From positions 1 through 64,000 of the forward strand of contig JACPQY010000085.1 in NCBI GenBank assembly GCA_016190245.1: a stretch of 64,000 nucleotides of DNA. The letters run 5' to 3'. The notes under the pieces were generated by a model, which was not told the DNA's origin, searched no databases, and worked only from the letters and a program-made list of their open reading frames with translations. The translations under genes and the position numbers were made by a program. This DNA is from Nitrospirota bacterium. Its GTDB lineage: Bacteria; JACPQY01. Below, in pieces: positions 1 through 64,000 of the stretch (positions are counted from its first letter, which is position 1; every line of letters begins with the position of its first letter).

Positions 1-182
1 ACGCGCCGACCGCGCCGCGAGCCCCGCACCCTCCCAGGATTCCCCGGTTTCCCAGACGGAAGCCGGTAGTCGCGGGCTTCAGCCCGCGTCCAGGGCGCAG
101 CCTGAAGGCTGCGGCTACCCGGAATAGGTTGAAAATGCTGCGCAAACCGGGCTGGAAGCTGCGCGAAACACGCGTTGTTGAA
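1..182. repeat. Non-coding edge with small palindromic repeats
   Basis: No gene is visible here. The stretch carries two imperfect hairpin repeats, one around 68-92 (CGCGGGCTTCAGCCCGCG) and one around 97-120 (GCAGCCTGAAGGCTGC followed by GGCTACC). Related hairpins ending in GGCTACC or starting GTAGTCGCGGG recur near 1190, 25110 and 47000, so this is an interspersed repeat class rather than a dedicated terminator. It lies just downstream of the three-gene minus-strand operon and could still stop its transcription. Confidence 0.6.
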
Positions 183-440
183 CTAGTCGGCCATCTCATC
201 GGGCGATTCCTTCTTGTAGGACCTCGGATAGGAATGCATGGGCAGGATGATCCGGTCCTGAGGGGGGGGGAGAGGCTCGACTCGCTGGAGTGCTGAAGGG
301 GCGGTGGAGTCTGGGGAGGCCGGATCGGACGAACCCTCGCAGCCGCCGCAGGACTGGAGCGCCAGGGCCAGGCCGAGACAGGCTGCCAATAGAGCTGCAA
401 GGCTCCAGCGGTCGGTGGTTTCCAATGACCCTCCGGTCAC
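183..440 (-). CDS. Small putative lipoprotein, unknown function
   Basis: An 85-residue protein read from a GTG at 440. The GTG lies 2 bases beyond the TGA of the upstream gene, so the two are tightly linked. Residues 12-30 form a hydrophobic stretch (LAALLAACLGLALALQSC) followed by Cys, Gly and acidic or Ser residues, as in a lipoprotein signal peptide. The lipobox is imperfect (LQSC; the earlier LAAC is the alternative). The rest is proline- and charge-rich with no recognisable domain. A longer reading frame upstream overlaps the neighbouring gene and is not preferred. It is the third gene of the operon behind the ECF-type promoter at 1074-1105. Function unknown. Confidence 0.45.
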   Translation of the reverse strand: MTGGSLETTDRWSLAALLAACLGLALALQSCGGCEGSSDPASPDSTAPSALQRVEPLPPPQDRIILPMHSYPRSYKKESPDEMAD

Positions 441-442
441 TC

Positions 443-775
443 TCAAAGCAACTGAGCCCCGGCCCAGGCGGCCACGGCTATCAGGGATAGGCCAGCCAGC
501 AGCATTCCTCCCCGCCGCCGACTCGCCAGTTGCGTGACCATGTACCGCGAGTGCTGCGACCACCTCGGGCTGATGACAAGGTCGTAGCTTCGCACGGCTC
601 GCACCGCTTCGGGGCCCCGCTCCACGGCAGGGGGGAGCCCAAGTTCGAGGGGGCTTGCGGCGTGCTGCTGCCAGCCGGTCTCCGCGGCTGCCGTCCGAGC
701 GCCAAGGCTCACCACTTCAGCCGGCCAGGAGACCTCGTCCGTCTGCACCAGTCTGAGCGCCGTAACTGTTCCCAT
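443..775 (-). CDS. Small tail-anchored membrane protein, unknown function
   Basis: A 110-residue protein starting at an ATG preceded by TAAGGAGGAGCC, a strong ribosome binding site. There is no N-terminal signal. The last 22 residues form one hydrophobic helix (GGMLLAGLSLIAVAAWAGAQ) after a run of arginines (ASRRRGG), which suggests a C-terminal membrane anchor with the bulk of the protein in the cytoplasm. I recognise no domain. It begins 12 bases after the stop of the 788-1054 gene and is followed 2 bases later by the lipoprotein gene, so the three form one operon. Confidence 0.6.
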   Translation of the reverse strand: MGTVTALRLVQTDEVSWPAEVVSLGARTAAAETGWQQHAASPLELGLPPAVERGPEAVRAVRSYDLVISPRWSQHSRYMVTQLASRRRGGMLLAGLSLIAVAAWAGAQLL

Positions 776-787
776 GATGGCTCCTCC

Positions 788-1054
788 TTATCGAATCAAG
801 AACGAAGCCCGGGCCGGGGTCTCGGGAAAGCCGACGAAGGGAGGCAGGTAGATTTCCACCCCCAATCCGTCGAATGCCCCGCTCGACTCTTCTATCCGCG
901 CGAGCTGAAGCTCCAATGAGGCTCTCATGACGGCCCTGCCGACATCCACCCCGAACCGGAGCCACCCCAAGTGGCTGGCGCACGACCAGCAGACGGGGGA
1001 CGTGTCCTGACGATGTTCGTACGGGCAACCCACACTCACCTGATCTGTTTGCAT
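788..1054 (-). CDS. Small hypothetical protein, first gene of an ECF-promoter operon
   Basis: An 88-residue protein whose ATG is preceded by GGGAGGTAGTTT, a good ribosome binding site. The N-terminal third has a Cys/His cluster (GCPYEHRQDTSPVCWSC then His) that could bind metal, though the spacing matches no standard zinc finger I know. The middle contains a short helix-like stretch (VMRASLELQLARIEES). No signal peptide or membrane segment is seen. The start codon lies only about 20 bases from the -10 of the ECF-type promoter at 1074-1105, so this gene leads the operon. Function unknown. Confidence 0.6.
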   Translation of the reverse strand: MQTDQVSVGCPYEHRQDTSPVCWSCASHLGWLRFGVDVGRAVMRASLELQLARIEESSGAFDGLGVEIYLPPFVGFPETPARASFLIR

Positions 1055-1073
1055 AAACTACCTCCCTATTTAG

Positions 1074-1105
1074 ATTAGACTCCTGAGAGGGTCGTTTTGT
1101 TCCAA
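1074..1105 (-). promoter_or_regulatory. ECF-sigma type promoter, copy A
   Basis: Read on the minus strand the site has GGAACAAAAC as the -35 region and GTCTAAT as the -10, with 16 bases between GGAACAA and GTCTAA. That matches the sigma-E/ECF layout. Two other copies (47551-47582 and 59229-59260) have identical length and near-identical sequence, including the spacer element TCAGGA just before the -10. It drives the three small genes ending at 183. The sigma factor itself is not in the window. Confidence 0.75.
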
Positions 1106-1300
1106 ACCGCGTACCGTGTTCAACGTTATGCTGTTACAATACGTTACAGGCCAACCATTGGCTTGTTTCTACCGGACAGGGGAACGCACCCTGAAAGGGT
1201 GCGGCTACCCGCGCTGCGGTCGGCGGCACGGGAACGTCGTCCCGCGCGTGCAGAACCTGGTGCGGCTACCCGCACTGCGGTCGGCAGGGGCCGGGGCTAC
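1106..1300. repeat. Intergenic hairpin repeats
   Basis: No gene is supported. The stretch holds palindromes such as CGCACCCTGAAAGGGTGCGG (near 1186-1206) followed by CTACCCGC, and a second CTACCCGCACTGCGGTCGGC near 1264. They belong to the GGCTACC-flanked hairpin class also seen near 100, 25150 and 47040. Confidence 0.55.
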
Positions 1301-2287
1301 TCAGGCGGACGCGGCAGCCGCGTCACTCCGAACATGCCTATCCAGGAACTCGAACAAGGACCGCCACTTAGCCCTGGCAGCAGGGCGCCAGAGCATCGCG
1401 TTGAAGCCATGGATCTCGCCGGGGTAGATGTGGAGCTCACTGACCGCGCCTCGATCCTGAACCAACTCGTGCAGGCGACGCGAATCATCCAGCAGGGGAT
1501 CCGCCGTGCCCACTGGGATGAAGAAGGGGGGAATGGGGCGCGTCCCGTCCGCGGGTGGCTGGGCGAAACAGCGCAGCGGGTGAGCGAGCGGCGCTCGTTC
1601 CGGGTCGCGGCCGACATAGGCAAAGGCGCACCATTCGAGCTCCCGCTTCACCAGGAAGCTCATCTTTTCGGCCTTGCCCGGTTTGCGCCAATATCGAGGA
1701 ATGTCCTGGAGATCGTGGATCCCGTAGATCGGGACGACGGCACGCACATTCGGCGCGCGATCAAAGACGGCTCTCGCGAACGGCTCCTCCCGGCGGTGTG
1801 TGATCACATAGGCCAGGGATGCCGTGAGGTTGCCGCCAGCCGACTCGCCCGCAATGACCAGCCGGTCCGGGTCCGCCCCATGTTCGCGGGCGTGATCCAT
1901 TACCCACCCCAACGCGGCGCACACATCCTCCAACGCCGCCGGGTACCGGTGCGTCGGACCGAGACGGTAGTTGATGTTGAAAACGACGTATTTCTGCGAC
2001 GCGAAGACGAGGGCGAAGATCCGATGGGTTTCCTTCGAGCACACGCTGAAGCCGCCGCCATGCGTGTACATCAGCGCGGGAAGGAGGCGGTCGGACTTGG
2101 GGCGATACACATCCAATCTATGCGCAGGGTCGCCGGAGTCCAGATAAGGAATATCGCGCAGGAGCTCGACGCCGTACCGCCTGGGGTTCGCCGCCGGGTG
2201 GAGCCGGTACCCCACCCATGCGAGGGCATGCGTGATCCAATCCACGAGCCGGTGAAACAGATGAACAAGCCACTGCTTGAGGGTCAT
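1301..2287 (-). CDS. Alpha/beta-hydrolase, hormone-sensitive-lipase (HSL) family esterase
   Basis: A 328-residue alpha/beta hydrolase. The oxyanion-hole motif HGGGF is at residues 76-80 and the nucleophile serine is S149 in GESAGG, the form typical of HSL-family (acetyl-hydrolase) esterases. The likely acid is D263 (GTADPLLDD) and the base H293 (GEIHGF). Family members hydrolyse short-chain esters; the natural substrate here is unknown. The N-terminus has a hydrophobic or amphipathic segment (WLVHLFHRLVDWITHALAW), perhaps a membrane-facing cap, and there is no clear signal peptide. I chose the ATG at 2287. The frame stays open to 2443, but the upstream part is low-complexity repeat DNA encoding an Arg/Pro-rich stretch unlike the family. 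Confidence 0.85.
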   Translation of the reverse strand: MTLKQWLVHLFHRLVDWITHALAWVGYRLHPAANPRRYGVELLRDIPYLDSGDPAHRLDVYRPKSDRLLPALMYTHGGGFSVCSKETHRIFALVFASQKYVVFNINYRLGPTHRYPAALEDVCAALGWVMDHAREHGADPDRLVIAGESAGGNLTASLAYVITHRREEPFARAVFDRAPNVRAVVPIYGIHDLQDIPRYWRKPGKAEKMSFLVKRELEWCAFAYVGRDPERAPLAHPLRCFAQPPADGTRPIPPFFIPVGTADPLLDDSRRLHELVQDRGAVSELHIYPGEIHGFNAMLWRPAARAKWRSLFEFLDRHVRSDAAAASA

Positions 2288-2419
2288 GCCGTCCCGGAGT
2301 GTAGCACTGCGACCTGGGTTTTTGGAGATGCGGCGGGCTTGTCCGCCGTGGCGGACTTCCGCGGAGGATCGGGAGCGGCCCTCCCGCGTGGGGGCGTTCG
2401 TCGCTCCCGTCGGCGGCGC

Positions 2420-2444
2420 CTTGGGGCGCCGGGGGCGCCCCAAG
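2420..2444. terminator. Perfect 11-bp stem hairpin downstream of the SBBP gene
   Basis: CTTGGGGCGCC and its exact complement are separated by GGG. The hairpin lies just past the stop of the minus-strand SBBP gene at 2475 and before the esterase start at 2287, so it could terminate SBBP transcription. A short T run (2447-2450) lies on the plus-strand side, which would fit termination in the other direction better, so the role is uncertain. Confidence 0.4.
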
Positions 2445-2474
2445 GGTTTTGGCGTGCAATCCCGAAAGCGCTTG

Positions 2475-5012
2475 CTACGGCAGCGGGATCGTGTGGATCA
2501 CGTTGGCCGCGCCGCAGATCAGTCGGTTACCCTCGTGGAGGATGATCAGGTCGGGGTTGCCCGGGTCCGTCACCAGGTAGTTGGTGCGCTTGATCACCTC
2601 ACCATCGAAGTTGCCGAGGAAGGTGCGGGCGCGGTCGTTTCGCCCGTTGTTGAGCGCCTGCTGCACGCGGCCAAGGATGTAGTGCAGGGTGCTCTTTGTC
2701 GCGCTGCTGGTGCTGAGCAGCTCCACCTCCGCGTCGAGCTCGTCCACGGTGAGGACGGGCGACTTGCAGACGGAGAGTGGCGCCACCTGGAGCCAGAAGG
2801 CATCGCGAGCGCCGGCCGGTTGCGGCTGAAACGCGTCGAAGGTGAGCGGGAACTGACCCGCGAGTGCATCGGTGAATCCGGCGGCGTAGATCAGCCCGGC
2901 GCCGTCCACCCCCGCGGCCGTGGCGTTGTCGCCCGCGGGCGACCCCACATAGCCTGAGAGGACAAGCGACAGGCCATCCGCCGCGATCTGCGAGATCACC
3001 GCATCGCCGAGGAGTCCTCCTTTGAAGCCGTAGAGCGGGGACGCGACCGGATAGTCGCTCGACGTGGACGAGCCTGCGACGCAGGCCTGCCCGAGGGCAT
3101 CCAGAGCGATCACCTGTCCCGCCTTTTCCGGCGCGGCGAGGTTGAACTGTTCATCCCCGCTCCCACCAAGGAAGGTGGAATACGCCGGCGCGGAGCCGGT
3201 CGTGTTGAGCTTGGAGACGAAGAGATCCCAGCCACCGCCATGAGTGGGCTGGATCGGATTGTGAAGCGGGAAGTCCGTCGAGGCGGTGTAGCCGGCGACG
3301 TACGCGTTTCGCGCCGCGTCGAGCACCACGCCCATCGCGGCATCGTCCGCCGATCCGCCGAGGAACGTGGAGTACTGGAGCTGACCGACGCAGAAGGGGC
3401 AGTAGTAGGTCACGAAGGCGTCCTGCGCGCCCGCATGAACGGTCTGGAACGCGCCCGGCGTCACCGGGAAGTCCGCGTGCGCGGTCTTCCCGGCCACATA
3501 GGCGATGGAGGGCGATGACGGGACGCCCGCGATGCCGTAGCCGACGTCGCCTCCGGTCAGCGACGTGCCCTGCCCTCCGCCGAGGAAGGTTGCGTGGTAC
3601 GCGCTGAGATCCTCGTTGAGAGCGAGGACGAACGCATCGCTCAGCCCCTTGCACGTTCGCTGATAGGCGTTCGCGCTGGTCCGGAAGTCGCAGTCCGCTT
3701 CGCCCGTGGTCCACTTGAACGCCGGACGGGCATCAATGTCATGGATGGCGATCGTGCCCTGGACGCAGCCCGAGGCCTCGATGGAGGATCCATCCTGCGC
3801 GAGCCGTGTGACGAATCCCATGGGCGCGCCGGAACAATCCCCCGCCCCGAGACTCTGCGAAACGGTGGAGGGGAAATCAGTGGACGCGGTGAGGCCCGTC
3901 GCCCATGGACGCCCTTGGACGTCCACGCCGATGGCCAGGATCTCGTCTTCCGCGGAGCCCCCGAGGTAGACGGAGTACTCCATGGGAGAGCCGCCCGGCG
4001 CGAACTTGGTGATGAACCCGTCGGTCCCCGCAACGGACCCCTGCCCGAGCGAGGTGGCGGGGAAATCCGCGGAGTCGGTCTTGCCGGCGATCCAGACCGC
4101 CCCGGCGGAATCCACGGCGAGATCGTAGGCCTCATCGTCCGCCGATCCGCCGAGCAGCGTGGAGTAAGACAGGACGGGATCGATGACGAGTGGCTGCGCG
4201 GGATCGTAAGCCGCGACCCAGAAACGCGCGCCATTCTCGCCGTCCAGCACGTAGCCGCCGTCAACCTCGCGCTTTTCCCCATCGAAGGTCTGATGGAGAC
4301 GAGGCCGCGCCCAGCGCAGTTCCTCTCCCTCGCCACCGAGGACGAGGTCGCCATTCGCCTCCAGCCGAAGCCCCACGGCCCCCTCGAAATCCAGGCGAAG
4401 GAGGCCGGGGTCGGCCCCTGCTGCCAAAACAAAGTCGTACTCGAGCCGGCCCTCCGAGGCATGGAAGAGAACGTCAATGCCGGGATAGACACCCTCGTAC
4501 CGGACGGCGCCGAAGTGGGACACGCCGGTCCGCCATTTCGACGGATCCCGGCCGGTGAAGTAGTGACTCTTCGTCGGACTGGGCTCTTGACCGTGGAGCC
4601 GAGCGTCCGAGCGTCCCCCCGCAAGTCGCATCCGATAGACCCGACCTCCCCGGCTCGCGAGCACGGCCCCCTCTGGGACCAGGAACACCGTTGCCCCTTC
4701 GGCGCGCGCGACGAAGCGGGCCCGAGGGTCAACCTGCCCGAGGCTTTCCTCGAACGTGAGCGGCGCGCCGACGCGACGGACCTTTCGCGACGCCTCATCA
4801 GACAACACACTCGCCGGCGGGTTGGAGCCACGCGACTTGGCGTGGACCTCCAGGTCCCCCTTCTCGCGCGCGTGACCTTTTGCAGCCGACTGAGACACCA
4901 CGAGCGCCGCCGCCATGACGAAGCGGCCGAGCCCTCCCTCGCTGAGGAGGCGCCGGGCGCGGCTCGGCCCCTCGATTCGTTCGATGCGTTGGTGAGCGGA
5001 TTCCTGATCCAT
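2475..5012 (-). CDS. Secreted SBBP-repeat beta-propeller protein with N-terminal DUF7948-like domain
   Basis: An 845-residue protein. The ATG at 5012 is preceded by AAGGAGGATGG; an in-frame ATG at 5057 lacks such a site. An N-terminal segment with a hydrophobic stretch (FVMAAALVVSQSAAKGHA) suggests export. Residues about 90-270 resemble the domain that precedes SBBP repeats (TGRDPSKWRTGVSHFGAVRY then VYPGIDVLFHASEGRLEYDF). This is followed by many copies of the SBBP pattern, for example YSTFLGGSADD then AYVAGYTASTDFP. SBBP repeats build beta-propellers in extracellular proteins. The C-terminus leaves the repeat pattern and has several cysteines. The binding partner is unknown. Confidence 0.85.
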   Translation of the reverse strand: MDQESAHQRIERIEGPSRARRLLSEGGLGRFVMAAALVVSQSAAKGHAREKGDLEVHAKSRGSNPPASVLSDEASRKVRRVGAPLTFEESLGQVDPRARFVARAEGATVFLVPEGAVLASRGGRVYRMRLAGGRSDARLHGQEPSPTKSHYFTGRDPSKWRTGVSHFGAVRYEGVYPGIDVLFHASEGRLEYDFVLAAGADPGLLRLDFEGAVGLRLEANGDLVLGGEGEELRWARPRLHQTFDGEKREVDGGYVLDGENGARFWVAAYDPAQPLVIDPVLSYSTLLGGSADDEAYDLAVDSAGAVWIAGKTDSADFPATSLGQGSVAGTDGFITKFAPGGSPMEYSVYLGGSAEDEILAIGVDVQGRPWATGLTASTDFPSTVSQSLGAGDCSGAPMGFVTRLAQDGSSIEASGCVQGTIAIHDIDARPAFKWTTGEADCDFRTSANAYQRTCKGLSDAFVLALNEDLSAYHATFLGGGQGTSLTGGDVGYGIAGVPSSPSIAYVAGKTAHADFPVTPGAFQTVHAGAQDAFVTYYCPFCVGQLQYSTFLGGSADDAAMGVVLDAARNAYVAGYTASTDFPLHNPIQPTHGGGWDLFVSKLNTTGSAPAYSTFLGGSGDEQFNLAAPEKAGQVIALDALGQACVAGSSTSSDYPVASPLYGFKGGLLGDAVISQIAADGLSLVLSGYVGSPAGDNATAAGVDGAGLIYAAGFTDALAGQFPLTFDAFQPQPAGARDAFWLQVAPLSVCKSPVLTVDELDAEVELLSTSSATKSTLHYILGRVQQALNNGRNDRARTFLGNFDGEVIKRTNYLVTDPGNPDLIILHEGNRLICGAANVIHTIPLP

Positions 5013-5293
5013 CCATCCTCCTTGCCAGAGGCAAGTCTTTGCGCCCGACCCCGCCAAACCCGCGGACAGTCCTCCGCGGCGGCCCGGGCCGGGCCTGAGA
5101 AGGGTCCCCCCCCCTCCTCGTATCCGCTCACGATCATCAGCGATGGCGGACTCTCCCGAGCCGCCACGCCCCCGTGTTAGCCCCCTGGATCAAGATATCT
5201 TCGTCAGGTTTGTGAAGATCTTTACCCTGCACGAGACTGGACCGGTTGCGGCGCCGCCCCATCCCCTCGGGCCTCCCCCACCTCGTCCGCCGG

Positions 5294-5299
5294 TACAAT
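5294..5299 (+). promoter_or_regulatory. Putative -10 element TACAAT for the exporter cluster
   Basis: TACAAT lies 62 bases before the GTG chosen for the YCF48-like gene. No convincing -35 is seen 16-18 bases upstream. The same hexamer serves as -10 at two leaderless genes elsewhere in the window (24574, 47684), which supports its use here. Confidence 0.35.
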
Positions 5300-5361
5300 C
5301 CGTGGTATGGAGTCGGCGTACTCTTCATGCGCCACGCGTTCGCCTCCGGGATGGGTCGCCC

Positions 5362-6459
5362 GTGAAATCCCTCGTCGGGCTCCTCGGGTTGGTGTTGACC
5401 CTCGCCGCACCCGAGCCGGCGCCCTTCAAAACCGACATCCACGGCCTGTTCGTGAGGGCGGACGGGAGCTTCGTCACAACCGGCAAGCGCGGCACAATCT
5501 GCTCCCTTCCCGCCAAGCAACCAAACGTCCCCACCGGAACCTGCAGCTTGCTGGGCGACGGGCTCCTCACCGCCGTGGACTTCAAGGGAGATCTCGGCAT
5601 CACCGTCGGTGAAGGCGGCACGATCTTCGTAACGACCGACGGCGGTCAGACATGGGCGCAGAAACCCTCCCCCGCCACCTACCATCTCCTTGACGTTGCC
5701 GTTCTCTCGGGCACGTCGGCCGTAGCCGTTGGAGACTGGGGCACCGTCGTTCGCACCAAGGATCAGGGAAAGACCTGGCTCGACGTATCACTCGAGGTGC
5801 CCTACACACCTGAAGCCGTCGCGGTGCCGGTCCTTTCGCGAGATGTCCGTGATCCCTCGACCGGCGAAACACAGGCCCGAGGGACCGAACTCGGCCCCGC
5901 CGAAGTTGAGGCCCTCACGACCGCCGGTACTGCCCTGTGGGTGAGAGACGACACCATCCTCAACGACCTCCTCCCCCTTGCAGCGGATCGGCTGTATGCC
6001 GTCGGCGAGCGAGGCCGGATCTACCTCTCCACCGACCAGGGGCGATCGTTCCGGCTACTCGCCAGGACACGACCGGCGTCGCCGGACCCCTTCGCCGAAG
6101 GCGACGCAGAAGAAACGCTTTTCTTCGCCACCGGCGAGGGGCGGACGCTTTGGGTCGGCGGCTCGCTGGGCTACCTGGAGAAAGTCGAACTCAAGGCGGA
6201 CGGCAGCATCGCATCCTCGGCCAGAATCGATCTTCCCGAGGCGCGAGAGCGAGCCATCTTCACGGGCGCGACACGTGGCGCCACGCTCTGCCTCGGGGGC
6301 GCCGAGGGCCTGATGATCGCGAGTTTCGACGGGGGAAAAACGTTTCGATCCGCCGACCACCCCGACTACGCGGCGCGGTGGGTCCGGCGCGCCGCGGCCT
6401 CGGACGGCGAGTGCCTCTTCGCCGGCGAGAAAGGGCTCATCCTCGCGGTGAAGCCATGA
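5362..6459 (+). CDS. YCF48/BNR-like beta-propeller protein of an RND export cluster
   Basis: A 365-residue exported propeller. The GTG at 5362 gives a clean signal peptide (MKSLVGLLGLVLTLAAPEPA). An earlier in-frame ATG at 5143 would put an unrelated Pro/Arg-rich stretch in front of it. Repeats of the type TVGEGGTIFVTTDGGQTW, VGDWGTVVRTKDQGKTW and AVGERGRIYLSTDQGRSF are characteristic of the YCF48 (HCF136-like) family. It overlaps the exporter gene by four bases (ATGA), so the two are translationally coupled. In other bacteria such propellers are encoded beside RND, DUF1302 and DUF1329 genes, the arrangement seen here. A periplasmic assembly or scaffold role is inference. Confidence 0.75.
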   Translation: MKSLVGLLGLVLTLAAPEPAPFKTDIHGLFVRADGSFVTTGKRGTICSLPAKQPNVPTGTCSLLGDGLLTAVDFKGDLGITVGEGGTIFVTTDGGQTWAQKPSPATYHLLDVAVLSGTSAVAVGDWGTVVRTKDQGKTWLDVSLEVPYTPEAVAVPVLSRDVRDPSTGETQARGTELGPAEVEALTTAGTALWVRDDTILNDLLPLAADRLYAVGERGRIYLSTDQGRSFRLLARTRPASPDPFAEGDAEETLFFATGEGRTLWVGGSLGYLEKVELKADGSIASSARIDLPEARERAIFTGATRGATLCLGGAEGLMIASFDGGKTFRSADHPDYAARWVRRAAASDGECLFAGEKGLILAVKP

Positions 6460-8738
6460 GCGCCCGCTACCTCGCCTTCATCCTGCGCCACCGCGTCGCC
6501 ACGCTGGCGATCGTCTTCCTCGGCACGATCTTCTTCCTCGTTCAACTCAGCCAGGTGCGCGTCCACACCAACTTCTTCGAGCTCTATCCGCCCCGCCACC
6601 CCTTCATCAAGGTCTACCGCGAATTCCGCAAGCTCTTCGGCACGGCCAACCTTCTCCTCGTCGTGATGGAGAAGAAAGACGGGACGATCTACGACACGGA
6701 TTTCATCCGCAACGTGGACGAGGCCACGCGCTTCCTCATGGACACGCGCGGCGTCAACCCCTTCCAGGTCATCTCGCTCACTCACCCCTCGCTTCGCGGC
6801 TTCCGCGTGCGCGGCTACTCCGTGGCCTCCGCCCCCATCGTGGAATCGCTCCCTCGCAACGAACGCGAGGTGGAGGAGATCCGCCTCAACGTGGAACGCA
6901 ACGAAGGCGTGAAGGGGCTTGTGGTCTCGGAGGACTCCCGCTCCACGCTCCTTGTGGTCGGTCTCTGGGAAGAAGAGCTGGATTTTCACGAGCTGGGCAC
7001 CCGGTTGGACGAACTCGTTTCCCGGTTTTCGTCGGAGCAGGTGAGCATCCACGTCACCGGCTTCCCCGCGCTCTACGCCTGGATCCACCGATACATGCCG
7101 CGCGTCTATCTTGTCTTCGGGGCCACCGCCCTCACACTCCTCGTGCTCCTCTTTTTCTTCTTCGGCGACGGTAAGGGCGTGGTGATCCCTTTTGCCGCCG
7201 GTTTCGTCTCCGCCGTATGGGGGCTCGGCATGGCCGGCGTGGTGGGCCTAGCGGTGGATCCGCTCCTTCTCGTCGTGCCTCTCCTCCTCTCCGCGCGTGC
7301 CCTCAGCCACTCCGTCCAGATCATGGAAAGGTACTACGACGACTTCGACCGCCACCCCACCAAAACCGACGCGATCATCGGCTCGTTCAAACCGCTCATG
7401 AGCCCCGCCCTGCTTTCGATCATCACGGACGGTCTCGGGATCCTCACGATCGCGGCCTCCGGCATCCCGCTGATGTGGAAACTCGCCGTCTATTCGAGCT
7501 TCTGGATCGGGAGCATCACGATCGGCGTCCTCACGGTCTCCCCGCTCCTCCTCTCGCTCTTCCCCGCCCCAACCGGACGCGCGCTCTTCACCTCCCGCGG
7601 GATCTACGACCGCGTCCTGAATCTCCACGTTCGGCTCCTCTCCCGCGAGAGCCGAATCCCGTGGCTGTTCGCGCTGTTCTTGATCCTCACGGTGGCTGGC
7701 GGCATAGTGGGAACCCGGCTCCGCGTGGGCAACGTGATGCCGGGAGCCGCCATCCTGTTCCCGGACCATCCGTACAACGTGGCGATGGACCGCGTGAACG
7801 CGCAGTTCTCCGGCGCCAATCGCTTCGTCGTGATCGTCGAGGGAAACGAGCCGGGCGCGATGAAAAAGATCGAGAACCTCCAGCGGATGGACCGGTTTGC
7901 CACGCGCCTCGAGGAATCCAGCGGCGCCAGCGGTTCGCTCACGCTGACCAAGGTGGTGCGCCGTGTGATGCGCTACTACCGCGAGGGAGACCCCAACTGG
8001 GAGATCCTGCCGTACCGGGAGCGGGACGTGGGCGCGATCGCGTTCCCGCTGGCGCAGGGCCGCGAACTCCAGAGCCTGTTCAGCAACGATTTCAAGGACG
8101 CCACGATGACGCTCTTTTATCGTTCGTTCTCGGCGGGCCTCATTGATCGGATCGTCACGGAGGCGCAGCGAATGGCCGACGAGATGGGGACGGCCGAAAC
8201 CCGCTTCCGGCTCGCGGGCGGACTCCTCGGCGTCCTCGCCGCCGTGAACGACGAGGTGGAGCGGTCCTACTGGCTCATCCTCTTCACCGTCCTGGCCACC
8301 ACCTTCGTGCTGGTGGCGATCTTCTTCAAGTCTCTGCGCGTGGCGATCGTCCTCGTTCCACCCCTCGTCACCGCCCAATTCCTCAGCGAGGCTTACATGT
8401 ACCTCGCCGGGATAGATATGAACATCAACTCCCTCCCCGTGGCGGCCGTGGGGATCGGCATTGGAATAGACTACGGCATCTACGTGTTCAGCCGCCTCCG
8501 AGAGGAACGGACCGCAGGCCGCGATTTCGTCGAGGCGTTCCGCGTGACCGTGCAGACGACCGGAAAGGCCGTCCTCTTCACGGCGACCACCCTGGTGGCC
8601 GGGGTGATCTTCTGGGCCTTCACACCGCTCAAGTTCACGTCCGAGATGGCCGTCCTCCTCGCGCTCCTCATGGTCCTCAACTACGCCTTCGCGCTCATCT
8701 TCGTCCCCGTCCTCGCGCGCGTCTTCCGCGCGGTGTGA
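6456..8738 (+). CDS. RND superfamily exporter, MMPL/sterol-sensing type
   Basis: A 760-residue polytopic inner-membrane protein. The ATG at 6456 overlaps the previous stop (ATGA). It starts with one membrane helix (TLAIVFLGTIFFLVQL) and a large periplasmic loop, then five to six helices including AALTLLVLLFFFFGDGKG and the SSD-like region. The second half repeats the layout (FALFLILTVAGGIVGTRLRVG, loop, then ILFTVLATTFVLVAIFFKSL and VAAVGIGIGIDYGIYVFSRL). The GIGIDYGIYVFSR motif in the proton-relay helix is typical of MMPL-like RND exporters. With DUF1302, DUF1329 and an acylase downstream it probably moves a hydrophobic substrate across the envelope. The substrate is not indicated by sequence. 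Confidence 0.85.
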   Translation: MSARYLAFILRHRVATLAIVFLGTIFFLVQLSQVRVHTNFFELYPPRHPFIKVYREFRKLFGTANLLLVVMEKKDGTIYDTDFIRNVDEATRFLMDTRGVNPFQVISLTHPSLRGFRVRGYSVASAPIVESLPRNEREVEEIRLNVERNEGVKGLVVSEDSRSTLLVVGLWEEELDFHELGTRLDELVSRFSSEQVSIHVTGFPALYAWIHRYMPRVYLVFGATALTLLVLLFFFFGDGKGVVIPFAAGFVSAVWGLGMAGVVGLAVDPLLLVVPLLLSARALSHSVQIMERYYDDFDRHPTKTDAIIGSFKPLMSPALLSIITDGLGILTIAASGIPLMWKLAVYSSFWIGSITIGVLTVSPLLLSLFPAPTGRALFTSRGIYDRVLNLHVRLLSRESRIPWLFALFLILTVAGGIVGTRLRVGNVMPGAAILFPDHPYNVAMDRVNAQFSGANRFVVIVEGNEPGAMKKIENLQRMDRFATRLEESSGASGSLTLTKVVRRVMRYYREGDPNWEILPYRERDVGAIAFPLAQGRELQSLFSNDFKDATMTLFYRSFSAGLIDRIVTEAQRMADEMGTAETRFRLAGGLLGVLAAVNDEVERSYWLILFTVLATTFVLVAIFFKSLRVAIVLVPPLVTAQFLSEAYMYLAGIDMNINSLPVAAVGIGIGIDYGIYVFSRLREERTAGRDFVEAFRVTVQTTGKAVLFTATTLVAGVIFWAFTPLKFTSEMAVLLALLMVLNYAFALIFVPVLARVFRAV

Positions 8739-8745
8739 TCGGACA

Positions 8746-8781
8746 TGGACACTCTTGTACACACGGTGTATGATATGGTGT
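8746..8781 (+). promoter_or_regulatory. vapBC promoter and operator palindrome; leaderless start
   Basis: TGGACA (8746-8751) and TATGAT (8769-8774) are separated by 17 bases. The antitoxin ATG follows only 7 bases after the -10, so the transcript should be leaderless or nearly so. Between them, TACACACGGTGTA (8758-8770) is a perfect palindrome with a 3-base centre, and a further GGTGTATG copy follows at 8777. It is the likely VapB/VapBC autoregulatory operator. Confidence 0.6.
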
Positions 8782-9021
8782 ATGCGTACAAACATCGTCC
8801 TGGATGAAACCCTTGTTCGAGAGGCCATGAAATACGCGCGCTCGACCACGAAAAAGGGCCTGGTGGAGGAGGCGCTGCGGGAGTTCATTCGTCGGAAGGA
8901 AGCCGAGCGGCGCGCCGGGGCCTACCGGGACAGAATCCGGGCGCTCGATACGAAACTGCGAGGTCTCGACCTGCGCGAGAGCCCGCACAAGGTGCTTCGG
9001 GACGACCGCGAACGGGCGTGA
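8782..9021 (+). CDS. vapB: Antitoxin of a type II toxin-antitoxin pair, VapB/DUF2191-like
   Basis: A 79-residue antitoxin. The N-terminus MRTNIVLDETLVREAMK followed by TTKKGLVEEALREFIRR is the ribbon-helix-helix pattern of the VapB family that begins M-R-T-N. The C-terminal half is charged and would wrap the toxin. It overlaps the toxin start by four bases (GTGA). The ATG at 8782 is chosen over one at 8755 because the promoter and palindrome lie between them. The pair sits between the RND exporter and the DUF1302 gene, on the same strand and with its own promoter, as an insertion would. Confidence 0.85.
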   Translation: MRTNIVLDETLVREAMKYARSTTKKGLVEEALREFIRRKEAERRAGAYRDRIRALDTKLRGLDLRESPHKVLRDDRERA

Positions 9022-9443
9022 CCACGCGAGTACTCGATACGAGCGTGGCCGTGGCGTGGTACCTGCCCGAACGGTTCAGCACCCAAGCCCGCCGATGGCG
9101 CGACCTCATGCTGGAGGGCAAGGCCCGCCTCCTGGTGCCCCGCCTCCACTACTGGGAATTCGCCAACGTCCTCCGTACGTATGTCCGCCGCGGCGAACTG
9201 GATCGCGATCTGGCCCTGGAGACATACGAGGTGCACTTGGACGCCCCCCTGGAATCGGTCGAGCCCGGAATCGAGAGCGTCCTGAAGACCACCCTCGAAT
9301 ACCAGGCCACGGCGTACGATGCCGTCTTCATTTCGCTCGCTCTCGAACAGCAGGTCCCGCTCCTGACGGCCGAGCGAACGACGGCCCCCTGGGTTGCGCG
9401 GCTGGGCCGACAGGCCGACGTCCTGCGCCCGGACGGCCGCTGA
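9018..9443 (+). CDS. vapC: PIN-domain toxin, VapC-like ribonuclease
   Basis: A 141-residue PIN domain starting at a GTG that overlaps the antitoxin stop. Acidic residues expected for metal binding are present: D7 (VLDTSVAVAW), E47 (YWEFANVL) and D101 (YDAVFISLA). The fourth position is E119 (LLTAERTT), where Asp is usual, so activity is likely but not certain. VapC toxins are RNases that cleave initiator tRNA, rRNA or mRNA and are neutralised by VapB. Length is normal for the family. Confidence 0.85.
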   Translation: MTTRVLDTSVAVAWYLPERFSTQARRWRDLMLEGKARLLVPRLHYWEFANVLRTYVRRGELDRDLALETYEVHLDAPLESVEPGIESVLKTTLEYQATAYDAVFISLALEQQVPLLTAERTTAPWVARLGRQADVLRPDGR

Positions 9444-9502
9444 CGCCCGGCCCGCCGCAGCGCACGCGCCGGCTGTTCCCGCCGATTCCCCAAACGCCCC
9501 TC

Positions 9503-9533
9503 TTGTCTTTTTCTTTTTCCTGTGATGTATAGT
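9503..9533 (+). promoter_or_regulatory. Possible promoter of the DUF1302-acylase-DUF1329 genes
   Basis: TTGTCT (9503-9508) and TATAGT (9528-9533) are separated by 19 bases, longer than optimal, in a locally T-rich stretch. The DUF1302 start codon is 29 bases downstream, with GGGAGGTGAG before it. This would give the downstream genes a promoter independent of the vapBC module. Confidence 0.4.
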
Positions 9534-9561
9534 GAACCCGTCGTGTCCGGGAGGTGAGTGA

Positions 9562-11322
9562 ATGCACCGGTTCGGTTTGATCCTGCTCCTCCTCGGTGTG
9601 GCCGTCCGGCCCGCCTGGGGCGTGGTCTTTCTCGATGAGGACCGCGCCATCGTCTTCACTCTGAGGGCCTACACGCAGGGACGCCTCCTCACCCAGGAGC
9701 CCGAACGGTACCGGAAAGGCTTCTCCTTCTTCGACGCCGATTCCCAAACCCAAGGCTTTCAAGAAACCTTCGCCGTGGGAGCGCCGAGCCTCCTCCAACA
9801 CCGCAACTACGTCGAGCCCCAGCTCAACATGGACCTTTCGCGCCGGCAGAACGTCACGCCCCTCCTGCAGACGCTGGACGAGAAATTCACCCTCGACAAC
9901 GTAAAGTTTTTCATGGGCGCCCGCGTGGAGTACGACGCCGTGTACCGCTACGGGCCCGATCTCTACACGGACAGAATCCCCGAGGCCGCCCGCGACGACC
10001 TTCGCTCCAAGGCGCGCCTCTTCGAGATCTACGGCGACGCGCGCCTCTTCCGCCGGGTCACCACCCGCGTCGGGCAGCAGAACATCTCCTGGGGAGAGGC
10101 CGACGTCTTCCGCATCCTCGACAACATCAACCCGCTGGACAACACCTTCGGCGGATTCCTCACGCCCCTCGACGAGCGCCGCGTGCCTTCCTTCATGATC
10201 AAGAGCACGGTGGATCTCGGCTCCACCGGCCCGATCTACAACGCGGCCCTCGAAGGATTCATCGAGCCCAAACCCGCGCTCGTGCCGGGTCCGACCGTGC
10301 CCGCGGAAGGCCCGTGGTCCGTTGTGACCGGCCCGCCCTCGCCACTCAGCCTGAGACTCCCGAAAAAGGACCGATGGGACGATGCCCGCGGCGGCGGACG
10401 ACTCCTGTTCAACTGCATGGACACGAGCATGAGTGTGGCCCAGTACTGGACCTACACTGAATCGCCCACGCCCCGCCTCGCGTTCGACACCGCCACGCCC
10501 GCCCAGATCAAGAAAGGCGTGCCGGCCACCGCGACGATCGTGGATGCCGAGTATCCCAAGGGCACGCCGTATCTCGAACTGGCCTACCCACGCATCATGG
10601 TCACCGGCGGGACACTCTCGCGGCCGGTTCCGTTCTCCCCCTATACGATCCTGCGAATGGAAGGGGCATACCTGTTCGATCATCCGTATTTCCTGCCCGA
10701 GGAAAGCCTCCCGCTCGTCGCCCCCACCTTCGAATTGGACGAGACGAAGCGAAAGAACCCGTCCTCCATCGTGGACGTTCTGGCCCGGCAGAAAGCCATC
10801 ATCCAGACCGGGCAGGAAGGCGGGCTCCCCAAGAGCGACCTTGTGAAGTGGGCCGTCGGACTGGATCACAACGCCTGGCTCAGATTTCTTAACCCCCGCC
10901 AGACTTTCTTCGTCAGCGCCCAACTCATCGGCGAACACTGGCGCGACCTCGAACCCGGCGCGGCGTACTCGGTACAGGCCGACTCCTACGTGGCCCGCGT
11001 GCTGCCCCCCGGGCAGTCACAGGCCCAGTTCATGACGCAGCCGGACTTCATCCCGCTCAAGACCAATGCCTACCGGTCCACGCTGCTCGTGCAAACCGGC
11101 TACCCGCTCGGCCACGGGTACATCCAACCGGCCTTCGCCACGATCGCCGAACTTGGCGAATTCGACGCGCTGTCGTACCTGCTGCAACCCTCACTCCAGT
11201 ATCTCCTGGAGCCCTTCCGCGTCAGGCTCGAATACAACCACATCGCGGGCGCCTATGCCGGCGGCGTGGGATTCCTCAAGGACCGGGACAATCTCATGCT
11301 GAAACTGGAGTACGTGCTGTGA
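9562..11322 (+). CDS. DUF1302 family outer-membrane protein
   Basis: A 586-residue protein with a signal peptide (LILLLLGVAVRPAWG) and, from about residue 125, the core of the DUF1302 family: GQQNISWGEADVFRILDNIN followed by PLDNTFGGFLTPLDERRVP. The rest is rich in alternating polar and aromatic residues and ends in Leu (KLEYVL), as expected for a beta-barrel. DUF1302 proteins occur with DUF1329 and RND exporters in many Proteobacteria and are thought to be outer-membrane barrels of a lipid or hydrophobic-compound transport route. GGGAGGTGAG precedes the ATG. It overlaps the acylase start by four bases (GTGA). Confidence 0.8.
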   Translation: MHRFGLILLLLGVAVRPAWGVVFLDEDRAIVFTLRAYTQGRLLTQEPERYRKGFSFFDADSQTQGFQETFAVGAPSLLQHRNYVEPQLNMDLSRRQNVTPLLQTLDEKFTLDNVKFFMGARVEYDAVYRYGPDLYTDRIPEAARDDLRSKARLFEIYGDARLFRRVTTRVGQQNISWGEADVFRILDNINPLDNTFGGFLTPLDERRVPSFMIKSTVDLGSTGPIYNAALEGFIEPKPALVPGPTVPAEGPWSVVTGPPSPLSLRLPKKDRWDDARGGGRLLFNCMDTSMSVAQYWTYTESPTPRLAFDTATPAQIKKGVPATATIVDAEYPKGTPYLELAYPRIMVTGGTLSRPVPFSPYTILRMEGAYLFDHPYFLPEESLPLVAPTFELDETKRKNPSSIVDVLARQKAIIQTGQEGGLPKSDLVKWAVGLDHNAWLRFLNPRQTFFVSAQLIGEHWRDLEPGAAYSVQADSYVARVLPPGQSQAQFMTQPDFIPLKTNAYRSTLLVQTGYPLGHGYIQPAFATIAELGEFDALSYLLQPSLQYLLEPFRVRLEYNHIAGAYAGGVGFLKDRDNLMLKLEYVL

Positions 11323-14285
11323 GGACCGGGAGTCGGCGGAGAAAACGCAAAGGCCGGAACAGCTTTCTCGCACGCGGGCCGGCGGACCCGCCAGTTCTGA
11401 AATCCCTCTTGCTGCTCGCTGCTTACTGCTTACTCGGCTTCCATGCCTGCGCCGAGCCTTCGCGCGGGACCGGCAAAGTGATCGACTTCCCCGTCACCGA
11501 GCGCATCGAAGCGGACGGGCTCTCCGCCGCGGTCGAGGTGGTGCGGGACCGCTACGGCGTTCCCCACATCTACGGCGCATCGGAAGGCGATGTCGCCTTC
11601 GTACAGGGCTGGATCCACTCGCGGGACCGCCTCTTCCAGATGGTGGTCCAGCGCGCGGCGGCGCTCGGCGAGACGGCCGTCCTCATCGGCGCGAGCCGCA
11701 TCCCGGACGACATCCTTTCCCAGATGTTCAAGTTCAAGGACGTCGCCCTGAAACTCTGGGCAAGCGGCACCACCGAGGACGAGCGCGCCTTCCTTCAACG
11801 CTACGCCGACGGCGTGAACGCTTCGCTTCGCGCCATGCAGCCGCAGGACCTCCCGCTCGAATTCCTCGGCCAGGGGATCAACGATCCGGACACGATCTAT
11901 AGCCAGCTCCTCCGGATCAATGACAGCCAGGACGGATGGAGCCCCATTGATACGATCGCCTTCGCCCGCCTCATGACCCACCAACTCAGTTTCGATGACG
12001 AGGGCAGCGAAGGGGAGCGATTCGAGGCGATTCTGAAGTACCTCGCCCCGGAGTTGGTCAAGCGCGGCCTCGCGACCAGCGGCACCGCCGCTCAACTCAC
12101 GGCGCTTTCATGGCTCAAGGACCTCTATCCAACAGTCGGCAACACCGCCGCCATCATTGATCAGCCCGGCACGTACGGTCGGCGCGAGTCGGCGCCCGGC
12201 CGCTGGCGGGCCTCACGCTCCCGACAGACTCGCACGGCTGCGACCGAAGGCACGCGCGCGCTCGGCCGCTACGTCGAGGACCTGCGCTCCCTCACCGGCC
12301 TCGTGCCCGCGTCCAACAACTGGGTCGTGCGCGGAACGATCAGCGAATCCGGCCACCCGATGCTGGCCAACGACCCCCATCTCTCTCTCCAAAATCCACC
12401 TGTCTTCCACGAGGTCCACATCAACACCAAGGAAAAGGGCGGAGACCTCAACGCAGCGGGCGTGATGTTCCCCATGGCACCGGGAGTGGTGATCGGTTTC
12501 AACGAACGCCTTGCGTGGGGAGACACCGTGGTCGGCTACGATGTGACGGATTTCTACGTGGAGCCGGTGGTCTCCGGGGACGGCCCACCCGAAAAATGGA
12601 TGATCAAAAGCCAGGGCCGGGAGGACGTTGCCCTCAAGGCCGTTATCGGCGGCTCGCTGTACAACTCTCCCGGCGGGACCTGCTCCCTACCCGCCCAAGT
12701 CCAGCAGCGGTTGGATGAAATGCTTGTCACGGTCACGTCGAACAACCCGTTCCTGGGCCGGTGCAAGCTCGACTTCCGAACCTACGAAGTCGCCGGCCAC
12801 GGCCCCGTCGTCCACGTCTCGCGAGACGACAGCGGCAAACCGACCTCGCTCATCACCGTGAAGTGGACAGGCATGGAACCGTCCGCGGAGCTGCGCGCGT
12901 TCCATCGCTACCTGACGTCCCAGACGATCCAGGACTTCGAGGCCGCCGTCTCCGAGTTCAAAGTCGGCGCGCAGAACCAAGTCGTGATGGATGCGGACAA
13001 CAACATCGGCTGGTACCCCAACGCCTGGGTGCCAAGACGCGATCCCCTGACCTGCAAGGATCCCAGCGGCCTTTCCGTCCCCTTCTACCTCCCCCAACCC
13101 GGCACCGGAGTGTGCGAGTGGCAAGGCATGATTGACGAAAACGACCTCCCGCGCCTCAAGAACCCCGAACGCGGCTACATCGCCACCGCCAACCACCAGC
13201 CCACCGCCAGCAAATCCTACTATCACGGCTCGTTCTACGACATCGGCTACCGCGGCGCGCGGATCACGCAGCTTCTGGAAGAGAAGAAGAACGCCGGGAA
13301 GATCGGCGTGGCGGACATGAAACGGATCCAGGCGGACACGCACCTCCTCCTGTGCGATGACTTCCTTCCCGTCCTCAAGTCGGCCATCGCGGGCCGAGCG
13401 GCCGAGGCGGGAGCTTCCGGGGAATCCGCCGGCTCCCTCCTCAACGACTACGACTGCTCCTCCCCCTCCGGCTACACGTACGACCGCCTCCGAGGCGCGG
13501 ACTCGCTCGACGTCTCGGCCGATCCGAAAGAACGCGCGCGCTCGGCCGCCGCCTCAATCTTCCATTCCTGGTTCTCCAACTTCGTTCACCTCACCTTCGA
13601 TGACCAGCTCGGCGGGCAGAACCTCGCCGGGCAACAGTACGCCCGCGCGATCTACACGATCACGTTTCGCAAGAACTGCGCGGACGGCGCGCTGAGCTCC
13701 GGCGAACCGTGCCAATCCTCCGGCACCGCCGCCACGGGCACGAGTCCCTTCTGGGATGATTGGTCAACGTCCGACACGATCGAATCGCGGGACGATATCG
13801 CCCGCCGCGCCTTTGCCGACGCGCTCGCCGGCCTCACTGTCAAGTTCGGCACACCCGACCCCTTGCAGTGGCTCTGGGGCCGTCTTCACACCCTCACCGT
13901 CCGCCACTTCGCCTCGGACACCTTCAACAGCCCCTCTCCCTCCGAAAAGCGATTCCAGGAACTCGGACTGAGCGGCTTCCCCCGCCCCGGCGGCGCCTTC
14001 GTGGTGGACGCCTCCGACCCCGGCTTCGGGGTGATGAATGCGGCCACCCAAGCCGACTACGCCTACCGCTCGGGACCGTCCTACCGTCTCGTGGTGGAGA
14101 TGACACCCTCCGGCCCTGAAGCGCACACGGCGCTCCCCGGCGGAAACGTCGCCCACCTCCGCAGCGCGTTCTACGACAACCAACTCCGCGAGTTCTGGTG
14201 GGCTAACCAGTACAAAGAATTTCCTTTCACCAGGGACGAGGTCGAGAGGGCCGCCCGCGAACTCTTCCTGTTCGCCCCGAAATGA
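11319..14285 (+). CDS. Penicillin acylase family Ntn-hydrolase, exported lipoprotein
   Basis: A 988-residue S45 (penicillin amidase) family protein, longer than the usual 750-850. The GTG start overlaps the DUF1302 stop. The Arg-rich leader ends in a lipobox (GFHAC, Cys44). DRYGVPHIYG and AFVQGWIHSRDRLFQM are alpha-chain signatures. The autocatalytic site is ASNNWVV with Ser332 as the predicted N-terminal nucleophile of the beta chain, followed by GHPMLANDPHLSL. The family hydrolyses amides such as beta-lactams, acyl-homoserine lactones or lipopeptides. Placement with an RND exporter and DUF1302/DUF1329 suggests an envelope substrate, possibly deacylation of an exported lipid amide (inference). 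The signal-peptide DNA is shared with the secretin gene at 33.6 kb. Confidence 0.85.
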   Translation: MRTGSRRRKRKGRNSFLARGPADPPVLKSLLLLAAYCLLGFHACAEPSRGTGKVIDFPVTERIEADGLSAAVEVVRDRYGVPHIYGASEGDVAFVQGWIHSRDRLFQMVVQRAAALGETAVLIGASRIPDDILSQMFKFKDVALKLWASGTTEDERAFLQRYADGVNASLRAMQPQDLPLEFLGQGINDPDTIYSQLLRINDSQDGWSPIDTIAFARLMTHQLSFDDEGSEGERFEAILKYLAPELVKRGLATSGTAAQLTALSWLKDLYPTVGNTAAIIDQPGTYGRRESAPGRWRASRSRQTRTAATEGTRALGRYVEDLRSLTGLVPASNNWVVRGTISESGHPMLANDPHLSLQNPPVFHEVHINTKEKGGDLNAAGVMFPMAPGVVIGFNERLAWGDTVVGYDVTDFYVEPVVSGDGPPEKWMIKSQGREDVALKAVIGGSLYNSPGGTCSLPAQVQQRLDEMLVTVTSNNPFLGRCKLDFRTYEVAGHGPVVHVSRDDSGKPTSLITVKWTGMEPSAELRAFHRYLTSQTIQDFEAAVSEFKVGAQNQVVMDADNNIGWYPNAWVPRRDPLTCKDPSGLSVPFYLPQPGTGVCEWQGMIDENDLPRLKNPERGYIATANHQPTASKSYYHGSFYDIGYRGARITQLLEEKKNAGKIGVADMKRIQADTHLLLCDDFLPVLKSAIAGRAAEAGASGESAGSLLNDYDCSSPSGYTYDRLRGADSLDVSADPKERARSAAASIFHSWFSNFVHLTFDDQLGGQNLAGQQYARAIYTITFRKNCADGALSSGEPCQSSGTAATGTSPFWDDWSTSDTIESRDDIARRAFADALAGLTVKFGTPDPLQWLWGRLHTLTVRHFASDTFNSPSPSEKRFQELGLSGFPRPGGAFVVDASDPGFGVMNAATQADYAYRSGPSYRLVVEMTPSGPEAHTALPGGNVAHLRSAFYDNQLREFWWANQYKEFPFTRDEVERAARELFLFAPK
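11392..11454 (+). repeat. 63-bp signal-peptide cassette shared with 33554-33616
   Basis: This stretch encodes VLKSLLLLAAYCLLGFHAC of the acylase leader. It matches the reverse complement of 33554-33616 at 59 of 63 positions and in the same reading frame. The core GCTGCTTACTGCTTACT is made of the 7-base units found in the tandem arrays at 32.1 and 34.0 kb. See findings. Confidence 0.85.
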
Positions 14286-14308
14286 CCCGCACGAAAGGAG
14301 CCCCCCCG

Positions 14309-15628
14309 ATGCTTCGCTCACGCCTGCTCGCGATCGCCCTCCCCCTTCTGCTGCCGGCCCTCGCCCTGGCAGACGCGCCTCCCGCGGGGCAGAAGATCTC
14401 CAAAGACAACATCGCCGCCCACCGCGATCTCCTCCCCGCCTCCGTGGCGGACCGGGTCGCCTCCGGCGCCTACGAGATCACGATCGGCGATCTGAAGCCG
14501 GCCTCTCTCTCCACCGTGTACGCCAAGGGCTTCTACGAGGCCTCGTCGAACAACAAGGGGAAGTTCAAGCTCGCCGACGGCGGCGGCCTCGTCTCCACCG
14601 CGTCCGGAGAGCGAACGCGACTTCCCTACGGCCTCCCCTTTCCGGACATCACCGCCTCGGACCCCGATGCCGGCACAAAGATCATGTGGAACTTCTATGC
14701 CACCGAGTTCCAGAACAACGCCCAGGAGGCCATGTTCGTCCTCCGCACACTCAAAGGGAATTCGGTGGAGGTCGAGGTCATCGGCAAGGTCGCCCGCCTC
14801 AACGTGGATTTCAGCACCCGCGAATTGCCCGGCGCGGCCAAGGGGAATTCCTACATGGAGAACGCCCTCTACCTCGCGCCGGCGGATCTCTTCGGCACCG
14901 TGACGCTCACGTGGCGATGGCAGGACTCCGCCAAGTGGGACACCACCTGGGCCTACTCCCCCTCGATTCGGCGCGTGCGGCGCACGTCCTCCGCCAACCG
15001 GTCGGACCCCATCGGCCCGACGGATTTCATCCTCGACGACCTCAACGGCTATTCGGGCAAGGTCGAATTCATGAACTGGAAGCTCATCGAGGAGAAGGAC
15101 ATGCTCGTCGCATATCTGCCCGATGACGCGGACTCCAACACGGTCACCTTCCCGCGCGTCGGGGCCGCGGCCCCCAAGTTCGGCGCGCGCGCGTTCAACC
15201 AGCCGCGCTACACAGTGCGATGGGGATACGGCGACCCCACGAAGGGCCTCTCCGCGTGGTGGCCGCTCAACTGGGTGTGGGTGAAGCGCCCCGTGTACGT
15301 CGTGGAAGGCACCTCCAAAGATCCCTACTACAGCATCGGCAAGCAACACCTCGTGATCGACCGGGAGACGTTCCGGATCCACATGAAGCTCGGGTGGGAC
15401 CGCGCGGGCGAATACTGGCGGACCCAGGTGATGAACCAGAGCTACTACATCTCGCCGAAGAAAGACGTCTCCGCGGCCGCCGCTGAAATTTCGTTCGTGG
15501 TGGACGAAAAACGAAACCGGGCCTCGGTGTCCAGCCGGGTTGACGAGAAGATCAACCCGACGGCCTTCGATATCCAGATCGATCCGTCGCTCTTCTCGTC
15601 CAGCAATTTCCTCAACTATGGCAAGTGA
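14309..15628 (+). CDS. DUF1329 family envelope protein
   Basis: A 439-residue exported protein. The ATG at 14309 has AAAGGAG 8 bases upstream and gives a clear signal peptide (LLAIALPLLLPALALA). An ATG at 14282 that overlaps the acylase stop (ATGA) is the alternative. Features of the family include SVADRVASGAYEITIGDLKP, TWAYSPSIRRVRRTSSANRS, DPIGPTDFILDDLNGYSGKV and a C-terminus with VIDRETFRIHMK. DUF1329 proteins are predicted LolB-like lipid-binding proteins and usually accompany DUF1302 and RND genes. It likely ferries or anchors the hydrophobic substrate of this cluster at the outer membrane (inference). Confidence 0.8.
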   Translation: MLRSRLLAIALPLLLPALALADAPPAGQKISKDNIAAHRDLLPASVADRVASGAYEITIGDLKPASLSTVYAKGFYEASSNNKGKFKLADGGGLVSTASGERTRLPYGLPFPDITASDPDAGTKIMWNFYATEFQNNAQEAMFVLRTLKGNSVEVEVIGKVARLNVDFSTRELPGAAKGNSYMENALYLAPADLFGTVTLTWRWQDSAKWDTTWAYSPSIRRVRRTSSANRSDPIGPTDFILDDLNGYSGKVEFMNWKLIEEKDMLVAYLPDDADSNTVTFPRVGAAAPKFGARAFNQPRYTVRWGYGDPTKGLSAWWPLNWVWVKRPVYVVEGTSKDPYYSIGKQHLVIDRETFRIHMKLGWDRAGEYWRTQVMNQSYYISPKKDVSAAAAEISFVVDEKRNRASVSSRVDEKINPTAFDIQIDPSLFSSSNFLNYGK

Positions 15629-15647
15629 CACTGCCAAAGGAGGCAAC

Positions 15648-16520
15648 ATGAAACATCTGCGACCACCCATGCCGTGCTCGGTGAATCATCCTCAAAGTGT
15701 CCGATCCGTTCTGCGCGAAGCCCGGCTTCCGCTCCTGCCTCTCCTGCTCACGGTTCTATGTTCGCTGTTCACGATCCCGGCTTGCGGCGACGACGAGGAG
15801 GCCGGCATCACCGCCCCGGCCGGCTGCGAGTGGACGGACGCATGTCCGACCGGCTGGAAGAAGAGCGGGAACACCTGCGAGTACACGGCGGGCGCCACGA
15901 CCACGATCGAAGGCAACGTCGCCGTGTTTTCGTTCAACAGCCCCGTCGCGAATGCCGTCGTCAAGGTACAGAACTTCGGCACGGAACTGCCCGCGTGCGG
16001 CGTGTCCGATGCAGCCGGTCTCCTGAAGATCGAGGGCGTCCCGACGAACATCGATCCGACACTCGCCGCGAAGGCCCCCGATGCCTTCCTCGGCAAGCCC
16101 ACCTACACTTTCCATGCCGACTACGTCACGAGCCTCGCGGGCCCAATCACGGGAGCCACGGTTTACGTGATCAACGATCCCCTCGCCAAGATCTTCCTTC
16201 CGGCCCTGGGCATCACAACCGCCCCCCCAAGTGGACGCGGCTTTGTGGCCGGGGCAACGTACGACGCGGCCGAAAACCCCATCGGCGGGATCACCGCGTC
16301 AGCGAGCAGCACGGACGCCGGGACGAAGACGCTCTATACGGCCAACAACCTGCCCAATACCGCGGCCACGGAATCAGACGCCTCGGGACAATACATTCTC
16401 GCCGGCCTCCCCGTCGGTGAAACCACAATCACCGTCTCCAAGGGCGGTGCCGCCATCGGGAACACCAAGGCGATCGTCTACGACCAGGCGGTGACGTTGG
16501 CGAGTGTGGTGGTGAAGTAG
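15648..16520 (+). CDS. Surface lipoprotein with carboxypeptidase-regulatory-like domain
   Basis: A 290-residue lipoprotein with AAAGGAGGCAAC before the ATG. The leader PLLPLLLTVLCSLFTIPAC ends in a lipobox and is coded by variants of the 7-base TGCTCAC repeat. After a Cys-rich linker (AGCEWTDACPTGWKK) come two beta-sandwich modules of the carboxypeptidase-regulatory type: VANAVVKVQNFGTELP, then ESDASGQYILAGLPVGETTI. These modules are common in outer-surface proteins. It is the last gene of the plus-strand cluster, and function beyond surface display is unknown. Confidence 0.7.
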   Translation: MKHLRPPMPCSVNHPQSVRSVLREARLPLLPLLLTVLCSLFTIPACGDDEEAGITAPAGCEWTDACPTGWKKSGNTCEYTAGATTTIEGNVAVFSFNSPVANAVVKVQNFGTELPACGVSDAAGLLKIEGVPTNIDPTLAAKAPDAFLGKPTYTFHADYVTSLAGPITGATVYVINDPLAKIFLPALGITTAPPSGRGFVAGATYDAAENPIGGITASASSTDAGTKTLYTANNLPNTAATESDASGQYILAGLPVGETTITVSKGGAAIGNTKAIVYDQAVTLASVVVK

Positions 16521-16523
16521 AGC

Positions 16524-16605
16524 AGAAAAGGGGACATTCCTATTTTCTCGTCCCCCTGCAGATTCTGGAAATCCCGCGGGTGAAAATAGGAATGTCCCCT
16601 TTTCT
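16524..16605. terminator. Perfect 24-bp inverted repeat between convergent genes
   Basis: AGAAAAGGGGACATTCC then TATTTTC (16524-16547) is repeated exactly in inverse orientation at 16582-16605, with a 34-base loop containing CCCGCGGG. It fills the gap between the plus-strand lipoprotein stop at 16520 and the minus-strand SDR stop at 16608 and can act as a two-way terminator. The sequence resembles the REP-type units mobilised by tyrosine transposases (family knowledge), but differs from the repeats flanking the transposase at 43.7 kb. Confidence 0.7.
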
Positions 16606-16607
16606 GA

Positions 16608-17381
16608 TCAGAGCGGCGTCACGTAGGCGGCGGTGATCCCGCCGTCCACCAGTAGACAGGTGCCGGTAATGAACGAGGCCGCATCCGACGCGAGGAACAG
16701 CGCGGCCTGAGCCACCTCCCGGGCCTCGCCGAACCGCCCCATGGGGATGTGCACGAGGCGCCGCCGCTTCTTCTCCTCCGTATCCAGAATCTTCATGAGG
16801 AGCTCGGTGCGCAGGGGCCCCGGGCAGAGGGCATTGACGCGGATGTTCTCCCTCGCGTGGATTACGGCCAATTCGCGGGTAAGGGCGACGACGCCGCCTT
16901 TGCTCGCTGTGTAGGCGATCTGCGGCATGGCCGCCCCCATGAAGGCGACGAACGACGCCATGTTCACGATCGCGCCCCCACCGGCGCGCCGAAGGGCCGG
17001 GATGCCGTGCTTGCAGCCGAGAAAAACCCCCTTGAGGTTCACGGCGAGTGTCTTCTCCCACACGGACTCCTCCGTGCGCACGGCATCGTCGTCCGTGCTC
17101 TCCATGATGCCGGCATTGTTGACAAGGACATCAAGCCCGCCGAAGTCGCGCTCGGCGGCCGCCACCATCGCCTGAACGTCCGAGCTGCGCGAAACGTCCC
17201 CCTTCACGAAAGCCGCTCGACCCCCCTGCTTCTCGATCAGCGCAACCGTCTCTCCCCCGCCCACCTCCATAACATCGGCCACCACCACTATCGCTCCCTC
17301 CGCCGAAAAGAGGGCCGCGATTTCCCTCCCGATCCCGCTTCCGGCGCCCGTGACGAGCGCCACCTTGCCCCTAAGCCGCAT
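16608..17381 (-). CDS. Short-chain dehydrogenase/reductase, classical SDR
   Basis: A 257-residue NAD(P)-dependent oxidoreductase. The cofactor motif TGAGSGIG is at residues 11-18, NNAG at 88-91, the catalytic serine is S143 and the Y-x3-K pair is Y157/K161. PGPLRTE follows, as in classical SDRs. An Asp at the end of the second strand (VVVADV) favours NAD over NADP. It overlaps the amidotransferase by 11 bases and is the last gene of its run. In this polyamine and nitrogen context it might oxidise an aldehyde, alcohol or amine-derived intermediate, but the substrate cannot be read from sequence. Confidence 0.88.
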   Translation of the reverse strand: MRLRGKVALVTGAGSGIGREIAALFSAEGAIVVVADVMEVGGGETVALIEKQGGRAAFVKGDVSRSSDVQAMVAAAERDFGGLDVLVNNAGIMESTDDDAVRTEESVWEKTLAVNLKGVFLGCKHGIPALRRAGGGAIVNMASFVAFMGAAMPQIAYTASKGGVVALTRELAVIHARENIRVNALCPGPLRTELLMKILDTEEKKRRRLVHIPMGRFGEAREVAQAALFLASDAASFITGTCLLVDGGITAAYVTPL

Positions 17382-18093
17382 GTCTCACCTCCCGAAATGC
17401 TCGCGCCGCCCCCACAAGCCCGTCGAAGAGGCGCTGGTGGACGGCCTCCTCGTGGGCCGTGATCTCGGGGTGCCACTGAACGCCCATGAGCCAGCGCTGG
17501 TCTGGTATCTCCACGCCCTCGATCGTACCATCCGACGCGCGCGCTACCACCTTCAGGCCCTCCCCCGGCTTCCGGATCGCCTGGTGGTGCCATGAGGACA
17601 CCTCGACCTGCGTATCACCCAAGACCGCCGCCAGCCGAGACCTCGGCTCGACCCGCACGGCGTGTCGAACGGGCTCCCGGGCTTCCGAGCGGTGCAGGAT
17701 GCGGGTCCCCACCTCGTCCGGGAGGTGCTCGATGAGTGTCCCTCCCAACGCCACGTTCAACACCTGGAGCCCCCGGCAGATGGCAAGCATGGGGATGCGT
17801 CCCATGACCGCAAGACGGGCCAACTCGAGCTCGCCGTGATCCCGCTCGGAATTCACGGCGTAGATCTTTTCATGAAGGGTTCCACCGTACCGGGCGGGTT
17901 CGATGTCGCCGCCGCCGGTCAGGATGAGGCCATCTATTCTCTCCAAGAGGCCTCGCCGATCCGTCTCCACCGGAGGAAGAAGGATCGGCGTACCGCTCGC
18001 CCTCACCACAGCCTCACAGTAGTCCGCCGTGAGATGGAACTCGTCTTCCGCGTTGCGCGGGTAGCTCGTCAGACCGATGAGTGGTGAATCCAT
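17371..18093 (-). CDS. puuD: Class I glutamine amidotransferase-like hydrolase, PuuD type
   Basis: A 240-residue peptidase C26 family protein. The nucleophile is C106 in AICRGLQ, with H208 and E210 in QWHPE completing the triad. TGGGDIEPARYG is typical of gamma-glutamyl-GABA hydrolase (PuuD), which releases GABA from gamma-glutamyl-GABA in the Puu putrescine route. The PuuA-like synthetase upstream supports that role. The ATG at 18093 is chosen over one at 18129, because the upstream codons are a 7-base repeat (CTTTCCC variants) encoding Ser/Phe/Pro. It overlaps the SDR start. Confidence 0.75.
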   Translation of the reverse strand: MDSPLIGLTSYPRNAEDEFHLTADYCEAVVRASGTPILLPPVETDRRGLLERIDGLILTGGGDIEPARYGGTLHEKIYAVNSERDHGELELARLAVMGRIPMLAICRGLQVLNVALGGTLIEHLPDEVGTRILHRSEAREPVRHAVRVEPRSRLAAVLGDTQVEVSSWHHQAIRKPGEGLKVVARASDGTIEGVEIPDQRWLMGVQWHPEITAHEEAVHQRLFDGLVGAARAFREVRHAA

Positions 18094-18097
18094 CGAG

Positions 18098-18126
18098 GAA
18101 AAAGGCGAAAGGGGAAAGGGGAAAGA
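18098..18126. repeat. Period-7 repeat of AAAGGSG type
   Basis: Four consecutive units AAAGGCG, AAAGGGG, AAAGGGG and AAAGACA lie just upstream of the amidotransferase start. A matching array on the other side of the four-helix-bundle gene, around 18590-18617, reads CTTTCAC, CTTTCCC, CTTTAGC and CTTTGAC. The small gene is therefore framed by the same heptamer family in opposite orientation. Confidence 0.7.
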
Positions 18127-18172
18127 CACCCCTCCGCCCGTCGCGAGCCGGGCGCCCCACCCGCGATCGGAG

Positions 18173-18550
18173 TCATCGGCCCGTTGGCACCTGGCTGCGG
18201 ACAGCCCTTCGAAACCCCGACAAGATGCGGCTCACTTCTTCCGCAGATCGCACCAGGCCCTCGAAGGCCGCACCGTCAAGATAGCCTTGGTCCCTAGCCA
18301 CATAGAGTTGGGAGCGGATCTCCCCGCAAGACCCCTTCGCAACGGCAAGAAAGCGGCTCAACTCAGCCCTTGAAGTTCGTTCGTATCCTTCAGCGATGTT
18401 GGACATGACCGAAACCGACGCTCTCCTGATCTGATCCCGCAGAGCGAAATCACGCGAAAAGGGAGAAGACTTTGTCGCGGCGTAGACGTCGCGAGCCAAC
18501 TCCCTGGCCTTTTTCCAGACGATCAAGTCTTCGAACCGGTCTCCACCCAT
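18173..18550 (-). CDS. Four-helix-bundle protein of the 23S rRNA intervening-sequence (IVS) family
   Basis: A 125-residue protein with GGGAGGTGGGAG before the ATG. The pattern FEDLIVWKKARELARDVYA, then LRDQIRRASVSVMSNIAEGY, then ELSRFLAVAKGSCGEIRSQL is diagnostic of the TIGR02436 family, known from intervening sequences of 23S rRNA genes and also found as stand-alone genes. No enzymatic role is known. It is placed between the PuuA-like and PuuD-like genes, flanked by heptamer repeats. It is one of four such genes in this window and the most divergent of them. Confidence 0.88.
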   Translation of the reverse strand: MGGDRFEDLIVWKKARELARDVYAATKSSPFSRDFALRDQIRRASVSVMSNIAEGYERTSRAELSRFLAVAKGSCGEIRSQLYVARDQGYLDGAAFEGLVRSAEEVSRILSGFRRAVRSQVPTGR

Positions 18551-18627
18551 CTCCCACCTCCCTTCACACGCCCCATTCAGTCCGATCCTCTTTCACCTTT
18601 CCCCTTTAGCCTTTGACCTTCTTGCCG

Positions 18628-19980
18628 TCAAATCCGTTCAAAATACCTCCGCCGCTCCCAATCCGTCACCGCGCGGTGGAAAGCGGCCTGCTCGGTCCGG
18701 AAGAAATGTGCATAGTGCTCCACCGCATCTTCCCCAAAAGCCTCGCGGGCGAAGCGGCTCAAGGCGAAAATCTCCGTCGCCTCCGGCAGCGATCTCGGCA
18801 CGTGGGGAACATCCCGGGCCGTGTAGGCGTCACCTTCAAACATGGGCGGCGGTTCCGTCTTCCTCGCAATCCCGTCCAGCCCCGACGCAAGGGCGGCCGC
18901 GTACACCAGGTAGGGGTTGCAATCGGCGCCCGGGATTCGACACTCGATCCTGAGATCCTGGCTCGCGCGACCGACGACGCGGAACCCGGCCGTTCGGTTG
19001 TCGTAGCTCCAGGCCAGCCGCGTGGGCGCCCAGGAACCGGGCTTGTAGCGCTTGTAGGCGTTCACGGTGGAGGCGTAGAACACCATCATCTCCGGAACCC
19101 TTGCGATCCACCCGCCCAGAAACCATCGGAAGGCGTCGGACGTCTGCACCGGTCCCATCTTCCTCCGGCCTGGAAACGCGTTCCTGTCGCCTCTCCACAG
19201 ACTCAAGTGCACGTGGCAGCTCGACCCCGCCTGATCCTCGTGCGGCTTCGCCATGAATGTCACACTGATCCCCTGCGCCTCGGCGATCTCCTTCAGACAC
19301 TGCTTGAACACGACGTGCCGGTCGGCCATCTCGAGGACCTCCTCATACCGGATGTTCAGCTCGTGCTGCCCTTTGCCCCACTCGCCTTTGGAATTCTCGA
19401 CCGGAATCCCCGAGGCCTTCAGGTGACGTCGGGCCGCGCCGTTGAATGTCTCCTCCCTCGTGCCCTGAAGTGCATGGTAGTCCTCGATGTACCAACCGGC
19501 GGGCCGCAGACCTTGATACCCGCGCTCCGCCGCCTCCCGAAAGGAATCCCGGAAGATGTAGTACTCGAGCTCCGAAGCGGCCAGTGCGCGGTAACCCAGG
19601 CGCGCGGCGCGCTCGATCTGCCGGCGAAGAATCGTCCGCGGTGCGACAGCCACACGCTCGTGCGTGCGCGGGTCGAGGATGTCGCACACCACGAGCACGG
19701 TTCGGTCGAGCCAACTCGCCCTTCGGAGGGTGGAGAGGTCGGGTGCCATGTGGAAATCGCCGTAGCCCGTCTGCCAATTCGAGTAGCGATAGCCCTGGAC
19801 AGGCTCCATCTCCATGTCCACCGTGAGGAGGTAGTCGCACGCGTGCGTGCCTTCCCCTCCGCTCTCGAGGAAGAAATCCGCGTCGAGCCGCTTCCCCATC
19901 AGACGGCCGTAGAGATCGGGAAAGACAAGGAGGACGGTGTCCACTCGCCCGGCCCGAACCTCCCGGGCCAGCGCCCGCAT
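18628..19980 (-). CDS. puuA: Glutamine-synthetase family enzyme, probable gamma-glutamylpolyamine synthetase
   Basis: A 450-residue GS-fold ligase. FPDLYGRLMGKRLDADFF is the N-terminal beta-grasp region. ASELEYYIF, GKGQHELNIRYEEVLEMADR, FMAKPHEDQAGSSCHVHLSL and the ATP-site block YDNRTAGFRV to ECRIPGADCNPYLVYAAALA cover the catalytic domain. The length and the G-x-G-Q-H-E-L-N form match the GlnT/PuuA branch, which ligates glutamate to amines, rather than housekeeping GlnA. With PuuD, AguA and AguB nearby, gamma-glutamylation of putrescine is the best guess. The ATG at 19980 is chosen; upstream in-frame codons overlap the YkvA gene. Confidence 0.75.
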   Translation of the reverse strand: MRALAREVRAGRVDTVLLVFPDLYGRLMGKRLDADFFLESGGEGTHACDYLLTVDMEMEPVQGYRYSNWQTGYGDFHMAPDLSTLRRASWLDRTVLVVCDILDPRTHERVAVAPRTILRRQIERAARLGYRALAASELEYYIFRDSFREAAERGYQGLRPAGWYIEDYHALQGTREETFNGAARRHLKASGIPVENSKGEWGKGQHELNIRYEEVLEMADRHVVFKQCLKEIAEAQGISVTFMAKPHEDQAGSSCHVHLSLWRGDRNAFPGRRKMGPVQTSDAFRWFLGGWIARVPEMMVFYASTVNAYKRYKPGSWAPTRLAWSYDNRTAGFRVVGRASQDLRIECRIPGADCNPYLVYAAALASGLDGIARKTEPPPMFEGDAYTARDVPHVPRSLPEATEIFALSRFAREAFGEDAVEHYAHFFRTEQAAFHRAVTDWERRRYFERI

Positions 19981-20014
19981 GTCCAGCCTGCCTGACGCCG
20001 AGCTGTCGCGTCGA

Positions 20015-20443
20015 TCAGAAGAATTCGTTCGGATCGTAGCGCTTGAACTCCGCGTAGTCTCGCAAGAGTTTCTGAAGGGCGCGCACCGCGCCCCCCACGA
20101 CGAGGGCATCATCCGTGAGCCCCACCACGAGAATGGCGTCCGGGATCAGATCGAAGGGGTTGAGAAAGTACAGGATGGCCGCCGCCGCGATGGCCAGACT
20201 GAGACCATCGAGCGTGCGATATGTCCCCTCCACCACGTCGCGGACGAGGCTGAAGAGAAGCCGTACCTGGCGCCCCATCTTGCGGAAACGGCTGGGCAGA
20301 TCGTTGAGGCGGGAGTCCAGCATCTCACCCTGCCCGAGAACCTCCGCCACCCGCTGCTCGGAGATCCGCTCCGATTGTCCCTCGACCGCGGTGACACGCG
20401 GATCGCCCTGGCCCTCGCTTCCGCCGGCGGCCGGTGCTTCCAT
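20015..20443 (-). CDS. YkvA (DUF1232) family membrane protein
   Basis: A 142-residue protein with an N-terminal polar helix region (EQRVAEVLGQGEMLDSRLND) and a single DUF1232 domain, AAILYFLNPFDLIPDAILVV then GLTDDALVVGGAVRALQKLL. The core N-P-x-D-L-I-P-D is diagnostic. The domain is short and hydrophobic and is thought to associate with membranes; its function is unknown. The ATG at 20443 is used. It precedes the GS-like gene by about 35 bases and may head that operon. Confidence 0.8.
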   Translation of the reverse strand: MEAPAAGGSEGQGDPRVTAVEGQSERISEQRVAEVLGQGEMLDSRLNDLPSRFRKMGRQVRLLFSLVRDVVEGTYRTLDGLSLAIAAAAILYFLNPFDLIPDAILVVGLTDDALVVGGAVRALQKLLRDYAEFKRYDPNEFF

Positions 20444-20804
20444 CAACCGGAATCATGATGCGTCCGGGCCCCGAACGCAAGCGGGGACAGCCAGCCTTGA
20501 TCCGTAGACAACACCGGATTCCCGAGCCAGGGGGGCCCACCCGATGGGTGTGCCTCCGTCGTAGGGACCGATTCTGATCGGTCCGTCTTTCCGGACGCAT
20601 CGGAATGCGTCCCTACGGGACACGGACGCCCAGCGACGGATTAAGGGCCAGGTACCTCTCGACTTGAGATCGCCGCGCCCCTTTCCGCCTATCGCGGACT
20701 CGCGATGACAAGAAAACCGCGTCATTGCGATCCGCCGGCCGGCGGAAATACAATCTCAAGAAGCACCAGCCCCGGAAGCGCGGACTCCTTCCGCGTGCCG
20801 AACG
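20444..20804. repeat. Intergenic cluster of 20-bp palindromes
   Basis: No gene is supported. GGACCGATTCTGATCGGTCC (20565-20584) and GGACGCATCGGAATGCGTCC (20593-20612) are near-perfect palindromes, bounded by GTAG on the left and CTAC on the right. Just before them is CCCACCCGATGGGTGTGCC, which reappears near 27620 as CACACCCATCGGGTGCGCC. Around 20703-20742 GCGATGAC and GTCATTGCGA form another hairpin, related to the CATTGCGA repeats at 36.8 and 51.1 kb. The region separates the YkvA and FapA genes. Confidence 0.75.
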
Positions 20805-22268
20805 CTACTTCTGAATCAGCCGCACTTCCTTCTTCGTCGCGTCCTCGACCAGGAAGACGTTGTGGTAGTCGCGGTCCGTATTTATCGTGGAGGTGGGAAA
20901 CCGAACGCGCACGCGGGCCGACAACTGGTCCAGAACCCGTACCACCGGGCGTGCCTCCCGGTCCCGCGATGCCCCGCCCACGGCGTTTTCCTTCCTCCAC
21001 GTGAGGTCCTTGCGCAACTCGCGAAGCTGGTACCATCTCGCCACCAGCGCCTGGGCCTGCCCCTTACGCTCCTCCGGGAGCGAACCGAAATTCGCCTGCT
21101 GAAGAATCTCGGGCGCCACGGCACGCTCGATCTTCGAGAGCATCGCGTCCACGTCCGCCAACTCCTCCGCGATCGCTTTCAGGTTGCGTTCCTGCCCGTA
21201 CTCGAACCCCACATCCACCGTCGTCATCCCGGCGACGTCGGACCCGAGCTGGCGCGCCTCCACGCCCCGTGAGGCCCTGATCTCGCCGCCGACGATCCGG
21301 CCTCGCCCGCGCAAGGCCCTGACCATACCGCCCGACGTCACACGGCAGTCCAGCAAAGCCCCATCCACTTCCACGTCTCCACCGGCCTCGATCGTCGCCC
21401 GCTCCACGTAGAGGGCGGAGAGGCAACCGCCGCACTTGATCTTCCCCTTGCCCTGGCCTTTCACTCCGCGGCGCAGGCGCACGTCCCCGCCGGCCACGAT
21501 CTCCGCCGCCTCGACGGCCTCGTGGATGTCGAGGTTGCCCTCCACTTCCACCTTGAACCCGGCAGCGACTCCCCCGCGGATCTCCAGACTGCCGTTGCAG
21601 CGGATGTTCCCGGTGGAGAAGTTCACGTCGCCCTCCACTACGGTGAGCTCACTGACCAGCACGTGGCGATCGTCCTGCCGGTATGCTCCGCTCGCGGCCG
21701 CGCGGAACGTCAGCGTCCCGTCCTGAGCCTTCTCCACCTCCACGTTTGAGCCGGCCACCGGAGCGATATCCCGCCCCGGCGCAGCAGGGAGCCACTTACC
21801 CGTGACGGTGAAGCCCGCCCTGCCCGGCTGAGGCGGTCGCCGCGAGCCGAGAACCTCGCCTTTCGTCACCGGCAGGATCGTCGGGTGTTCCTTGTAGTCA
21901 ATCGTGCCCTCCTCGGTGAGGAGAGGCCCCGAACGGACAAACTTCTCCACCGGCACGAACTCCGAGTCGCGCCCGTCTTCCGGCGATGCGCCACGCGCCA
22001 CGATCGCCCCCGCGAAACTCTCCATCCTGCGGATCTTCTCCACGCACTCCAGCGCGACTTGGGGCAGAACGCCCCGGCGTACGCCGTGGGCCACCAGGAA
22101 ATCACGCAGGTGGACCGCCTCAACCTTGGCCGCCAGGACGGGCGAGATCTCGGGTGAATTGAAATTGAGGTAAGCCTCCATCTCGCCCGCGGCCACGTCA
22201 AGCCGGAGCGGGAGGAGTATGGACCCCCTTGCCTCCTCGGCAGCCTTCCCCAACGTTGTCTGCCCCAT
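20805..22268 (-). CDS. FapA family (DUF342) polymer-scaffold protein
   Basis: A 487-residue DUF342 protein. An N-terminal region has GPLLTEEGTIDYKEHPTILP and PGRAGFTVTGKWLP. The central right-handed beta-helix has the hallmark series VEGDVNFSTGNIRCNGSLEI, IVAGGDVRLRRGVKGQGKGK and ATIEAGGDVEVDGALLD. The C-terminal part is helical or coiled coil with a final beta domain. FapA proteins are cytoplasmic and linked to cell-envelope or flagellar and polysaccharide functions; here no flagellar gene is nearby. It sits alone between repeat-filled gaps on the same strand as the polyamine genes. Confidence 0.82.
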   Translation of the reverse strand: MGQTTLGKAAEEARGSILLPLRLDVAAGEMEAYLNFNSPEISPVLAAKVEAVHLRDFLVAHGVRRGVLPQVALECVEKIRRMESFAGAIVARGASPEDGRDSEFVPVEKFVRSGPLLTEEGTIDYKEHPTILPVTKGEVLGSRRPPQPGRAGFTVTGKWLPAAPGRDIAPVAGSNVEVEKAQDGTLTFRAAASGAYRQDDRHVLVSELTVVEGDVNFSTGNIRCNGSLEIRGGVAAGFKVEVEGNLDIHEAVEAAEIVAGGDVRLRRGVKGQGKGKIKCGGCLSALYVERATIEAGGDVEVDGALLDCRVTSGGMVRALRGRGRIVGGEIRASRGVEARQLGSDVAGMTTVDVGFEYGQERNLKAIAEELADVDAMLSKIERAVAPEILQQANFGSLPEERKGQAQALVARWYQLRELRKDLTWRKENAVGGASRDREARPVVRVLDQLSARVRVRFPTSTINTDRDYHNVFLVEDATKKEVRLIQK

Positions 22269-22330
22269 CTACGGGTGGCCTTACTACGCCGAGCGTAGGC
22301 AGTCAAGCGGGAACAGCGCGCAGGCTCAAA

Positions 22331-22380
22331 GCCCCTTGCCATGGAGGGCATGGGGCCATGCAAGGCCACGTTGATGGCAG
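22331..22380. repeat. Hairpin element, variant copy
   Basis: CCCCTTGCCATGGAGG followed by GCATGGGGCCATG parallels the copy inserted at 47055 (CCCCTTGCCGAGGATA then GCATGGGGCCATG). The outer pair GCCAT/ATGGC is present but the long inner stem of the other copies is missing. It lies in the gap between AguA and FapA. Confidence 0.5.
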
Positions 22381-22427
22381 CCCCTCTCCGCCGCGGCGGA
22401 CGGACTTCGGCGGGCAGGCAGCCCGCG

Positions 22428-23633
22428 TCACCGGTGGGAGACGCCGCCGTCTCCCACCGGCTCCTGCTGCGTCACGCAGTGACACGTCCCCAGTCCCCAC
22501 ACGAGATCCCGCGCCGGGATGCCGACCACCCGACGCCCGGGAAAAAACGACGCGAGCACCCGCGCCGCTTCGGCGTCCGCCGGATCGTCGAATACCGGAA
22601 GCAAGACCACCCGATTGCCGATATAGAAATTCGCGTAGCTCGCGGGAAGACGTCTGCCTTCATGCACCACCGGCCGCGGCATAGGCAACGCACACAGATC
22701 GAAGGGCCTACCCCGCGCATCGGTCATCCACTCAAGCCTGCAGCGGTTGTCCTCCAGGGCCCTGAAGTTCTCGTCCCGAGGATCGGCCTCCCGGCAGTAG
22801 ACGATCGTCCGCGGATCCACGAACCTCGCCAGATCGTCCACGTGCCCGTCCGTATCATCCCCGACGATTCCGTCGCCCAACCAGAGCACTTGGCGCGCGC
22901 CAAGATAGTCCATCAGCCGGCTCTCAATCTCCTCCCGCGAGAGTTGCGGATTCCTGTTCGGGTTGAGCAGACACTGCTCGGTCGTGAGAAGCGTGCCTTC
23001 GCCGTTGACGTCAATGGAGCCGCCCTCGAGAACCATCCCCGCCTGATACCTCGGCACGCCCAGCCACTCCGACACCCTCTCCGGTATCCGGTTGTCATTC
23101 TCGTAGGGCGGGTACTTTCCCCCCCAGGCGTTGTAGATCCAATCCGTGGCCGCAATCTCCCGCCTCGCGGCTCGCGGCTCGCCACTCATGACCTCCGACC
23201 TCTCCCGACTGCCGACTCCCGACTGCCGAACCACGAATATGGGTCCATGATCCCGCGCCCACGCGTCATCCGTCAGGGCCCGATAGAACTCCACCCGCGA
23301 CGTCAGCGCCCCAGCCGCCAACAACATCGAGCGCGCCTCCGCTTCCAGGCGCTCGTCTCGGGCGATGATCCGAACTTTCTCACTTTCCTGCAGCGCGGCC
23401 GTCATTTGCACCCACACCGCGGGAATACGCTCGATCATCCTCGGCCACGTCTCCGGGTTGTGCGGCCACGTCAGCCACGTGGCCTCATGCGGCTCCCATT
23501 CAGCGGGCATTCTGTAGCCGAGCTCGCGCGGCGCCGAGGCGCCGAGAGGTCGAGACGTCGAGGCGTCGGGAGGTCGAGTCACTGGCCGTCTGGCGCCCCG
23601 CTCCGCCTCGTCTTCCCGACCTCCCGACTTCAC
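22428..23633 (-). CDS. aguA: Agmatine deiminase
   Basis: Peptidyl-arginine-deiminase family enzyme converting agmatine to N-carbamoylputrescine. MPAEWEPHEATWLTWPHN, RDHGPIFVV, DWIYNAWGGKYPPYEND, EGGSIDVNGEGTLLTTEQCL, WLGDGIVGDDTDGHVDDLAR and the catalytic Cys386 in CHCVTQQEP are all family signatures. A GTG at 23633 overlaps the AguB stop (GTGA), giving 401 residues; the ATG at 23510 that begins MPAEWEPHE is an alternative start. Between GPIFVV and AATDWIYNAWGG about 26 extra residues (Arg/Gly/Ser/Glu-rich) are encoded by a 7-base tandem repeat. The N-terminal 35 residues come from an 8-base repeat (CGACCTCC type). Both are inserts in an otherwise intact enzyme. Confidence 0.9.
   Translation of the reverse strand: MKSGGREDEAERGARRPVTRPPDASTSRPLGASAPRELGYRMPAEWEPHEATWLTWPHNPETWPRMIERIPAVWVQMTAALQESEKVRIIARDERLEAEARSMLLAAGALTSRVEFYRALTDDAWARDHGPIFVVRQSGVGSRERSEVMSGEPRAARREIAATDWIYNAWGGKYPPYENDNRIPERVSEWLGVPRYQAGMVLEGGSIDVNGEGTLLTTEQCLLNPNRNPQLSREEIESRLMDYLGARQVLWLGDGIVGDDTDGHVDDLARFVDPRTIVYCREADPRDENFRALEDNRCRLEWMTDARGRPFDLCALPMPRPVVHEGRRLPASYANFYIGNRVVLLPVFDDPADAEAARVLASFFPGRRVVGIPARDLVWGLGTCHCVTQQEPVGDGGVSHR
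23154..23231 (-). repeat. In-frame heptanucleotide repeat inside aguA
   Basis: On the coding strand the units run GGCAGTC, GGGAGTC, GGCAGTC, GGGAGAG, GTCGGAG and end with GCCGCGA, GCCGCGA, GGCGGGA. About 78 bases (26 codons) add a flexible, charged loop next to the active-site region and keep the reading frame. Confidence 0.8.
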
Positions 23634-24532
23634 GACTTCACGGGCGGTTCGTCCATGAAGCGCCTCACAAGGCCCTCATACGCGTCGATCCGGCGGTCGC
23701 GAAGGAACGGCCAACCGCGGCGTGTGCGGTCAATTTCCCGCAAGTCACATTCCGCCACCAGCACCTCTTCTTGCTGCTCCGACGCCTGCGCAAGCACGCA
23801 TCCGAAGGGATCACACACGAAGGAAGATCCCCAGAACCTCAGCCGCCCCTCACGGCCCACACGGTTCACCGCTGCCACAAACACCCCGTTGGCCACCGCG
23901 TGCGCCCGCTGAGTGACCGTCCACGCCTCCCGCTGCCGCCGGTTCTCGGCCGCCTTCTCGCCCGACAGCCAGCCGATCGCCGTCGGGTAGAACAGTATCT
24001 GTGCGCCCTGGAGCGCAGCGAGCCGCGCCGCCTCGGGAAACCATTGGTCCCAGCAGATGAGGACCCCGATCTTGGCGTATCGCGTGCGAACCGCTTGAAA
24101 ACCCAGGTCGCCGGGCGCGAAGTAGAACTTCTCGTAGTACAGCGGATCGTCGGGGATGTGCATCTTCCGATAGTGCCCCGCCATCCGTCCATCGGCGTCC
24201 AGCACCACGGCGCTGTTGTGATACACACCGTCGGCCCTCTTCTCGAAAACGGGCACGACGAGGACGACCTCCAATTCCCCCGCGAGAACGGACATCGCCT
24301 CGGTGGTCGGGCCGGGGATTGCCTCGGCCAGGCCGAACAGCCGGGCATCCTCCTCCTGACAGAAGTAGCGCGATCGAAACAATTCCTGAAGGCACACGAT
24401 CCGCACGCCCCGCCGGGCAGCCTTGCGCACGCCTTCCTCGGCCCGCGCGAGATTTTGCTGCGGGTCACGGCCGCATGCCATCTGCACGAGCCCTACACGC
24501 ACACTGGGGCCGGCGCTTTTCGGACGAGTCAT
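23630..24532 (-). CDS. aguB: N-carbamoylputrescine amidase
   Basis: A 300-residue nitrilase/CN-hydrolase family enzyme. The catalytic triad is E50 (CLQELF), K123 (HYRKMHIPDD) and C160 (VLICWDQWFPE). The block RYFCQEEDARLF and the motif KMHIPDDPLYYEKFYFAPGD are typical of AguB, which hydrolyses N-carbamoylputrescine to putrescine, CO2 and ammonia. It precedes and overlaps aguA, giving a complete agmatine-to-putrescine route. It is divergent from the leaderless small gene at 24586. Confidence 0.92.
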   Translation of the reverse strand: MTRPKSAGPSVRVGLVQMACGRDPQQNLARAEEGVRKAARRGVRIVCLQELFRSRYFCQEEDARLFGLAEAIPGPTTEAMSVLAGELEVVLVVPVFEKRADGVYHNSAVVLDADGRMAGHYRKMHIPDDPLYYEKFYFAPGDLGFQAVRTRYAKIGVLICWDQWFPEAARLAALQGAQILFYPTAIGWLSGEKAAENRRQREAWTVTQRAHAVANGVFVAAVNRVGREGRLRFWGSSFVCDPFGCVLAQASEQQEEVLVAECDLREIDRTRRGWPFLRDRRIDAYEGLVRRFMDEPPVKS

Positions 24533-24573
24533 GCGCAGAACTTACTTCCTCTGGCCGGCAACTTCAAACGAGC

Positions 24574-24585
24574 TACAATACAGCC
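24574..24585 (+). promoter_or_regulatory. -10 element TACAAT giving a leaderless GTG start
   Basis: TACAAT (24574-24579) is followed by exactly 6 bases and then the GTG of the small gene. There is no ribosome binding site, so the transcript is probably leaderless. The -35 is weak. The same spacing and hexamer occur at 47684. Confidence 0.5.
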
Positions 24586-24825
24586 GTGCCTTCCGACGAT
24601 CCGGTCAGGGCTGAAACCCGAAACCTCCGCCGCGTCCAACTCCTGGTGGATACCGCCTGTGCCTACGCCGCCACAGGTGCCTTGAGCCCGGAACAGATCC
24701 CGCGATTTGTCGAGGACGTGAAAGCGGCCGTGTTGCGCGTCTTCCCGGACAAGGGAACCGTGTTCGAACTGCTGTATCGTCCGCGCCTCGAACGCGCCGC
24801 CAGCTACTGCCCGCTCCCTACGTAG
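24586..24825 (+). CDS. Small conserved-looking hypothetical protein
   Basis: A 79-residue protein from a GTG without a ribosome binding site. It has an even, protein-like composition: RRVQLLVDTACAYAATGAL, then PEQIPRFVEDVKAAVLRVFP and FELLYRPRLERAASYCPL. Two or three helices are likely and there is no signal or membrane segment. I do not recognise the family. It is transcribed divergently from aguB with its start 54 bases away, so the two may share regulation. Confidence 0.6.
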   Translation: MPSDDPVRAETRNLRRVQLLVDTACAYAATGALSPEQIPRFVEDVKAAVLRVFPDKGTVFELLYRPRLERAASYCPLPT

Positions 24826-25225
24826 CCGGCCACACTCGGCCGTGATGAGTCATGTGTCCTCAGTGATGAGCCCTGCTTCCCTCAATCCGCATTCCGAAAT
24901 CCGCAATTCAGAATCCGCATTCCTTCTTTCCCCTCCCGATTCCCGATTCACGAAGCCATCCCCTTTCCCTTCTTCCTCCCCCCTCACCCTTCGCTGTTCA
25001 CTCTTCACAACTGGCATTTGGCACATTTGTTTGAGCGTAACACCTTGAAATCACACGGATCGTTCAATATCGCACCGATCCCATCCAGCAAAGGATCGAA
25101 ACGAAATTCAGGACGCGGGCATAAAGCCCGCGACTACCGCCTGTGTCCCAAGTTGTGTGGTAGCCGCACCCTTCACGGGTGCGTCTTCAAGTCCCACGAG
25201 AATGTGCCAAAGGCCAGTTCACAAC
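24826..25225. repeat. Intergenic repeats: heptamer runs and hairpin block
   Basis: No gene is supported. 24880-24960 is a run of ATCCGCATTCC/GATTCCC-like units with period 7-8. 25105-25214 is a longer repeat: GACGCGGGC, a hairpin with AAAGCCCGCG, then GACTACCGCCTGTGTCCCAA, a GTGTGGTAGCCGCACCC / GGGTGCG hairpin and a tail ending AATGTGCCAAA. A second copy of this block at 46990-47170 is interrupted by another element. Confidence 0.75.
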
Positions 25226-25564
25226 CTACGGCCGAATGATCACCACATCGTCCGGATCGGTCCACACCGGCTCGATCTTCAGAATCACGACCTTCCCATC
25301 CACCGACTGCAGCACGGCACGCCCCTTGATGTGAAGTCGGTTGGTGAGCAGCACGTGCTTACCCCCATCCTTCAGCTCGGCCCGGATCTCGTTGCCCGAG
25401 GTGGCGAGCACCCCCCCCACGCTCGCGCCCTCCAGGACGATCACGACCGCCTCACCCATCTTCGTCTTGATGGCCACATCTCGCGTCTCCCCCACGCTCG
25501 CCTGACGGAAGCCGACCCACAAAAGTCCTGCCCCCACCATCAACGCGAACCTGAACGCTTTCAT
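25226..25564 (-). CDS. Small exported hypothetical protein
   Basis: A 112-residue protein starting MKAFRFALMVGAGLLWVGF, a signal peptide or N-terminal anchor. The ATG is preceded by GAGGTGAC and lies 2 bases after the stop of the FHA-GGDEF gene, so it is the last gene of that operon. The remainder is beta-rich (DVAIKTKMGEAVVIVLEG, HVLLTNRLHIKGRAVLQS, VDGKVVILKIEPVW) and could be a small envelope beta domain. No family recognised. Confidence 0.6.
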   Translation of the reverse strand: MKAFRFALMVGAGLLWVGFRQASVGETRDVAIKTKMGEAVVIVLEGASVGGVLATSGNEIRAELKDGGKHVLLTNRLHIKGRAVLQSVDGKVVILKIEPVWTDPDDVVIIRP

Positions 25565-25566
25565 TG

Positions 25567-26544
25567 TCACCTCATTTCCCCTTTCGGCTTTCCGCTTTCG
25601 GCTCCCAGCTTCTCCCCTTCCTCCTCCCAGACCCTCACACAGTTTCTTCCCCCTTCCTTGGCCTGATAGAGCGCCCGATCGGCCCGCTCGATCACACTCT
25701 CTCCCGTCAAACCCTCCGACGTCCCGTTTACCACACAAACCCCCACACTGACAGTGACCGTGAAGGCCCCCTCTTTCTCGACAAACGGTCCGGCCTCGGC
25801 GCTTTTCCTCATCCGCTCGCCCAACCGTAGCGCGGCCGACTCATCGGCATTGTTCGCCACGACCACGAACTCTTCTCCACCGAACCGCGCCAACACGTCC
25901 CCCTGCCGCACGCACTCTTGGAGCCGCCCGGCCAGTTCCTTGAGCACCCGATCACCGGCCAAGTGTCCAAACCGGTCGTTGACGCTCTTGAAGCGGTCCA
26001 CGTCCACCATCAGCACCGCAAACGAATCGCGGTATCGTCGGGCCAAGCTCAGCTTAGCGTCCAGCGCCTCCACCAAATAAGCCTTGTTGAAGACCTCCGT
26101 GAGACCGTCGCGCGTGGCCATCCGGTACATCTCATCCAACCAGGCCCGCTCGAGATCGTCGGCACGCAGGAACCTGAAGATCGTGCCGCCCACCTGGAGG
26201 CGATCCCCATCCCGCAGCGTCGCTTCGGTTACTCTGTCGAGGTTGACGAACATGCCGTTGCTGCTTTCAAGGTCGGTCACTCGGCAGCCGTCCGGCCCGA
26301 CATGAATCTCCGCATGCCGCCGCGAGGCGAACCGGTCGGTCTCGATCCGGATGTCCACACCCTCCCCGCGCCCGATGAGAATGAGCGGGCGATCCAGATC
26401 GAACCGGCGGCCCTGAAGATCGCCGTTGAGAACGACCAGGCAGCCTTTCTGCACGCCCGCTCGCGCTCGCGGTGAGACCTCTTCGAAAACGGTCGCTCCC
26501 TCGCCGTCCAGCGTCAGTTCGTCGGGATTGAAAGGATCACCCAA
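25567..26544 (-). CDS. FHA-GGDEF protein, probable diguanylate cyclase
   Basis: A 325-residue protein with an FHA domain (about residues 35-115: LILIGRGEGVDIRI, FASRRHAEIHV, DLESSNGMFVN) and a GGDEF domain (about 135-300: RDGLTEVFNKAYLVEALD, LMVDVDRFKSVNDRFGHLAG, and the active-site GGEEF). GGEEF is competent for c-di-GMP synthesis. The FHA domain should bind phosphothreonine and gate the cyclase. No ATG exists near the start; a TTG at 26544 that overlaps the upstream stop is the best candidate. The last 20 residues (Glu/Gly/Lys-rich) are coded by a 7-base repeat. Confidence 0.88.
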   Translation of the reverse strand: MGDPFNPDELTLDGEGATVFEEVSPRARAGVQKGCLVVLNGDLQGRRFDLDRPLILIGRGEGVDIRIETDRFASRRHAEIHVGPDGCRVTDLESSNGMFVNLDRVTEATLRDGDRLQVGGTIFRFLRADDLERAWLDEMYRMATRDGLTEVFNKAYLVEALDAKLSLARRYRDSFAVLMVDVDRFKSVNDRFGHLAGDRVLKELAGRLQECVRQGDVLARFGGEEFVVVANNADESAALRLGERMRKSAEAGPFVEKEGAFTVTVSVGVCVVNGTSEGLTGESVIERADRALYQAKEGGRNCVRVWEEEGEKLGAESGKPKGEMR

Positions 26545-27082
26545 GGATCGCGTCGCCTCTCGCCTCGCGGGGCGGGCCAAGCTTGAGCACGGCCATCGGG
26601 AGCCCCGCTTGGCGCCGCGCCACGTCAACTCGGATCATCTTCACGAAATCGCCCCCAAGAGTGGATTCTACCACGCCGACGCACACCATCCGGCGTGCTT
26701 TCCGCCGCGCCGAACAGGCCAGCATGAGCGGTCCCGCTTCGCCTCCCTCTCCCAGGTTCACCGTGGCATCAAGGATGCCGATCGTGGCCTGGATCGCCCC
26801 GACCCGGCCGGGCAGACGATCGCCCCACGGCATGATCCTTCGCAGCCCGATACCGCGATCCCTGCACCATCCCGTGAGCTCCTCCACGCTTGCTTTCGCC
26901 GGAATGCCGGCAATGGAGCAAAGCTGGCGTCGAGTGGCGTAAAGATGATCCACCGCCCTCAGAAGTTGGGGAAGCGACGGACATGGTCCGCCCGCCGCAT
27001 CCTTTCTCCCGCGCCCCGTTCCGCGGCCGCGGCCCTCGTGCCCGTTCCCCCCACTACGGTTCTCAGTTCTGGACTCGCGCAT
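26537..27082 (-). CDS. Hypothetical protein upstream of the FHA-GGDEF gene
   Basis: A 181-residue protein. The ATG at 27082 follows GGGGGTGCAGGT. A Gly/Arg-rich N-terminus (GHEGRGRGTGRGRKDAAGG) leads to a folded-looking part: LPQLLRAVDHLYATRRQLCS, VEELTGWCRDRGIGLRRIMP, then a domain with VGAIQATIGILDATVNLG and VCVGVVESTLGGDFVKMIRV. No membrane segment is seen. It overlaps the FHA-GGDEF start, so the two are coupled and may work in the same signalling step. I do not recognise the family. Confidence 0.6.
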   Translation of the reverse strand: MRESRTENRSGGNGHEGRGRGTGRGRKDAAGGPCPSLPQLLRAVDHLYATRRQLCSIAGIPAKASVEELTGWCRDRGIGLRRIMPWGDRLPGRVGAIQATIGILDATVNLGEGGEAGPLMLACSARRKARRMVCVGVVESTLGGDFVKMIRVDVARRQAGLPMAVLKLGPPREARGDAILG

Positions 27083-27163
27083 ACCTGCACCCCCTTGACC
27101 ACCAAACCCTCGGGAACGACAAACCAGGGGGGCCTGCCTCAAAGGCAGGGTAGCCCGCCACAC

Positions 27164-27649
27164 TCATTTTGATGATCTCTCAGCAGTGCCCGCCTGTCTG
27201 TGACTTACATCACATTTCCCACCTGCGGGCGTGGGCTCGCAGGCCGTATCTGCCAACCCGCCGGACATCCGCCATCGGACCGATGAGAATCGGTCCCTAC
27301 GAAAACATGGGGTCCACGACCGCCGGAATTCTTCCCATCTTCGTAGGGACGCATTCTGATGCGTCCGTATCTGAGCATAGGCACGTAGTATGCCTATGCA
27401 CATCATTTAGGTCAAGGCGCTTGAAGGGTCCCTGATCCGTCGCCAGGCATCCGTGTCCCGTAGGGACGCACCTGGGCAAGGAGCCCTGGTGCCATGAGCA
27501 GAAAGCAGCCCAGGAAGGGCTGCGATCAGCATGGCATTCCTATGCGTCCGAGAAGACGGACCGATCAGAATCGGTCCCTACAGCGTTGAATGCAGGCCAT
27601 CCTGGGCCAGGTACGACGGAGGCACACCCATCGGGTGCGCCCCTCCCGA
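27164..27649. repeat. Repeat-only interval with palindromes and a hairpin element
   Basis: About 490 bases without a gene. Three 20-bp palindromes are present: GGACCGATGAGAATCGGTCC (27277-27296), GGACGCATTCTGATGCGTCC (27347-27366) and GGACCGATCAGAATCGGTCC (27558-27577). All sit beside GTAG or CTAC. A structured element is at 27471-27539. The interval lies between the ends of two blocks of genes on the same strand and marks the left edge of the conjugation locus. Confidence 0.75.
27471..27539. repeat. Structured hairpin element, copy 1
   Basis: Outer stem GCCATG (27491-27496) with CATGGC (27530-27535); inner stem GCAGCCC (27505-27511) with GGGCTGC (27517-27523). It is preceded by GGGCAAGGAGCCCTGGT. 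Copy 2 at 52073-52140 keeps both stems with compensatory changes, and copy 3 lies at 47055. Confidence 0.75.
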
Positions 27650-28249
27650 TCAGAACCTGAGCTCGAACGAATCCCCGTCTATCTCAATCACCGCGCGCGA
27701 CGGGCCTACCTCCTTCAGCGTGACGTCGCCGATCCTCTCCCCCACCCTTTGAAAAGAGTGGACTCGCCCGTTCACCTCAACCACGGCACCGCGCTCGTCC
27801 ACCGCCACGAGTTTCAACTTGGGTCTCGGCTTGGGAGGCGGGGCCTTCGCCTTCGCCTCCTCCACCTTCCTCTCGGCTTCCCGGCGTGTTGCCACATCCG
27901 CCTGCCGGACCTCCGCCTGGGCCTTCGCCAGGCGCGCCCGCAACTCTGCACGGTAGACATCCATCCTCAGCGCATCCAATTCAGGATCTTCCAGCCAGTC
28001 GAGCCTGGGGAACGCGGCGGAAGATGGGGCGGTCTTCGGCGGCGCCGATAAAGGCACGGCGGACTCGGGCGCCCCCGACTCCGTCGCTTCCGTCCCTGCC
28101 TCTCTCTCACTCCCGAACGAGCCGAGAGGGCTCTCCTCGCCCTGCGCGCGGGCGCTGGAGTCCTCTGACGTCGGCCACCCCCTCCAAAACCATCCGTATG
28201 CCACGGCGATGGCCACAATCGTCGCTGCGATCCAACCATTCTTCTTCAT
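27650..28249 (-). CDS. PilP/GspC-like protein at the end of the conjugation operon
   Basis: A 199-residue protein with one N-terminal membrane helix (WIAATIVAIAVAYGWFW), a Pro/Ser/Ala linker, a long charged helix (ALRMDVYRAELRARLAKAQA...) and a C-terminal beta domain: LVAVDERGAVVEVNGRVHSF, then GDVTLKEVGPSRAVIEIDGD. The last domain is of the PilP/GspC type, which contacts secretins in type IV pili and type II secretion. GAGGAGGCAATCC precedes the ATG, which overlaps the upstream stop (ATGA). The secretin encoded at 32277 is the likely partner (inference). Confidence 0.6.
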   Translation of the reverse strand: MKKNGWIAATIVAIAVAYGWFWRGWPTSEDSSARAQGEESPLGSFGSEREAGTEATESGAPESAVPLSAPPKTAPSSAAFPRLDWLEDPELDALRMDVYRAELRARLAKAQAEVRQADVATRREAERKVEEAKAKAPPPKPRPKLKLVAVDERGAVVEVNGRVHSFQRVGERIGDVTLKEVGPSRAVIEIDGDSFELRF

Positions 28250-28950
28250 GGATTGCCTCCTCTCGGCATAATGCCTGCCGATACCGCCGGCCCAGCCGCC
28301 GGCCGCTCCAACACGCGACCGACCACGGACGCCGTCACATCGAGTCTCCCTCGATCCCAGGTCACCAGCTCCACGACCACCGGCCACTGGGAAAGTCTTT
28401 CGAGAAATACGCCAACCCCGCTCAACGCCGGCACGGGGACTCGGATCACGGATCCGCACGTCTCCCACGTCTCCTGGCGCGCACATGTCCCCCGCTCTAT
28501 TTGGCCCTCCAGCGCCTCTATGCCGTCTCCCAGCGCCCCCAAGGTGTCTCCGGCAGCGGGGGGATCCTCGCCCGCGGGCCACGCTCCTCCCGCTGCGCCG
28601 GACTCGCCGATCGGCCAGGAGCACCGGCCGCGCCCAAACGCCCCGCCGGCGGCCTCGCAGGCCTCAAGACCCGGACCTTCGACTTCAATGGACGTGGAAC
28701 TCCACGTCAAGCTTCTCACACCGCCCAAGCCGGCCAGTGCCGGCGGTCGCTCGGGGATCGGGAGCCTCCGGCCGGACCGCCACTTCGCCAGCGCACGGGT
28801 CGCCGCGTCCTCGATGACCGGCTTCGACCGCTCGGCCCATCGAGCTTGTTCGACGGCGTCCCTTTCCTTCGACTCCCGCGATCTCATCCAGTACTCTGTC
28901 CCGGTCGCTCCAAGCGCAACAAGAGCGACAAAGACTGCAACCCTATTCAT
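28246..28950 (-). CDS. PilO-like membrane protein of the conjugation locus
   Basis: A 234-residue protein with one N-terminal membrane helix (VAVFVALVALGATGTEYW), a soluble middle with a Cys pair (EACEAAGGAFGRGRCSW), a helix (LGALGDGIEALEGQIE) and a C-terminal ferredoxin-like stretch (GVGVFLERLSQWPVVVELVT, then GRLDVTASVVGRVLE). This layout fits PilO or PilO2-like proteins of type IV pili. It follows the TraC gene after a gap of 85 bases filled by GATTCCC-type heptamers and is coupled to the PilP-like gene. Confidence 0.5.
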   Translation of the reverse strand: MNRVAVFVALVALGATGTEYWMRSRESKERDAVEQARWAERSKPVIEDAATRALAKWRSGRRLPIPERPPALAGLGGVRSLTWSSTSIEVEGPGLEACEAAGGAFGRGRCSWPIGESGAAGGAWPAGEDPPAAGDTLGALGDGIEALEGQIERGTCARQETWETCGSVIRVPVPALSGVGVFLERLSQWPVVVELVTWDRGRLDVTASVVGRVLERPAAGPAVSAGIMPRGGNP

Positions 28951-28994
28951 CCGAGACGCCCCCCCTCCGTATTTCGCCATTCGGAATCCGGTTT

Positions 28995-29038
28995 CTCCTT
29001 CTTCCCTGTTCGATTCTCGATTCCCGATTCTCGGTTCA
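28995..29038. repeat. GATTCTC/GATTCCC heptamer run after traC
   Basis: GATTCTC, GATTCCC, GATTCTC, GGTTCAC form a 7-base periodic run ending at the traC stop codon, so the stop itself is part of the repeat. Similar units are at 24940 and 46110. Confidence 0.65.
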
Positions 29039-31642
29039 CGACCCCTTCCCCCTCCCCGCCGCCACGCCCATCGGATACTTCTCCGCGAGCATCCGCACCG
29101 CATCCACCTTGCTCCCCGTCTCCTTCACCGCGGCATGGAAGGCCTGCACGTCCGCCCCATCCGTGGTGGACACCCAGTACGAGACCGGGTCCGGCACGAG
29201 CCGGAGCACTCCGTCCCTCGTGGCTCCTTCGAAGGTTGTGAGGACGAACGCCTCGCTGTAGTACCCCTTGCGCATGTGCACGGTCTGGATCGTGCGCACC
29301 TGGTTCGGGTTGAGGTGCAAGTGCTTCGCCAGGGTCTCCAGCGCCTTCGGCTGCTGCTTGAGCAGGAAAAGGTTCGGAGCGTTCGAGACGATCGCCTCGC
29401 CGGCGGGGAACTGGACGAGATCGAGCACGTCCTGCGTGATCACAAACACCAGACCGGAGTACTTCCGAAACGTTTTGTAGCCTTCCTGGATGAAGGCCGC
29501 GGCGGCCGGGTCTTTCAGGAACGCCCACGCCTCGTCAATCATCAGGTACTTGCGGACGCCGCGAATGGCCTCATCGCGCACCACGCGGATGATCAGGTTC
29601 ATCACGGCCATCATGAGTGGTCCCCGGAGGTCGGGCTGGTCCTTGGCCTCGGTGAGGTCAAACACGGTCATCCGGTTTCCCAGTCGCAGCCTGGTCGGAC
29701 CGTCGAAAAATGCCCCGAAACGCCCCTGCCGCGTGAACGGATAGAGCTTCAGCGCAAGCCCCTCGCCCAGGCTCCCCTCCTCTTTCAGGGCTTGAGTGAT
29801 GTCGCTGACGAAGACCTCCTCGCCCCGCTTCCGCTCGAACGCCTTTCTCAGCGCGATCTCGAAGAGGACCTTCTGATCGCGCGTCACGGGCTCCTGACTC
29901 TCGGGGTCCCGCACCATCTGCGCGAGGAGGGGCACCCAGAGGGCCACGCTGGCGTCGTTCAGTTCGTCCGCAAAGGGATTGATGCATGTCGGATTCTTGA
30001 GAACGATCTGGGCATAGTCGCCGTCCAACATTTCACATAGTTTCTGGTAGGAGCCCCCAACATCTATGATGAACACGAACGGGCGCGGGTTCAGCCGTTG
30101 GGCCTGGATGAGCATGTCGTTCGTGAAGAAGCTCTTGCCGGCGCCGGAGGTGGCCAGGATGAGGCCGTGGGGGCTCGTGTCGCAGTCCATCGGGTCCGCT
30201 GTGACGGGCACGCCCAGGCGGGAGACATAGAGCTGGGTGGGCGTGCGCGTGCCCGCGAAGTACCCCCAGAGGGGGAGGAACATAACGAAGCGGTCGGAGA
30301 GGACCTTTCGCAGTCGCCTCAAGTACGTGTCGAGTCTCGGATCGAAGCCGAGGGGGAGGCTGGAGAGGAGGACCGGCAGAACCACGTCCGTCTCGATCGA
30401 GGCCGTGGCGCCGACGAACGAGAAGGCGCGCAGCAAGGCGTCGGTCGTCTCGGCTTGCTGGGCGGGGGGCGAGGACGCGACGACGTGGACGGCGAACGAC
30501 ACGATCCGGCGGTTTTTCCCTTCGATTTCCTTGAGAACGTCGTCCAGTTCATCCAGGATGACCTTGGCCGCGAGGTTCTCCTGGCCCGTGATGGACCGCG
30601 CCTGCCGTCCCGCCAGGAACCGCTTCGCGCCAAGGGCGGACTTGGACTCGGCCAACGTCAGGTTCACGAAGTTGATGGCGACCAGGAGGTTGCCCGTGTA
30701 CCGTTCGAGGAGGGTGTTGATCAGGGCGGGGCCGACACTCCCAGGAAGGCCCGTGAGGCTGAGGACCTGCGTGCACAGACCGTCGAGCAACAGGTGGTCC
30801 TCCCGAACCTCGCAGTTCCCGAAAGCGATCTGCTCGCGCAGCGGCCGCCCGTCCGGAATGAATCGTCCACCCCCACCTGCCTCCTCCCCCATCGAGGGGG
30901 AGGAACTTTTGGGCGCCCCCTCCCCCCTTGCGGGGGAGGGTGAGGGTGGGGGGTGATTCCCGAACGCGAAAGAGCGCGCCCTCCCCGGATTCAGCGCCCG
31001 GTACGCAATCCCCAACAGCCCCGTCATGTCGAGCCGCTCCGGGCGGAACCCGTACCCTTGCAACCCCCTCTCCAGCCCGAGCCCCTGCCGCATGAGGTCG
31101 GCCTTGCGCGCGAGGTAGTCCCGATGGATTTCGCCCGCGATCGCCCCCCGGCCCTTGGCGGCCCATGCCAGAATGCCGCCTGCCGTCCGCGTCGGCGGCG
31201 GCGAGATGAGCATGAGGTAGACCGCAAACCGGCGGCACCGGTACGGATCTCCCGGCCAGAAGCCGTGCACCGCGGCGTCGCGATATCGCGCCGACTTCCC
31301 CTCGCACAGCAGTGTTATAAGACTGTCAGGTGGGAGTTCCGAAGCACCCAAGAACTTGTTCAGAGTGTCATCCACGTCCCCGCTGACCTCGAGAAGGAAC
31401 TGCCCGCAGAACCCCTGGGGTATCTCCAGGAGCAGCCGCTCCACCACCTCGCCCATCCGAGCCTTTGCCTCATCCGAATCGGTCTCGCTCGGCACCGGCG
31501 AGATCCGCCAGCCCATCCCCAGCCGCCCGTCCACCTGGATGAACACCTGCCCATCGGGGTCGTAGTCGTAGTAGGGCAGCAGTTCGGCCACATCGGGGCC
31601 GCGATCATTCAGCGCCGCGAGGCGCTCACGGGAGATAGCCAT
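29036..31642 (-). CDS. traC: TraC-type (VirB4 family) conjugation ATPase
   Basis: An 868-residue T4SS ATPase. The Walker A motif ATSGAGKS is at residues 497-504 and the Walker B LMIDEAW near 700. DGPTRLRLGNRMTVFDLTEA, then LMMAVMNLIIRVVRDEA and VFVITQDVLDLVQFP are VirB4/TraC features. It powers pilus assembly and substrate transfer at the inner membrane. Its ATG overlaps the stop of the four-helix-bundle gene (TGATG). Residues about 229-258 are an insert rich in Pro, Ser and Gly, coded by a GC-rich palindromic repeat (30869-30957) and absent from ordinary TraC proteins. Confidence 0.88.
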   Translation of the reverse strand: MAISRERLAALNDRGPDVAELLPYYDYDPDGQVFIQVDGRLGMGWRISPVPSETDSDEAKARMGEVVERLLLEIPQGFCGQFLLEVSGDVDDTLNKFLGASELPPDSLITLLCEGKSARYRDAAVHGFWPGDPYRCRRFAVYLMLISPPPTRTAGGILAWAAKGRGAIAGEIHRDYLARKADLMRQGLGLERGLQGYGFRPERLDMTGLLGIAYRALNPGRARSFAFGNHPPPSPSPARGEGAPKSSSPSMGEEAGGGGRFIPDGRPLREQIAFGNCEVREDHLLLDGLCTQVLSLTGLPGSVGPALINTLLERYTGNLLVAINFVNLTLAESKSALGAKRFLAGRQARSITGQENLAAKVILDELDDVLKEIEGKNRRIVSFAVHVVASSPPAQQAETTDALLRAFSFVGATASIETDVVLPVLLSSLPLGFDPRLDTYLRRLRKVLSDRFVMFLPLWGYFAGTRTPTQLYVSRLGVPVTADPMDCDTSPHGLILATSGAGKSFFTNDMLIQAQRLNPRPFVFIIDVGGSYQKLCEMLDGDYAQIVLKNPTCINPFADELNDASVALWVPLLAQMVRDPESQEPVTRDQKVLFEIALRKAFERKRGEEVFVSDITQALKEEGSLGEGLALKLYPFTRQGRFGAFFDGPTRLRLGNRMTVFDLTEAKDQPDLRGPLMMAVMNLIIRVVRDEAIRGVRKYLMIDEAWAFLKDPAAAAFIQEGYKTFRKYSGLVFVITQDVLDLVQFPAGEAIVSNAPNLFLLKQQPKALETLAKHLHLNPNQVRTIQTVHMRKGYYSEAFVLTTFEGATRDGVLRLVPDPVSYWVSTTDGADVQAFHAAVKETGSKVDAVRMLAEKYPMGVAAGRGKGS
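30869..30957 (-). repeat. REP-like palindrome inserted in frame in traC
   Basis: CTCCCCCATCGAGGGGGAGG and CCTCCCCCCTTGCGGGGGAGG-like hairpins with GGGTGAGGGTGGGGG form a repeat of about 89 bases of a type common as dispersed REPs in Proteobacteria. Here it lies inside the traC frame without a stop, adding about 30 residues between GRARSFAFGN and FIPDGRPLREQ. Confidence 0.8.
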
Positions 31643-32082
31643 CAGACCAGTGAGCAGTAAGCAGTGAGCAGCAAGCCCGATGTCAGGCCTGAAGCGGATG
31701 AGACGCTTGCAGACATTCGCTTCAACGAGCGAATCAGCCCCGTCAACATCTTGCTGACGGAGACCGAGGTCTCTTCCAACCGCGTGTCCGTCCGATATTC
31801 CAGCAGACGTGCGATTTCAAGGTGCGTGTCAAGTTCGCTCAGCGAGCCCTGAGCATAGTGAAGGAAGTTCGCGAATTCCTTGCGCGTCTGCCGACCCGCT
31901 CCCTCGGCAATGTTCGACGCGATGCTGACAGCGGCCCGACGAGCCTGTGACGTCAGCCCATATCTCTCTTCCTCCGGCCAACTCCGAGTCGACTCATATA
32001 CAGCCTTGACCAGCATCAGGCTTTGCCTCCACACCTGCAGCCGTTTGTGCGGTTTCACACGGCCGGCGTCATGCTTCTCCAT
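31642..32082 (-). CDS. Four-helix-bundle (IVS family) protein coupled to traC
   Basis: A 146-residue protein with GGAGGAGGTGGGCTG before the ATG. KPHKRLQVWRQSLMLVKAVY, EERYGLTSQARRAAVSIASN, IAEGAGRQTRKEFANFLHYA and GSLSELDTHLEIARLLEYR identify the family. It is a close paralogue of the N-terminus of the secretin fusion at 34007 and of the gene at 54153. The C-terminal tail (GLTSGLLLTAYCSLV) is coded by the TGCTCAC repeat, and its stop overlaps the traC start. Its role in a conjugation operon is unknown. Confidence 0.88.
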   Translation of the reverse strand: MEKHDAGRVKPHKRLQVWRQSLMLVKAVYESTRSWPEEERYGLTSQARRAAVSIASNIAEGAGRQTRKEFANFLHYAQGSLSELDTHLEIARLLEYRTDTRLEETSVSVSKMLTGLIRSLKRMSASVSSASGLTSGLLLTAYCSLV

Positions 32083-32098
32083 CAGCCCACCTCCTCCT

Positions 32099-32290
32099 CC
32101 GTCCCTGTTCACCGTCTGACCGCTTACTGTCTTGCTGTTCACTGCTTACTGCTCACTGCCCACTGCTCACAGCTTACTGTCTTGCTGCTCCCTATCCTGT
32201 TGCTCCCTGTCCTGCTGCTCACTGTCCTGCTGCTCACTGTCTTGCTGCTCACTGCTTACTGCTCACTGTTCACTGCTCACTGTTCACTTT
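32099..32290. repeat. Tandem array of 7-base TGYTYAC units
   Basis: A run of units such as TGCTCAC, TGTTCAC, TGCTTAC, and interposed TGTCTTGC or CCTGTTGC variants, extends over about 180 bases between the secretin stop and the downstream four-helix-bundle gene. In the plus direction all three frames read a cycle of Cys-Ser-Leu-Leu-Thr-Ala-His type. The right end covers the last codons of the secretin gene. Confidence 0.85.
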
Positions 32291-34007
32291 GCCCCGTTCG
32301 CAGCACGCGCACGATGAAGACAGCCTGCTCCGTCCGCTCCGTATCTCCGAACCACCCCTTCTCCGTTGTGGAACCCGCGCCCGTGGAGACAATGAGCGGC
32401 TGGCCGATCTCCGCCGTGGACGTGGTGGAGAAACTGTGATTGAGGCGGTCGGCCACGCCCCCGGCCATTTCGACGATCACGCGGCCGGTGTTCGAGTAGT
32501 CCCGGTGCGGCGTAACGTACAGCTCCCAGCCGCCGGCCTGGGAGCCCGGCGAAGATTCAACCGCCATGTGGACCGTCCACCCGTTCAGCGCGACCACCCG
32601 CGGGCGCGACACGAGCCGGGCCTTTTCGGGCGCGAGCCCCGCCAGGAAGACGGCCGCGGGGTCCGTGTCCTCCCCCTTGAGTTTCCCCTCCAACGCGACC
32701 GGTCCACCGGGAAGGATCCGATCCAGACCGATCCGCTCCGCCACGCTTTCCCACGAGACTCCGTCCTTGCCCGGCGAGGCGAGCAGGATGGCCACCTCCA
32801 CCAGCCAGGGCTCCCGCGACTCGGCCTCGATCTGCCGGAAATAGCGGTCCAGCGCCCTTATGTTTTGGTGCTCGTCGCGCACGATGGCCGTGCCGCTGAT
32901 GGGATCCACCATCACCTTCCCCTCGGGGGAGAGGAACGAGCGGATGGAGTTCTGCAAAGCCGTGCCCGGGTCCTCGGCGTATCTCACGGTTACGCCACCT
33001 CCGTTCGAGCCGGGCAGCGCCGCGGGCCGACGCGCCCACACTTCGGGAAGGTAGAAGACCCTTTCGATGTACCTGCGCACGAGGGCGGTGTGCGCCGTGA
33101 AATCGAACTCCGCGGTGTATCCCGCCTGAGAAACGAGGCCGTCCACAGCCACGTGGAAGGGAATCTCGGTGAGGTCGGCTGATACCGCTCTCTCCGGGTC
33201 CACCCCCTCGTCCCACTTCACACTCCATTCCGCCTGCAACCCCAGCCTCTCCAGCGCCATTCGCAGAGGCAGACCGGCGGCTTGCAGCGTAACCGAAGGT
33301 GTCGCCCGGGCCATCATCTCCTCGCGATCCGACCCCATCCCGAATGCGCGGTCGAGATCCCGACTCCCCCTCTCATCCGACCTCTCGCCCTCCCCCCTAC
33401 CCCGGCTTCCCGGTTCTCCGCCGCGGCGGGCTCCCTGTTCCCTGGCTTCCCGACTGCCCACTGCCGACTCCCTCCTGCCGACTCCCGATTCCGCCACCGA
33501 CTGCATGATCGCCTTCTTCTCCTCCTCGTCCATCCCGTAACTGTCGGTCTTGCCGGCGCAGGCCTGGAAGCCGAGTAAGCAGTAAGCAGCAAGCAGCGAG
33601 ACGGATTTCAGAACTGATGGGGCCGCGAACCCGTTGCGAGCCGACTTCAGGGATCGAATCAAGCCTGTCAGCATCTTGCTGACTTCGGTTGTGCTCCGTG
33701 CGGCGCCGGAGTCCACCCGGTAGCCAAGCACGCCCGCAATTTCGAAATGGGTATCCAGCTCACTGAGTGAAGCTTGAGCGATGTGGAGGAAGTTGATGAA
33801 CTCCTTTCGAGTCTGGCGGCCGGCCCCCTCCGCGATATTGGCTGCGACACTGACAGCCGCCCGCCGCGCCTGGGAACTCAGCCCGTATCGTTCTTCTTGC
33901 GGCCACAGTGTCGTCATTTCATAGGTCCGTTTCACGACCTCGAGGCTTCTTTTCCAGACCTCCAACCTCTTGTGCGGCTTGAGATCATTCCGAACTGCAT
34001 CCACCAT
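32277..34007 (-). CDS. Four-helix-bundle to lipoprotein-secretin fusion (PilN/PilQ-like secretin)
   Basis: A 576-residue reading frame. AAGGAGGGATAGCTC sits before the ATG at 34007. Residues 1-122 are a complete four-helix-bundle IVS-family protein (KPHKRLEVWKRSLEVVKRTY; ARRAAVSVAANIAEGAGRQ). Residues 131-150 are a lipoprotein signal (SLLAAYCLLGFQAC, Cys150). Residues 160-205 are an Arg/Glu/Gly-rich linker coded by 7-base repeats. From about 235 the protein is a short secretin: an N-type domain, VMVDPISGTAIVRDEHQNIR, then LVSRPRVVALNGWTVHM. A Met at residue 112 (MLTGLIRSLK, position 33674) could start a free lipoprotein secretin with a normal signal peptide. Whether fused or separate, a secretin is unexpected inside an F-like T4SS. 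Confidence 0.75.
   Translation of the reverse strand: MVDAVRNDLKPHKRLEVWKRSLEVVKRTYEMTTLWPQEERYGLSSQARRAAVSVAANIAEGAGRQTRKEFINFLHIAQASLSELDTHFEIAGVLGYRVDSGAARSTTEVSKMLTGLIRSLKSARNGFAAPSVLKSVSLLAAYCLLGFQACAGKTDSYGMDEEEKKAIMQSVAESGVGRRESAVGSREAREQGARRGGEPGSRGRGEGERSDERGSRDLDRAFGMGSDREEMMARATPSVTLQAAGLPLRMALERLGLQAEWSVKWDEGVDPERAVSADLTEIPFHVAVDGLVSQAGYTAEFDFTAHTALVRRYIERVFYLPEVWARRPAALPGSNGGGVTVRYAEDPGTALQNSIRSFLSPEGKVMVDPISGTAIVRDEHQNIRALDRYFRQIEAESREPWLVEVAILLASPGKDGVSWESVAERIGLDRILPGGPVALEGKLKGEDTDPAAVFLAGLAPEKARLVSRPRVVALNGWTVHMAVESSPGSQAGGWELYVTPHRDYSNTGRVIVEMAGGVADRLNHSFSTTSTAEIGQPLIVSTGAGSTTEKGWFGDTERTEQAVFIVRVLRTGQSEQ
33554..33616 (-). repeat. 63-bp signal-peptide cassette shared with 11392-11454
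   Basis: Reverse complement matches the acylase leader DNA at 59 of 63 bases in the same frame, encoding VLKSVSLLAAYCLLGFQAC here. The similarity ends on both sides, at CAGTTCTGAAATCC and GCCTGCGCCG, where the two genes become unrelated. Confidence 0.85.
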
Positions 34008-34039
34008 GAGCTATCCCTCCTTCATTTCAATTCCGAATT

Positions 34040-34214
34040 CTTCACCTCTTACTGCTCACTGTTCACTGTTTACTGCTTACTGTTCACTGCTCACCATTCA
34101 CTGTTCACTATTCACTGATCACTCTTCACCCTTTACTCCTTGCCGTTCACTGTTTACTGCTCACTGCTTACTGTTCACTATTCACCATTCACTGTTCACT
34201 GCTTACTGTTCACC
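34040..34214. repeat. Second tandem array of TGYTYAC heptamers
   Basis: About 24 units, mostly TGCTCAC, TGTTCAC, TGTTTAC, TGCTTAC and CATTCAC, fill the gap between the TraV-position lipoprotein and the four-helix-bundle/secretin gene. No gene fits here. Confidence 0.9.
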
Positions 34215-34228
34215 CTTCACACCTCGCC

Positions 34229-34669
34229 CTACGGGCGGCCCTCCGGCGCGGGCTTCGATTCCGGATGGAGGGGCAGCGGGGGGGCGGAACGCCCCGAGCC
34301 TCCCGGCCGCTCGAATTGGATGATGTCGGGATTCCACCGCCAGTCCTTGATCCTGTAGTAGATCCAGTGGCCGTTCACATAGATTTCCGGCCCCACCGTA
34401 TGGGGTGCAACCCACACTTCGATGTGTTCGGGAGGCACGACGAGGGGCACGTAGGGTTGCTCGTATCCGAAGGGGCGCTCCACTTTAAAGTGTTCCTGGA
34501 GATCCCGAATACCCTCTCCGGCTCCCTCCTTCAGCCCCTCTTTGAACGCATCGGCCGTGTTCTTTCCCTGGATCTTGGCGCTGCAGGCCACGCCGAGAGC
34601 GATGAGCGACAGGAGATGAGTAATGACGACCAGACGGGTGAATCGCCTCACCCCTCGGTTCTCGCGCAT
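34229..34669 (-). CDS. Lipoprotein in the TraV position of the T4SS operon
   Basis: A 146-residue lipoprotein with leader RLVVITHLLSLIALGVAC (lipobox GVAC). After a helix (ADAFKEGLKEGAGEGIRDLQ) it has a beta-rich part with VPPEHIEVWVAPHTVGPEIY and HWIYYRIKDWRWNP, and a Pro-rich tail. The ATG overlaps the TraB stop (TGATG). In F the gene after traB/traP is the outer-membrane lipoprotein traV, and position plus lipidation suggest the same role, although sequence similarity is not obvious. The layout (K/E-x-G helix, then P-P, then W-x-W) resembles the exported protein at 58630-59211, a possible paralogue. Confidence 0.55.
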   Translation of the reverse strand: MRENRGVRRFTRLVVITHLLSLIALGVACSAKIQGKNTADAFKEGLKEGAGEGIRDLQEHFKVERPFGYEQPYVPLVVPPEHIEVWVAPHTVGPEIYVNGHWIYYRIKDWRWNPDIIQFERPGGSGRSAPPLPLHPESKPAPEGRP

Positions 34670-35868
34670 CACTCCACTCCCCCGAACAGGTTCGCAATCT
34701 CGGGAATGTCGACTCCCTCGCTGAGCATCAAGGCGGCATCAATGCCGCCGGGGATGTCCACTGTGGGCATGAGCCTGGCGGCCTCCTGCTGCATGAACTT
34801 GGCAATGTCCGCCATCGCCTGGCTCAGGGCCGACGTCCCCGCGTGCGTGATCGCATCGCCGGTCACGATCTGTCTCTCCGTCCCGTCCGCCGAAATCACC
34901 CGGGTCACCTCCTGGACGGCGAAGGCCTGGCTGAGACCCGCGGCAAACCCTGCTATGAAGCTGAGCCCCAGCTTCCGGCCCCGGCGATCCGTTACCTTCC
35001 CCGCGATGCCCAGCCCGCCATCCGGCCCTGCCACCCAACCCTGAAGCGGCCGATCCAAACTGCGGCCACCTGGGAAAACGCAACTGAAAAGTCGCGCGTT
35101 GATTCGGACCCGTTCGGATGACAGATCGCCGTCGGCCAGCCCCAGCGCGACGCAGCCCTTCATGGGGATCGAGAATCCGTTCGGGGTCACCCAGTTGTCC
35201 ATCACGACCATCTCCACCGGGAAGGCCGATTGCGCGCCTCCGGCCGCTGGATAGGCGGACACGCCGTTGAGCGTGCGCACTTTCACCACGCTGCCGGCCG
35301 GCAGGTAGTGGGGTGAGGATGGCGCGCCTCGCAGTCCCAATGCTCCGTCGGCCCTCGGCTTCTCCTCCCTGGGTGGCGGCACCTGAATCATCTCGATTGG
35401 AGGGATGTCGGAGGCCCGGGCGCCCGGTCGTCGACCTGCTTCCTCACCCCCCGCGCCGGCCGCCCGGACTGCCTCGACTACGCGCCCTTGGAGGGCGGCC
35501 TGGCCGACCTGTATCTCATTGAGCTGCGCGGCAAAGCCTTGAAGAATCTCTGCCTTGGTCTTGTCCGACTTCTCAAGCGCCTGGAGGCGGCCATCAAGCC
35601 GCTTTCCCTCCTCGACTCGTTTCTCGATGTCCTGCCGGATCTTCTCGATCGCAAGACCGGTCGAGAACTCACCCATCTGGATGGGCGACTCATCCCGCGT
35701 CTTCGTGACCGTCCGCCCAGCCGGGGCCTCGGTCAGGCGCGATCCTGTGTCTGCCGGCTTCTCCGACCGAAGCCACACGTACAGGACCAGTGCCAGAATC
35801 AGGATGGCCGACACACCAACTATTTTTCGTTGCCTTGGAATGCTCTGCAACCGTTCACGCCAGCTCAT
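34669..35868 (-). CDS. traB: TraB/VirB10-like T4SS channel protein
   Basis: A 399-residue protein with one N-terminal membrane helix (VGVSAILILALVLYVWLRSE), a charged coiled region (KIRQDIEKRVEEGKRLDGRL), a Pro-rich linker and a C-terminal VirB10-type barrel domain (PAGSVVKVRTLNGVSAY, VVMDNWVTPNGFSIPMKGCV, SERVRINARLFSCVFPGGRS, GLSFIAGFAAGLSQAF). This family spans both membranes and links the ATPases to the outer-membrane pore. GGAGGTGAAACC precedes the ATG, which overlaps the TraK stop (ATGA). Confidence 0.8.
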   Translation of the reverse strand: MSWRERLQSIPRQRKIVGVSAILILALVLYVWLRSEKPADTGSRLTEAPAGRTVTKTRDESPIQMGEFSTGLAIEKIRQDIEKRVEEGKRLDGRLQALEKSDKTKAEILQGFAAQLNEIQVGQAALQGRVVEAVRAAGAGGEEAGRRPGARASDIPPIEMIQVPPPREEKPRADGALGLRGAPSSPHYLPAGSVVKVRTLNGVSAYPAAGGAQSAFPVEMVVMDNWVTPNGFSIPMKGCVALGLADGDLSSERVRINARLFSCVFPGGRSLDRPLQGWVAGPDGGLGIAGKVTDRRGRKLGLSFIAGFAAGLSQAFAVQEVTRVISADGTERQIVTGDAITHAGTSALSQAMADIAKFMQQEAARLMPTVDIPGGIDAALMLSEGVDIPEIANLFGGVE

Positions 35869-36701
35869 GGTTTCACCTCCCCACCCCCGGTCTCGAACAT
35901 CATGCGATCCACCACGAGATACCCCATCGTCTTCCTGGGCATCCCCTTGAAGGCCTCGATGGTCTCCGCCGGTTCCCTCGGCGCCAGGTGCTTGTCCGTT
36001 ATGGAGCCCAGAACCATGCCCCGGTAGTGCCACCCCTCAGGCGTCACGAGTTGCGGCTCGTTCGAGAGGTTTTCAATCTCGAGCACGAAGCCGCGGTTAG
36101 TCGGTCCCTCGTAGACACGCCTCGCGCGGTAGCGGATCACGTGGGGCTCCTCGAAAATGATCTTTCCGCCTCCGTCTTGAATCTCATAGCCGGGCACCGG
36201 TTGTTCCAACTTCATCGCGCCGAGAAGCATCAGCGCCTCCATCGGAGGCGTGATCGTTTGCGGCACCGGGGCCTGGAAGGTCTCGGGGACGAGGTGGACG
36301 GCGTCGTCTTCTCTCTGACCCTCCGTGGTCTCCAGAAGCTCCACCATGTAGGTCTGTCCTTTACTGTCGAACAGAAACAGCCGGTAGCGCTCGAACGACA
36401 AGAGCGGCTTGATCAAGATGCCGTCCGGCGCCCGCAGGATCGAGAACGTCCTGCTGTCAGGATTGGAGAAGTTGCCCATCGGCCCCGGCAGTACGATCTG
36501 TGTGGTTTGGGCCAGTGTGAGATAGACGATGACCGGACGACCGGGGGCCCATGGGACAGCCCGTCCCGCGTGGGCCGGTTGTGGACTCGCCAGCCCGAGC
36601 CCGATCACGATCGCGGCAACGCACATCGGCCGGAACGTGATGAGTGGTACGTGGTGAGTGATAGCAAACCAAACACTCTTGCATGTGACCGAAGCCTTCA
36701 T
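35865..36701 (-). CDS. traK: TraK/VirB9-like outer-membrane complex protein
   Basis: A 278-residue exported protein with signal FRPMCVAAIVIGLGLASPQP then AHAG. Beta-rich segments (TFSILRAPDGILIKPLLSFE, RYRLFLFDSKGQTYMVELLE) and a C-terminal domain (RRVYEGPTNRGFVLEIENLS, PEGWHYRGMVLGS, EAFKGMPRKTMGYLVVDRMM) fit the TraK family, which forms the outer-membrane ring with TraB and TraV. AAGGGGGACCAAG precedes the ATG. The frame continues upstream through repeat DNA and includes RPHKGLHPWRK, which looks like the start of a four-helix-bundle gene (see findings). Confidence 0.7.
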   Translation of the reverse strand: MKASVTCKSVWFAITHHVPLITFRPMCVAAIVIGLGLASPQPAHAGRAVPWAPGRPVIVYLTLAQTTQIVLPGPMGNFSNPDSRTFSILRAPDGILIKPLLSFERYRLFLFDSKGQTYMVELLETTEGQREDDAVHLVPETFQAPVPQTITPPMEALMLLGAMKLEQPVPGYEIQDGGGKIIFEEPHVIRYRARRVYEGPTNRGFVLEIENLSNEPQLVTPEGWHYRGMVLGSITDKHLAPREPAETIEAFKGMPRKTMGYLVVDRMMFETGGGEVKP

Positions 36702-36769
36702 CTTGGTCCCCCTTTCCTTGTCCGCCTTTCTCCACGGATGCAGCCCCTTGTGTGGCCTCGCCGTCGCAT

Positions 36770-36935
36770 CGCTCTTGTTGATGTCTAGATTGAGAATGGA
36801 GTCGCACCCGGCAGGAGATTGCTTCGTCGAAGACTTCTCGCAATGACGGCCGAGGGTGTCATTGCGAGCGACGCGAAGCAATCTCATGAGTCCACTATCA
36901 ATCCAGACCTCAATATCTTGATCCACTTGATCCAT
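36770..36935. repeat. CATTGCGAG palindromic repeats upstream of traK
   Basis: GGAGATTGCTTCGTCGAAG with CTCGCAATGAC (36818-36848) and the inverse CATTGCGAGCGACGCGAAGC with AATCTC (36861-36886) form a pair of dispersed bacterial hairpin repeats. The tail GAGTCCACTATCAATCC (36896-36913) is shared with a copy at 51171-51188. Confidence 0.7.
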
Positions 36936-36970
36936 GTCTTCCCCCTCTTTCGCTCATCACACACCACCCT

Positions 36971-38125
36971 TCACGCCGCCATCCGCTTGTTGAAATACAC
37001 GAGCCCGAAGCCCAGCAAGAGGATACAGAATCCCCGGTAGGCCCACGTGTCCCGGCCGATTTCCGCTTTCTTGGCCATGCACCCATTGTACAGTTCGGCA
37101 TAGGCCCAGTCGGTCGCGTTTGCTTGGACAAAGTAGCCGGCGAATGAGTGGAGGGGATGAAGGTTCGCGTCGGTATCGGCCGCCGTCAGCCCGCCGATAC
37201 ATCCCTGGTCCGCCTGATGGGCCCGGTAGGCGTACCATGTGAGACCGCGTGCCGCAGCCACGGCCACCACGTAGAGGACCACGTTGACCAGGCCGGCCGG
37301 AAGCTGAACCAAGGCCGGCATGGCCACAAACGCCGCGGTGACCCGTCCGGTGTTCTCCCCCACCAGCCTCGCAGCCCAACCCGCGTCATGTTCATCCTCG
37401 ACCGGGGCGGTAGCCTCCAACAGGCCCCGGATTTCCTCCGGCGCCAGGCCCACCCCCCCCTCCTGAGCCGAGACCACCCCACGGGCGACCTCGCGCGCCG
37501 TGGCCCTCCTGACCGCATAGCGAGACCGCGACCCCTTCCAGGTGGTCACGTCGGTTTCGATTTGCGTGGCGTGAGCGGCGCAGGTCGTGCTCACACTCCC
37601 AACCTCAATCGAGCGATTCGCAAGATTCGCCTTGGCCGTGGTTTCGTCTCCCTCCATCAACTTCTCAAGAACCGAACCCACGATGCACTCGCTCCCGAAC
37701 TGACGCGCCGCGGCGGCCTCGGCCGCATCGAGGACCGACTCGAAGTCTTCCGTCACCTTGGCCGCCAGGGGAAACTGAGTGGCGGGGGCGGTGAACCCGG
37801 AGGCCTTCTTCAGGTCCCAGTCGTGAATGAGTCCCGTCGGGATATCAGCCAATGGCCGCACCACGGCCTCGAAGAGCGTCGAGGGATACCCTGTGCCCGA
37901 CTTCTCCGCGCTCACGGCCACGGCCCAACCCAGGAGAATCTGGACCATCGCCAGGCCACCCATGAGCTGGCGCCCCTCACCGATCCTGCGGACGCCCCAT
38001 AGGAACATCCCGATGCTTGTGAGCGCCGCCACGGCCAGGATGGCCCCATGAACCAAGTATTGGGCCACGAAATCCAGCCACGGCTGGATGAGCGCCGCCT
38101 CGAGGGTGAACGTGGTCCGGAACAT
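36971..38125 (-). CDS. Polytopic membrane protein, TraG N-terminal-like
   Basis: A 384-residue protein. Residues 25-70 hold two membrane helices (VHGAILAVAALTSIGMFLWG; GLAMVQILLGWAVAVSAE), followed by a periplasmic region of about 190 residues with four cysteines, then helices (PALVQLPAGLVNVVLYVVAV) and a C-terminal one (FCILLLGFGLVYFNKRMAA). The arrangement recalls the N-terminal half of TraG of F-like systems, which acts in mating-pair stabilisation. Sequence identity is not evident, so the call rests on topology and location. No strong ribosome binding site precedes the ATG. Confidence 0.45.
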   Translation of the reverse strand: MFRTTFTLEAALIQPWLDFVAQYLVHGAILAVAALTSIGMFLWGVRRIGEGRQLMGGLAMVQILLGWAVAVSAEKSGTGYPSTLFEAVVRPLADIPTGLIHDWDLKKASGFTAPATQFPLAAKVTEDFESVLDAAEAAAARQFGSECIVGSVLEKLMEGDETTAKANLANRSIEVGSVSTTCAAHATQIETDVTTWKGSRSRYAVRRATAREVARGVVSAQEGGVGLAPEEIRGLLEATAPVEDEHDAGWAARLVGENTGRVTAAFVAMPALVQLPAGLVNVVLYVVAVAAARGLTWYAYRAHQADQGCIGGLTAADTDANLHPLHSFAGYFVQANATDWAYAELYNGCMAKKAEIGRDTWAYRGFCILLLGFGLVYFNKRMAA

Positions 38126-38228
38126 GACCTAGTACGGCGTTAAGGAATTCCTGGAGCGGTTCCCTGCCACGTCGCCGTGCGGTAGCCCCGCTCTCCGTTC
38201 GAATGCACCAATAGGGGCGGGGCGTAAG

Positions 38229-38288
38229 TACCGTGTTGATGAGAACCACCCCATTCTCGATCTGCTCCCACTATTGCTCAACACGGTA
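38229..38288. terminator. Perfect 11-bp inverted repeat after the TraH-position gene
   Basis: TACCGTGTTGA (38229-38239) and TCAACACGGTA (38278-38288) are exact inverse repeats with a 38-base loop. They begin right at the stop codon of the minus-strand gene ending at 38289. The loop is long and no T run follows, so attenuation or mRNA protection is as likely as termination. Confidence 0.45.
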
Positions 38289-39539
38289 TCAGAACGGTCC
38301 CTTGTAGTTGAAGATCAGCTTCGCCACCGCCTCGAGGCGCTCGCGCAGCAACTGGAGGATCCACGCCTGCACGTCCGCATACGTGCTCTTCTTGACCTTC
38401 TGGTCCTCGATCCATGCCTCCAGATCCACCCGCAGCCGCTCCCGCATCCGCCAGATCTGTTCGAGCATGATCGGCTGGATCCCGGCGCGCGCCTGGACGA
38501 AGCCCACCAGCGAAACCACAATCCGCGCCTCCCGCTGAACCGCCTCCGCCGCGAGGGCCCCGCGGAGCTTGGGACATTTGACCGTATCCTTGTGGGCCTC
38601 GTGGTAGACGACGGTGTCAATCGGGATGGGCTGGAGGTCGGGCAGATCCGTGCGCCATTGATACTGAGGCGGCGCAGGAAAGATCCCGCAGTCGGACCCC
38701 ATGATCGTGTCCAGCACGCTGCCGCCCTCTTGAAGATTCTCAAGCCGCCCGTATAAGCCCTGGAAGTAGTAGGTGGGATTGTTGTTGGAATCGGGATAGT
38801 AGTCGGCGTTCTCGCCTTCGAGGATCAAGTGCGACACCATCCGGCCGTCTTCGAGCCTGCTGTCGCCCAAGTAGTTCCACACGAGGCCCCGGTAGGTGTC
38901 GTTCGTGAACAGCCTCGTCACCACCGAATCGTAGGCCGTGCCCGAACCCGTGGCACTCGGCAGTCCTGTCATCTCCTCGACAAACGGCTTGCCGCTGGTC
39001 GCATCTCTCCACTTGGGGTCCTTGTAGGCCTCCACGCACTTGGCAAAGATGTCCGGGTGATAGGCGGTGTAGTCGATGCCCCCCACCGTCACCCCTCTCC
39101 CCACGCACGTCGCGATCGCGTCGTACGCCGCGCGGTCGGAGACCAGCGTCGCATTCCCCGCGTGCGTCTCGATCGTCCGCCTCTGGAAGCCGTAGAGTTG
39201 GAAGTAGAGCGCCGCGACCGCCGGGAGCACATGCTCCATTCCGGGATTCTTGGTGATCAGGGATTGGGTATACGTGGCGGGGGGAGACTTCTCGATCTCA
39301 AGCAAGACATCATATAGGAGTGCGCCCAGATCCACGTTCCCAGCAAAACCCTTGAGATCGGGCGGTGCGATCACGGCATAGGGAACCTGCTGCGATGGCA
39401 CGTTCGTCTTGTCGCGCCAGTTGTCGGTCAAATCCCCCTCGGAAGGCGGCCAGACAACTTGCTGCGCCTTCGCCTGCCCCCAACCCGCCAGTGTAGACGC
39501 AAGAACCGCCGCTGTGATGATTCCGTTGTTCAGTCGCAT
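38289..39539 (-). CDS. Exported protein of the T4SS locus, possibly TraH-like
   Basis: A 416-residue exported protein with signal NNGIITAAVLASTLAGWGQA then KAQ. The ATG at 39539 overlaps the stop of the TraU-like gene. It contains several cysteines (IATCVGRGV, FAKCVEAYKD, GSDCGIFP, VKCPKL) and a long C-terminal helical part (EQIWRMRERLRVDLEAWIED, WILQLLRERLEAVAKLIFNY). TraH of F is of similar length with cysteines and a helical C-terminus, and it neighbours traG. The identification is tentative and based on context. No enzymatic motif is seen. Confidence 0.4.
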   Translation of the reverse strand: MRLNNGIITAAVLASTLAGWGQAKAQQVVWPPSEGDLTDNWRDKTNVPSQQVPYAVIAPPDLKGFAGNVDLGALLYDVLLEIEKSPPATYTQSLITKNPGMEHVLPAVAALYFQLYGFQRRTIETHAGNATLVSDRAAYDAIATCVGRGVTVGGIDYTAYHPDIFAKCVEAYKDPKWRDATSGKPFVEEMTGLPSATGSGTAYDSVVTRLFTNDTYRGLVWNYLGDSRLEDGRMVSHLILEGENADYYPDSNNNPTYYFQGLYGRLENLQEGGSVLDTIMGSDCGIFPAPPQYQWRTDLPDLQPIPIDTVVYHEAHKDTVKCPKLRGALAAEAVQREARIVVSLVGFVQARAGIQPIMLEQIWRMRERLRVDLEAWIEDQKVKKSTYADVQAWILQLLRERLEAVAKLIFNYKGPF

Positions 39540-42500
39540 ACGATCTTGTCCATCCTTTCTTTCCATTCGGGACTCTTGGCCGAGAACTTGGCCTTGACTT
39601 CCTCGCAGGCCTGGCGGCTGCCCTCCGCACGTTTGCCCGCCCGCTGCTTCCGGGTGGCCTCAGCGTCTTTCTTGGCCTCGTCCAACGCTTTCATGTAGGG
39701 CGAATTGGGATCGGTGAGCTGCTGGTGTGTCGGACCGGGATCGGTCGGCTTGCCCATGCCGTAGCCCTGGCGCTTGAGGTATTCTTCCTTTGCCTTTCGC
39801 TCCAGTACGTCTCGGGCCTGATCCACGTTGCCCTGTGCGTCGTCGATCTCTTTCTGCCGCGGCTCCACCTTCTTGCGCACGTAGCGCCCCTCCGCGGCAG
39901 CCGCCTCCTCGGCCCTCGACACGCCCCCAGCCCGAACCTCCTCGCGGGCTACCTGCAACGTGCCGGAGGAGGCACCCGATCTCATGCGGGCCACCGCCTC
40001 CAGAAGCTGAAGGAACTCCCACACCTCCGCACCCGTCGCCACCGTCCCCTTGAACACAGGCCCCGTGAACGAGGAGGACAGGGTCTCGAAGTCGGCGGCC
40101 ATCGTCCCAAAGTCGCCCGATACCCCTTCCAACTCAGCCAAGAGGTTCCCCTGCCCCGCCGCCTTGCCCTTGCCCACCAACCCCTCCAAGGCATCGGCCG
40201 CCTTGCCCAGAGCGTCGTGAATCGGGTTCAATGCGGCATACAACGTCCCCTTGGAAAACTTCCCCATCGCGTCGGACACTCGGATGAGGCCATCCGATGC
40301 CGTCCGCAAAGTCCCCTCGATGCCCGGCGGAGCGTCACGAAGTCCCCGCGCCCGATTCGCCATCACACCCAACCGGTCGCCCATCTGACGCAGGGCTACC
40401 GGCGAGAGAAAGGCCGCGGCGTACACCCGGTCTGCAAAGTCCCGGTCGAGATTGCGCAGCTTGTCAGGCAAGCTCCCCAATCCCACCGAGACAGCCTGCG
40501 AGGCACTCCCCACGCTCGCCTTCCGTCCCCCCGCCTTCTTCATCGCCCCCTGCGCGTCGGTCAACCACTTCTCGAACTCCACCTTCACCTCCGCAAATGC
40601 GATGAGCGCCTCCATCACCTCCTCGGGACTGCCGATGCTCGTGATGTCTCCTGCCTCCCGGAGCTTCCTCATCAACTTCTCCCCCCGATGCGTGAGCGCC
40701 CCCATGTCCTCCCACAACCCCTTGGGGACGCCCGTGCCCGGCGAGAAGAGCGCCTTCACGTCCACCTCCACGGGCTTCACCAAGTCCTTCACAAAGTCGG
40801 GACCCACCGCGTCGCGCAAGGCCAATGCCCGCGCGCGAATCCCCTGTCCCGTCAAGCCCGCCGCGGCGATGGAAGACTGCAACCCCTGGACCTCATTCTG
40901 CCACCACTGAAGTTCGAGAGCCGGGAGTCGAGAGGCGGGAGCCGACAGGGACGACAGGATCCCGCTCAACATCGCCGAAGGATCGCCCAGCCTCCCCAAG
41001 TCCCCCGCCAGCGTCACAACGGGACTGACCTCGCCCAACTTCACATCCCCAAACTTGCGGATGAGGTCCGCCGTGTCGCGCGGGGGATTGGAAATGAGGC
41101 GAACCGCGGCGCATGCGTAGTCGGCGTACGTGAGGTACCCCTCCAGCTTCGCGAGCCGCCGGTGCAGAAGATCCAGCTTCGTGTGTACGGTCTGCACGGG
41201 GGCGTGGACGGGCATGATGGTGCAGGCCTGCTCGGCCATGTGGGATAGCGGCGGCTTGAGGAGCACGGGAGGAATCCGTGACTCCACGGCCGCGATCTTC
41301 GTCTTGACCAGGGAAGCACCGGGAATGTCTCCCGTCCCCATCCCGCAGGCCGAGAGGCCCGTGAGCGTCTTGCCGGCCTCGAGCGCGTGCCGCCCGATGT
41401 CCACCGCGCACTCGACGTCGTACACCCCGCTCTCCACGTCCGGATCGACCTGAAAGTGGGTCATCAACCCCTTCATGGCCGCATGAATCACCGTGGGACC
41501 GGTCTGCCCCGCCGCCTGCCTCACGATGGGCTCGATCTGCTGGAAGAGGCGGAGATACTGCTGCAACACCGCCACCATGGCGTGGATCTTCTCCTCGATC
41601 TTCTTCGCGAAATCGAGGACTTCCTTGGCGGATTGGTAAAGATTGCGGATCTGCTTGATGGCGTTGGAGATCGTGTAGACGTAGTCGGCAATGATGGCCG
41701 GTCCAGCCGTCCCCAGTGATCCCGCTTCGGCACCAAGGTCCTGTGAAAGGCGCACAAAGAACCATGCCGTGTTCTTGAGATAGGTGTTCAGATCAAAAAG
41801 ACACATCCGCTGGTGCTGATAGATTACGAAGAGGGCGCCCTCGCTCACGTTTCCCGTCCAATACTCCTGGCGATCCCATTGCTTCGGGTCGTACCCGATC
41901 GGCACACACGAGTTCCAAGTTGCTCCGCCCGCGCCGGTGTGCACAAGCTGAATTGAAAGCCCATCCTGCTCATTCCAAGGGATGGAAAGCACATCCGGGT
42001 CCAGCGGATCCAACTCATCCGCGCCCCGCCCGTCAATCCAACACCCGCCCCCGCTCGATGCTGCAAGCGGCGCCTCCCAGACACCCAGGCTGGCCCCGGC
42101 AAGCGCAAGTCTCCCCATCCCAAATCTCGGGTCGGCGTGTTTCAGCCGACCGGAACGCTCATGCAGGTTTCCCCAAGGGAGCAAACCGGGCTGGTTTACA
42201 CCCTCCCAAAAGCGCACCGTATCTGCCGGATCACGAAAGATTGTGAATGTGGGCACGTGCTTCTTGAAACCGGGCAGCCACGATTTCTTGCAACTGACGT
42301 CGGAGCAAACCTTCACTCCAAGCGCCTCCCCACACACCTCACACGTTGGCGTGCCCTTCTTGATCTTCTGCTCGCGCATGGGCAAGCCACCCTTCCAGCG
42401 GAAGAGGTCGAATTCCGAGAGATAGCAGACACTTGGCGAGGCCCATGCGTCTTTCCACGAAAGATTCATGTAGGCACCATGGGTTGCCAAACCCTTCACG

Positions 42501-43066
42501 ATCTCGTCAATGACGTCCTTCACCATCGCCCCCACATCGAATGCCAGCCGGTACACGTGCACCTCGGGACGTTCAACGCCGGCGTCCAACCGCACGCCGA
42601 GCGGACGAACGAAGGGTTCGACCAACTGCTCAATCTGACCAAGAACGGGCTGAATCACGCGTTGCCCAACATCAGGGAAGAGGAGGCTTTGCCAGCGGGT
42701 GGGCACAACCTCCACCACGTAATAGGGGATGTTGTAGTCAAGATAGATCCCGAAGCATGGGTTGGGGTCGCCATCGAACGCAGTTGAGACAGCAGCGGCA
42801 GCAGCAGTCCCGACCGGGCCTGATGTAATGGCACCCATCGCTGTTCCGAACTCCACCCCGTCGAACTTGGGCTTGATCCCACACGCCCCGCCAAAGTCCA
42901 ACGACTCCGTGATGATGCGCCACATCGCATCGCCAGAGATCGGCTGTGCTCTGGCCATTCGCGCCTGAACAGCCACAAGAACGAGGAGAAGACAAACTAC
43001 ATGCAGACCTCGGCGGGGCTTGGGCGCGTAGCTCATTGCTCTCCGGCTTCCCAGAGTAAGCCTCAT
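39530..43066 (-). CDS. Giant exported protein with TraU-like N-terminal region
   Basis: A 1178-residue protein starting at an ATG that overlaps the upstream stop (ATGA), with signal GLHVVCLLLVLVAVQARMAR then AQ. The first 250 mature residues (FGGACGIKPKFDG, NPCFGIYLDYNIPYYVVEVV, WASPSVCYLSEFDLFRW) show parallels with TraU of F-like systems, including the Y-L-S-E-x-D motif, plus a C-x2-C/C-x4-C pair (PTCEVCGEALGVKVCSDVSC). The remaining 700 residues are long helices with heptad-like spacing (TLASDGLI..., EARRDAEATRKQR type) and are far beyond normal TraU length. Conjugative TraU proteins stabilise mating pairs. This may be a TraU fused to a coiled-coil stalk (inference). Confidence 0.5.
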   Translation of the reverse strand: MRLTLGSRRAMSYAPKPRRGLHVVCLLLVLVAVQARMARAQPISGDAMWRIITESLDFGGACGIKPKFDGVEFGTAMGAITSGPVGTAAAAAVSTAFDGDPNPCFGIYLDYNIPYYVVEVVPTRWQSLLFPDVGQRVIQPVLGQIEQLVEPFVRPLGVRLDAGVERPEVHVYRLAFDVGAMVKDVIDEIVKGLATHGAYMNLSWKDAWASPSVCYLSEFDLFRWKGGLPMREQKIKKGTPTCEVCGEALGVKVCSDVSCKKSWLPGFKKHVPTFTIFRDPADTVRFWEGVNQPGLLPWGNLHERSGRLKHADPRFGMGRLALAGASLGVWEAPLAASSGGGCWIDGRGADELDPLDPDVLSIPWNEQDGLSIQLVHTGAGGATWNSCVPIGYDPKQWDRQEYWTGNVSEGALFVIYQHQRMCLFDLNTYLKNTAWFFVRLSQDLGAEAGSLGTAGPAIIADYVYTISNAIKQIRNLYQSAKEVLDFAKKIEEKIHAMVAVLQQYLRLFQQIEPIVRQAAGQTGPTVIHAAMKGLMTHFQVDPDVESGVYDVECAVDIGRHALEAGKTLTGLSACGMGTGDIPGASLVKTKIAAVESRIPPVLLKPPLSHMAEQACTIMPVHAPVQTVHTKLDLLHRRLAKLEGYLTYADYACAAVRLISNPPRDTADLIRKFGDVKLGEVSPVVTLAGDLGRLGDPSAMLSGILSSLSAPASRLPALELQWWQNEVQGLQSSIAAAGLTGQGIRARALALRDAVGPDFVKDLVKPVEVDVKALFSPGTGVPKGLWEDMGALTHRGEKLMRKLREAGDITSIGSPEEVMEALIAFAEVKVEFEKWLTDAQGAMKKAGGRKASVGSASQAVSVGLGSLPDKLRNLDRDFADRVYAAAFLSPVALRQMGDRLGVMANRARGLRDAPPGIEGTLRTASDGLIRVSDAMGKFSKGTLYAALNPIHDALGKAADALEGLVGKGKAAGQGNLLAELEGVSGDFGTMAADFETLSSSFTGPVFKGTVATGAEVWEFLQLLEAVARMRSGASSGTLQVAREEVRAGGVSRAEEAAAAEGRYVRKKVEPRQKEIDDAQGNVDQARDVLERKAKEEYLKRQGYGMGKPTDPGPTHQQLTDPNSPYMKALDEAKKDAEATRKQRAGKRAEGSRQACEEVKAKFSAKSPEWKERMDKIVCD

Positions 43067-43575
43067 GGCGACCTTAGAGAAGCATAGTAGATTGCAAGAC
43101 ACTTGAAATCCTTGTGACCTGGGTCAACCAGTTCTGCGCATTCCGAAACACTAGTCAGATTCAACGAGATGTCTTCTTTGAAGAAAAGAGCACACACCTC
43201 CTGATCGGTTCTGAAATTCAGCGCCTCGCTGCATCCTTCGACAGTGGGTACCAATCGGGGGATGCACTCAGCTACCTCAGGAGGGCCCGCCTTCAGCAGC
43301 CGAGCTCCTTGTGAAACAAGATCTGCCAGAGAAGCCTTGCATTCCTCCAACGTCTCGTTCCTACGTTGGAGTCCTTCAGGTTTGCAGGCGGCAGCCGCGG
43401 AGCATCGCCTATCCGCGACTTGCAGATTCGCCACTGTCCACCGCTCCCACAGTTCGTCCTTTGACGCCCCGCCTCCCCCATCCCCGCCCTCGTCCCCGCC
43501 GCAGCCCGGGAGCGTGAACAGTGACAAGTAAACGGTGAGCAGCAAGACCGTGAGATTCCGACAGATTCGATTCAT
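43063..43575 (-). CDS. Cysteine-rich lipoprotein upstream of the TraU-like gene
   Basis: A 170-residue lipoprotein. The leader LTVLLLTVYLSLFTLPGC is coded by TGYTYAC-type repeats and ends in a lipobox. After a Gly/Asp linker there is a small helical domain with about eight cysteines (ADRRCSAAAACKPEG, ECKASLADL, ECIPRLV, GCSEALN, VCALFF, ECAELV, KCLAIYY), probably disulphide-bonded. AAGGAGCGAATGGC precedes the ATG. It overlaps the next start, so it belongs to the T4SS operon. No family recognised. Confidence 0.6.
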   Translation of the reverse strand: MNRICRNLTVLLLTVYLSLFTLPGCGGDEGGDGGGGASKDELWERWTVANLQVADRRCSAAAACKPEGLQRRNETLEECKASLADLVSQGARLLKAGPPEVAECIPRLVPTVEGCSEALNFRTDQEVCALFFKEDISLNLTSVSECAELVDPGHKDFKCLAIYYASLRSP

Positions 43576-43685
43576 GCCATTCGCTCCTTCCAATTCAGCC
43601 TCCCCACACCCATCGTTTCCACCTCCCCCTCACGCAGCAGATCTGAATCCAGCGGATCGAACTCATCTGCCCGCGAAGAGGCTTT

Positions 43686-43710
43686 GGGGTCAGAGCTTGA
43701 CTTTGGACTC
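43686..43710. repeat. REP-type repeat at the 3' end of the transposase
   Basis: GGGGTCAGAGCTTGACT followed by TTGGACTC. It is the inverse of the copy at 44712-44736, so the transposase gene is bracketed by an inverted pair. It supplies the last residues and stop of the transposase. Confidence 0.8.
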
Positions 43711-44682
43711 ATCGAGCCTCCTTTCGCAGGCATTCACCACGGATCGTAGCGCCAGGTCCCGTTCCAAACGCCCCTTCATTCGGTCGGCGGCTTTGGCCAC
43801 CGCACTGTACTGAACTCCATCCAACGCCCGCCCAATCTCTCCATACGTCTCTGTCCCACGCCGGGTCGCCAAGTACATCGCCACCGCCCGCGCCGGCTGC
43901 TCCCCGTCCCGACGCCGAACCGCCTCGACCGGTATCCGCCAAACCTCCGCCACCACCGGAACGATCTCCTTCACGCCCCAACCACGCCCCCTTATCGCAC
44001 GGGCCTCCGGCACGTCCAAATCCTTCCCCGCATACCGACCGTCCACCATCCGACCCACTCGCTCCCAAAACGCCTCCCCACCCAACACCCCCCCGGCGCG
44101 AACTTCGCTCGCCAGGTCCCGACCGGCCCCCTCCATCCCATCGGCCACGAACCGACGGTAGAACCCCTGCGCTCGCCTCTCCGAACGGTGAAACTGCCCC
44201 AACGTCCACTCCCGATCCAACGGGATGTCCCCCGGAACGGTGCGCGAAATGAAATGACAAAGGCTGGAATACGAGTAGGCCTCCGGCTTGTCACAAAGAC
44301 CCGCTCGAAGCGGATTGAGATGGATGTAACGCGACAGTTCCAAGCCGTAGGCCTCCTTCTCAACCAAGATCGCCTTGTACCGACCGCTGAACAGGTGCCC
44401 CACGCGCCGATGCCCACGGTTGAACCAGACCGTGTACCGGGTCTGAAGCGCCTGCATCGACCGGGAGAGATTGGCCCGCGGTGTTTCGATCATCAGGTGG
44501 TAATGGTTCGTCATCAGGCAATAGGCATGCACCACAAGACCATACTTGGCTCGAACGGCGAACAGATCGCTCAGAAAACGGGCATGATCCCTCTCCTGCA
44601 TGAAAAGGTTCCGCCGCTCGATCCCTCGGGCCATCACGTGGTACAGCGCCCCTTCAAATTCCATGCGCAGCGGCCGGGCCAT
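43690..44682 (-). CDS. REP-associated tyrosine transposase (RAYT, Y1 family)
   Basis: A 330-residue IS200/Y1-like transposase. FEGALYHVMARGIERRNLFM, the HUH pair H60/H62 in LMTNHYHLMIETP, and the block GHLFSGRYKAILVEKEAYG to LELSRYIHLNPLRAG are diagnostic of the RAYT group, which mobilises or processes REP palindromes rather than a classical IS. A C-terminal helix-turn-helix-like extension (GWGVKEIVPVVAEVWRIPV) is present, as in the long RAYT forms. It is flanked by inverted REP units and inserted between the lipoprotein cluster and the T4SS operon on the same strand. Confidence 0.9.
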   Translation of the reverse strand: MARPLRMEFEGALYHVMARGIERRNLFMQERDHARFLSDLFAVRAKYGLVVHAYCLMTNHYHLMIETPRANLSRSMQALQTRYTVWFNRGHRRVGHLFSGRYKAILVEKEAYGLELSRYIHLNPLRAGLCDKPEAYSYSSLCHFISRTVPGDIPLDREWTLGQFHRSERRAQGFYRRFVADGMEGAGRDLASEVRAGGVLGGEAFWERVGRMVDGRYAGKDLDVPEARAIRGRGWGVKEIVPVVAEVWRIPVEAVRRRDGEQPARAVAMYLATRRGTETYGEIGRALDGVQYSAVAKAADRMKGRLERDLALRSVVNACERRLDESKVKL

Positions 44683-44711
44683 GGCCTCACGCACCTCCCC
44701 GCTCAACCCTT

Positions 44712-44736
44712 GAGTCCATAGTCAAGCTCTGACCCC
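44712..44736. repeat. REP-type repeat at the 5' side of the transposase
   Basis: GAGTCCATAGTCAAGC followed by TCTGACCCC, inverse of 43686-43710. An orphan third copy with similar flanks lies at 48108-48168. Confidence 0.8.
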
Positions 44737-45004
44737 AAATCCGAAATCGCGAATCGAGAATCGGAAGACAAACGGGCAGGACGAGCCCACCCCACTCGGC
44801 GCGGGCCGTATTTCGGAAACCCCTCTTTTCCTACTCATGGGCATTCCCCCTCGGAATGCCCGCACTCGCGCGCCTTTGGCTCGCCCTCCGTGGGCTCGCC
44901 GGGGGCGCGAGTACTGGGCCGTCCTGGCCCGCACTCGGCCCCTGCTTCGGCCGCCCTTCCTTGGGTCGGCCTGGGTGGCCGAGTACTGGGCCTTCGTGGC
45001 CCGC
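44737..45004. repeat. Intergenic direct repeat with GGGCC hairpins
   Basis: No gene. Two diverged units of about 70 bases follow each other (44860-44930 and 44931-45002). Each has a complementary pair flanking GCACTCG... and ends GAGTACTGGGCC, a 5-base loop, then TGGCCCGC. A related TACAGGGCCTTCGTGGCCCGC is at 53389-53409. Confidence 0.6.
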
Positions 45005-45589
45005 TCATGGCTGCGCCCCTTCGGTTACGACGTAGAGGGCGTTGATTCTCAAGCACTGGCGCGTGAAGAGGGTGAAGACGGTGAGGGTGTTGAGGTCGGC
45101 TCGAACGTCGATGAGCAAGCCCTCGCGCCCGTGGGTCAGCCGTTTGCCCATCGCCCGCGCCTTCTCGATGGCCCCGGCGTAGCCGGCATCGCCGTAGACG
45201 CCGGCCAGGTTGTAGAACGGTTGGTTAATCGCCAAGGAAAGCGGTTCTCCCTTGAGCATCAGGACCGGGAGGATCAGGCGATCTCGACAGGCTTCGCCGC
45301 TGACCGCCTCGATTCCCCCGTCGGCGGCTACCCTCGCGCGGATCAGTTCCCGCGGCGTGGGCGGCCGGTAGGCGAGCGTCCCCTTCGTGTCCTCGAACAG
45401 GGGATAGGATCGAGGCCCGGGGTTCAATGCCGTCTCCGTACCCATCGTTCGAAGGCCGACGTCCTGCAAGTAGGTCGGGGGCGGCCGCAGCGAAGTGCAG
45501 GCCGGCATGAGCAGAGAGCCGACGGCAAAGGGCATGGCTATGTTGAGCAGGCGATGTCGCCTGCGCTTGAAGCCGAAAGAGACTGTCAT
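45005..45589 (-). CDS. Lipoprotein of unknown family
   Basis: A 194-residue lipoprotein. Leader HRLLNIAMPFAVGSLLMPAC ends in a lipobox. The body contains RELIRARVAADGGIEAVSGE and LSLAINQPFYNLAGVYGDAG, a helix (YAGAIEKARAMGKRLTHGRE) and a C-terminal strand (TLFTRQCLRINALYVV). It follows the TRL-like lipoprotein gene within 18 bases, so the three lipoprotein genes at 46843-45005 form an operon. Function unknown. Confidence 0.6.
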   Translation of the reverse strand: MTVSFGFKRRRHRLLNIAMPFAVGSLLMPACTSLRPPPTYLQDVGLRTMGTETALNPGPRSYPLFEDTKGTLAYRPPTPRELIRARVAADGGIEAVSGEACRDRLILPVLMLKGEPLSLAINQPFYNLAGVYGDAGYAGAIEKARAMGKRLTHGREGLLIDVRADLNTLTVFTLFTRQCLRINALYVVTEGAQP

Positions 45590-45606
45590 CGGCGCACCAA
45601 CTCCCC

Positions 45607-45969
45607 TCACAGCCTCACGGGATGACCCTGGACGATGGAGCAGTGCTTCTGATAGACGCCCAGAATCGAAAAGGACGATGTGTCGGCCTTCACATCGGAC
45701 AGGGTTGTCGCGCCATTGGCCCGAGACAAGGCGTCCTTCAGGGCGTCGTTGTAGCCCGCCTCTCCGACGGCGATCAGCCACAGGATGACGCTCATGCATG
45801 CCTCCCCGCGCACCTCCTCTGCCGGACCGCGCCCCTCCGACGCCGGCACTTCCGCCGGTGTGGGCGCCCGCCAAGCGAGGGGCGAGGTCACATTCGTGTA
45901 GATGCAACCACACCACGCGACAACGAGAAGAGGGATCAACAGAATACGACTACGGTTGGATGAGGTCAT
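45607..45969 (-). CDS. TRL-like family lipoprotein
   Basis: A 120-residue lipoprotein with AAAGGAGAACCTATC before the ATG. The leader SRILLIPLLVVAWCGC is followed by IYTNVTSPLAW, then GEACMSVILWLIAVGEAGYN and SFSILGVYQKHCSIVQG, the pattern of the TRL family of small lipoproteins. The same frame is open further upstream and contains two more Met codons with AAAGGAGCA before them (46143 and 46083). Longer leaderless-signal forms are possible, but the signal peptide favours 45969. Function of TRL proteins is unknown. Confidence 0.65.
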   Translation of the reverse strand: MTSSNRSRILLIPLLVVAWCGCIYTNVTSPLAWRAPTPAEVPASEGRGPAEEVRGEACMSVILWLIAVGEAGYNDALKDALSRANGATTLSDVKADTSSFSILGVYQKHCSIVQGHPVRL

Positions 45970-46144
45970 GATAGGTTCTCCTTTCTCAGTTTCTTTCCAA
46001 CTGGCCCGTCGGCGATTTCGTTCGATACGCGGCCTTGGGGACGGGGCCTTGGGGACGTTGCCAGGCAAGTCAGGTTGTGCCATCGGGGGTGCTCCTTTCG
46101 GAGAAGCGAATCGGGAATTGGGAATCGCGAGTCGATCGGGCATG

Positions 46145-46843
46145 TCAGTATGCTCCTTTCCTGGTGAACTCAGAAAGGTCCACGAACTGGCGTCCCTGAG
46201 ATGGGTCCGCCGGACGGGCCACTTGGGAACGGCTTGGAGGGCTTGCAGAAACCTCTTCTTCACATCGGAGTGAGTGGTCGCGACCTCCGCCCATCGATTC
46301 CAGGGTTGGCGCCACCGAAGCCCTCGGGCTCTCCCGCTCCACCACGTCGCCCGAGACAATGGTGGACCACGGCATCACAACCGCAATCGTTGCAACGCCG
46401 ATCACCGGATTGACCAGTGCCGAGGCCAAACCGATGCTGAACGTCTGGCCGAACAGGCTGAACCAGTCGAGCGGTGTCACCTCTCGCGTGATGAGCAGGT
46501 TCCGGACCGCGAGCCGCTTGCCATCCCCGACTTCCTCTTCCACGACGCGCTCCAGCGGCTCGTTCTCGTTGAGCGGCAAGAGCCCCCACAAGGCGAACCA
46601 CGTCCGGCGGGTCTGGGAAAAACGGTGAAGCACCCGTTCGTTCTCCGCCGCCGGCGCGAAGGCCGCATCGTCGCGCACGTGGTACCGCGTGCTGTAGCAG
46701 CCGGCCGTTGCAACCAGTGAGCAGTGAACAGTGAACAGCAAAACGAGGATGGAGAACCGGGAACGGCGACACTCTCCGCGGCCCTCCATGGCGCTGCGGG
46801 TGCCGTTCGCCGTCGCGGCACGGATCGGGAATCGCGATGTCAT
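46145..46843 (-). CDS. Lipoprotein with a hydrophobic central segment
   Basis: A 232-residue protein with AAAGGAGCCTGAG before the ATG. The N-terminus is unusually long before the lipobox. Residues about 27-46 (ILVLLFTVHCSLVATAGC) form the signal, partly coded by TGTTCAC repeats. The body has YHVRDDAAFAPAAENERVLH and a hydrophobic stretch (GLASALVNPVIGVATIAVVM) that may insert in a membrane. The ATG overlaps the stop of the repeat-derived frame upstream (ATGA). It heads the three-lipoprotein run. No family recognised. Confidence 0.55.
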   Translation of the reverse strand: MTSRFPIRAATANGTRSAMEGRGECRRSRFSILVLLFTVHCSLVATAGCYSTRYHVRDDAAFAPAAENERVLHRFSQTRRTWFALWGLLPLNENEPLERVVEEEVGDGKRLAVRNLLITREVTPLDWFSLFGQTFSIGLASALVNPVIGVATIAVVMPWSTIVSGDVVERESPRASVAPTLESMGGGRDHSLRCEEEVSASPPSRSQVARPADPSQGRQFVDLSEFTRKGAY

Positions 46844-47538
46844 CTCAGGCTCCTTTCGTGAGTTCGTGAAGCGTGAAGGGTGATGAGTGATGAGAACTGG
46901 GCTTTGGCGCGCTTCACGCCGCCTAACACTTTGGATAAGCTTAACTCTCCGCATTCCTCGTCAAGCCCATCCACAAAGGGACTTGAACGAAATTCGGGAC
47001 GCGGGCTAAAGCCCGCGACTACCGCCTGTGTCCCAAGTTGTGTGGTAGCCGCACCCCCTTGCCGAGGATAGCATGGGGCCATGATAGGTTGCGGCCCAGG
47101 AGGGGCCGCATGGAACACGGCCTTTGCGGGTGCGTCTCGAAGACCCAAGGAAATGTTCCAAATGTCTTTGGGGACGTTGCCAATCAAAGCAACTCCCGCC
47201 GACTTCACTATGGGCCGCCCGTCACGATCTGTCGCTCCGTCCCACCCACCCCGATGACTCACCACCGCGGTCGAGTAAACGGTAATCCGCCACGGGCGGA
47301 GTGAACGGTGAACAGCGGGGCGAGAACCGGGAATCGGGAACGGGGGGCCAGAAGCCGAGAGCCGGGGAACCGTCTGGAAACAGACCGTGCGCGGACTCAG
47401 CCTCATGAAGTTCAAGAAGCCGTCCCCATGCACATCGGGACGGCCCGGGCAGAGGCCAGGCCGGGCCTGCCGACTCACGACTGTCCGCCCAATGGCGGAC
47501 TGCCGACTCCCACCTCCCAGGTTCTTGGTCACACTCAT
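46840..47538 (-). CDS. Repeat-derived open frame behind an ECF promoter
   Basis: A 232-codon frame from the ATG at 47538 (or GTG at 47532) that runs through dispersed repeats without a stop and ends in an ATGA overlap with the next gene. AGGGG precedes the start and the ECF-type promoter copy B lies 13 bases upstream. The composition (Arg/Pro/Gly/Ser-rich, no domain, hairpin repeats inside) is not that of a normal protein, so it may be a translated leader, a decayed gene or a chance frame. The placement is the reason to record it. Confidence 0.3.
   Translation of the reverse strand: MSVTKNLGGGSRQSAIGRTVVSRQARPGLCPGRPDVHGDGFLNFMRLSPRTVCFQTVPRLSASGPPFPIPGSRPAVHRSLRPWRITVYSTAVVSHRGGWDGATDRDGRPIVKSAGVALIGNVPKDIWNISLGLRDAPAKAVFHAAPPGPQPIMAPCYPRQGGAATTQLGTQAVVAGFSPRPEFRSSPFVDGLDEECGELSLSKVLGGVKRAKAQFSSLITLHASRTHERSLR
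47053..47120. repeat. Structured hairpin element, copy 3, inserted in another repeat
   Basis: Inner stem GCGGCCC (47091-47097) with GGGCCGC (47103-47109); outer CCAT/ATGG. It splits the GTGTGGTAGCCGCACCC / GGGTGCG hairpin repeat whose uninterrupted form is at 25157-25183. Confidence 0.75.
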
Positions 47539-47550
47539 ACCCCTATTAGT

Positions 47551-47582
47551 ATTAGACTCCTGATACCTTCGTTTTGTTCCAA
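47551..47582 (-). promoter_or_regulatory. ECF-sigma type promoter, copy B
   Basis: GGAACAAAAC and GTCTAAT with the same 16-base spacing as copies A and C. It points to the repeat-derived frame and then to the lipoprotein operon at 46843-45005. Confidence 0.7.
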
Positions 47583-47661
47583 AGAACGCCAGTTTTTCCA
47601 TCGGTCCAACGTATTGTCATTGCCAACAATCCCGACTTGCCCCTCCACCCAACCTCGCCCC

Positions 47662-47695
47662 TTGTGGGCAGGGGAAGAGGTGCTACAATGAGCCC
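47662..47695 (+). promoter_or_regulatory. Promoter with leaderless GTG start
   Basis: TTGTGG (47662-47667), 16 bases, TACAAT (47684-47689), then 6 bases to the GTG of the protease gene. No ribosome binding site is present. Confidence 0.55.
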
Positions 47696-48085
47696 GTGAG
47701 CGTCATCCAAAAGCCCATCACCCTCGCCGGATCCAAGGCCCAGAGGGACGTGACGGCTCTTTTCGACTCGGGTGCCACGTACTCGTGCATCAACCCCGAG
47801 ATCGCCCGCGGGCTGGGGATCACTGATTCCCTCCCCAAGCCGATGATCTTCGGGACCGCCAAGAACGGGGATACCCTCCAGGCCACGGAGGCCATCCGTT
47901 TGGATTTCCACCTCGCCGGCTATCGCTTCTCGGACGAGTTCATGCTCATCCCGGACCTCTCGGAAGATGTGATCATCGGCGCCGCCACGCTCCAGAAGTG
48001 GCGCTTCAAGCTTGACTTCGAGAACGACGAGGTGATCATCGATCCGCGCGTCACCAAGCTGCGACTCCTTCGGCTCGCGCGATAG
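47696..48085 (+). CDS. Retropepsin-like aspartic protease
   Basis: A 129-residue single-domain protein. VTALFDSGATYSCINPEIAR carries the catalytic DSGA motif near residue 25, and LSEDVIIGAATLQKW gives the hydrophobic-hydrophobic-Gly that completes the active-site loop in dimeric retropepsins. There is no signal peptide, so it should be cytoplasmic and act as a dimer. The substrate is unknown. Its promoter suggests a leaderless transcript. It is isolated between the ECF promoter B (divergent) and the orphan REP unit. Confidence 0.75.
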   Translation: MSVIQKPITLAGSKAQRDVTALFDSGATYSCINPEIARGLGITDSLPKPMIFGTAKNGDTLQATEAIRLDFHLAGYRFSDEFMLIPDLSEDVIIGAATLQKWRFKLDFENDEVIIDPRVTKLRLLRLAR

Positions 48086-48107
48086 CCCGGATCCGGCCCA
48101 GTCGGTC

Positions 48108-48168
48108 ATCGCCTCACACGCCTCCTCGCTCACCCCTTGGGTCCACAGTCAAGCTCTGACCCCCAATC
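48108..48168. repeat. Orphan REP unit resembling the transposase 5' flank
   Basis: GGGTCCACAGTCAAGC then TCTGACCCC (48139-48164). The 30 bases before it also match the sequence upstream of the transposase repeat at 44682-44712, so a unit of about 58 bases is shared. Confidence 0.75.
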
Positions 48169-48178
48169 ACACTTCGGG

Positions 48179-48213
48179 TTGAAAGTAGATAGCACGAAGT
48201 GTATACTTCGCGC
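48179..48213 (+). promoter_or_regulatory. Toxin-antitoxin promoter and operator; leaderless start
   Basis: TTGAAA (48179-48184) and TATACT (48202-48207) are exactly 17 bases apart. The palindrome CGAAGTGTATACTTCG (48195-48210) covers the -10 and is the likely autorepression site. The ATG follows the -10 by 6 bases. Confidence 0.7.
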
Positions 48214-48477
48214 ATGGCCATATCAGCCAAGGATCTTCGATACAGAACATCCGAGATCCTGGACCGCGTCTCGAGAGGGGAACGCATCTTGGTGCTGAAG
48301 CGAGGCAAGCCCAAGGCCGTCCTCGTCCCGATCGAGAGCCCGGGCGAGGGATCGAAGGAGGAGATTTCCCCGGCCTTCGGGCTCTGGAAAAACCACCCCG
48401 CCTTGAAATCTCCCAGGGGTTGGCTCAGGAGGCTCCGATCGGGGCGGCACCCGTCCTCTTCGACACGGACGTCCTGA
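48214..48477 (+). CDS. Phd/YefM-type antitoxin
   Basis: An 87-residue antitoxin. MAISAKDLRYRTSEILDRVS then RGERILVLKRGKPKAVLVPI is the Phd/YefM DNA-binding fold. FGLWKNHPAL and RGWLRRLRSGR form the toxin-binding tail. The frame runs 58 bases into the toxin gene, more than the usual overlap, so the final 15-18 residues may be extra. No ribosome binding site; translation is probably from a leaderless mRNA. Confidence 0.8.
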   Translation: MAISAKDLRYRTSEILDRVSRGERILVLKRGKPKAVLVPIESPGEGSKEEISPAFGLWKNHPALKSPRGWLRRLRSGRHPSSSTRTS

Positions 48478-48836
48478 TCGACTTTCTCCGCGGCCGTGAG
48501 AAGGCGCGGGATTTTCTCGACCGCGTGCCGATCGGCCTGCGCCGTGGCTCGCATATTGTGCTTCTGGAACTGCTCCAAGGGGCGCGCAATCGAAGGGAGC
48601 AAGGCGTCATCGAGCGGTTCTTCAGAGAGTCTTTTCCCGAAACTCATCCTGTCGCGGAGGCCGTTTCGAGCCGCGCGGTCGGGCTCATGCTGCGGTACGG
48701 GGCCACGAGCGGACTGCGGCCAGCGGACTGTTTGATCGCCGCGACGGCCCTCGTACACGGTACGGGCCTGGCCACGGGCAACGTGCGACACTACAGCTTC
48801 ATCCACGGTCTGGAACTCCTGAAATACGACCCCTGA
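48420..48836 (+). CDS. PIN-domain toxin (VapC-like) paired with a Phd-type antitoxin
   Basis: A 138-residue PIN domain from a TTG start, the only start codon available near the N-terminus. D15 (FDTDVLIDFLRG), E50 (LLELLQGARN) and D103 (RPADCLIAATAL) match catalytic positions. The last position reads GLATGNVRHY with Asn, as in some VapC proteins. The overlap with the antitoxin implies coupled translation. It lies in the interval between the two T4SS blocks. Confidence 0.82.
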   Translation: MAQEAPIGAAPVLFDTDVLIDFLRGREKARDFLDRVPIGLRRGSHIVLLELLQGARNRREQGVIERFFRESFPETHPVAEAVSSRAVGLMLRYGATSGLRPADCLIAATALVHGTGLATGNVRHYSFIHGLELLKYDP

Positions 48837-49016
48837 AGATCCCCGGGGGCTTTGGGGCACGCCCCGTGTTGGGGACGAGAGTCGAGAACGGAGAACCGGG
48901 AACCGGGGAGCCGGGGAAAGGGCGCGGGGTGCCCCGCCACCGTCCCGGGCTTCGCCATCCCACCCCGGCCCTTGGAACGCGAAAAGCTCCTGCTCACGCT
49001 CTGACCCCTTTCGCAA
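48837..49016. other. Gap with small repeats
   Basis: No gene. Contains GAGAACGGAGAACCGGGAAC-like period-7/8 units near 48890-48920 and a fragment GCTCACGCTCTGACCCC (48992-49008) that may be a truncated REP unit of the transposase family. Confidence 0.5.
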
Positions 49017-49904
49017 CTACCTTGGTATGGGCACGGGCTCCCGCCCGGGCGAGATGGCGAGACCATCCAGCAGGAGCCTCTTGTCTCGCTCGTTTGACTC
49101 GTGGGCCCCGCTCACGGCGCCAAAGATGTTGCCCGAATACCACGTGACCTCGAAGAAAGCCGCCGCGCCTCCAACCAGGTAGAGCTGTCTGCGAAAGGCT
49201 TCGTACGTGGCAAGACCGAAGAGGGCATTCAGCACCAAGCTGGTGCCCGCATCGGCCCACCGTCCGAGGTAGACGTGGCCGGCCCCCGGCAGGAGGGCCG
49301 CTAGCAAGCCTGCCGTCACCGGCGACTTTTTCTGACGACCTTGGAGCTCGTGCGACACCCGCACTAAATCGTCGCGGTACTTCGCCAACTGCGCCTCATC
49401 AGGCATGGCTGCGAACACTGATGCGGCACGGGACCCACTGTCCTGATTCAGCCGAATCCAGCCCAGATAGAAAACGGCCTCGGAGGCGACTTCCCGATCC
49501 GAAGACGCACCCGGGGCGAGGAACCCGGAGAAACCCCTTTCGGCGTCGTTCCAGCGCCTCTCGAAGTAGTAGGTCTTCGCCTCCTCCAGCCGCGCGCGCT
49601 CTTGAAGGCCGGCTCCTCCCCCTTCCGTCAATGTTCGGAACTCATCGCGCGCGTCTTCGGCCCTGCCTTGCTGTGTGAGCGCGATCCCAGCCAAGAGCTT
49701 GGACCAGGGGGCCCGCGCACTCGCCGGGTAATAGGCACCAAAGCGACGGAACTCGAGGACGGCCTCATCGAGATGGCCTTCGGCGTAAAGCTCGCGAGCG
49801 AATGCCCAGGAGCGATCCTCGTCCGACTGCATAGGCTCGCCCCGTGCGACGGACGGCGAGACCCCCGCGAGGCTACTCAGGATGATCAGCACGCTACTCT
49901 TCAT
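49017..49904 (-). CDS. TPR-type exported protein with C-terminal membrane segments, partner of YidD
   Basis: A 295-residue protein with signal VLIILSSLAGVSPSVARG and three or four TPR-like helices (RELYAEGHLDEAVLEFRRFG, AGIALTQQGRAEDARDEFRT, FYLGWIRLNQDSGSRAASVF). A C-terminal part has hydrophobic segments (TAGLLAALLPGAGHVYLGRW, SLVLNALFGLATYEAFRR) like DUF5683-type P-G-x-G-x2-Y-x-G proteins. It overlaps the YidD gene by 11 bases. The pair YidD plus this protein probably acts together at a membrane-protein insertion or envelope step (inference). Confidence 0.65.
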   Translation of the reverse strand: MKSSVLIILSSLAGVSPSVARGEPMQSDEDRSWAFARELYAEGHLDEAVLEFRRFGAYYPASARAPWSKLLAGIALTQQGRAEDARDEFRTLTEGGGAGLQERARLEEAKTYYFERRWNDAERGFSGFLAPGASSDREVASEAVFYLGWIRLNQDSGSRAASVFAAMPDEAQLAKYRDDLVRVSHELQGRQKKSPVTAGLLAALLPGAGHVYLGRWADAGTSLVLNALFGLATYEAFRRQLYLVGGAAAFFEVTWYSGNIFGAVSGAHESNERDKRLLLDGLAISPGREPVPIPR

Positions 49905-50406
49905 CCGGACCCACTCCCGAAAAGGACCAGAACTCATGCGCCTCCACCGGGTCAACATAGCGGAGGTGCCCATGGATGCGTTGGCGGGCATAGGCACGGA
50001 AATCTCCGTTGTCGCGGATCAGGCGGTCGCCCGTCATAGCCAAACCAAGCCACAGACCGTTGCGCCGGACCGCTTCGAGTGCGTACCGCGAGCAAGTGGG
50101 ATGCATCGGGCAACGCGGGCCATCCATGCGTGAAATGGTTGTCTGGAAGAAACGCACGGCGAGATGAACAGGCAGCCCGACGAGCGACCCTGTCCCGAAG
50201 GCCAACGAGGGCTCGCCCGCAGCCGGACGCGGGGGCGGTTGGATCCACTCGATTTCGATCTGACCCGGGCTCCCCTGCGTCTGCCTTGGGCCCTGCGCCG
50301 CCAAGTCGCCGGCGATGGCGGCGCAAGGGCCCAGGCCGGAGATCGACGCGCCCCAAACCACGAGCGCGCACGACACGAAGGCAACGCATGATCGGGTCCA
50401 GGCCAT
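49894..50406 (-). CDS. yidD: YidD-family protein (membrane protein insertion efficiency factor), exported form
   Basis: A 170-residue protein. The C-terminal half has the YidD signature: FFQTTISRMDGPRCPMHPTC, then SRYALEAVRRNGLWLGLAM. Unlike the small housekeeping YidD it carries an N-terminal signal-like segment (CVAFVSCALVVWGASISGLG) and a Pro-rich spacer. Its ATG overlaps the previous stop. Family members assist Sec/YidC insertion. This longer copy in a secretion-associated operon may be specialised. Confidence 0.78.
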   Translation of the reverse strand: MAWTRSCVAFVSCALVVWGASISGLGPCAAIAGDLAAQGPRQTQGSPGQIEIEWIQPPPRPAAGEPSLAFGTGSLVGLPVHLAVRFFQTTISRMDGPRCPMHPTCSRYALEAVRRNGLWLGLAMTGDRLIRDNGDFRAYARQRIHGHLRYVDPVEAHEFWSFSGVGPDEE

Positions 50407-50696
50407 CAGTCCATCACGTACGCGATGACGAGCCCCAGACCTCCGAGCAAGCATCCCAGCGCGAACCCTTCAACCTTGTCTTCCTCCTTGCCGGCCTCGT
50501 AGGCGGCCCGCACGCGTTCTTCGCGTTGGCGTTCGAGTTCTCTCCGGCGCTGCTGGTATTCGTCCGAGCTGGCCACGATGATCTCGCGCGCTTCGGCGAT
50601 CAGTTCGCGGTTCGGCTCTACGGCGAGCGCCCGGTACCTCAGACTGGGCAGACAGAGCAGAGCGGCCAGAACGATGATGCGGCTGAACTGTTTCAT
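50406..50696 (-). CDS. Small exported coiled-coil protein with C-terminal membrane helix
   Basis: A 96-residue protein. Signal IIVLAALLCLPSLRYRALA, then a charged helix (YQQRRRELERQREERVRAAY) and a C-terminal helix (FALGCLLGGLGLVIAYVM). AAAGGAGCAATC precedes the ATG. It has the same layout as the gene just upstream (50738-51076) and the two may be paralogues. It overlaps YidD. Function unknown. Confidence 0.6.
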   Translation of the reverse strand: MKQFSRIIVLAALLCLPSLRYRALAVEPNRELIAEAREIIVASSDEYQQRRRELERQREERVRAAYEAGKEEDKVEGFALGCLLGGLGLVIAYVMD

Positions 50697-50737
50697 GATT
50701 GCTCCTTTCTCTTGAGAAGGTTTCACCGGGAGAGTGA

Positions 50738-51076
50738 CTAGGCGAACAGGCTGAGGATCGCGATGACATAGAAGGCCGCGACGGCCACGACAGCGGTACC
50801 GCAACCCCAAAGGGCGGCCGTGGTGCGCCCCTTCCTCACGCCTTTGCGGTACGCCTCCTCTTCCTCCTTCTTAATCTGCCGCTCCAGCTCCTCGAGCCGA
50901 TCCCGCTCGTCGTCGGTCAGCTCGGCGACCACGACCTCGCCGGAGTGCGCCACGTCGACCGTTCTCGTCGGTCCAGGGGGTGCGACCTCCGTGGCGGCAC
51001 GGCCCACACTTGGGGCGGCCAGCGTGAGGATTGAGACCAGAACGAGTCCGCCCATCCGATTCGGCATCACGTGCAT
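50738..51076 (-). CDS. Small exported coiled-coil protein with C-terminal membrane helix
   Basis: A 112-residue protein with AAAGGAGGAAAAAG before the ATG. Signal GLVLVSILTLAAPSVGRA, a linker, a strongly charged helix (DDERDRLEELERQIKKEEEE), then a basic stretch (RKGVRKGR) and a membrane helix (ALWGCGTAVVAVAAFYVIAI). It probably spans the periplasm or forms a coiled-coil pair with its neighbour. No family recognised. Confidence 0.6.
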   Translation of the reverse strand: MHVMPNRMGGLVLVSILTLAAPSVGRAATEVAPPGPTRTVDVAHSGEVVVAELTDDERDRLEELERQIKKEEEEAYRKGVRKGRTTAALWGCGTAVVAVAAFYVIAILSLFA

Positions 51077-51114
51077 CTTTTTCCTCCTTTGGTCTTGTGC
51101 TCTTGATATCCATG

Positions 51115-51225
51115 CGGTCGAAGGACCCATGAGATTGCTTCGCTGCGCTCGCAATGACGCGAGAACTCTGAGTCCGTTATCAATCCCGACATCGATTCTC
51201 GGCCACGTGTCCGTCACGATTCGCA
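51115..51225. repeat. CATTGCGAG repeat with shared tail
   Basis: GAGATTGCTTCGCTGCG with CTCGCAATGACG (51130-51158), followed by GAGTCCGTTATCAATCCCG (51170-51188), which matches the tail next to the same repeat at 36.9 kb. Confidence 0.7.
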
Positions 51226-51233
51226 CGCCGGCC

Positions 51234-51881
51234 TCAGGATTCATCATCGAGCTTGAGGACCTTTTTCGTCAGGACCGTCAGACCGATGGTGCCTTGGAAG
51301 GTTGGGCCATCCAGGAAACCGACACCCACATCCGTGAGGTAGCCTGCCTCGATAAAAACACGGTGAGAAGTTCCGAGACCGAGGCCCGCCACGGCACCGA
51401 CGAGGTTCTGATTTCCGAAACTGCCGGCCGCCCGGAGGACGTATCTGGGCGATGCGTACAAGGACAGCGAGGGCGAGGGGTCATAGCTTGCGAAGAGGGG
51501 CAGGTAGACGTCGTACCAGCCGATATCCGCGCTCGAATAGTCGAAACCGAAACCGGCCGACAGCGCCACGTCGGACTTCGGATCCCGCCCATAGAACTGA
51601 TACTTCGCATCCGCGAGGGCCCCGCTCGCGAACCACTTGATGCCGACATCGAGCGACGGCAAGACACCCAGTCGGACCATGGTCTCCACGTTCGGCCAGA
51701 TGGCGTTTATGTCCTCTTCCGTCGGATCGTCGGACTCAATGCGGACTCCAGTGAATCCACCGGCGCCCACTACCGTGACTTCACCTTGTTCGAGCGTGCG
51801 ACCGCTCTGCAAGGCGGACATCGAAGCGCACCCGCCCAGCACGATGGCGCTGAGGCCGGCGGCCAGGATTGTTTTGTTCAT
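51234..51881 (-). CDS. Outer-membrane lipoprotein with beta-barrel-like body
   Basis: A 215-residue protein with AGGAGGAACACG before the ATG. Leader TILAAGLSAIVLGGCASM with lipobox LGGC. The rest is rich in alternating strands ending in aromatic or glycine residues (EVTVVGAGGFTGVRI, ALSAGFGFDYSSADIGWYDV, LSLYASPRYVLRA, GLGLGTSHRVFIEAGYLTDV), like a small 8-strand barrel. Function unknown. It stands alone between repeat-filled gaps. Confidence 0.65.
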   Translation of the reverse strand: MNKTILAAGLSAIVLGGCASMSALQSGRTLEQGEVTVVGAGGFTGVRIESDDPTEEDINAIWPNVETMVRLGVLPSLDVGIKWFASGALADAKYQFYGRDPKSDVALSAGFGFDYSSADIGWYDVYLPLFASYDPSPSLSLYASPRYVLRAAGSFGNQNLVGAVAGLGLGTSHRVFIEAGYLTDVGVGFLDGPTFQGTIGLTVLTKKVLKLDDES

Positions 51882-52277
51882 CGTGTTCCTCCTACTGTTG
51901 TTTGTTGCGTGGTCGGTCTGAGTTCGGGGTCGGTCCACGCGGCCGGGCCCGATGGACGTTGTGAGAGATTCCAAGTGAATGACAGGTCCGGGCCTCTACC
52001 TCCCCTTGTCCGCCGCGGCGGACTTGCCCCTCCTCACCACGGTCATCGCCCCGCCTTCCTGGCGGGGCCACACCTGGACAAGGAGTCCTGGTGCCACGTA
52101 AGGAAGGCAGGCCAGGATGGCCTGCAAATAGCGTGGCATTGCGTGGTACCTGGCCCTCCTGGGCCACGGTACAAAGGAGGGGCAGATCTTCCCCCGCGTA
52201 TCGGGCGGCGGGAGAGGCCTGAGATTCCAGTACGGTGAAGGTGCCGATAGTCGCCTGAGACAGGCAGGCGTGTGCGC
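51882..52277. repeat. Repeat-only interval containing hairpin element copy 2
   Basis: About 400 bases without a gene. Includes CCTTGTCCGCCGCGGCGGAC hairpins (52005-52025), the structured element at 52073-52140, and GTACCTGGCCCTCCTGGGCC (52144-52163), which matches GCCATCCTGGGCCAGGTAC at 27597-27614. Confidence 0.7.
52073..52140. repeat. Structured hairpin element, copy 2
   Basis: Outer stem GCCACG (52093-52098) with CGTGGC (52132-52137); inner stem GCAGGCCA (52107-52114) with TGGCCTGC (52118-52125). Preceded by GGACAAGGAGTCCTGGT. Relative to copy 1 the outer stem changes T-A to C-G and the inner stem C-G to G-C, so pairing is conserved. Confidence 0.8.
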
Positions 52278-53489
52278 TCACTTGTCCGGCTCCTTCAGAA
52301 ACTTCGGGAGGGGCGGAGGGGGGCAGGGACGATTCTCCGGGGTGCCGTCCCACCGGAGAAGCCCCATGCGCATGAGTTTCCGGTCCACCACCTCCATCGA
52401 CGATTCCGGCATGGGGACTTCGATGCCGGCTTTTTCGAGGGCATACCGCCAGGAGCCGAAATGCCGGCGGGCCGCGGCCACCAACCCAGGCCTGATCTTT
52501 AGCGCGTGGCTTACGACGAGACTGCCCGCGTCCGCGACATAGGCACGTACACGCGCGAGCACTTCTTCATCGGAGAGACGCAGGTGAGTCGCCATCCCGT
52601 CGTAAGGCACGCCGACGGCTTCAAGCGCCGCACGCCACGAGCTGAAATGCTCGCAGGCCTTCGAGTAGAGCTTCCGGTCCTGCCTGAAGACGTCGTACGG
52701 GCGCACACTCAGACCCGCTCCTTTTCGCGCCTCGATGGCCTGCAAGACCTGCTCCCGGGTCCACCGCCGCCGGGCGCGGCACTTTTCAGCGTCTAGATCG
52801 GCCGCCCTGAGCGCCTCCGACCACGACCCGAATCGTCTGACGGCACGGTGATAGAGGGAGTCCCATTCCAAGCGGACGCCGTTAGAGTTGAGCGGCAGGC
52901 CTGCTGCGATCCTTTCGTGGATCATCTTGACAATGGCCGCTCGGCGTTCCTGCCTCCGGTACGGATGCGGAGCGCGGCTGAGTCCTGCCGCCTGGAGGGC
53001 GTACCGATAGCAGCCGAAGTACCGCCGCACGGCTCTGGACAGGGGCGGGTCCTTACGGACGAGGTGGTACGGGACGAAGTCGCCCCCGCCCACGAGGTCT
53101 CGGAGGGCCTCGATGACACGCTCGCGGTTCCAGCGATTGAATCCTTGGCCTCGGGGGGGCGACTGTGGCGGGGCGACGGGACTCCTCACCCCAGCCCTCC
53201 CCGGCTGTCCAGTCCGCCACGGCGGACGGACGGGCAGGTCCTCTTCGAGGAGAGGGGACGGATGCTGCCCGTGCTGGGGCCCGACGGGATCGGCGTTGAA
53301 AAGGCCGGAGGGGGAGGCGCTCCGATCCACCGGTGGCAGGACCATGGCTCGCCCTCTCCGCCACGGCGGACTCGCCTCGTTCCGCCGGTACAGGGCCTTC
53401 GTGGCCCGCACCGGTGGACCGGATGGTTGGGACAGCGACGAAACAGACCGGAGGCCGTCGCGCCTCCCGTTTCCTGCAGTTTCAGTCAT
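52278..53489 (-). CDS. Protein with four homing-endonuclease-associated (HNR) repeats
   Basis: A 403-residue protein whose ATG overlaps the TraE stop (ATGA). Residues about 115-385 contain four repeats of about 60 residues that each run from a helix (REQVLQAIEARKGAGLSVRP) to R-x-F-G-S-W-x2-A-L-x2-A-G (VRRFGSWSEALRAADL, HFSSWRAALEAVGV, RHFGSWRYALEKAGI; the first reads FGCYRYALQAAGL). This is the HNR pattern, a DNA-binding repeat found beside homing endonucleases, but no nuclease domain is present. The first 110 residues are Pro/Arg-rich and coded by repeat DNA. A DNA-binding or regulatory role in the conjugation operon is inferred. Confidence 0.7.
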   Translation of the reverse strand: MTETAGNGRRDGLRSVSSLSQPSGPPVRATKALYRRNEASPPWRRGRAMVLPPVDRSASPSGLFNADPVGPQHGQHPSPLLEEDLPVRPPWRTGQPGRAGVRSPVAPPQSPPRGQGFNRWNRERVIEALRDLVGGGDFVPYHLVRKDPPLSRAVRRYFGCYRYALQAAGLSRAPHPYRRQERRAAIVKMIHERIAAGLPLNSNGVRLEWDSLYHRAVRRFGSWSEALRAADLDAEKCRARRRWTREQVLQAIEARKGAGLSVRPYDVFRQDRKLYSKACEHFSSWRAALEAVGVPYDGMATHLRLSDEEVLARVRAYVADAGSLVVSHALKIRPGLVAAARRHFGSWRYALEKAGIEVPMPESSMEVVDRKLMRMGLLRWDGTPENRPCPPPPLPKFLKEPDK

Positions 53490-54163
53490 GGTGGGCCCGC
53501 GCTCGTTTCCACCTGCCCCCCTGTCTGGATCGCGCCCTGGTTCACTTTCACAACGGCGACCGCGCGCGGCGCCGCTGGCGTGGGCGCCCGGCGGCGAAGT
53601 TCGACTTCGTAGAAGTAGGGACCGGTCCAGACCGGCTTCGTGCCCACGTACATCTCCCGCAACCCTTCCAAGCGGACGAGGTAGCGATCGCCTTTTTGCG
53701 AGACGATCCGGCCCTCGCCCACGTGAAACACTTCCGAGATCTGATTGCGCCGGATGTCCTCGAGGCGGTCCGAGACACGAACGTCGAACTCGGCAAGGAC
53801 GACCTTGTCCATCATCGCGCGCACCGCTGCGAACGCCTTGTCCGCTGTGGAGTAGTTCCAGTTTGCGAAGGAGAGGATGAAGGACTTGGCGGTATCCTCG
53901 ATGTACTCGGTCGGCACCTCGCCCGGGCGGAACACGCCGCCTTCGGAGGCACCGGGGACAACCAATACCGGTCGCGGCCGCGCGGCGAGGTAGATCAGGC
54001 CCACAAAGAGCAGGCCCGCGAGGGCCGTGACGGAGACGGCATAGAGTCGCACGACGTTGTAGCGGGCTTCGGCTTCGCCCCAGACTTCCCAGAATTTCGG
54101 CAGTCGGGAGTCGGCAGTCGGGAGTCGAGGGACGGGAGTCGGGTGGCGATCACTAGCGGACAT
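53486..54163 (-). CDS. traE: TraE/VirB8-like T4SS inner-membrane protein
   Basis: A 225-residue protein with one membrane helix (LYAVSVTALAGLLFVGLIYL) and a periplasmic domain including VPTEYIEDTAKSFILSFANW, NYSTADKAFAAVRAMMD and VGEGRIVSQKGDRYLVRLEG, as in the TraE family. GGGAGGTGGGC precedes the ATG. Residues 7-24 (Pro/Arg/Leu/Thr/Asp/Ser) are coded by a run of 7-base CGACTCC/CGACTGC repeats inserted ahead of the conserved FWEVWGEAEARYN. It overlaps the four-helix-bundle gene upstream and the HNR gene downstream. Confidence 0.75.
   Translation of the reverse strand: MSASDRHPTPVPRLPTADSRLPKFWEVWGEAEARYNVVRLYAVSVTALAGLLFVGLIYLAARPRPVLVVPGASEGGVFRPGEVPTEYIEDTAKSFILSFANWNYSTADKAFAAVRAMMDKVVLAEFDVRVSDRLEDIRRNQISEVFHVGEGRIVSQKGDRYLVRLEGLREMYVGTKPVWTGPYFYEVELRRRAPTPAAPRAVAVVKVNQGAIQTGGQVETSAGPP
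54098..54143 (-). repeat. Heptamer repeat in the traE N-terminus
   Basis: On the plus strand: GGCAGTC, GGGAGTC, GGCAGTC, GGGAGTC, GAGGGAC, GGGAGTC. The same family is in aguA (23154-23231) and at the start of the neighbouring four-helix-bundle gene (54646-54690). Confidence 0.8.
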
Positions 54164-54689
54164 GCCCACCTCCCTCCGGCCCAGCCGGGCTTGACCATGG
54201 AGCGTTTGCGGAGCGATTAGGCATCGTCTGCCCGGGCGAAGCCGCCGTTCGAAGGATCGCCTGGATGAGGCGGGTCAACATCCTTCCGACATCGTCCATG
54301 AGCGGCTCCATCTGAGGATCGAGCGTGTAGCCGAGGTCCCGGACCAGATCGGACAGCGTGTCCACCTCGCTCAAGGATGCGCGCGACATCCGAAGAAACC
54401 GGACGTACTCCTTGGCAGAACCTCGGGCGGCGCCCTCGGCGATGTTGCACGCTACGCTGACCGCGGCCCTCTGCATCTGAGAGGCCAGACCGTATCGCTC
54501 GTGCACCGGCCAAGTACGCGTGCAGTGGTAGGCCCTGCGCGCCAAGGCCATCGACTTTTGCCAGACATCCAGCTCCTTGTGGGGTTTCCATGCCCCTTTC
54601 TTTCCGACCTCCAGCTCGGAAACGATCTTTCGGGATTGGGTCTTGGCGACTCCCGACTGCCGAATGCCGACTGTCGCCTCGCGGCTCAC
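54153..54689 (-). CDS. Four-helix-bundle (IVS family) protein coupled between traL and traE
   Basis: A 178-residue protein from a GTG that overlaps the TraL stop (GTGA). An N-terminal 33-residue extension is partly heptamer-coded. The family core follows: KPHKELDVWQKSMALARRAY, ERYGLASQMQRAAVSVACNI, AEGAARGSAKEYVRFLRMSR and ASLSEVDTLSDLVRDLGYTL. Its stop overlaps the TraE start by 11 bases, so TraL, this protein and TraE must be translated in series. It is a close relative of the genes at 31642 and 33674. Confidence 0.85.
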   Translation of the reverse strand: MSREATVGIRQSGVAKTQSRKIVSELEVGKKGAWKPHKELDVWQKSMALARRAYHCTRTWPVHERYGLASQMQRAAVSVACNIAEGAARGSAKEYVRFLRMSRASLSEVDTLSDLVRDLGYTLDPQMEPLMDDVGRMLTRLIQAILRTAASPGQTMPNRSANAPWSSPAGPEGGGHVR

Positions 54690-54958
54690 GAGGAATACCT
54701 CCACCGCCCCCTCTGCGGCTTGGGCCAGCCTTTGACGGGAAGGCCCTTGCGGTAGAGGAAGTGGACGAGGTAGCCCGGCGGTTTGCCCCTCTTGAGCCTC
54801 TTGATGGCGATGACCGCGGCGAGGCCGCCGATGACGGCAAGGACAGCGGAACCCAGCACGAGGTTGACGATCCCCATGGCGGCGGGCAGAACGGCCCACT
54901 CCTCGGGCTCGAGACCGAGGACGGTGATGGGCTTGTCAATGTTCTGGTGGACTCTCAT
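54686..54958 (-). CDS. traL: TraL-like T4SS protein
   Basis: A 90-residue protein. VHQNIDKPITVLGLEPEEWA, then hydrophobic segments (LPAAMGIVNLVLGSAVLAVI, GGLAAVIAIKRLKRGKP) and PPGYLVHFLYRKGLP match TraL of F-like systems, a small inner-membrane pilus-assembly protein. The position directly before traE is as in F. The ATG lacks a strong ribosome binding site, and the DNA upstream is an 8-base repeat. Confidence 0.72.
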   Translation of the reverse strand: MRVHQNIDKPITVLGLEPEEWAVLPAAMGIVNLVLGSAVLAVIGGLAAVIAIKRLKRGKPPGYLVHFLYRKGLPVKGWPKPQRGRWRYSS

Positions 54959-55254
54959 CGGACGGTGAACCCGTGAGCCCGGGAACCCGGGAACCCGAGA
55001 GCCCGGGAACCCCGAAGGCAGCAAGATGCGAGAGCGGGGAACCGGGGAGCTCGGGAGCCCGAGAGCAGGGCAAGAAACCCGGTCCTCCGGGAACCGAGAA
55101 CAGCGTAGGCGGGGAAAGGCGTCATGTGGCCACGACCTCCCGAGCTACCGGCCTCATGCACCGATCCCGCCTTGGCCTTGGCTCACGGAAGCAGCCGCGG
55201 ACCGGCCGGCGCATCCGGGGGGTGGAATGGGTGCTCAGTCTGCGCATGGGCGAC
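54959..55254. repeat. Octamer repeat region between traL and the propeller gene
   Basis: 54968-55015 reads GAACCCGT, GAGCCCGG, GAACCCGG, GAACCCGA, GAGCCCGG, GAACCCCG, a period-8 run. Similar units continue to about 55100. The rest of the gap shows no gene. Confidence 0.75.
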
Positions 55255-58020
55255 CTACGGCTCAAGCTCGGCCCAGACCACCCGCGCGACCGCCGCATCG
55301 TAGTACACGACGTCAAGTTTTCCATCGGCGCGGAAGGCAAAGGCGCTATGGAAACCGGGGTTCTCCGTTGGGGAGAGGAGAGTGAGGAACTCCCATGTCT
55401 CCCGACGATTTGTGGCGTACTTGAGGGCGGCGTTGGTTTCATCGCGGTACGTGACATGGACAAAACCGTCGGCGTCGACCCGCATGAAGGCGCCGTAACC
55501 CACGTCTCCCACGCTGTCCACCGTCTCCACTGTCCAGCCCTCGTCCCCGAGTATGGCGTGGAGCAAGTCACGGGCCGTTGTGTCTTGGTACGCGATGTGA
55601 ACCGCCCCCCCGGGCACAACTCCTATGCTCGGCCAAGCCGCTGTTCCCTCTGCATCTACCACCTCTGTCGTCCACGCGCCCTCAATGCGGTGCGCGTACC
55701 GCAGGTCACCCGAGGGTGCATTCTGGTAGGCCGCGTGGAGCTCGCCCTGACCGACGGCTGCGAGGGCGAAATGGGGGCCGGCCTCCACGTCGTCGCCCAG
55801 ATCCGACAGCAGCCACGCTGTGGATCCAAGCGAGCGCTCGGCAATCTTGAGGCGCTTGCTTAGCGCATCGCGGTAAAGGATGTACACGCTGCCGGCGGCG
55901 CCAATGGCGATGCTCGGAGAAGAATCCACCGGCGTCGCCGTGTCGACGACTTCCGACTGCCACGCGCCCGCGGCATCCTTGCGCGCGTACCGCAGGCGCT
56001 GTGTCTCAGCATCGTAGTAGGCCACATGCAACAATCCCTGGCCATCGAGGGCGAGCGAAAGGCCGCGGCCGGGATCCCCAGTATTGTCGATGAAACCGTT
56101 GCTGCCCGGGTCCCCTACCCAGCCCCCCAGACCGGTGCGGACAACATCCCATAGCCACTCGCGAGACCTGTCGTAGTAGAGCACGTGCAGCTTGCCGTCA
56201 GGCGTGTAGGCGACTCGGGCGTACTCGCCTACGATCCCGAACCCGTCCACGACTGACCTTACCCAGCGCCCGGTCCGGTTGGTCGCATAAACGAGTTGGC
56301 CGCGCACCTCGGCCTTGTAGGCCAGATGCGCAACACCACTAGAATCGACGGCAAGCCCCACGCTGCCGCCATCCCCCGAATCCACAGCCGTGGATGCCCA
56401 CCCTCCCCCGGTGTTCGTGTAGTAGTAGACGGCGTTTCCGGAATGACCTGGGGCGCCGTATCCGCCTCGGGCGGCATGAAGGCTGCCGCCGGGGCCTTTC
56501 GCCAGGGAGCCGCGCTCGGGAAAAGACATTGCGGGGGGTATCACTCCACTTGTAGACCACTCTCCAAGAACCACCATGCGAGTCGTGTGATAGAGACCGC
56601 TTGTAGCGTGATGAAGGAGATGAAGGTTGGCGAGACCGTCGAAAGCGATCCCCAAGGGGTCCCCTGGCGGCTGGGGAGAGAGGCTCAGAGGGGTGACGAC
56701 CCAGAGCCCGACGGGCTTCGACGCGTAGCGCAGCCGGGTGTCATAGTGGCTGTCGTAGACGAGATGAGGCATCCCCAGCGCGTCGAACCCGAGAGTGATG
56801 TCGCATCCGGGATCCCCTGAATCGACGCTCTCGGGAAGCCAAATGCCGAGGCCAAGCCGAGTTGCAAGGCGGGCCTCGTATTTGCCGCCGGAGTAGGCAC
56901 GCACGTAGGCGACGTGGATGGCACCGCCGGGATGCACCGCGGCCTGCGGGCAGTAGCCCGTGTCGTCGAGCGAATCCACTGTGTCCTGCGACCAGACCCC
57001 GCCGGCCAAGGTCGCATAGCGCAGGTCCTTGTTCGTTTTGTCGCGATGAAAGATGTGGCCCTGTGTGCCATCGAAGACCATCGAAATGTCCCACCCATCG
57101 TCGGCGGAGGTAGGAAGGACGTGGAGGCTCCAGTCCCGTCCGTCACCGGTGGCGTAGCGCAGGTCGGCAGCCTCGTCGTCGCGGTAGGCGATGTGGAGAA
57201 TCCCTCCGGAGTCGAACGCGATCGATGGATATGAACCCCGGTCATGGGCAACCGTGCCGGACACACCGTCCGCAACGACGTCGAAGCTGACGAAGGCGGG
57301 GGCGGAGGTGTCGACCCTCCAGGCGTAGGTCAGGTTCTCCCCTGCTGCGCCAGCCGAATCATATGGCGAGAAGTTCGCCGTGTGGGTTCCTTCGGAAAGG
57401 CCGGACAAGACCCAAGGAGGCACGCAGGGGAGAGGTTCGCCACTGTCCAGGGCACACGTTGTGGAGCACGGTTTGTCGCATGAGAACTCGAACTGCGCGT
57501 CGGTGTCGGGGCTGACGGCCGGAGGTGAGACCGAGAGGAGGACTTGAGGGAGAGTCGTATCGATGATCCAAGTGTGGATGGCAGGGGCATCATCCGAAAC
57601 CCCCTCGACCAAGAGGGCCCGAACCTCGAAGACATGTTCCCCATCCGCAAGGGAGTCATACGCCTGTGGAGAGGCGCATGATTCCCATGAGGTTCTGTCG
57701 AGCCGGCACTCGAAACCCGAAACCGAATTCATTCCGTTGAACTCGAAAACTGCTGTTCCGGTGGCACTGGGGTTCGGAGGCACCCGGGTGAGCTCAGTCC
57801 CCACACTCACATCCCCTGCCTCGTCAGCACCCCCTCCTTGTGATCCGGCGCCTTCCGTTTCAGCGGCTTCCTCCGGCGCTGGGTTGCCCCCGTCACCCTT
57901 GTCCTTCTCACAGGGGCTGACTCCGACTACGAGGGGTACAAGAAGAATGCAGAGGAGTCCAGCCAGAGGACTGCTCAAACTGGCTGCGCTCGAGGCTAGA
58001 ACTGGCTGATGATGGGGCAT
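55255..58020 (-). CDS. Large exported beta-propeller protein encoded between pilin and traL
   Basis: A 921-residue protein with AAAGGTGAACGCGCC before the ATG. Signal region SPLAGLLCILLVPLVVGVSP then Cys-Glu-Lys, possibly a lipoprotein with an unusual Pro before Cys. After an acidic Gly/Glu linker come two Ig-like modules with disulphides (AVFEFNGMNSVSGFECRLDR, TDAQFEFSCDKPCSTTCALD), then about ten repeats of a 60-residue unit: SIAFDSGGILHIAYRDDEAA then DLRYATGDG, and variants G-x-V-H-I-A-Y-x-D. This makes one or two propellers. Lying inside the conjugation operon, it may be a pilus-associated adhesin or surface cargo (inference). Confidence 0.7.
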   Translation of the reverse strand: MPHHQPVLASSAASLSSPLAGLLCILLVPLVVGVSPCEKDKGDGGNPAPEEAAETEGAGSQGGGADEAGDVSVGTELTRVPPNPSATGTAVFEFNGMNSVSGFECRLDRTSWESCASPQAYDSLADGEHVFEVRALLVEGVSDDAPAIHTWIIDTTLPQVLLSVSPPAVSPDTDAQFEFSCDKPCSTTCALDSGEPLPCVPPWVLSGLSEGTHTANFSPYDSAGAAGENLTYAWRVDTSAPAFVSFDVVADGVSGTVAHDRGSYPSIAFDSGGILHIAYRDDEAADLRYATGDGRDWSLHVLPTSADDGWDISMVFDGTQGHIFHRDKTNKDLRYATLAGGVWSQDTVDSLDDTGYCPQAAVHPGGAIHVAYVRAYSGGKYEARLATRLGLGIWLPESVDSGDPGCDITLGFDALGMPHLVYDSHYDTRLRYASKPVGLWVVTPLSLSPQPPGDPLGIAFDGLANLHLLHHATSGLYHTTRMVVLGEWSTSGVIPPAMSFPERGSLAKGPGGSLHAARGGYGAPGHSGNAVYYYTNTGGGWASTAVDSGDGGSVGLAVDSSGVAHLAYKAEVRGQLVYATNRTGRWVRSVVDGFGIVGEYARVAYTPDGKLHVLYYDRSREWLWDVVRTGLGGWVGDPGSNGFIDNTGDPGRGLSLALDGQGLLHVAYYDAETQRLRYARKDAAGAWQSEVVDTATPVDSSPSIAIGAAGSVYILYRDALSKRLKIAERSLGSTAWLLSDLGDDVEAGPHFALAAVGQGELHAAYQNAPSGDLRYAHRIEGAWTTEVVDAEGTAAWPSIGVVPGGAVHIAYQDTTARDLLHAILGDEGWTVETVDSVGDVGYGAFMRVDADGFVHVTYRDETNAALKYATNRRETWEFLTLLSPTENPGFHSAFAFRADGKLDVVYYDAAVARVVWAELEP

Positions 58021-58094
58021 GGCGCGTTCACCTTTCATGAAATCCCTTGACCGGGCCGAGGGCACTCGGTGGCCTCATTGCCTGTCGTGGGGCA

Positions 58095-58589
58095 TCAGGG
58101 GCAGGTTTGGGCGGTCACGAACGCCGCCTGAATGACCGCCGGGCCCAGCATCAGGATCAGGCCACCTCCCATACCGCCAGCGACGTATCCCCACTTTCCC
58201 GCGAAGGCCGCCACAGCTCCCCCTGCCAGGAAGGCAAAGGCGAGCGCTTTGCCGGCGAAGCCCTCGACGAGCTTGATGACCGTGCAGGCCACTTCGGTCA
58301 CCTGCGTGTTGACTTCGTCCATCGGCGTTTGCGCCCACGCCCGCGCCGCCACGAAGACGGCGGCGATGATGACCGGCGCCCAGACGGGCCTGATTGTGTT
58401 CGGTGTTCGATCGGCGGCGGCGCGGAAGGCTTGGAGGCGCATCCAGGCCCCCAGGGTGCGGAGGCGTTCCGCGGACCGCCCGACCACCAATGCCGTGACC
58501 AGAAGCGCGCGCGGCCAGGTTCCTGCAAAGGGCAAGATTCCCCTCGCATCCGCCTTTCTCGGCGTCTCGTCAGCTTGGTTTCTTTTCAT
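58095..58589 (-). CDS. traA: TraA/VirB2-like pilin precursor
   Basis: A 164-residue precursor with GAGGAGGAACC before the ATG. A long basic leader ends in a hydrophobic stretch and cleavage-like site (APVIIAAVFVAARAWAQ, residues 71-87). The mature part of about 77 residues has two hydrophobic helices (ALAFAFLAGGAVAAFAGKWG; GGMGGGLILMLGPAVIQAAF) joined by a short Gly/Lys loop, the TrbC/VirB2 and TraA pilin layout. The leader is longer than in most pilins. It is followed by the propeller gene and traL. Confidence 0.65.
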   Translation of the reverse strand: MKRNQADETPRKADARGILPFAGTWPRALLVTALVVGRSAERLRTLGAWMRLQAFRAAADRTPNTIRPVWAPVIIAAVFVAARAWAQTPMDEVNTQVTEVACTVIKLVEGFAGKALAFAFLAGGAVAAFAGKWGYVAGGMGGGLILMLGPAVIQAAFVTAQTCP

Positions 58590-58629
58590 GGTTCCTCCTC
58601 TTCGATTGGCTTTCATCGCAAACATCCCC

Positions 58630-59211
58630 TCACTTCTTCTCTGCTTCATCGGGCGCCTGAAGCTTCCACTCGCCGGGATCGAGCAGCACGAACTCATGGT
58701 GACCCGGGAGGAAAGTGCCGGAGACGATCATCGGGGGCATCCAGACCCGCTGGACGAGGGGGCGCTTCCAGACGTAGTGCTCCACTTCCGTCATTTCCTG
58801 CCGCAGCGTGACCGCTTCCTGGAGTCCTCGTTTATATCCTTTCACGTAGGCTTCTTTGAGGTCCTTCCCTGAGGCCTTGGGGAGGTCGGCGTCTTTGGGT
58901 GGCGCCAGCTCGAGGTGGAGCCCCTCCGATTCGCAGCGGAGCGTCTCGCCGATCTGGTCGCACTTGAGTTCCATCTGGGGGGCCTTTCGGCCGGAGGGCT
59001 CGCCGGCCACCGCGTGAGCGGTGAGCAGTGAACAGTGAACGGTGAACAGGAGGGCGAGGAGCCAGGAGTGGGCCGCCATCAACCCCACCACCAGAGAAAA
59101 AGAACGCGGAAGCCAGGATCGCTTTCGTCCACAAGGCCAAATACCGACATCAGGATCCGCACTTCCCCTCTCTTTCCACGTTTTCCAACTCATTCTGGTG
59201 ACGCTATGCAC
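58630..59211 (-). CDS. Exported protein, first gene of the pilin operon
   Basis: A 193-residue protein from a GTG preceded by CAGGAGGACCAA and only about 18 bases from the ECF-type promoter. The signal (residues about 36-66) contains LALLFTVHCSLLTAHAVAG, coded by the TGYTYAC repeat. The body has a Cys pair (LKCDQIGETLRCESEG), a helix (KDLKEAYVKGYKRGLQEAVT) and a beta end (YVWKRPLVQRVWMPPMIVSG, HHEFVLLDPGEWKL). The layout resembles the TraV-position lipoprotein at 34229. Function unknown; probably an envelope factor of pilus assembly. Confidence 0.65.
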   Translation of the reverse strand: MHSVTRMSWKTWKERGSADPDVGIWPCGRKRSWLPRSFSLVVGLMAAHSWLLALLFTVHCSLLTAHAVAGEPSGRKAPQMELKCDQIGETLRCESEGLHLELAPPKDADLPKASGKDLKEAYVKGYKRGLQEAVTLRQEMTEVEHYVWKRPLVQRVWMPPMIVSGTFLPGHHEFVLLDPGEWKLQAPDEAEKK

Positions 59212-59228
59212 TTGGTCCTCCTGTTAAT

Positions 59229-59260
59229 ATTAGACTCCTGAGACCTCGGTTTTGTTCCAA
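59229..59260 (-). promoter_or_regulatory. ECF-sigma type promoter, copy C, of the pilin operon
   Basis: GGAACAAAAC and GTCTAAT, with the same spacing and spacer motif TCAGGA as copies A and B. Transcription would start a few bases before the GTG at 59211 and run into the pilin, propeller, traL and traE genes. Confidence 0.75.
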
Positions 59261-59385
59261 GAATCGGGGGGCGGGAGTCGGCAGTAGGTAATTCTGGGAT
59301 ATCCGGAAGAACCGGGAGGCCGAGAGGTAGGGATGCCGGGAGGCTGGCGACCCTCCGCCCTGTTGTGGACCTCGCCTGTAACCAT

Positions 59386-60255
59386 TCAAAACGGCACCTC
59401 CAGCCCGGCGCTGCCTCCGAAGGCGCCGAACCAACGGATGCCCAGTTTGAGGATGAGGACGCGCAGGTCGAGTCCCACGTTCCCCCCCACCCCGATCAGG
59501 TGGCGCGCCTGGGCATCCACGTCCGAGAGTTTCTGCTCGGTGGACTGCTGTCCACCGGAGGTTGCGAGCTTCTGTGTGTAGAAGCCATCCCCGACAAATC
59601 GGGGCGAAACGAACACGTAGAACCCGGGGAAGACGAACTTGCGGGGCCCGATCTGCCACCACCACTGGGGCCCGATCCCGAGGGTGAGACCGACCATGTC
59701 CCGAAGCTCCATCCGGCCGCTTGCCCGCACGTTCCCGATCGTGAGGGGCGTGTCCTGAACGAGAGACGTAACGTAGTCGAACTCCGTGAAGAGCCCGACT
59801 TCGGCGCTCCGGCTCCCGGCGAGCGAATAGCGGAGACCCGCTCCGGCGAGGAGACCCGTGGCGCGATCGTCATCGAGGACGGACGGCGAGAGCACTCCGC
59901 CGATCTTCAGGAAGGCGTCCATCCGCTCCGTGAACCCGTATCCGCCCACGCCGGCGATCACCGTGCCTTCGACGTCGTACGGCGTGCGCGCCGCGCCGGT
60001 GCCGAAGCTGCCGGTGACGCTCAGCCGTTCGCCCAGGATTCCGCCTTCGACGCCCAGCATCCCCTCACCACGACGGAGGAGGTTGGACGGCATGGAAGAT
60101 GTGAAGGCGTGCGCGGGCGGCGCGCAGAACGTGAGCAGTGAGCAGTAAGCAGTGAGCAGCAGCGTGGCGAACCCGAGGGCCGGGCGGCGGGGGAGGAGGG
60201 GAGCGGGAGATCCCGGGAGCCGGGGGCACAGTTTGTCGGGGGAGATGATGCTCAT
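59386..60255 (-). CDS. Outer-membrane beta-barrel protein
   Basis: A 289-residue exported protein. The ATG overlaps the RCC1-protein stop (ATGA). Signal FATLLLTAYCSLLTFCAPPA then HA is coded by the TGCTTAC repeat. The body alternates strands and turns (GMLGVEGGILGERLSVTGSF, GVGGYGFTERMDAFLKIGG, SAEVGLFTEFDYVTS, MVGLTLGIGPQWWWQIGPRK, FVFPGFYVFVSPRFV), and it ends in Phe (AGLEVPF), as barrels recognised by BamA do. No family name can be given. It may be the outer-membrane partner of the RCC1 protein. Confidence 0.7.
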   Translation of the reverse strand: MSIISPDKLCPRLPGSPAPLLPRRPALGFATLLLTAYCSLLTFCAPPAHAFTSSMPSNLLRRGEGMLGVEGGILGERLSVTGSFGTGAARTPYDVEGTVIAGVGGYGFTERMDAFLKIGGVLSPSVLDDDRATGLLAGAGLRYSLAGSRSAEVGLFTEFDYVTSLVQDTPLTIGNVRASGRMELRDMVGLTLGIGPQWWWQIGPRKFVFPGFYVFVSPRFVGDGFYTQKLATSGGQQSTEQKLSDVDAQARHLIGVGGNVGLDLRVLILKLGIRWFGAFGGSAGLEVPF

Positions 60256-63200
60256 GGCAGATTGATCACGGCCGTAGCCATGCTCCTCTGAGCCGTCGTC
60301 CCATCCCCCACCTGCCCGTACGTGTTCCCCCCCCAGCACTTGGCGGCACCATCGGACAGGGAGGCGCACGTGAAGTCACCGCCACCCGCTAGCGACACGA
60401 TGCTCGCAAGGCCGAAAACGCCCTTGGGGATGTTCCAATCCGCCGTGGACCCGTCCCCGATCTGGCCGTTCGCGTTGTCCCCCCAGCAGGTCGCGGTCCC
60501 GCTGACATTCAACGCGCACGTGTGGTTCTTGCCGGCGGTCAGCCACAGGTTCCAGCTCCCCGCCACCGCCGCCGGCGTGTTGCGCGTGGTGTTCGTCCCG
60601 TCCCCGAGTTGACCGTCTGTGTTCAACCCCCAGCACTGGGCCGTGCCTCCTGCGCCTACGAAACATGCGTGATCCCCACCCGCCGCGATGCTCCTGACGC
60701 CGGCGGGGTTCCCGGACAGCGTCACGGGTGTGTTCTGGTTCACGTTGTCCCCGTTGCCGAGTTGCCCGCTGGCGTTGTAGCCCCAGCACCGCGGCGTCCC
60801 GTCCGCCAAGACCGCGCACGTGTGGTTGTCCCCTGTGGAAACGGCGACGGCGGTCGTAATCCCGCTCACCGCAACGGGCGTCAAGCTCTGGTTGTTCGTC
60901 CCGTCCCCGAGCTGCCCGCTCGTGTTCAGTCCCCAGCACTTGATCGTGCCATCGTAGATGAGCGCGCAAGTGTGGCTGCCTCCGGCCGCGATCGCCGCGA
61001 CCTTCGAGAGCGACGTGGCGCACGACCCCGCGTCACACACGGCCACGGGACTCGTCCTCTCCGTCGTCGAATTGTCCCCCAACTGCCCGTTCGCGTTCTT
61101 GCCCCAGCATTTCACGGTCCCGCCGGCTACCAGGGCGCAGGCGTGCGATCCCCCGCTCGAGACCGACACCACGTTTCCGATGGACGTGATCTTGACCGGC
61201 GTGGTGCTGTTCGTCGTGCTACCGATGCCGAGCTGACCGTTCGCGTTCAGCCCCCAGCAGCGCGCCTGGCCATCCGTCGCCACCGCGCACGCGTGGCCGT
61301 CACCGGCCGAGATCGGCTCGTGCGCCCGTGTGGCGCCCGCCCCCGAGCCTGAGGCGCGCGCGCGGGTCGGCGCGATCAGACCGACCGGACCTTCGAGCAC
61401 GGTCACGGCGCCCGGGCTGGCGCAAGGGGCCCCACACACTCGCCCCAGAGGGCTGTTCGGGGTGTTGTATCCCCAGCTCTGGAGCGTCCCATCGGCCATG
61501 AGGGCAAAGCTCGTCTGGCTTCCGTTCGAGGCCCACGCCACGGACGTGAGCGTCTGCACCGCCCCGGAGGACTTGCCGCACGCATTGCCGGAACAGTCGT
61601 CCGGCCCTGTGTTGGTCCCATTGCCGAGCTCTCCAGTTGTGTTGCTCCCCCAGCATCGTTCGGTCCCGTCCGACATCACCGCGCAATTGTGGTCGGCTCC
61701 GCCCGCGCTCGAGCCCGTCACCCCGAGCGCACCCGTACCAGCGCCGAACCCCGCGACAATCACCGGCGTGGTGGAGTTCGCCGTTCCCCCGTTCCCCAAC
61801 TGGCCGTTGTTGCTCAGCCCCCAACACCGCGCCCCGCCGTCCGACAGCCTCGCGCACGCGACCCGGCTCCCGGCCGAGATCGAAACGACATTCGAGAGGC
61901 TCCCCACCCCGCCCACACCCAGCACCGTCTGGGCTGTCATCGCGCAGGACTGCCCGTTGCACACCTCGGGGCCCGACCCTGAGCCCTCCCCGAGCTGCCC
62001 GACGTTATTCCAACCCCAGCACTTCGCGCCGCCCCCCGAGGTGATCGCGCACGCGTGACTCCCGGTCGTGGAGATGGCCGTGAAAGTGTTTCCCCCGCTG
62101 ACCGCGGCGGGCGTGTAGGTGTCCGTCGTGTTCCCGATCCCCAACTGGCCGTAGTAGTTGTCGCCCCAGCAATACGCGGCTCCATCGGAACGCAGCGCGC
62201 ACGTGTTTTCGCTGCCCACGCTGATTGCCACGACATTCGCCAGCGAGCCCTGCACCTGCAAGGGCAGCTTCGAGCAGGCCACGCTCGAACAGGTCTCCGG
62301 ACCCGTGTTGTTCCCGATCCCGAGTTCCCCCTGAGCGTTTCTGCCCCAGCACCAGACATACCCGTCGGCCTTGAGGGCGCAGGCGTGGGGCTCTTGGTTG
62401 TTGGGCCCTGCGGAGATTGCCACCACAGCGGAGAGACCGCTCACCGTCACCGGAGTCGTGGAGGCGGTGGTCGTGCCGTTCCCGAGCTGACCGTACGTGT
62501 TGCCCCCCCAGCATTTCACGGTACCGTTCCCCACCAGGGCGCACGAATAGTCATCCGCGGCAGAGCCTCCTGCGCTGAACCCCTGCACGGCCTGCGTGCT
62601 CCACGTGTAGGCGCTCTTCTCCACCACGTTCGTGTCCACGTTCCCTGCCTGGTCCCGAGCGCGGATCACGAAGAAATAGCGAGTCCCCGAGTTCAGCGTC
62701 GTGGCCGAGTAGGACGTGGCCCCTGCGGTCGTCGTATACGTCGTGGTGAAGTTGGAGGCGCACGCTCCGTAGGTCGTGTTCCGGCAGATGAGGTAGACGA
62801 TGCTGCCCTGAGGAGTAAGCGCGTCTGTCGCCGCCGTCCACGTCAGGTCGATCTGGGTGGACGACACCATGCTCGCCGTGCCCGCACCGGCGAATGTCGG
62901 TGCGATGCTGTCGTGGACGTACACCAGCCCGTTGGAGGAACCCGAAACGTTCCCGGCCGCGTCGGTCGCCTTGGCCGTGATCGTGTTCATCGCGTTGGCG
63001 GTCACGGCCGTCGTCGCCCCCACGGAGAACGATCCATTCACAGGCGCGCTCCCGGTCCCGATCAGGTTCCCGTCGTCGAATACCTGGATCGTCGCGTTGG
63101 CCTCCGCCCACCCCTTGATGGTGGGCTTGTCGTTGCTCGCGGGGCTGGAAGGAACCGTTTCCAGGTAAGTCGGGGCGTTGGGCGGCGTCGTGTCCACCAG

Positions 63201-64000
63201 GATCCCGTTCGAGGCCACCCATGCCCCGCTGTTCCCCACCGTGTCCCGCGCGCGAACGCAATTGTAGTATGTGACACCGTTGGCGAGGGTGAGACCGCCG
63301 GTTGCCCGACTCGTGACCAGCCCCACGTCGTTCGATGCGATTTTCTCTCCCTGGCAGTTCGGTGACACACTCAGGTTGTACTCGTAGCTCGCGATCCCGT
63401 TGGCATCCGTGAACCCGCTCCAGACCGCCGTCATACCCCAAGTCCCTTTCTGCGAGGCCACGTCATTAGGGCCGCCGTCCGTCACGAGCCCGCCGGAAGG
63501 CAGGAGATTGTCATGGAGATAGGTGAGCGTGTTCGAAACCGAAGATACATTCCCCGCGCTGTCGATAGCCTTGGCCGTGATCGCGCTCGACGTGTTGGAT
63601 GGCACGGGCGAGGAGGGCGTGATCCCGAACGACCCGTTGCTCCCCGCCCATCCGTCGTCGATAAAGACCCCATTGGCCAGAATCTGCACCTTCGCACCGG
63701 CCTCGGTGGTCCCCGACACCGTGGGTGTGGAGGAACCGCCGGAGCCCGAGGGGGTCAAGGATGACAGGGTGATCGTGGGAGGCGTCTTGTCGTTTGCGAC
63801 CGAGGTGGGGGCGCTCGTGTTGCCCGCGATGTCCGTAGCCGTCACGTAGATCCTGTCCGCGGCGTCTCCCTTGTTGTCACCGATCTCCACAGTGGAAAAC
63901 GAGCCGTCCGCATCCGCGGCCGCCTCCGCCAGCTTGCCCATCAGCAAGGCGTCCTCGTAGATCCCGACGATCGCGGCCCCCTCCACCGCACCAGACAGGC
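60252..64000 (-). CDS. Large RCC1-repeat surface protein with Ig-like domains (N-terminus beyond window)
   Basis: At least 1249 codons, open to the right edge, so the start is missing. The visible N-terminal part has bacterial Ig-like modules (TPTVSGTTEAGAKVQILANG, KPTIKGWAEANATIQVFDDG) and a fibronectin-like stretch (STQIDLTWTAATDALTPQGS). From about position 62,590 down to 60,260 there are 14 RCC1-type repeats with C-W-G-x-N-x2-G-Q-L-G, for example VKCWGKNANGQLGD; the seventh is degenerate (LQSWGYNTPNSPLG). Fourteen is two sets of seven, consistent with two seven-bladed propellers. It is probably an exported adhesin or recognition protein. Confidence 0.85.
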   Translation of the reverse strand, partial: LSGAVEGAAIVGIYEDALLMGKLAEAAADADGSFSTVEIGDNKGDAADRIYVTATDIAGNTSAPTSVANDKTPPTITLSSLTPSGSGGSSTPTVSGTTEAGAKVQILANGVFIDDGWAGSNGSFGITPSSPVPSNTSSAITAKAIDSAGNVSSVSNTLTYLHDNLLPSGGLVTDGGPNDVASQKGTWGMTAVWSGFTDANGIASYEYNLSVSPNCQGEKIASNDVGLVTSRATGGLTLANGVTYYNCVRARDTVGNSGAWVASNGILVDTTPPNAPTYLETVPSSPASNDKPTIKGWAEANATIQVFDDGNLIGTGSAPVNGSFSVGATTAVTANAMNTITAKATDAAGNVSGSSNGLVYVHDSIAPTFAGAGTASMVSSTQIDLTWTAATDALTPQGSIVYLICRNTTYGACASNFTTTYTTTAGATSYSATTLNSGTRYFFVIRARDQAGNVDTNVVEKSAYTWSTQAVQGFSAGGSAADDYSCALVGNGTVKCWGGNTYGQLGNGTTTASTTPVTVSGLSAVVAISAGPNNQEPHACALKADGYVWCWGRNAQGELGIGNNTGPETCSSVACSKLPLQVQGSLANVVAISVGSENTCALRSDGAAYCWGDNYYGQLGIGNTTDTYTPAAVSGGNTFTAISTTGSHACAITSGGGAKCWGWNNVGQLGEGSGSGPEVCNGQSCAMTAQTVLGVGGVGSLSNVVSISAGSRVACARLSDGGARCWGLSNNGQLGNGGTANSTTPVIVAGFGAGTGALGVTGSSAGGADHNCAVMSDGTERCWGSNTTGELGNGTNTGPDDCSGNACGKSSGAVQTLTSVAWASNGSQTSFALMADGTLQSWGYNTPNSPLGRVCGAPCASPGAVTVLEGPVGLIAPTRARASGSGAGATRAHEPISAGDGHACAVATDGQARCWGLNANGQLGIGSTTNSTTPVKITSIGNVVSVSSGGSHACALVAGGTVKCWGKNANGQLGDNSTTERTSPVAVCDAGSCATSLSKVAAIAAGGSHTCALIYDGTIKCWGLNTSGQLGDGTNNQSLTPVAVSGITTAVAVSTGDNHTCAVLADGTPRCWGYNASGQLGNGDNVNQNTPVTLSGNPAGVRSIAAGGDHACFVGAGGTAQCWGLNTDGQLGDGTNTTRNTPAAVAGSWNLWLTAGKNHTCALNVSGTATCWGDNANGQIGDGSTADWNIPKGVFGLASIVSLAGGGDFTCASLSDGAAKCWGGNTYGQVGDGTTAQRSMATAVINLP

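Follow-up and report, generated by a model that had tools for sequence, protein, structure and literature searches.

Heptad repeats as putative signal-peptide cores in a Nitrospirota bacterium, and a 63-bp segment common to a penicillin acylase gene and an IVP-secretin locus

In the opa genes of Neisseria, CTCTT repeats lie in the leader-peptide coding region (PMC3745409, PMC3960869). A second described system is the IVS of Coxiella, in which heptamers (GACAGAT) are located 5' of the S23p ORF and the inverted ends are cut by RNase III (PMC4990558). Dispersed heptamers are also known elsewhere: the accessible parts of the reports describe TAACTGA heptamers in Beggiatoaceae, one orientation of which translates stop-free into a heptapeptide repeat (PMC4679880), and tandem heptanucleotide repeats in Nostoc and Xanthomonas (PMC4692102), mainly intergenic in these groups and with possible regulatory roles (PMC4679880, PMC4692102). 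In the open-access literature, we found no direct report of heptad-coded signal peptides or of heptads flanking IVP genes, nor of heptads as a common signal-peptide source for many unrelated genes.

Here, we analyze a window of 64,000 nucleotides (C79:1-64000) from the draft genome of a Nitrospirota bacterium (G000; 3.29 Mb, 86 contigs, 85% complete), the comparison within the family being made with one family-level relative, the draft genome G001. Short tandem repeats were found inside putative signal-peptide coding regions, and the closest known mechanism to these heptad leaders is the CTCTT repeat of the opa leaders: in both cases, the region encoding the leader of (here putatively) exported proteins contains a short repeat whose length is not divisible by three, and gain or loss of a unit would break or restore the frame. 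Unlike that of opa, the present repeat is a degenerate heptad that is scattered among many unrelated genes, also occurs in IVP cassettes and was apparently once copied between genes; here, only a single ortholog pair suggests switching. With IVS/S23 elements, the window has in common a PF05635-type ORF, terminal inverted repeats that would form a stem and tandem heptamers 5' of the ORF, but its copies lie between protein genes and not in 23S rRNA, and their arms are heptad arrays whose family varies by locus. Tandem heptamers dispersed over many sites of the genome are likewise found in Beggiatoaceae, Nostoc and Xanthomonas, whereas use as a signal-peptide core is not described in the accessible parts of those reports.

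A 63-bp segment common to two genes

An earlier note on this DNA described a 63-bp signal-peptide cassette, read in the same frame in a penicillin acylase gene and a secretin gene, and attributed it to copying and not to convergence. The features concerned are:

11319..14285 (+): penicillin acylase gene (PF01804, E 8.9e-149), GTG start with GGAG upstream
11392..11454 (+): copy A, leader of the penicillin acylase, with IVP-type tail, heptads and lipobox-like end (59/63 to copy B)
32277..34007 (-): ORF with IVP domain (aa 13-114; PF05635, E 1.3e-30), lipoprotein-type signal and secretin-like domain
33554..33616 (-): copy B, the 3' end of the IVP gene including its heptad arm, leading in frame to the lipobox of the secretin-like gene (sequence, domain search)

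Re-comparison gave the same 59 identities out of 63 bases and the same common reading frame; one of the four differences is synonymous and three are nonsynonymous (L/V, L/S, H/Q). When the segment was searched against its own genome, only these two full-length copies were recovered (E 2e-26 and, for the second copy, 4.8e-21), the next-best matches being heptad-only fragments (E 2.7e-5 or worse) and the remaining ones arising via the heptad core or as short chance matches. The core of both copies consists of four degenerate heptads, CTTGCTG CTCGCTG CTTACTG CTTACTC. Since this core is a dispersed repeat that finds matches elsewhere by itself, it is the non-heptad ends that show copying: CAGTTCTGAAATCC is identical at 14/14 bases and GGCTTCCAnGCCTGCGCCG at 18/19. 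About 25 bases further upstream, there is in addition a weak gapped similarity (p 0.002-0.0045 relative to random 40-mers of the window). The other leader pairs of G000 that were compared have heptads in common, but none of them such matching non-heptad flanks. Copying between the two sites is thus, on the sequence comparison, well supported, in agreement with the earlier note.

Other parts of that reading have to be modified. VLK is encoded by GTT CTG AAA, which provides no start codon. A piece was indeed apparently copied between genes, but copy B is more than a secretin leader, being the 3' tail of an IVP gene whose frame continues into the secretin-like gene. An extension of the match into a longer mobile element, which the earlier note had considered, is partly seen, as the piece consists largely of this tail and an inverted heptad arm, and the IVP gene is a probable mobile cassette. 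Both this cassette nature and the wider pattern of heptad leaders (~20 genes, see below) had been missed.

IVP genes and their heptad flanks

The ORF that carries copy B contains a complete 23S-rRNA-IVP (PF05635) domain; its second part matches no Pfam domain, and the secretin-like assignment follows the earlier note and inspection by eye. In G001, the homolog of this secretin (57% identity) stands as a gene by itself, directly after an IVP gene, and has an ATG and the leader MLQMWDILPGSASRLLLLTICTLPLTTHSC of its own. The G000 product would be either a fusion or translated from an internal start, e.g., an ATG in the IVP tail. Around copy B, matches to TraC, TraV, TraB/TrbI and TraK (window 29036-38125) identify an F-type conjugation (T4SS) operon, which is interrupted twice by IVP genes. 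The IVP domain matches of the window span 18215-18532, 31741-32046, 33666-33971 and 54276-54578, all outside 23S rRNA: two are in the T4SS operon and the other two between protein-coding ORFs. The associated features are:

34051..34220 (-): CAGTGAA-type heptads forming the left array, upstream of the copy B IVP gene and inverted with respect to its tail (TRF, sequence)
31645..32142 (-): second IVP gene (E 4.1e-34), located in the T4SS operon, with a tail similar to the left part of the 63-bp segment
32135..32288 (-): heptads forming the left array of the second IVP gene and complementary to its right arm 31646-31676 (TRF)
18215..18532 (-): third IVP gene, with inverted AAAGGGG-type heptads on either side (domain match, sequence)
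54276..54578 (-): fourth IVP gene, with inverted CAGTCGG-type heptads on either side (domain match, sequence)

All four of these strong IVP genes thus combine a PF05635 protein with inverted terminal repeats made of heptads. One heptad family is common to both T4SS copies, and each of the other two genes has its own. The arms of the second IVP gene (31.7k) give an in silico duplex value of -106.9, versus a shuffle mean of -74.1 (sd 5.2), while for the other three cassettes arm pairing falls on the limit of the shuffle range or slightly past it. A survey extended to 39 IVP loci of about 30 genomes, where 17 upstream and 19 downstream flanks scored 0.60 or more for period 7, compared with 18/586 control windows; 9-mers common to both flanks were inverted in 27 of the 39 loci and direct in 13. 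IVP genes from many phyla (loci L036-L039 and L073-L100) often have inverted tandem heptad arrays around them, sometimes with another period, the heptad family differing from one to another. An IVP gene with inverted heptad arrays looks like a general cassette, and such cassettes may move heptads around. Among the matches listed, a G000-type heptad lies within about 100 bp of an IVP gene in 3/80 foreign loci.

Heptad arrays as putative signal-peptide cores

Allowing one mismatch, the pattern YTBACTGYTBACTGYT has 105 matches in G000, versus 0 for the reversed pattern. (In another genome, G065, the reversed control gives 99 matches, pointing to another heptad family.) Because 7 equals 1 modulo 3, every frame of the sense strand encodes the same heptapeptide: the TTCACTG repeat is translated into FTVHCSL and the CTTACTG repeat into LTAYCLL, stop-free in all three frames, with the opposite strand of the TTCACTG, CTCACTG and CTTACTG repeats containing stops. 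A nearly perfect array of ~20 heptads, alternating CTCACTG and CTTACTG, is found beside CGATTC heptads at G000:C42:3716-3864 (L113).

Three further ORFs of the window have a heptad-coded leader core:

46713..46742 (-): core VLLFTVHCSLVATAGC of ORF 46148-46843, ATG with AAAGGAG upstream (sequence)
59017..59046 (-): core LLALLFTVHCSLLTAHA of ORF 58633-59211 (sequence)
60134..60156 (-): core LLLTAYCSLLTFCAPPAHA of ORF 59389-60255 (sequence)

Elsewhere in G000, such leaders precede, among others, a cytochrome c7, a GxGYxYP hydrolase, a CarboxypepD_reg protein and a FadL-type porin. Reading the genomes in stretches around heptad matches, we found in G000 and G001 together ~20 genes with an array as putative signal-peptide core, often with a lipobox, a count made partly by eye (leader-like appearance in about 13 clusters of G000 and 8 of G001); the signal peptides were judged by hydropathy and lipobox and are putative in this sense. 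For nineteen leaders, the maximal 12-residue hydropathy has a median of 2.19, versus 1.37 in the interior of the proteins concerned (p 6e-6). A Prosite-type lipobox core is present in 9/19, those of the secretin-like protein and 8 others. Many of these leaders have GTG as start codon and a weak Shine-Dalgarno site, and the histidine in the h-region (LTAHCSL) is unusual for a signal peptide. The n-regions at L103, L104, L113 and L280 are often of a second heptad type, CGATTCT/CGATTCC, encoding RFSIxDSRF.

On these data, we consider it likely that the 63-bp pair exemplifies a lineage-specific use of dispersed YTBACTG heptads as hydrophobic cores of signal peptides. An array located between the start codon and the mature domain would supply the h-region whatever its phase, since the same hydrophobic stop-free heptapeptide is read in three frames, and a lipobox or A-x-A site would follow. 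Alternatively, the arrays could act at the RNA or DNA level, as regulatory, structural or selfish elements with a tendency to lie near gene starts, the hydrophobic peptide being a by-product and the 63-bp match merely a duplicated repeat. The pairable inverted arms around IVP genes are in line with such elements, as are the G000 arrays outside leaders, internal or intergenic, and the mostly intergenic heptads of other genera, for which the accessible parts of the reports propose regulatory roles (PMC4679880, PMC4692102). We nevertheless hold this explanation to be unlikely, given the orientation of the arrays. With a fixed cluster rule, so strict that it misses the acylase and secretin-like genes themselves, clusters at an ORF start amount in G000 to 23/33 in sense versus 5 in antisense, with a lipobox in 6 versus 1, and in G001 to 9/14 versus 2, with a lipobox in 6 versus 0. 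The lipobox difference between sense and antisense in G000 alone is not significant (p 0.10). The proteins downstream of the arrays also speak against by-products, being of exported classes wherever Pfam gives a class, as does the retention of leaders in orthologs.

The same rule applied to other phyla gave 22/110 clusters in sense versus 1 in antisense, with a lipobox in 1 versus 0, which differs from G000 (Fisher p 6e-4 for the lipobox), the foreign set comprising at least 80 loci chosen by an exact 22-base motif, stricter than the G000 pattern. Heptad leaders are accordingly rejected as a general phenomenon, and a mere repeat element is difficult to reconcile with the near absence of this arrangement outside the G000/G001 family.

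Leaders made of repeats are present in both genera for the cytochrome c7, a CGDPF lipoprotein, GxGYxYP and FadL. The cytochrome c7 leaders have the same heptads in the two genera, and those of the GxGYxYP leader are degenerate. In the G001 FadL leader (L282, G001:C4:84244-85725), the heptad is a different one, TCATCAC, which suggests that one heptad family can give way to another at a given leader position. No clear heptads were seen in the leader of the G000 ortholog of L280 of G001. In the CGDPF lipoprotein (L120:1174-1592 (-), compared with L278), the G000 leader has one 7-nt gap relative to G001, inside the array. Its ATG with Shine-Dalgarno sequence is out of frame with the lipobox, for which no other start exists in frame, while start and lipobox are in frame in G001. 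The G000 gene is thus possibly in an OFF state, and the gap may be the trace of slippage at an opa-type contingency locus, the alternatives in this one ortholog pair from single assemblies being an assembly error or a dead gene. As 7 is not a multiple of three, gain and loss of heptads may switch export on and off at such leaders.

Origin of the acylase leader

The leader of the acylase in related genomes, a comparison proposed in the earlier note, is informative here. Acylase orthologs have ordinary lipoprotein leaders unrelated to the 63-bp segment, MRRRATVLAAGLILSAC in G001 (58% identity) and MKKWFTIFAAAVLLAAGC in G015 (52%), from which we conclude that the ancestral leader is replaced in the window. 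A protein scan of the genome_contigs collection for the acylase yielded no relative. The incoming tract would have been derived from the 3' arm of the IVP (S23) cassette, which abuts the secretin-like lipoprotein gene of the T4SS operon, the copying probably having occurred by gene conversion or template switching within heptad homology. As this tract has no start codon, translation of the acylase probably opens at the GTG at 11319, which overlaps the stop of the preceding DUF1302 gene and is the likely start; the n-region read from it would be very basic. At the other end of the leader, the lipobox-like GFHAC departs at position -2 from the strict Prosite lipobox, whereas the copy B leader conforms to a Prosite-type lipobox.

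Copying in the reverse direction, with the acylase leader as donor and the secretin/IVP tail as recipient, has to be weighed as well, since the four differences do not polarise themselves and G001, the relative compared, is related at family level. We regard it as improbable. The left part of the segment can be placed in the IVP family from its alignment with the tail of the second IVP gene of the T4SS operon (score 57 for the acylase copy, shuffle maximum 28; 87 for copy B, shuffle maximum 34), and the acylase orthologs have leaders of another kind. The donor of the acylase leader is therefore probably the IVP/secretin locus. Pure convergence, i.e., two independent heptad expansions selected for hydrophobic leaders, is very improbable and was rejected for this pair: heptads are frequent in G000 leaders, but the matching non-heptad flanks set it apart.

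A broader picture, in which heptad signal cores are interchangeable and frame-independent throughout the lineage, are spread by and renewed from IVP cassettes, are copied between genes and can switch the export of many envelope proteins when one heptad is gained or lost, is possible but tentative. If true, a selfish or structural DNA repeat would have become a working protein module many times in one lineage, because its 7-base unit reads the same in every frame. Uncultivated bacteria would then have a simple source of new signal peptides and possibly phase variation of their envelope proteins on a genome-wide scale, and heptad repeats would be linked to the long unexplained S23/IVP genes.
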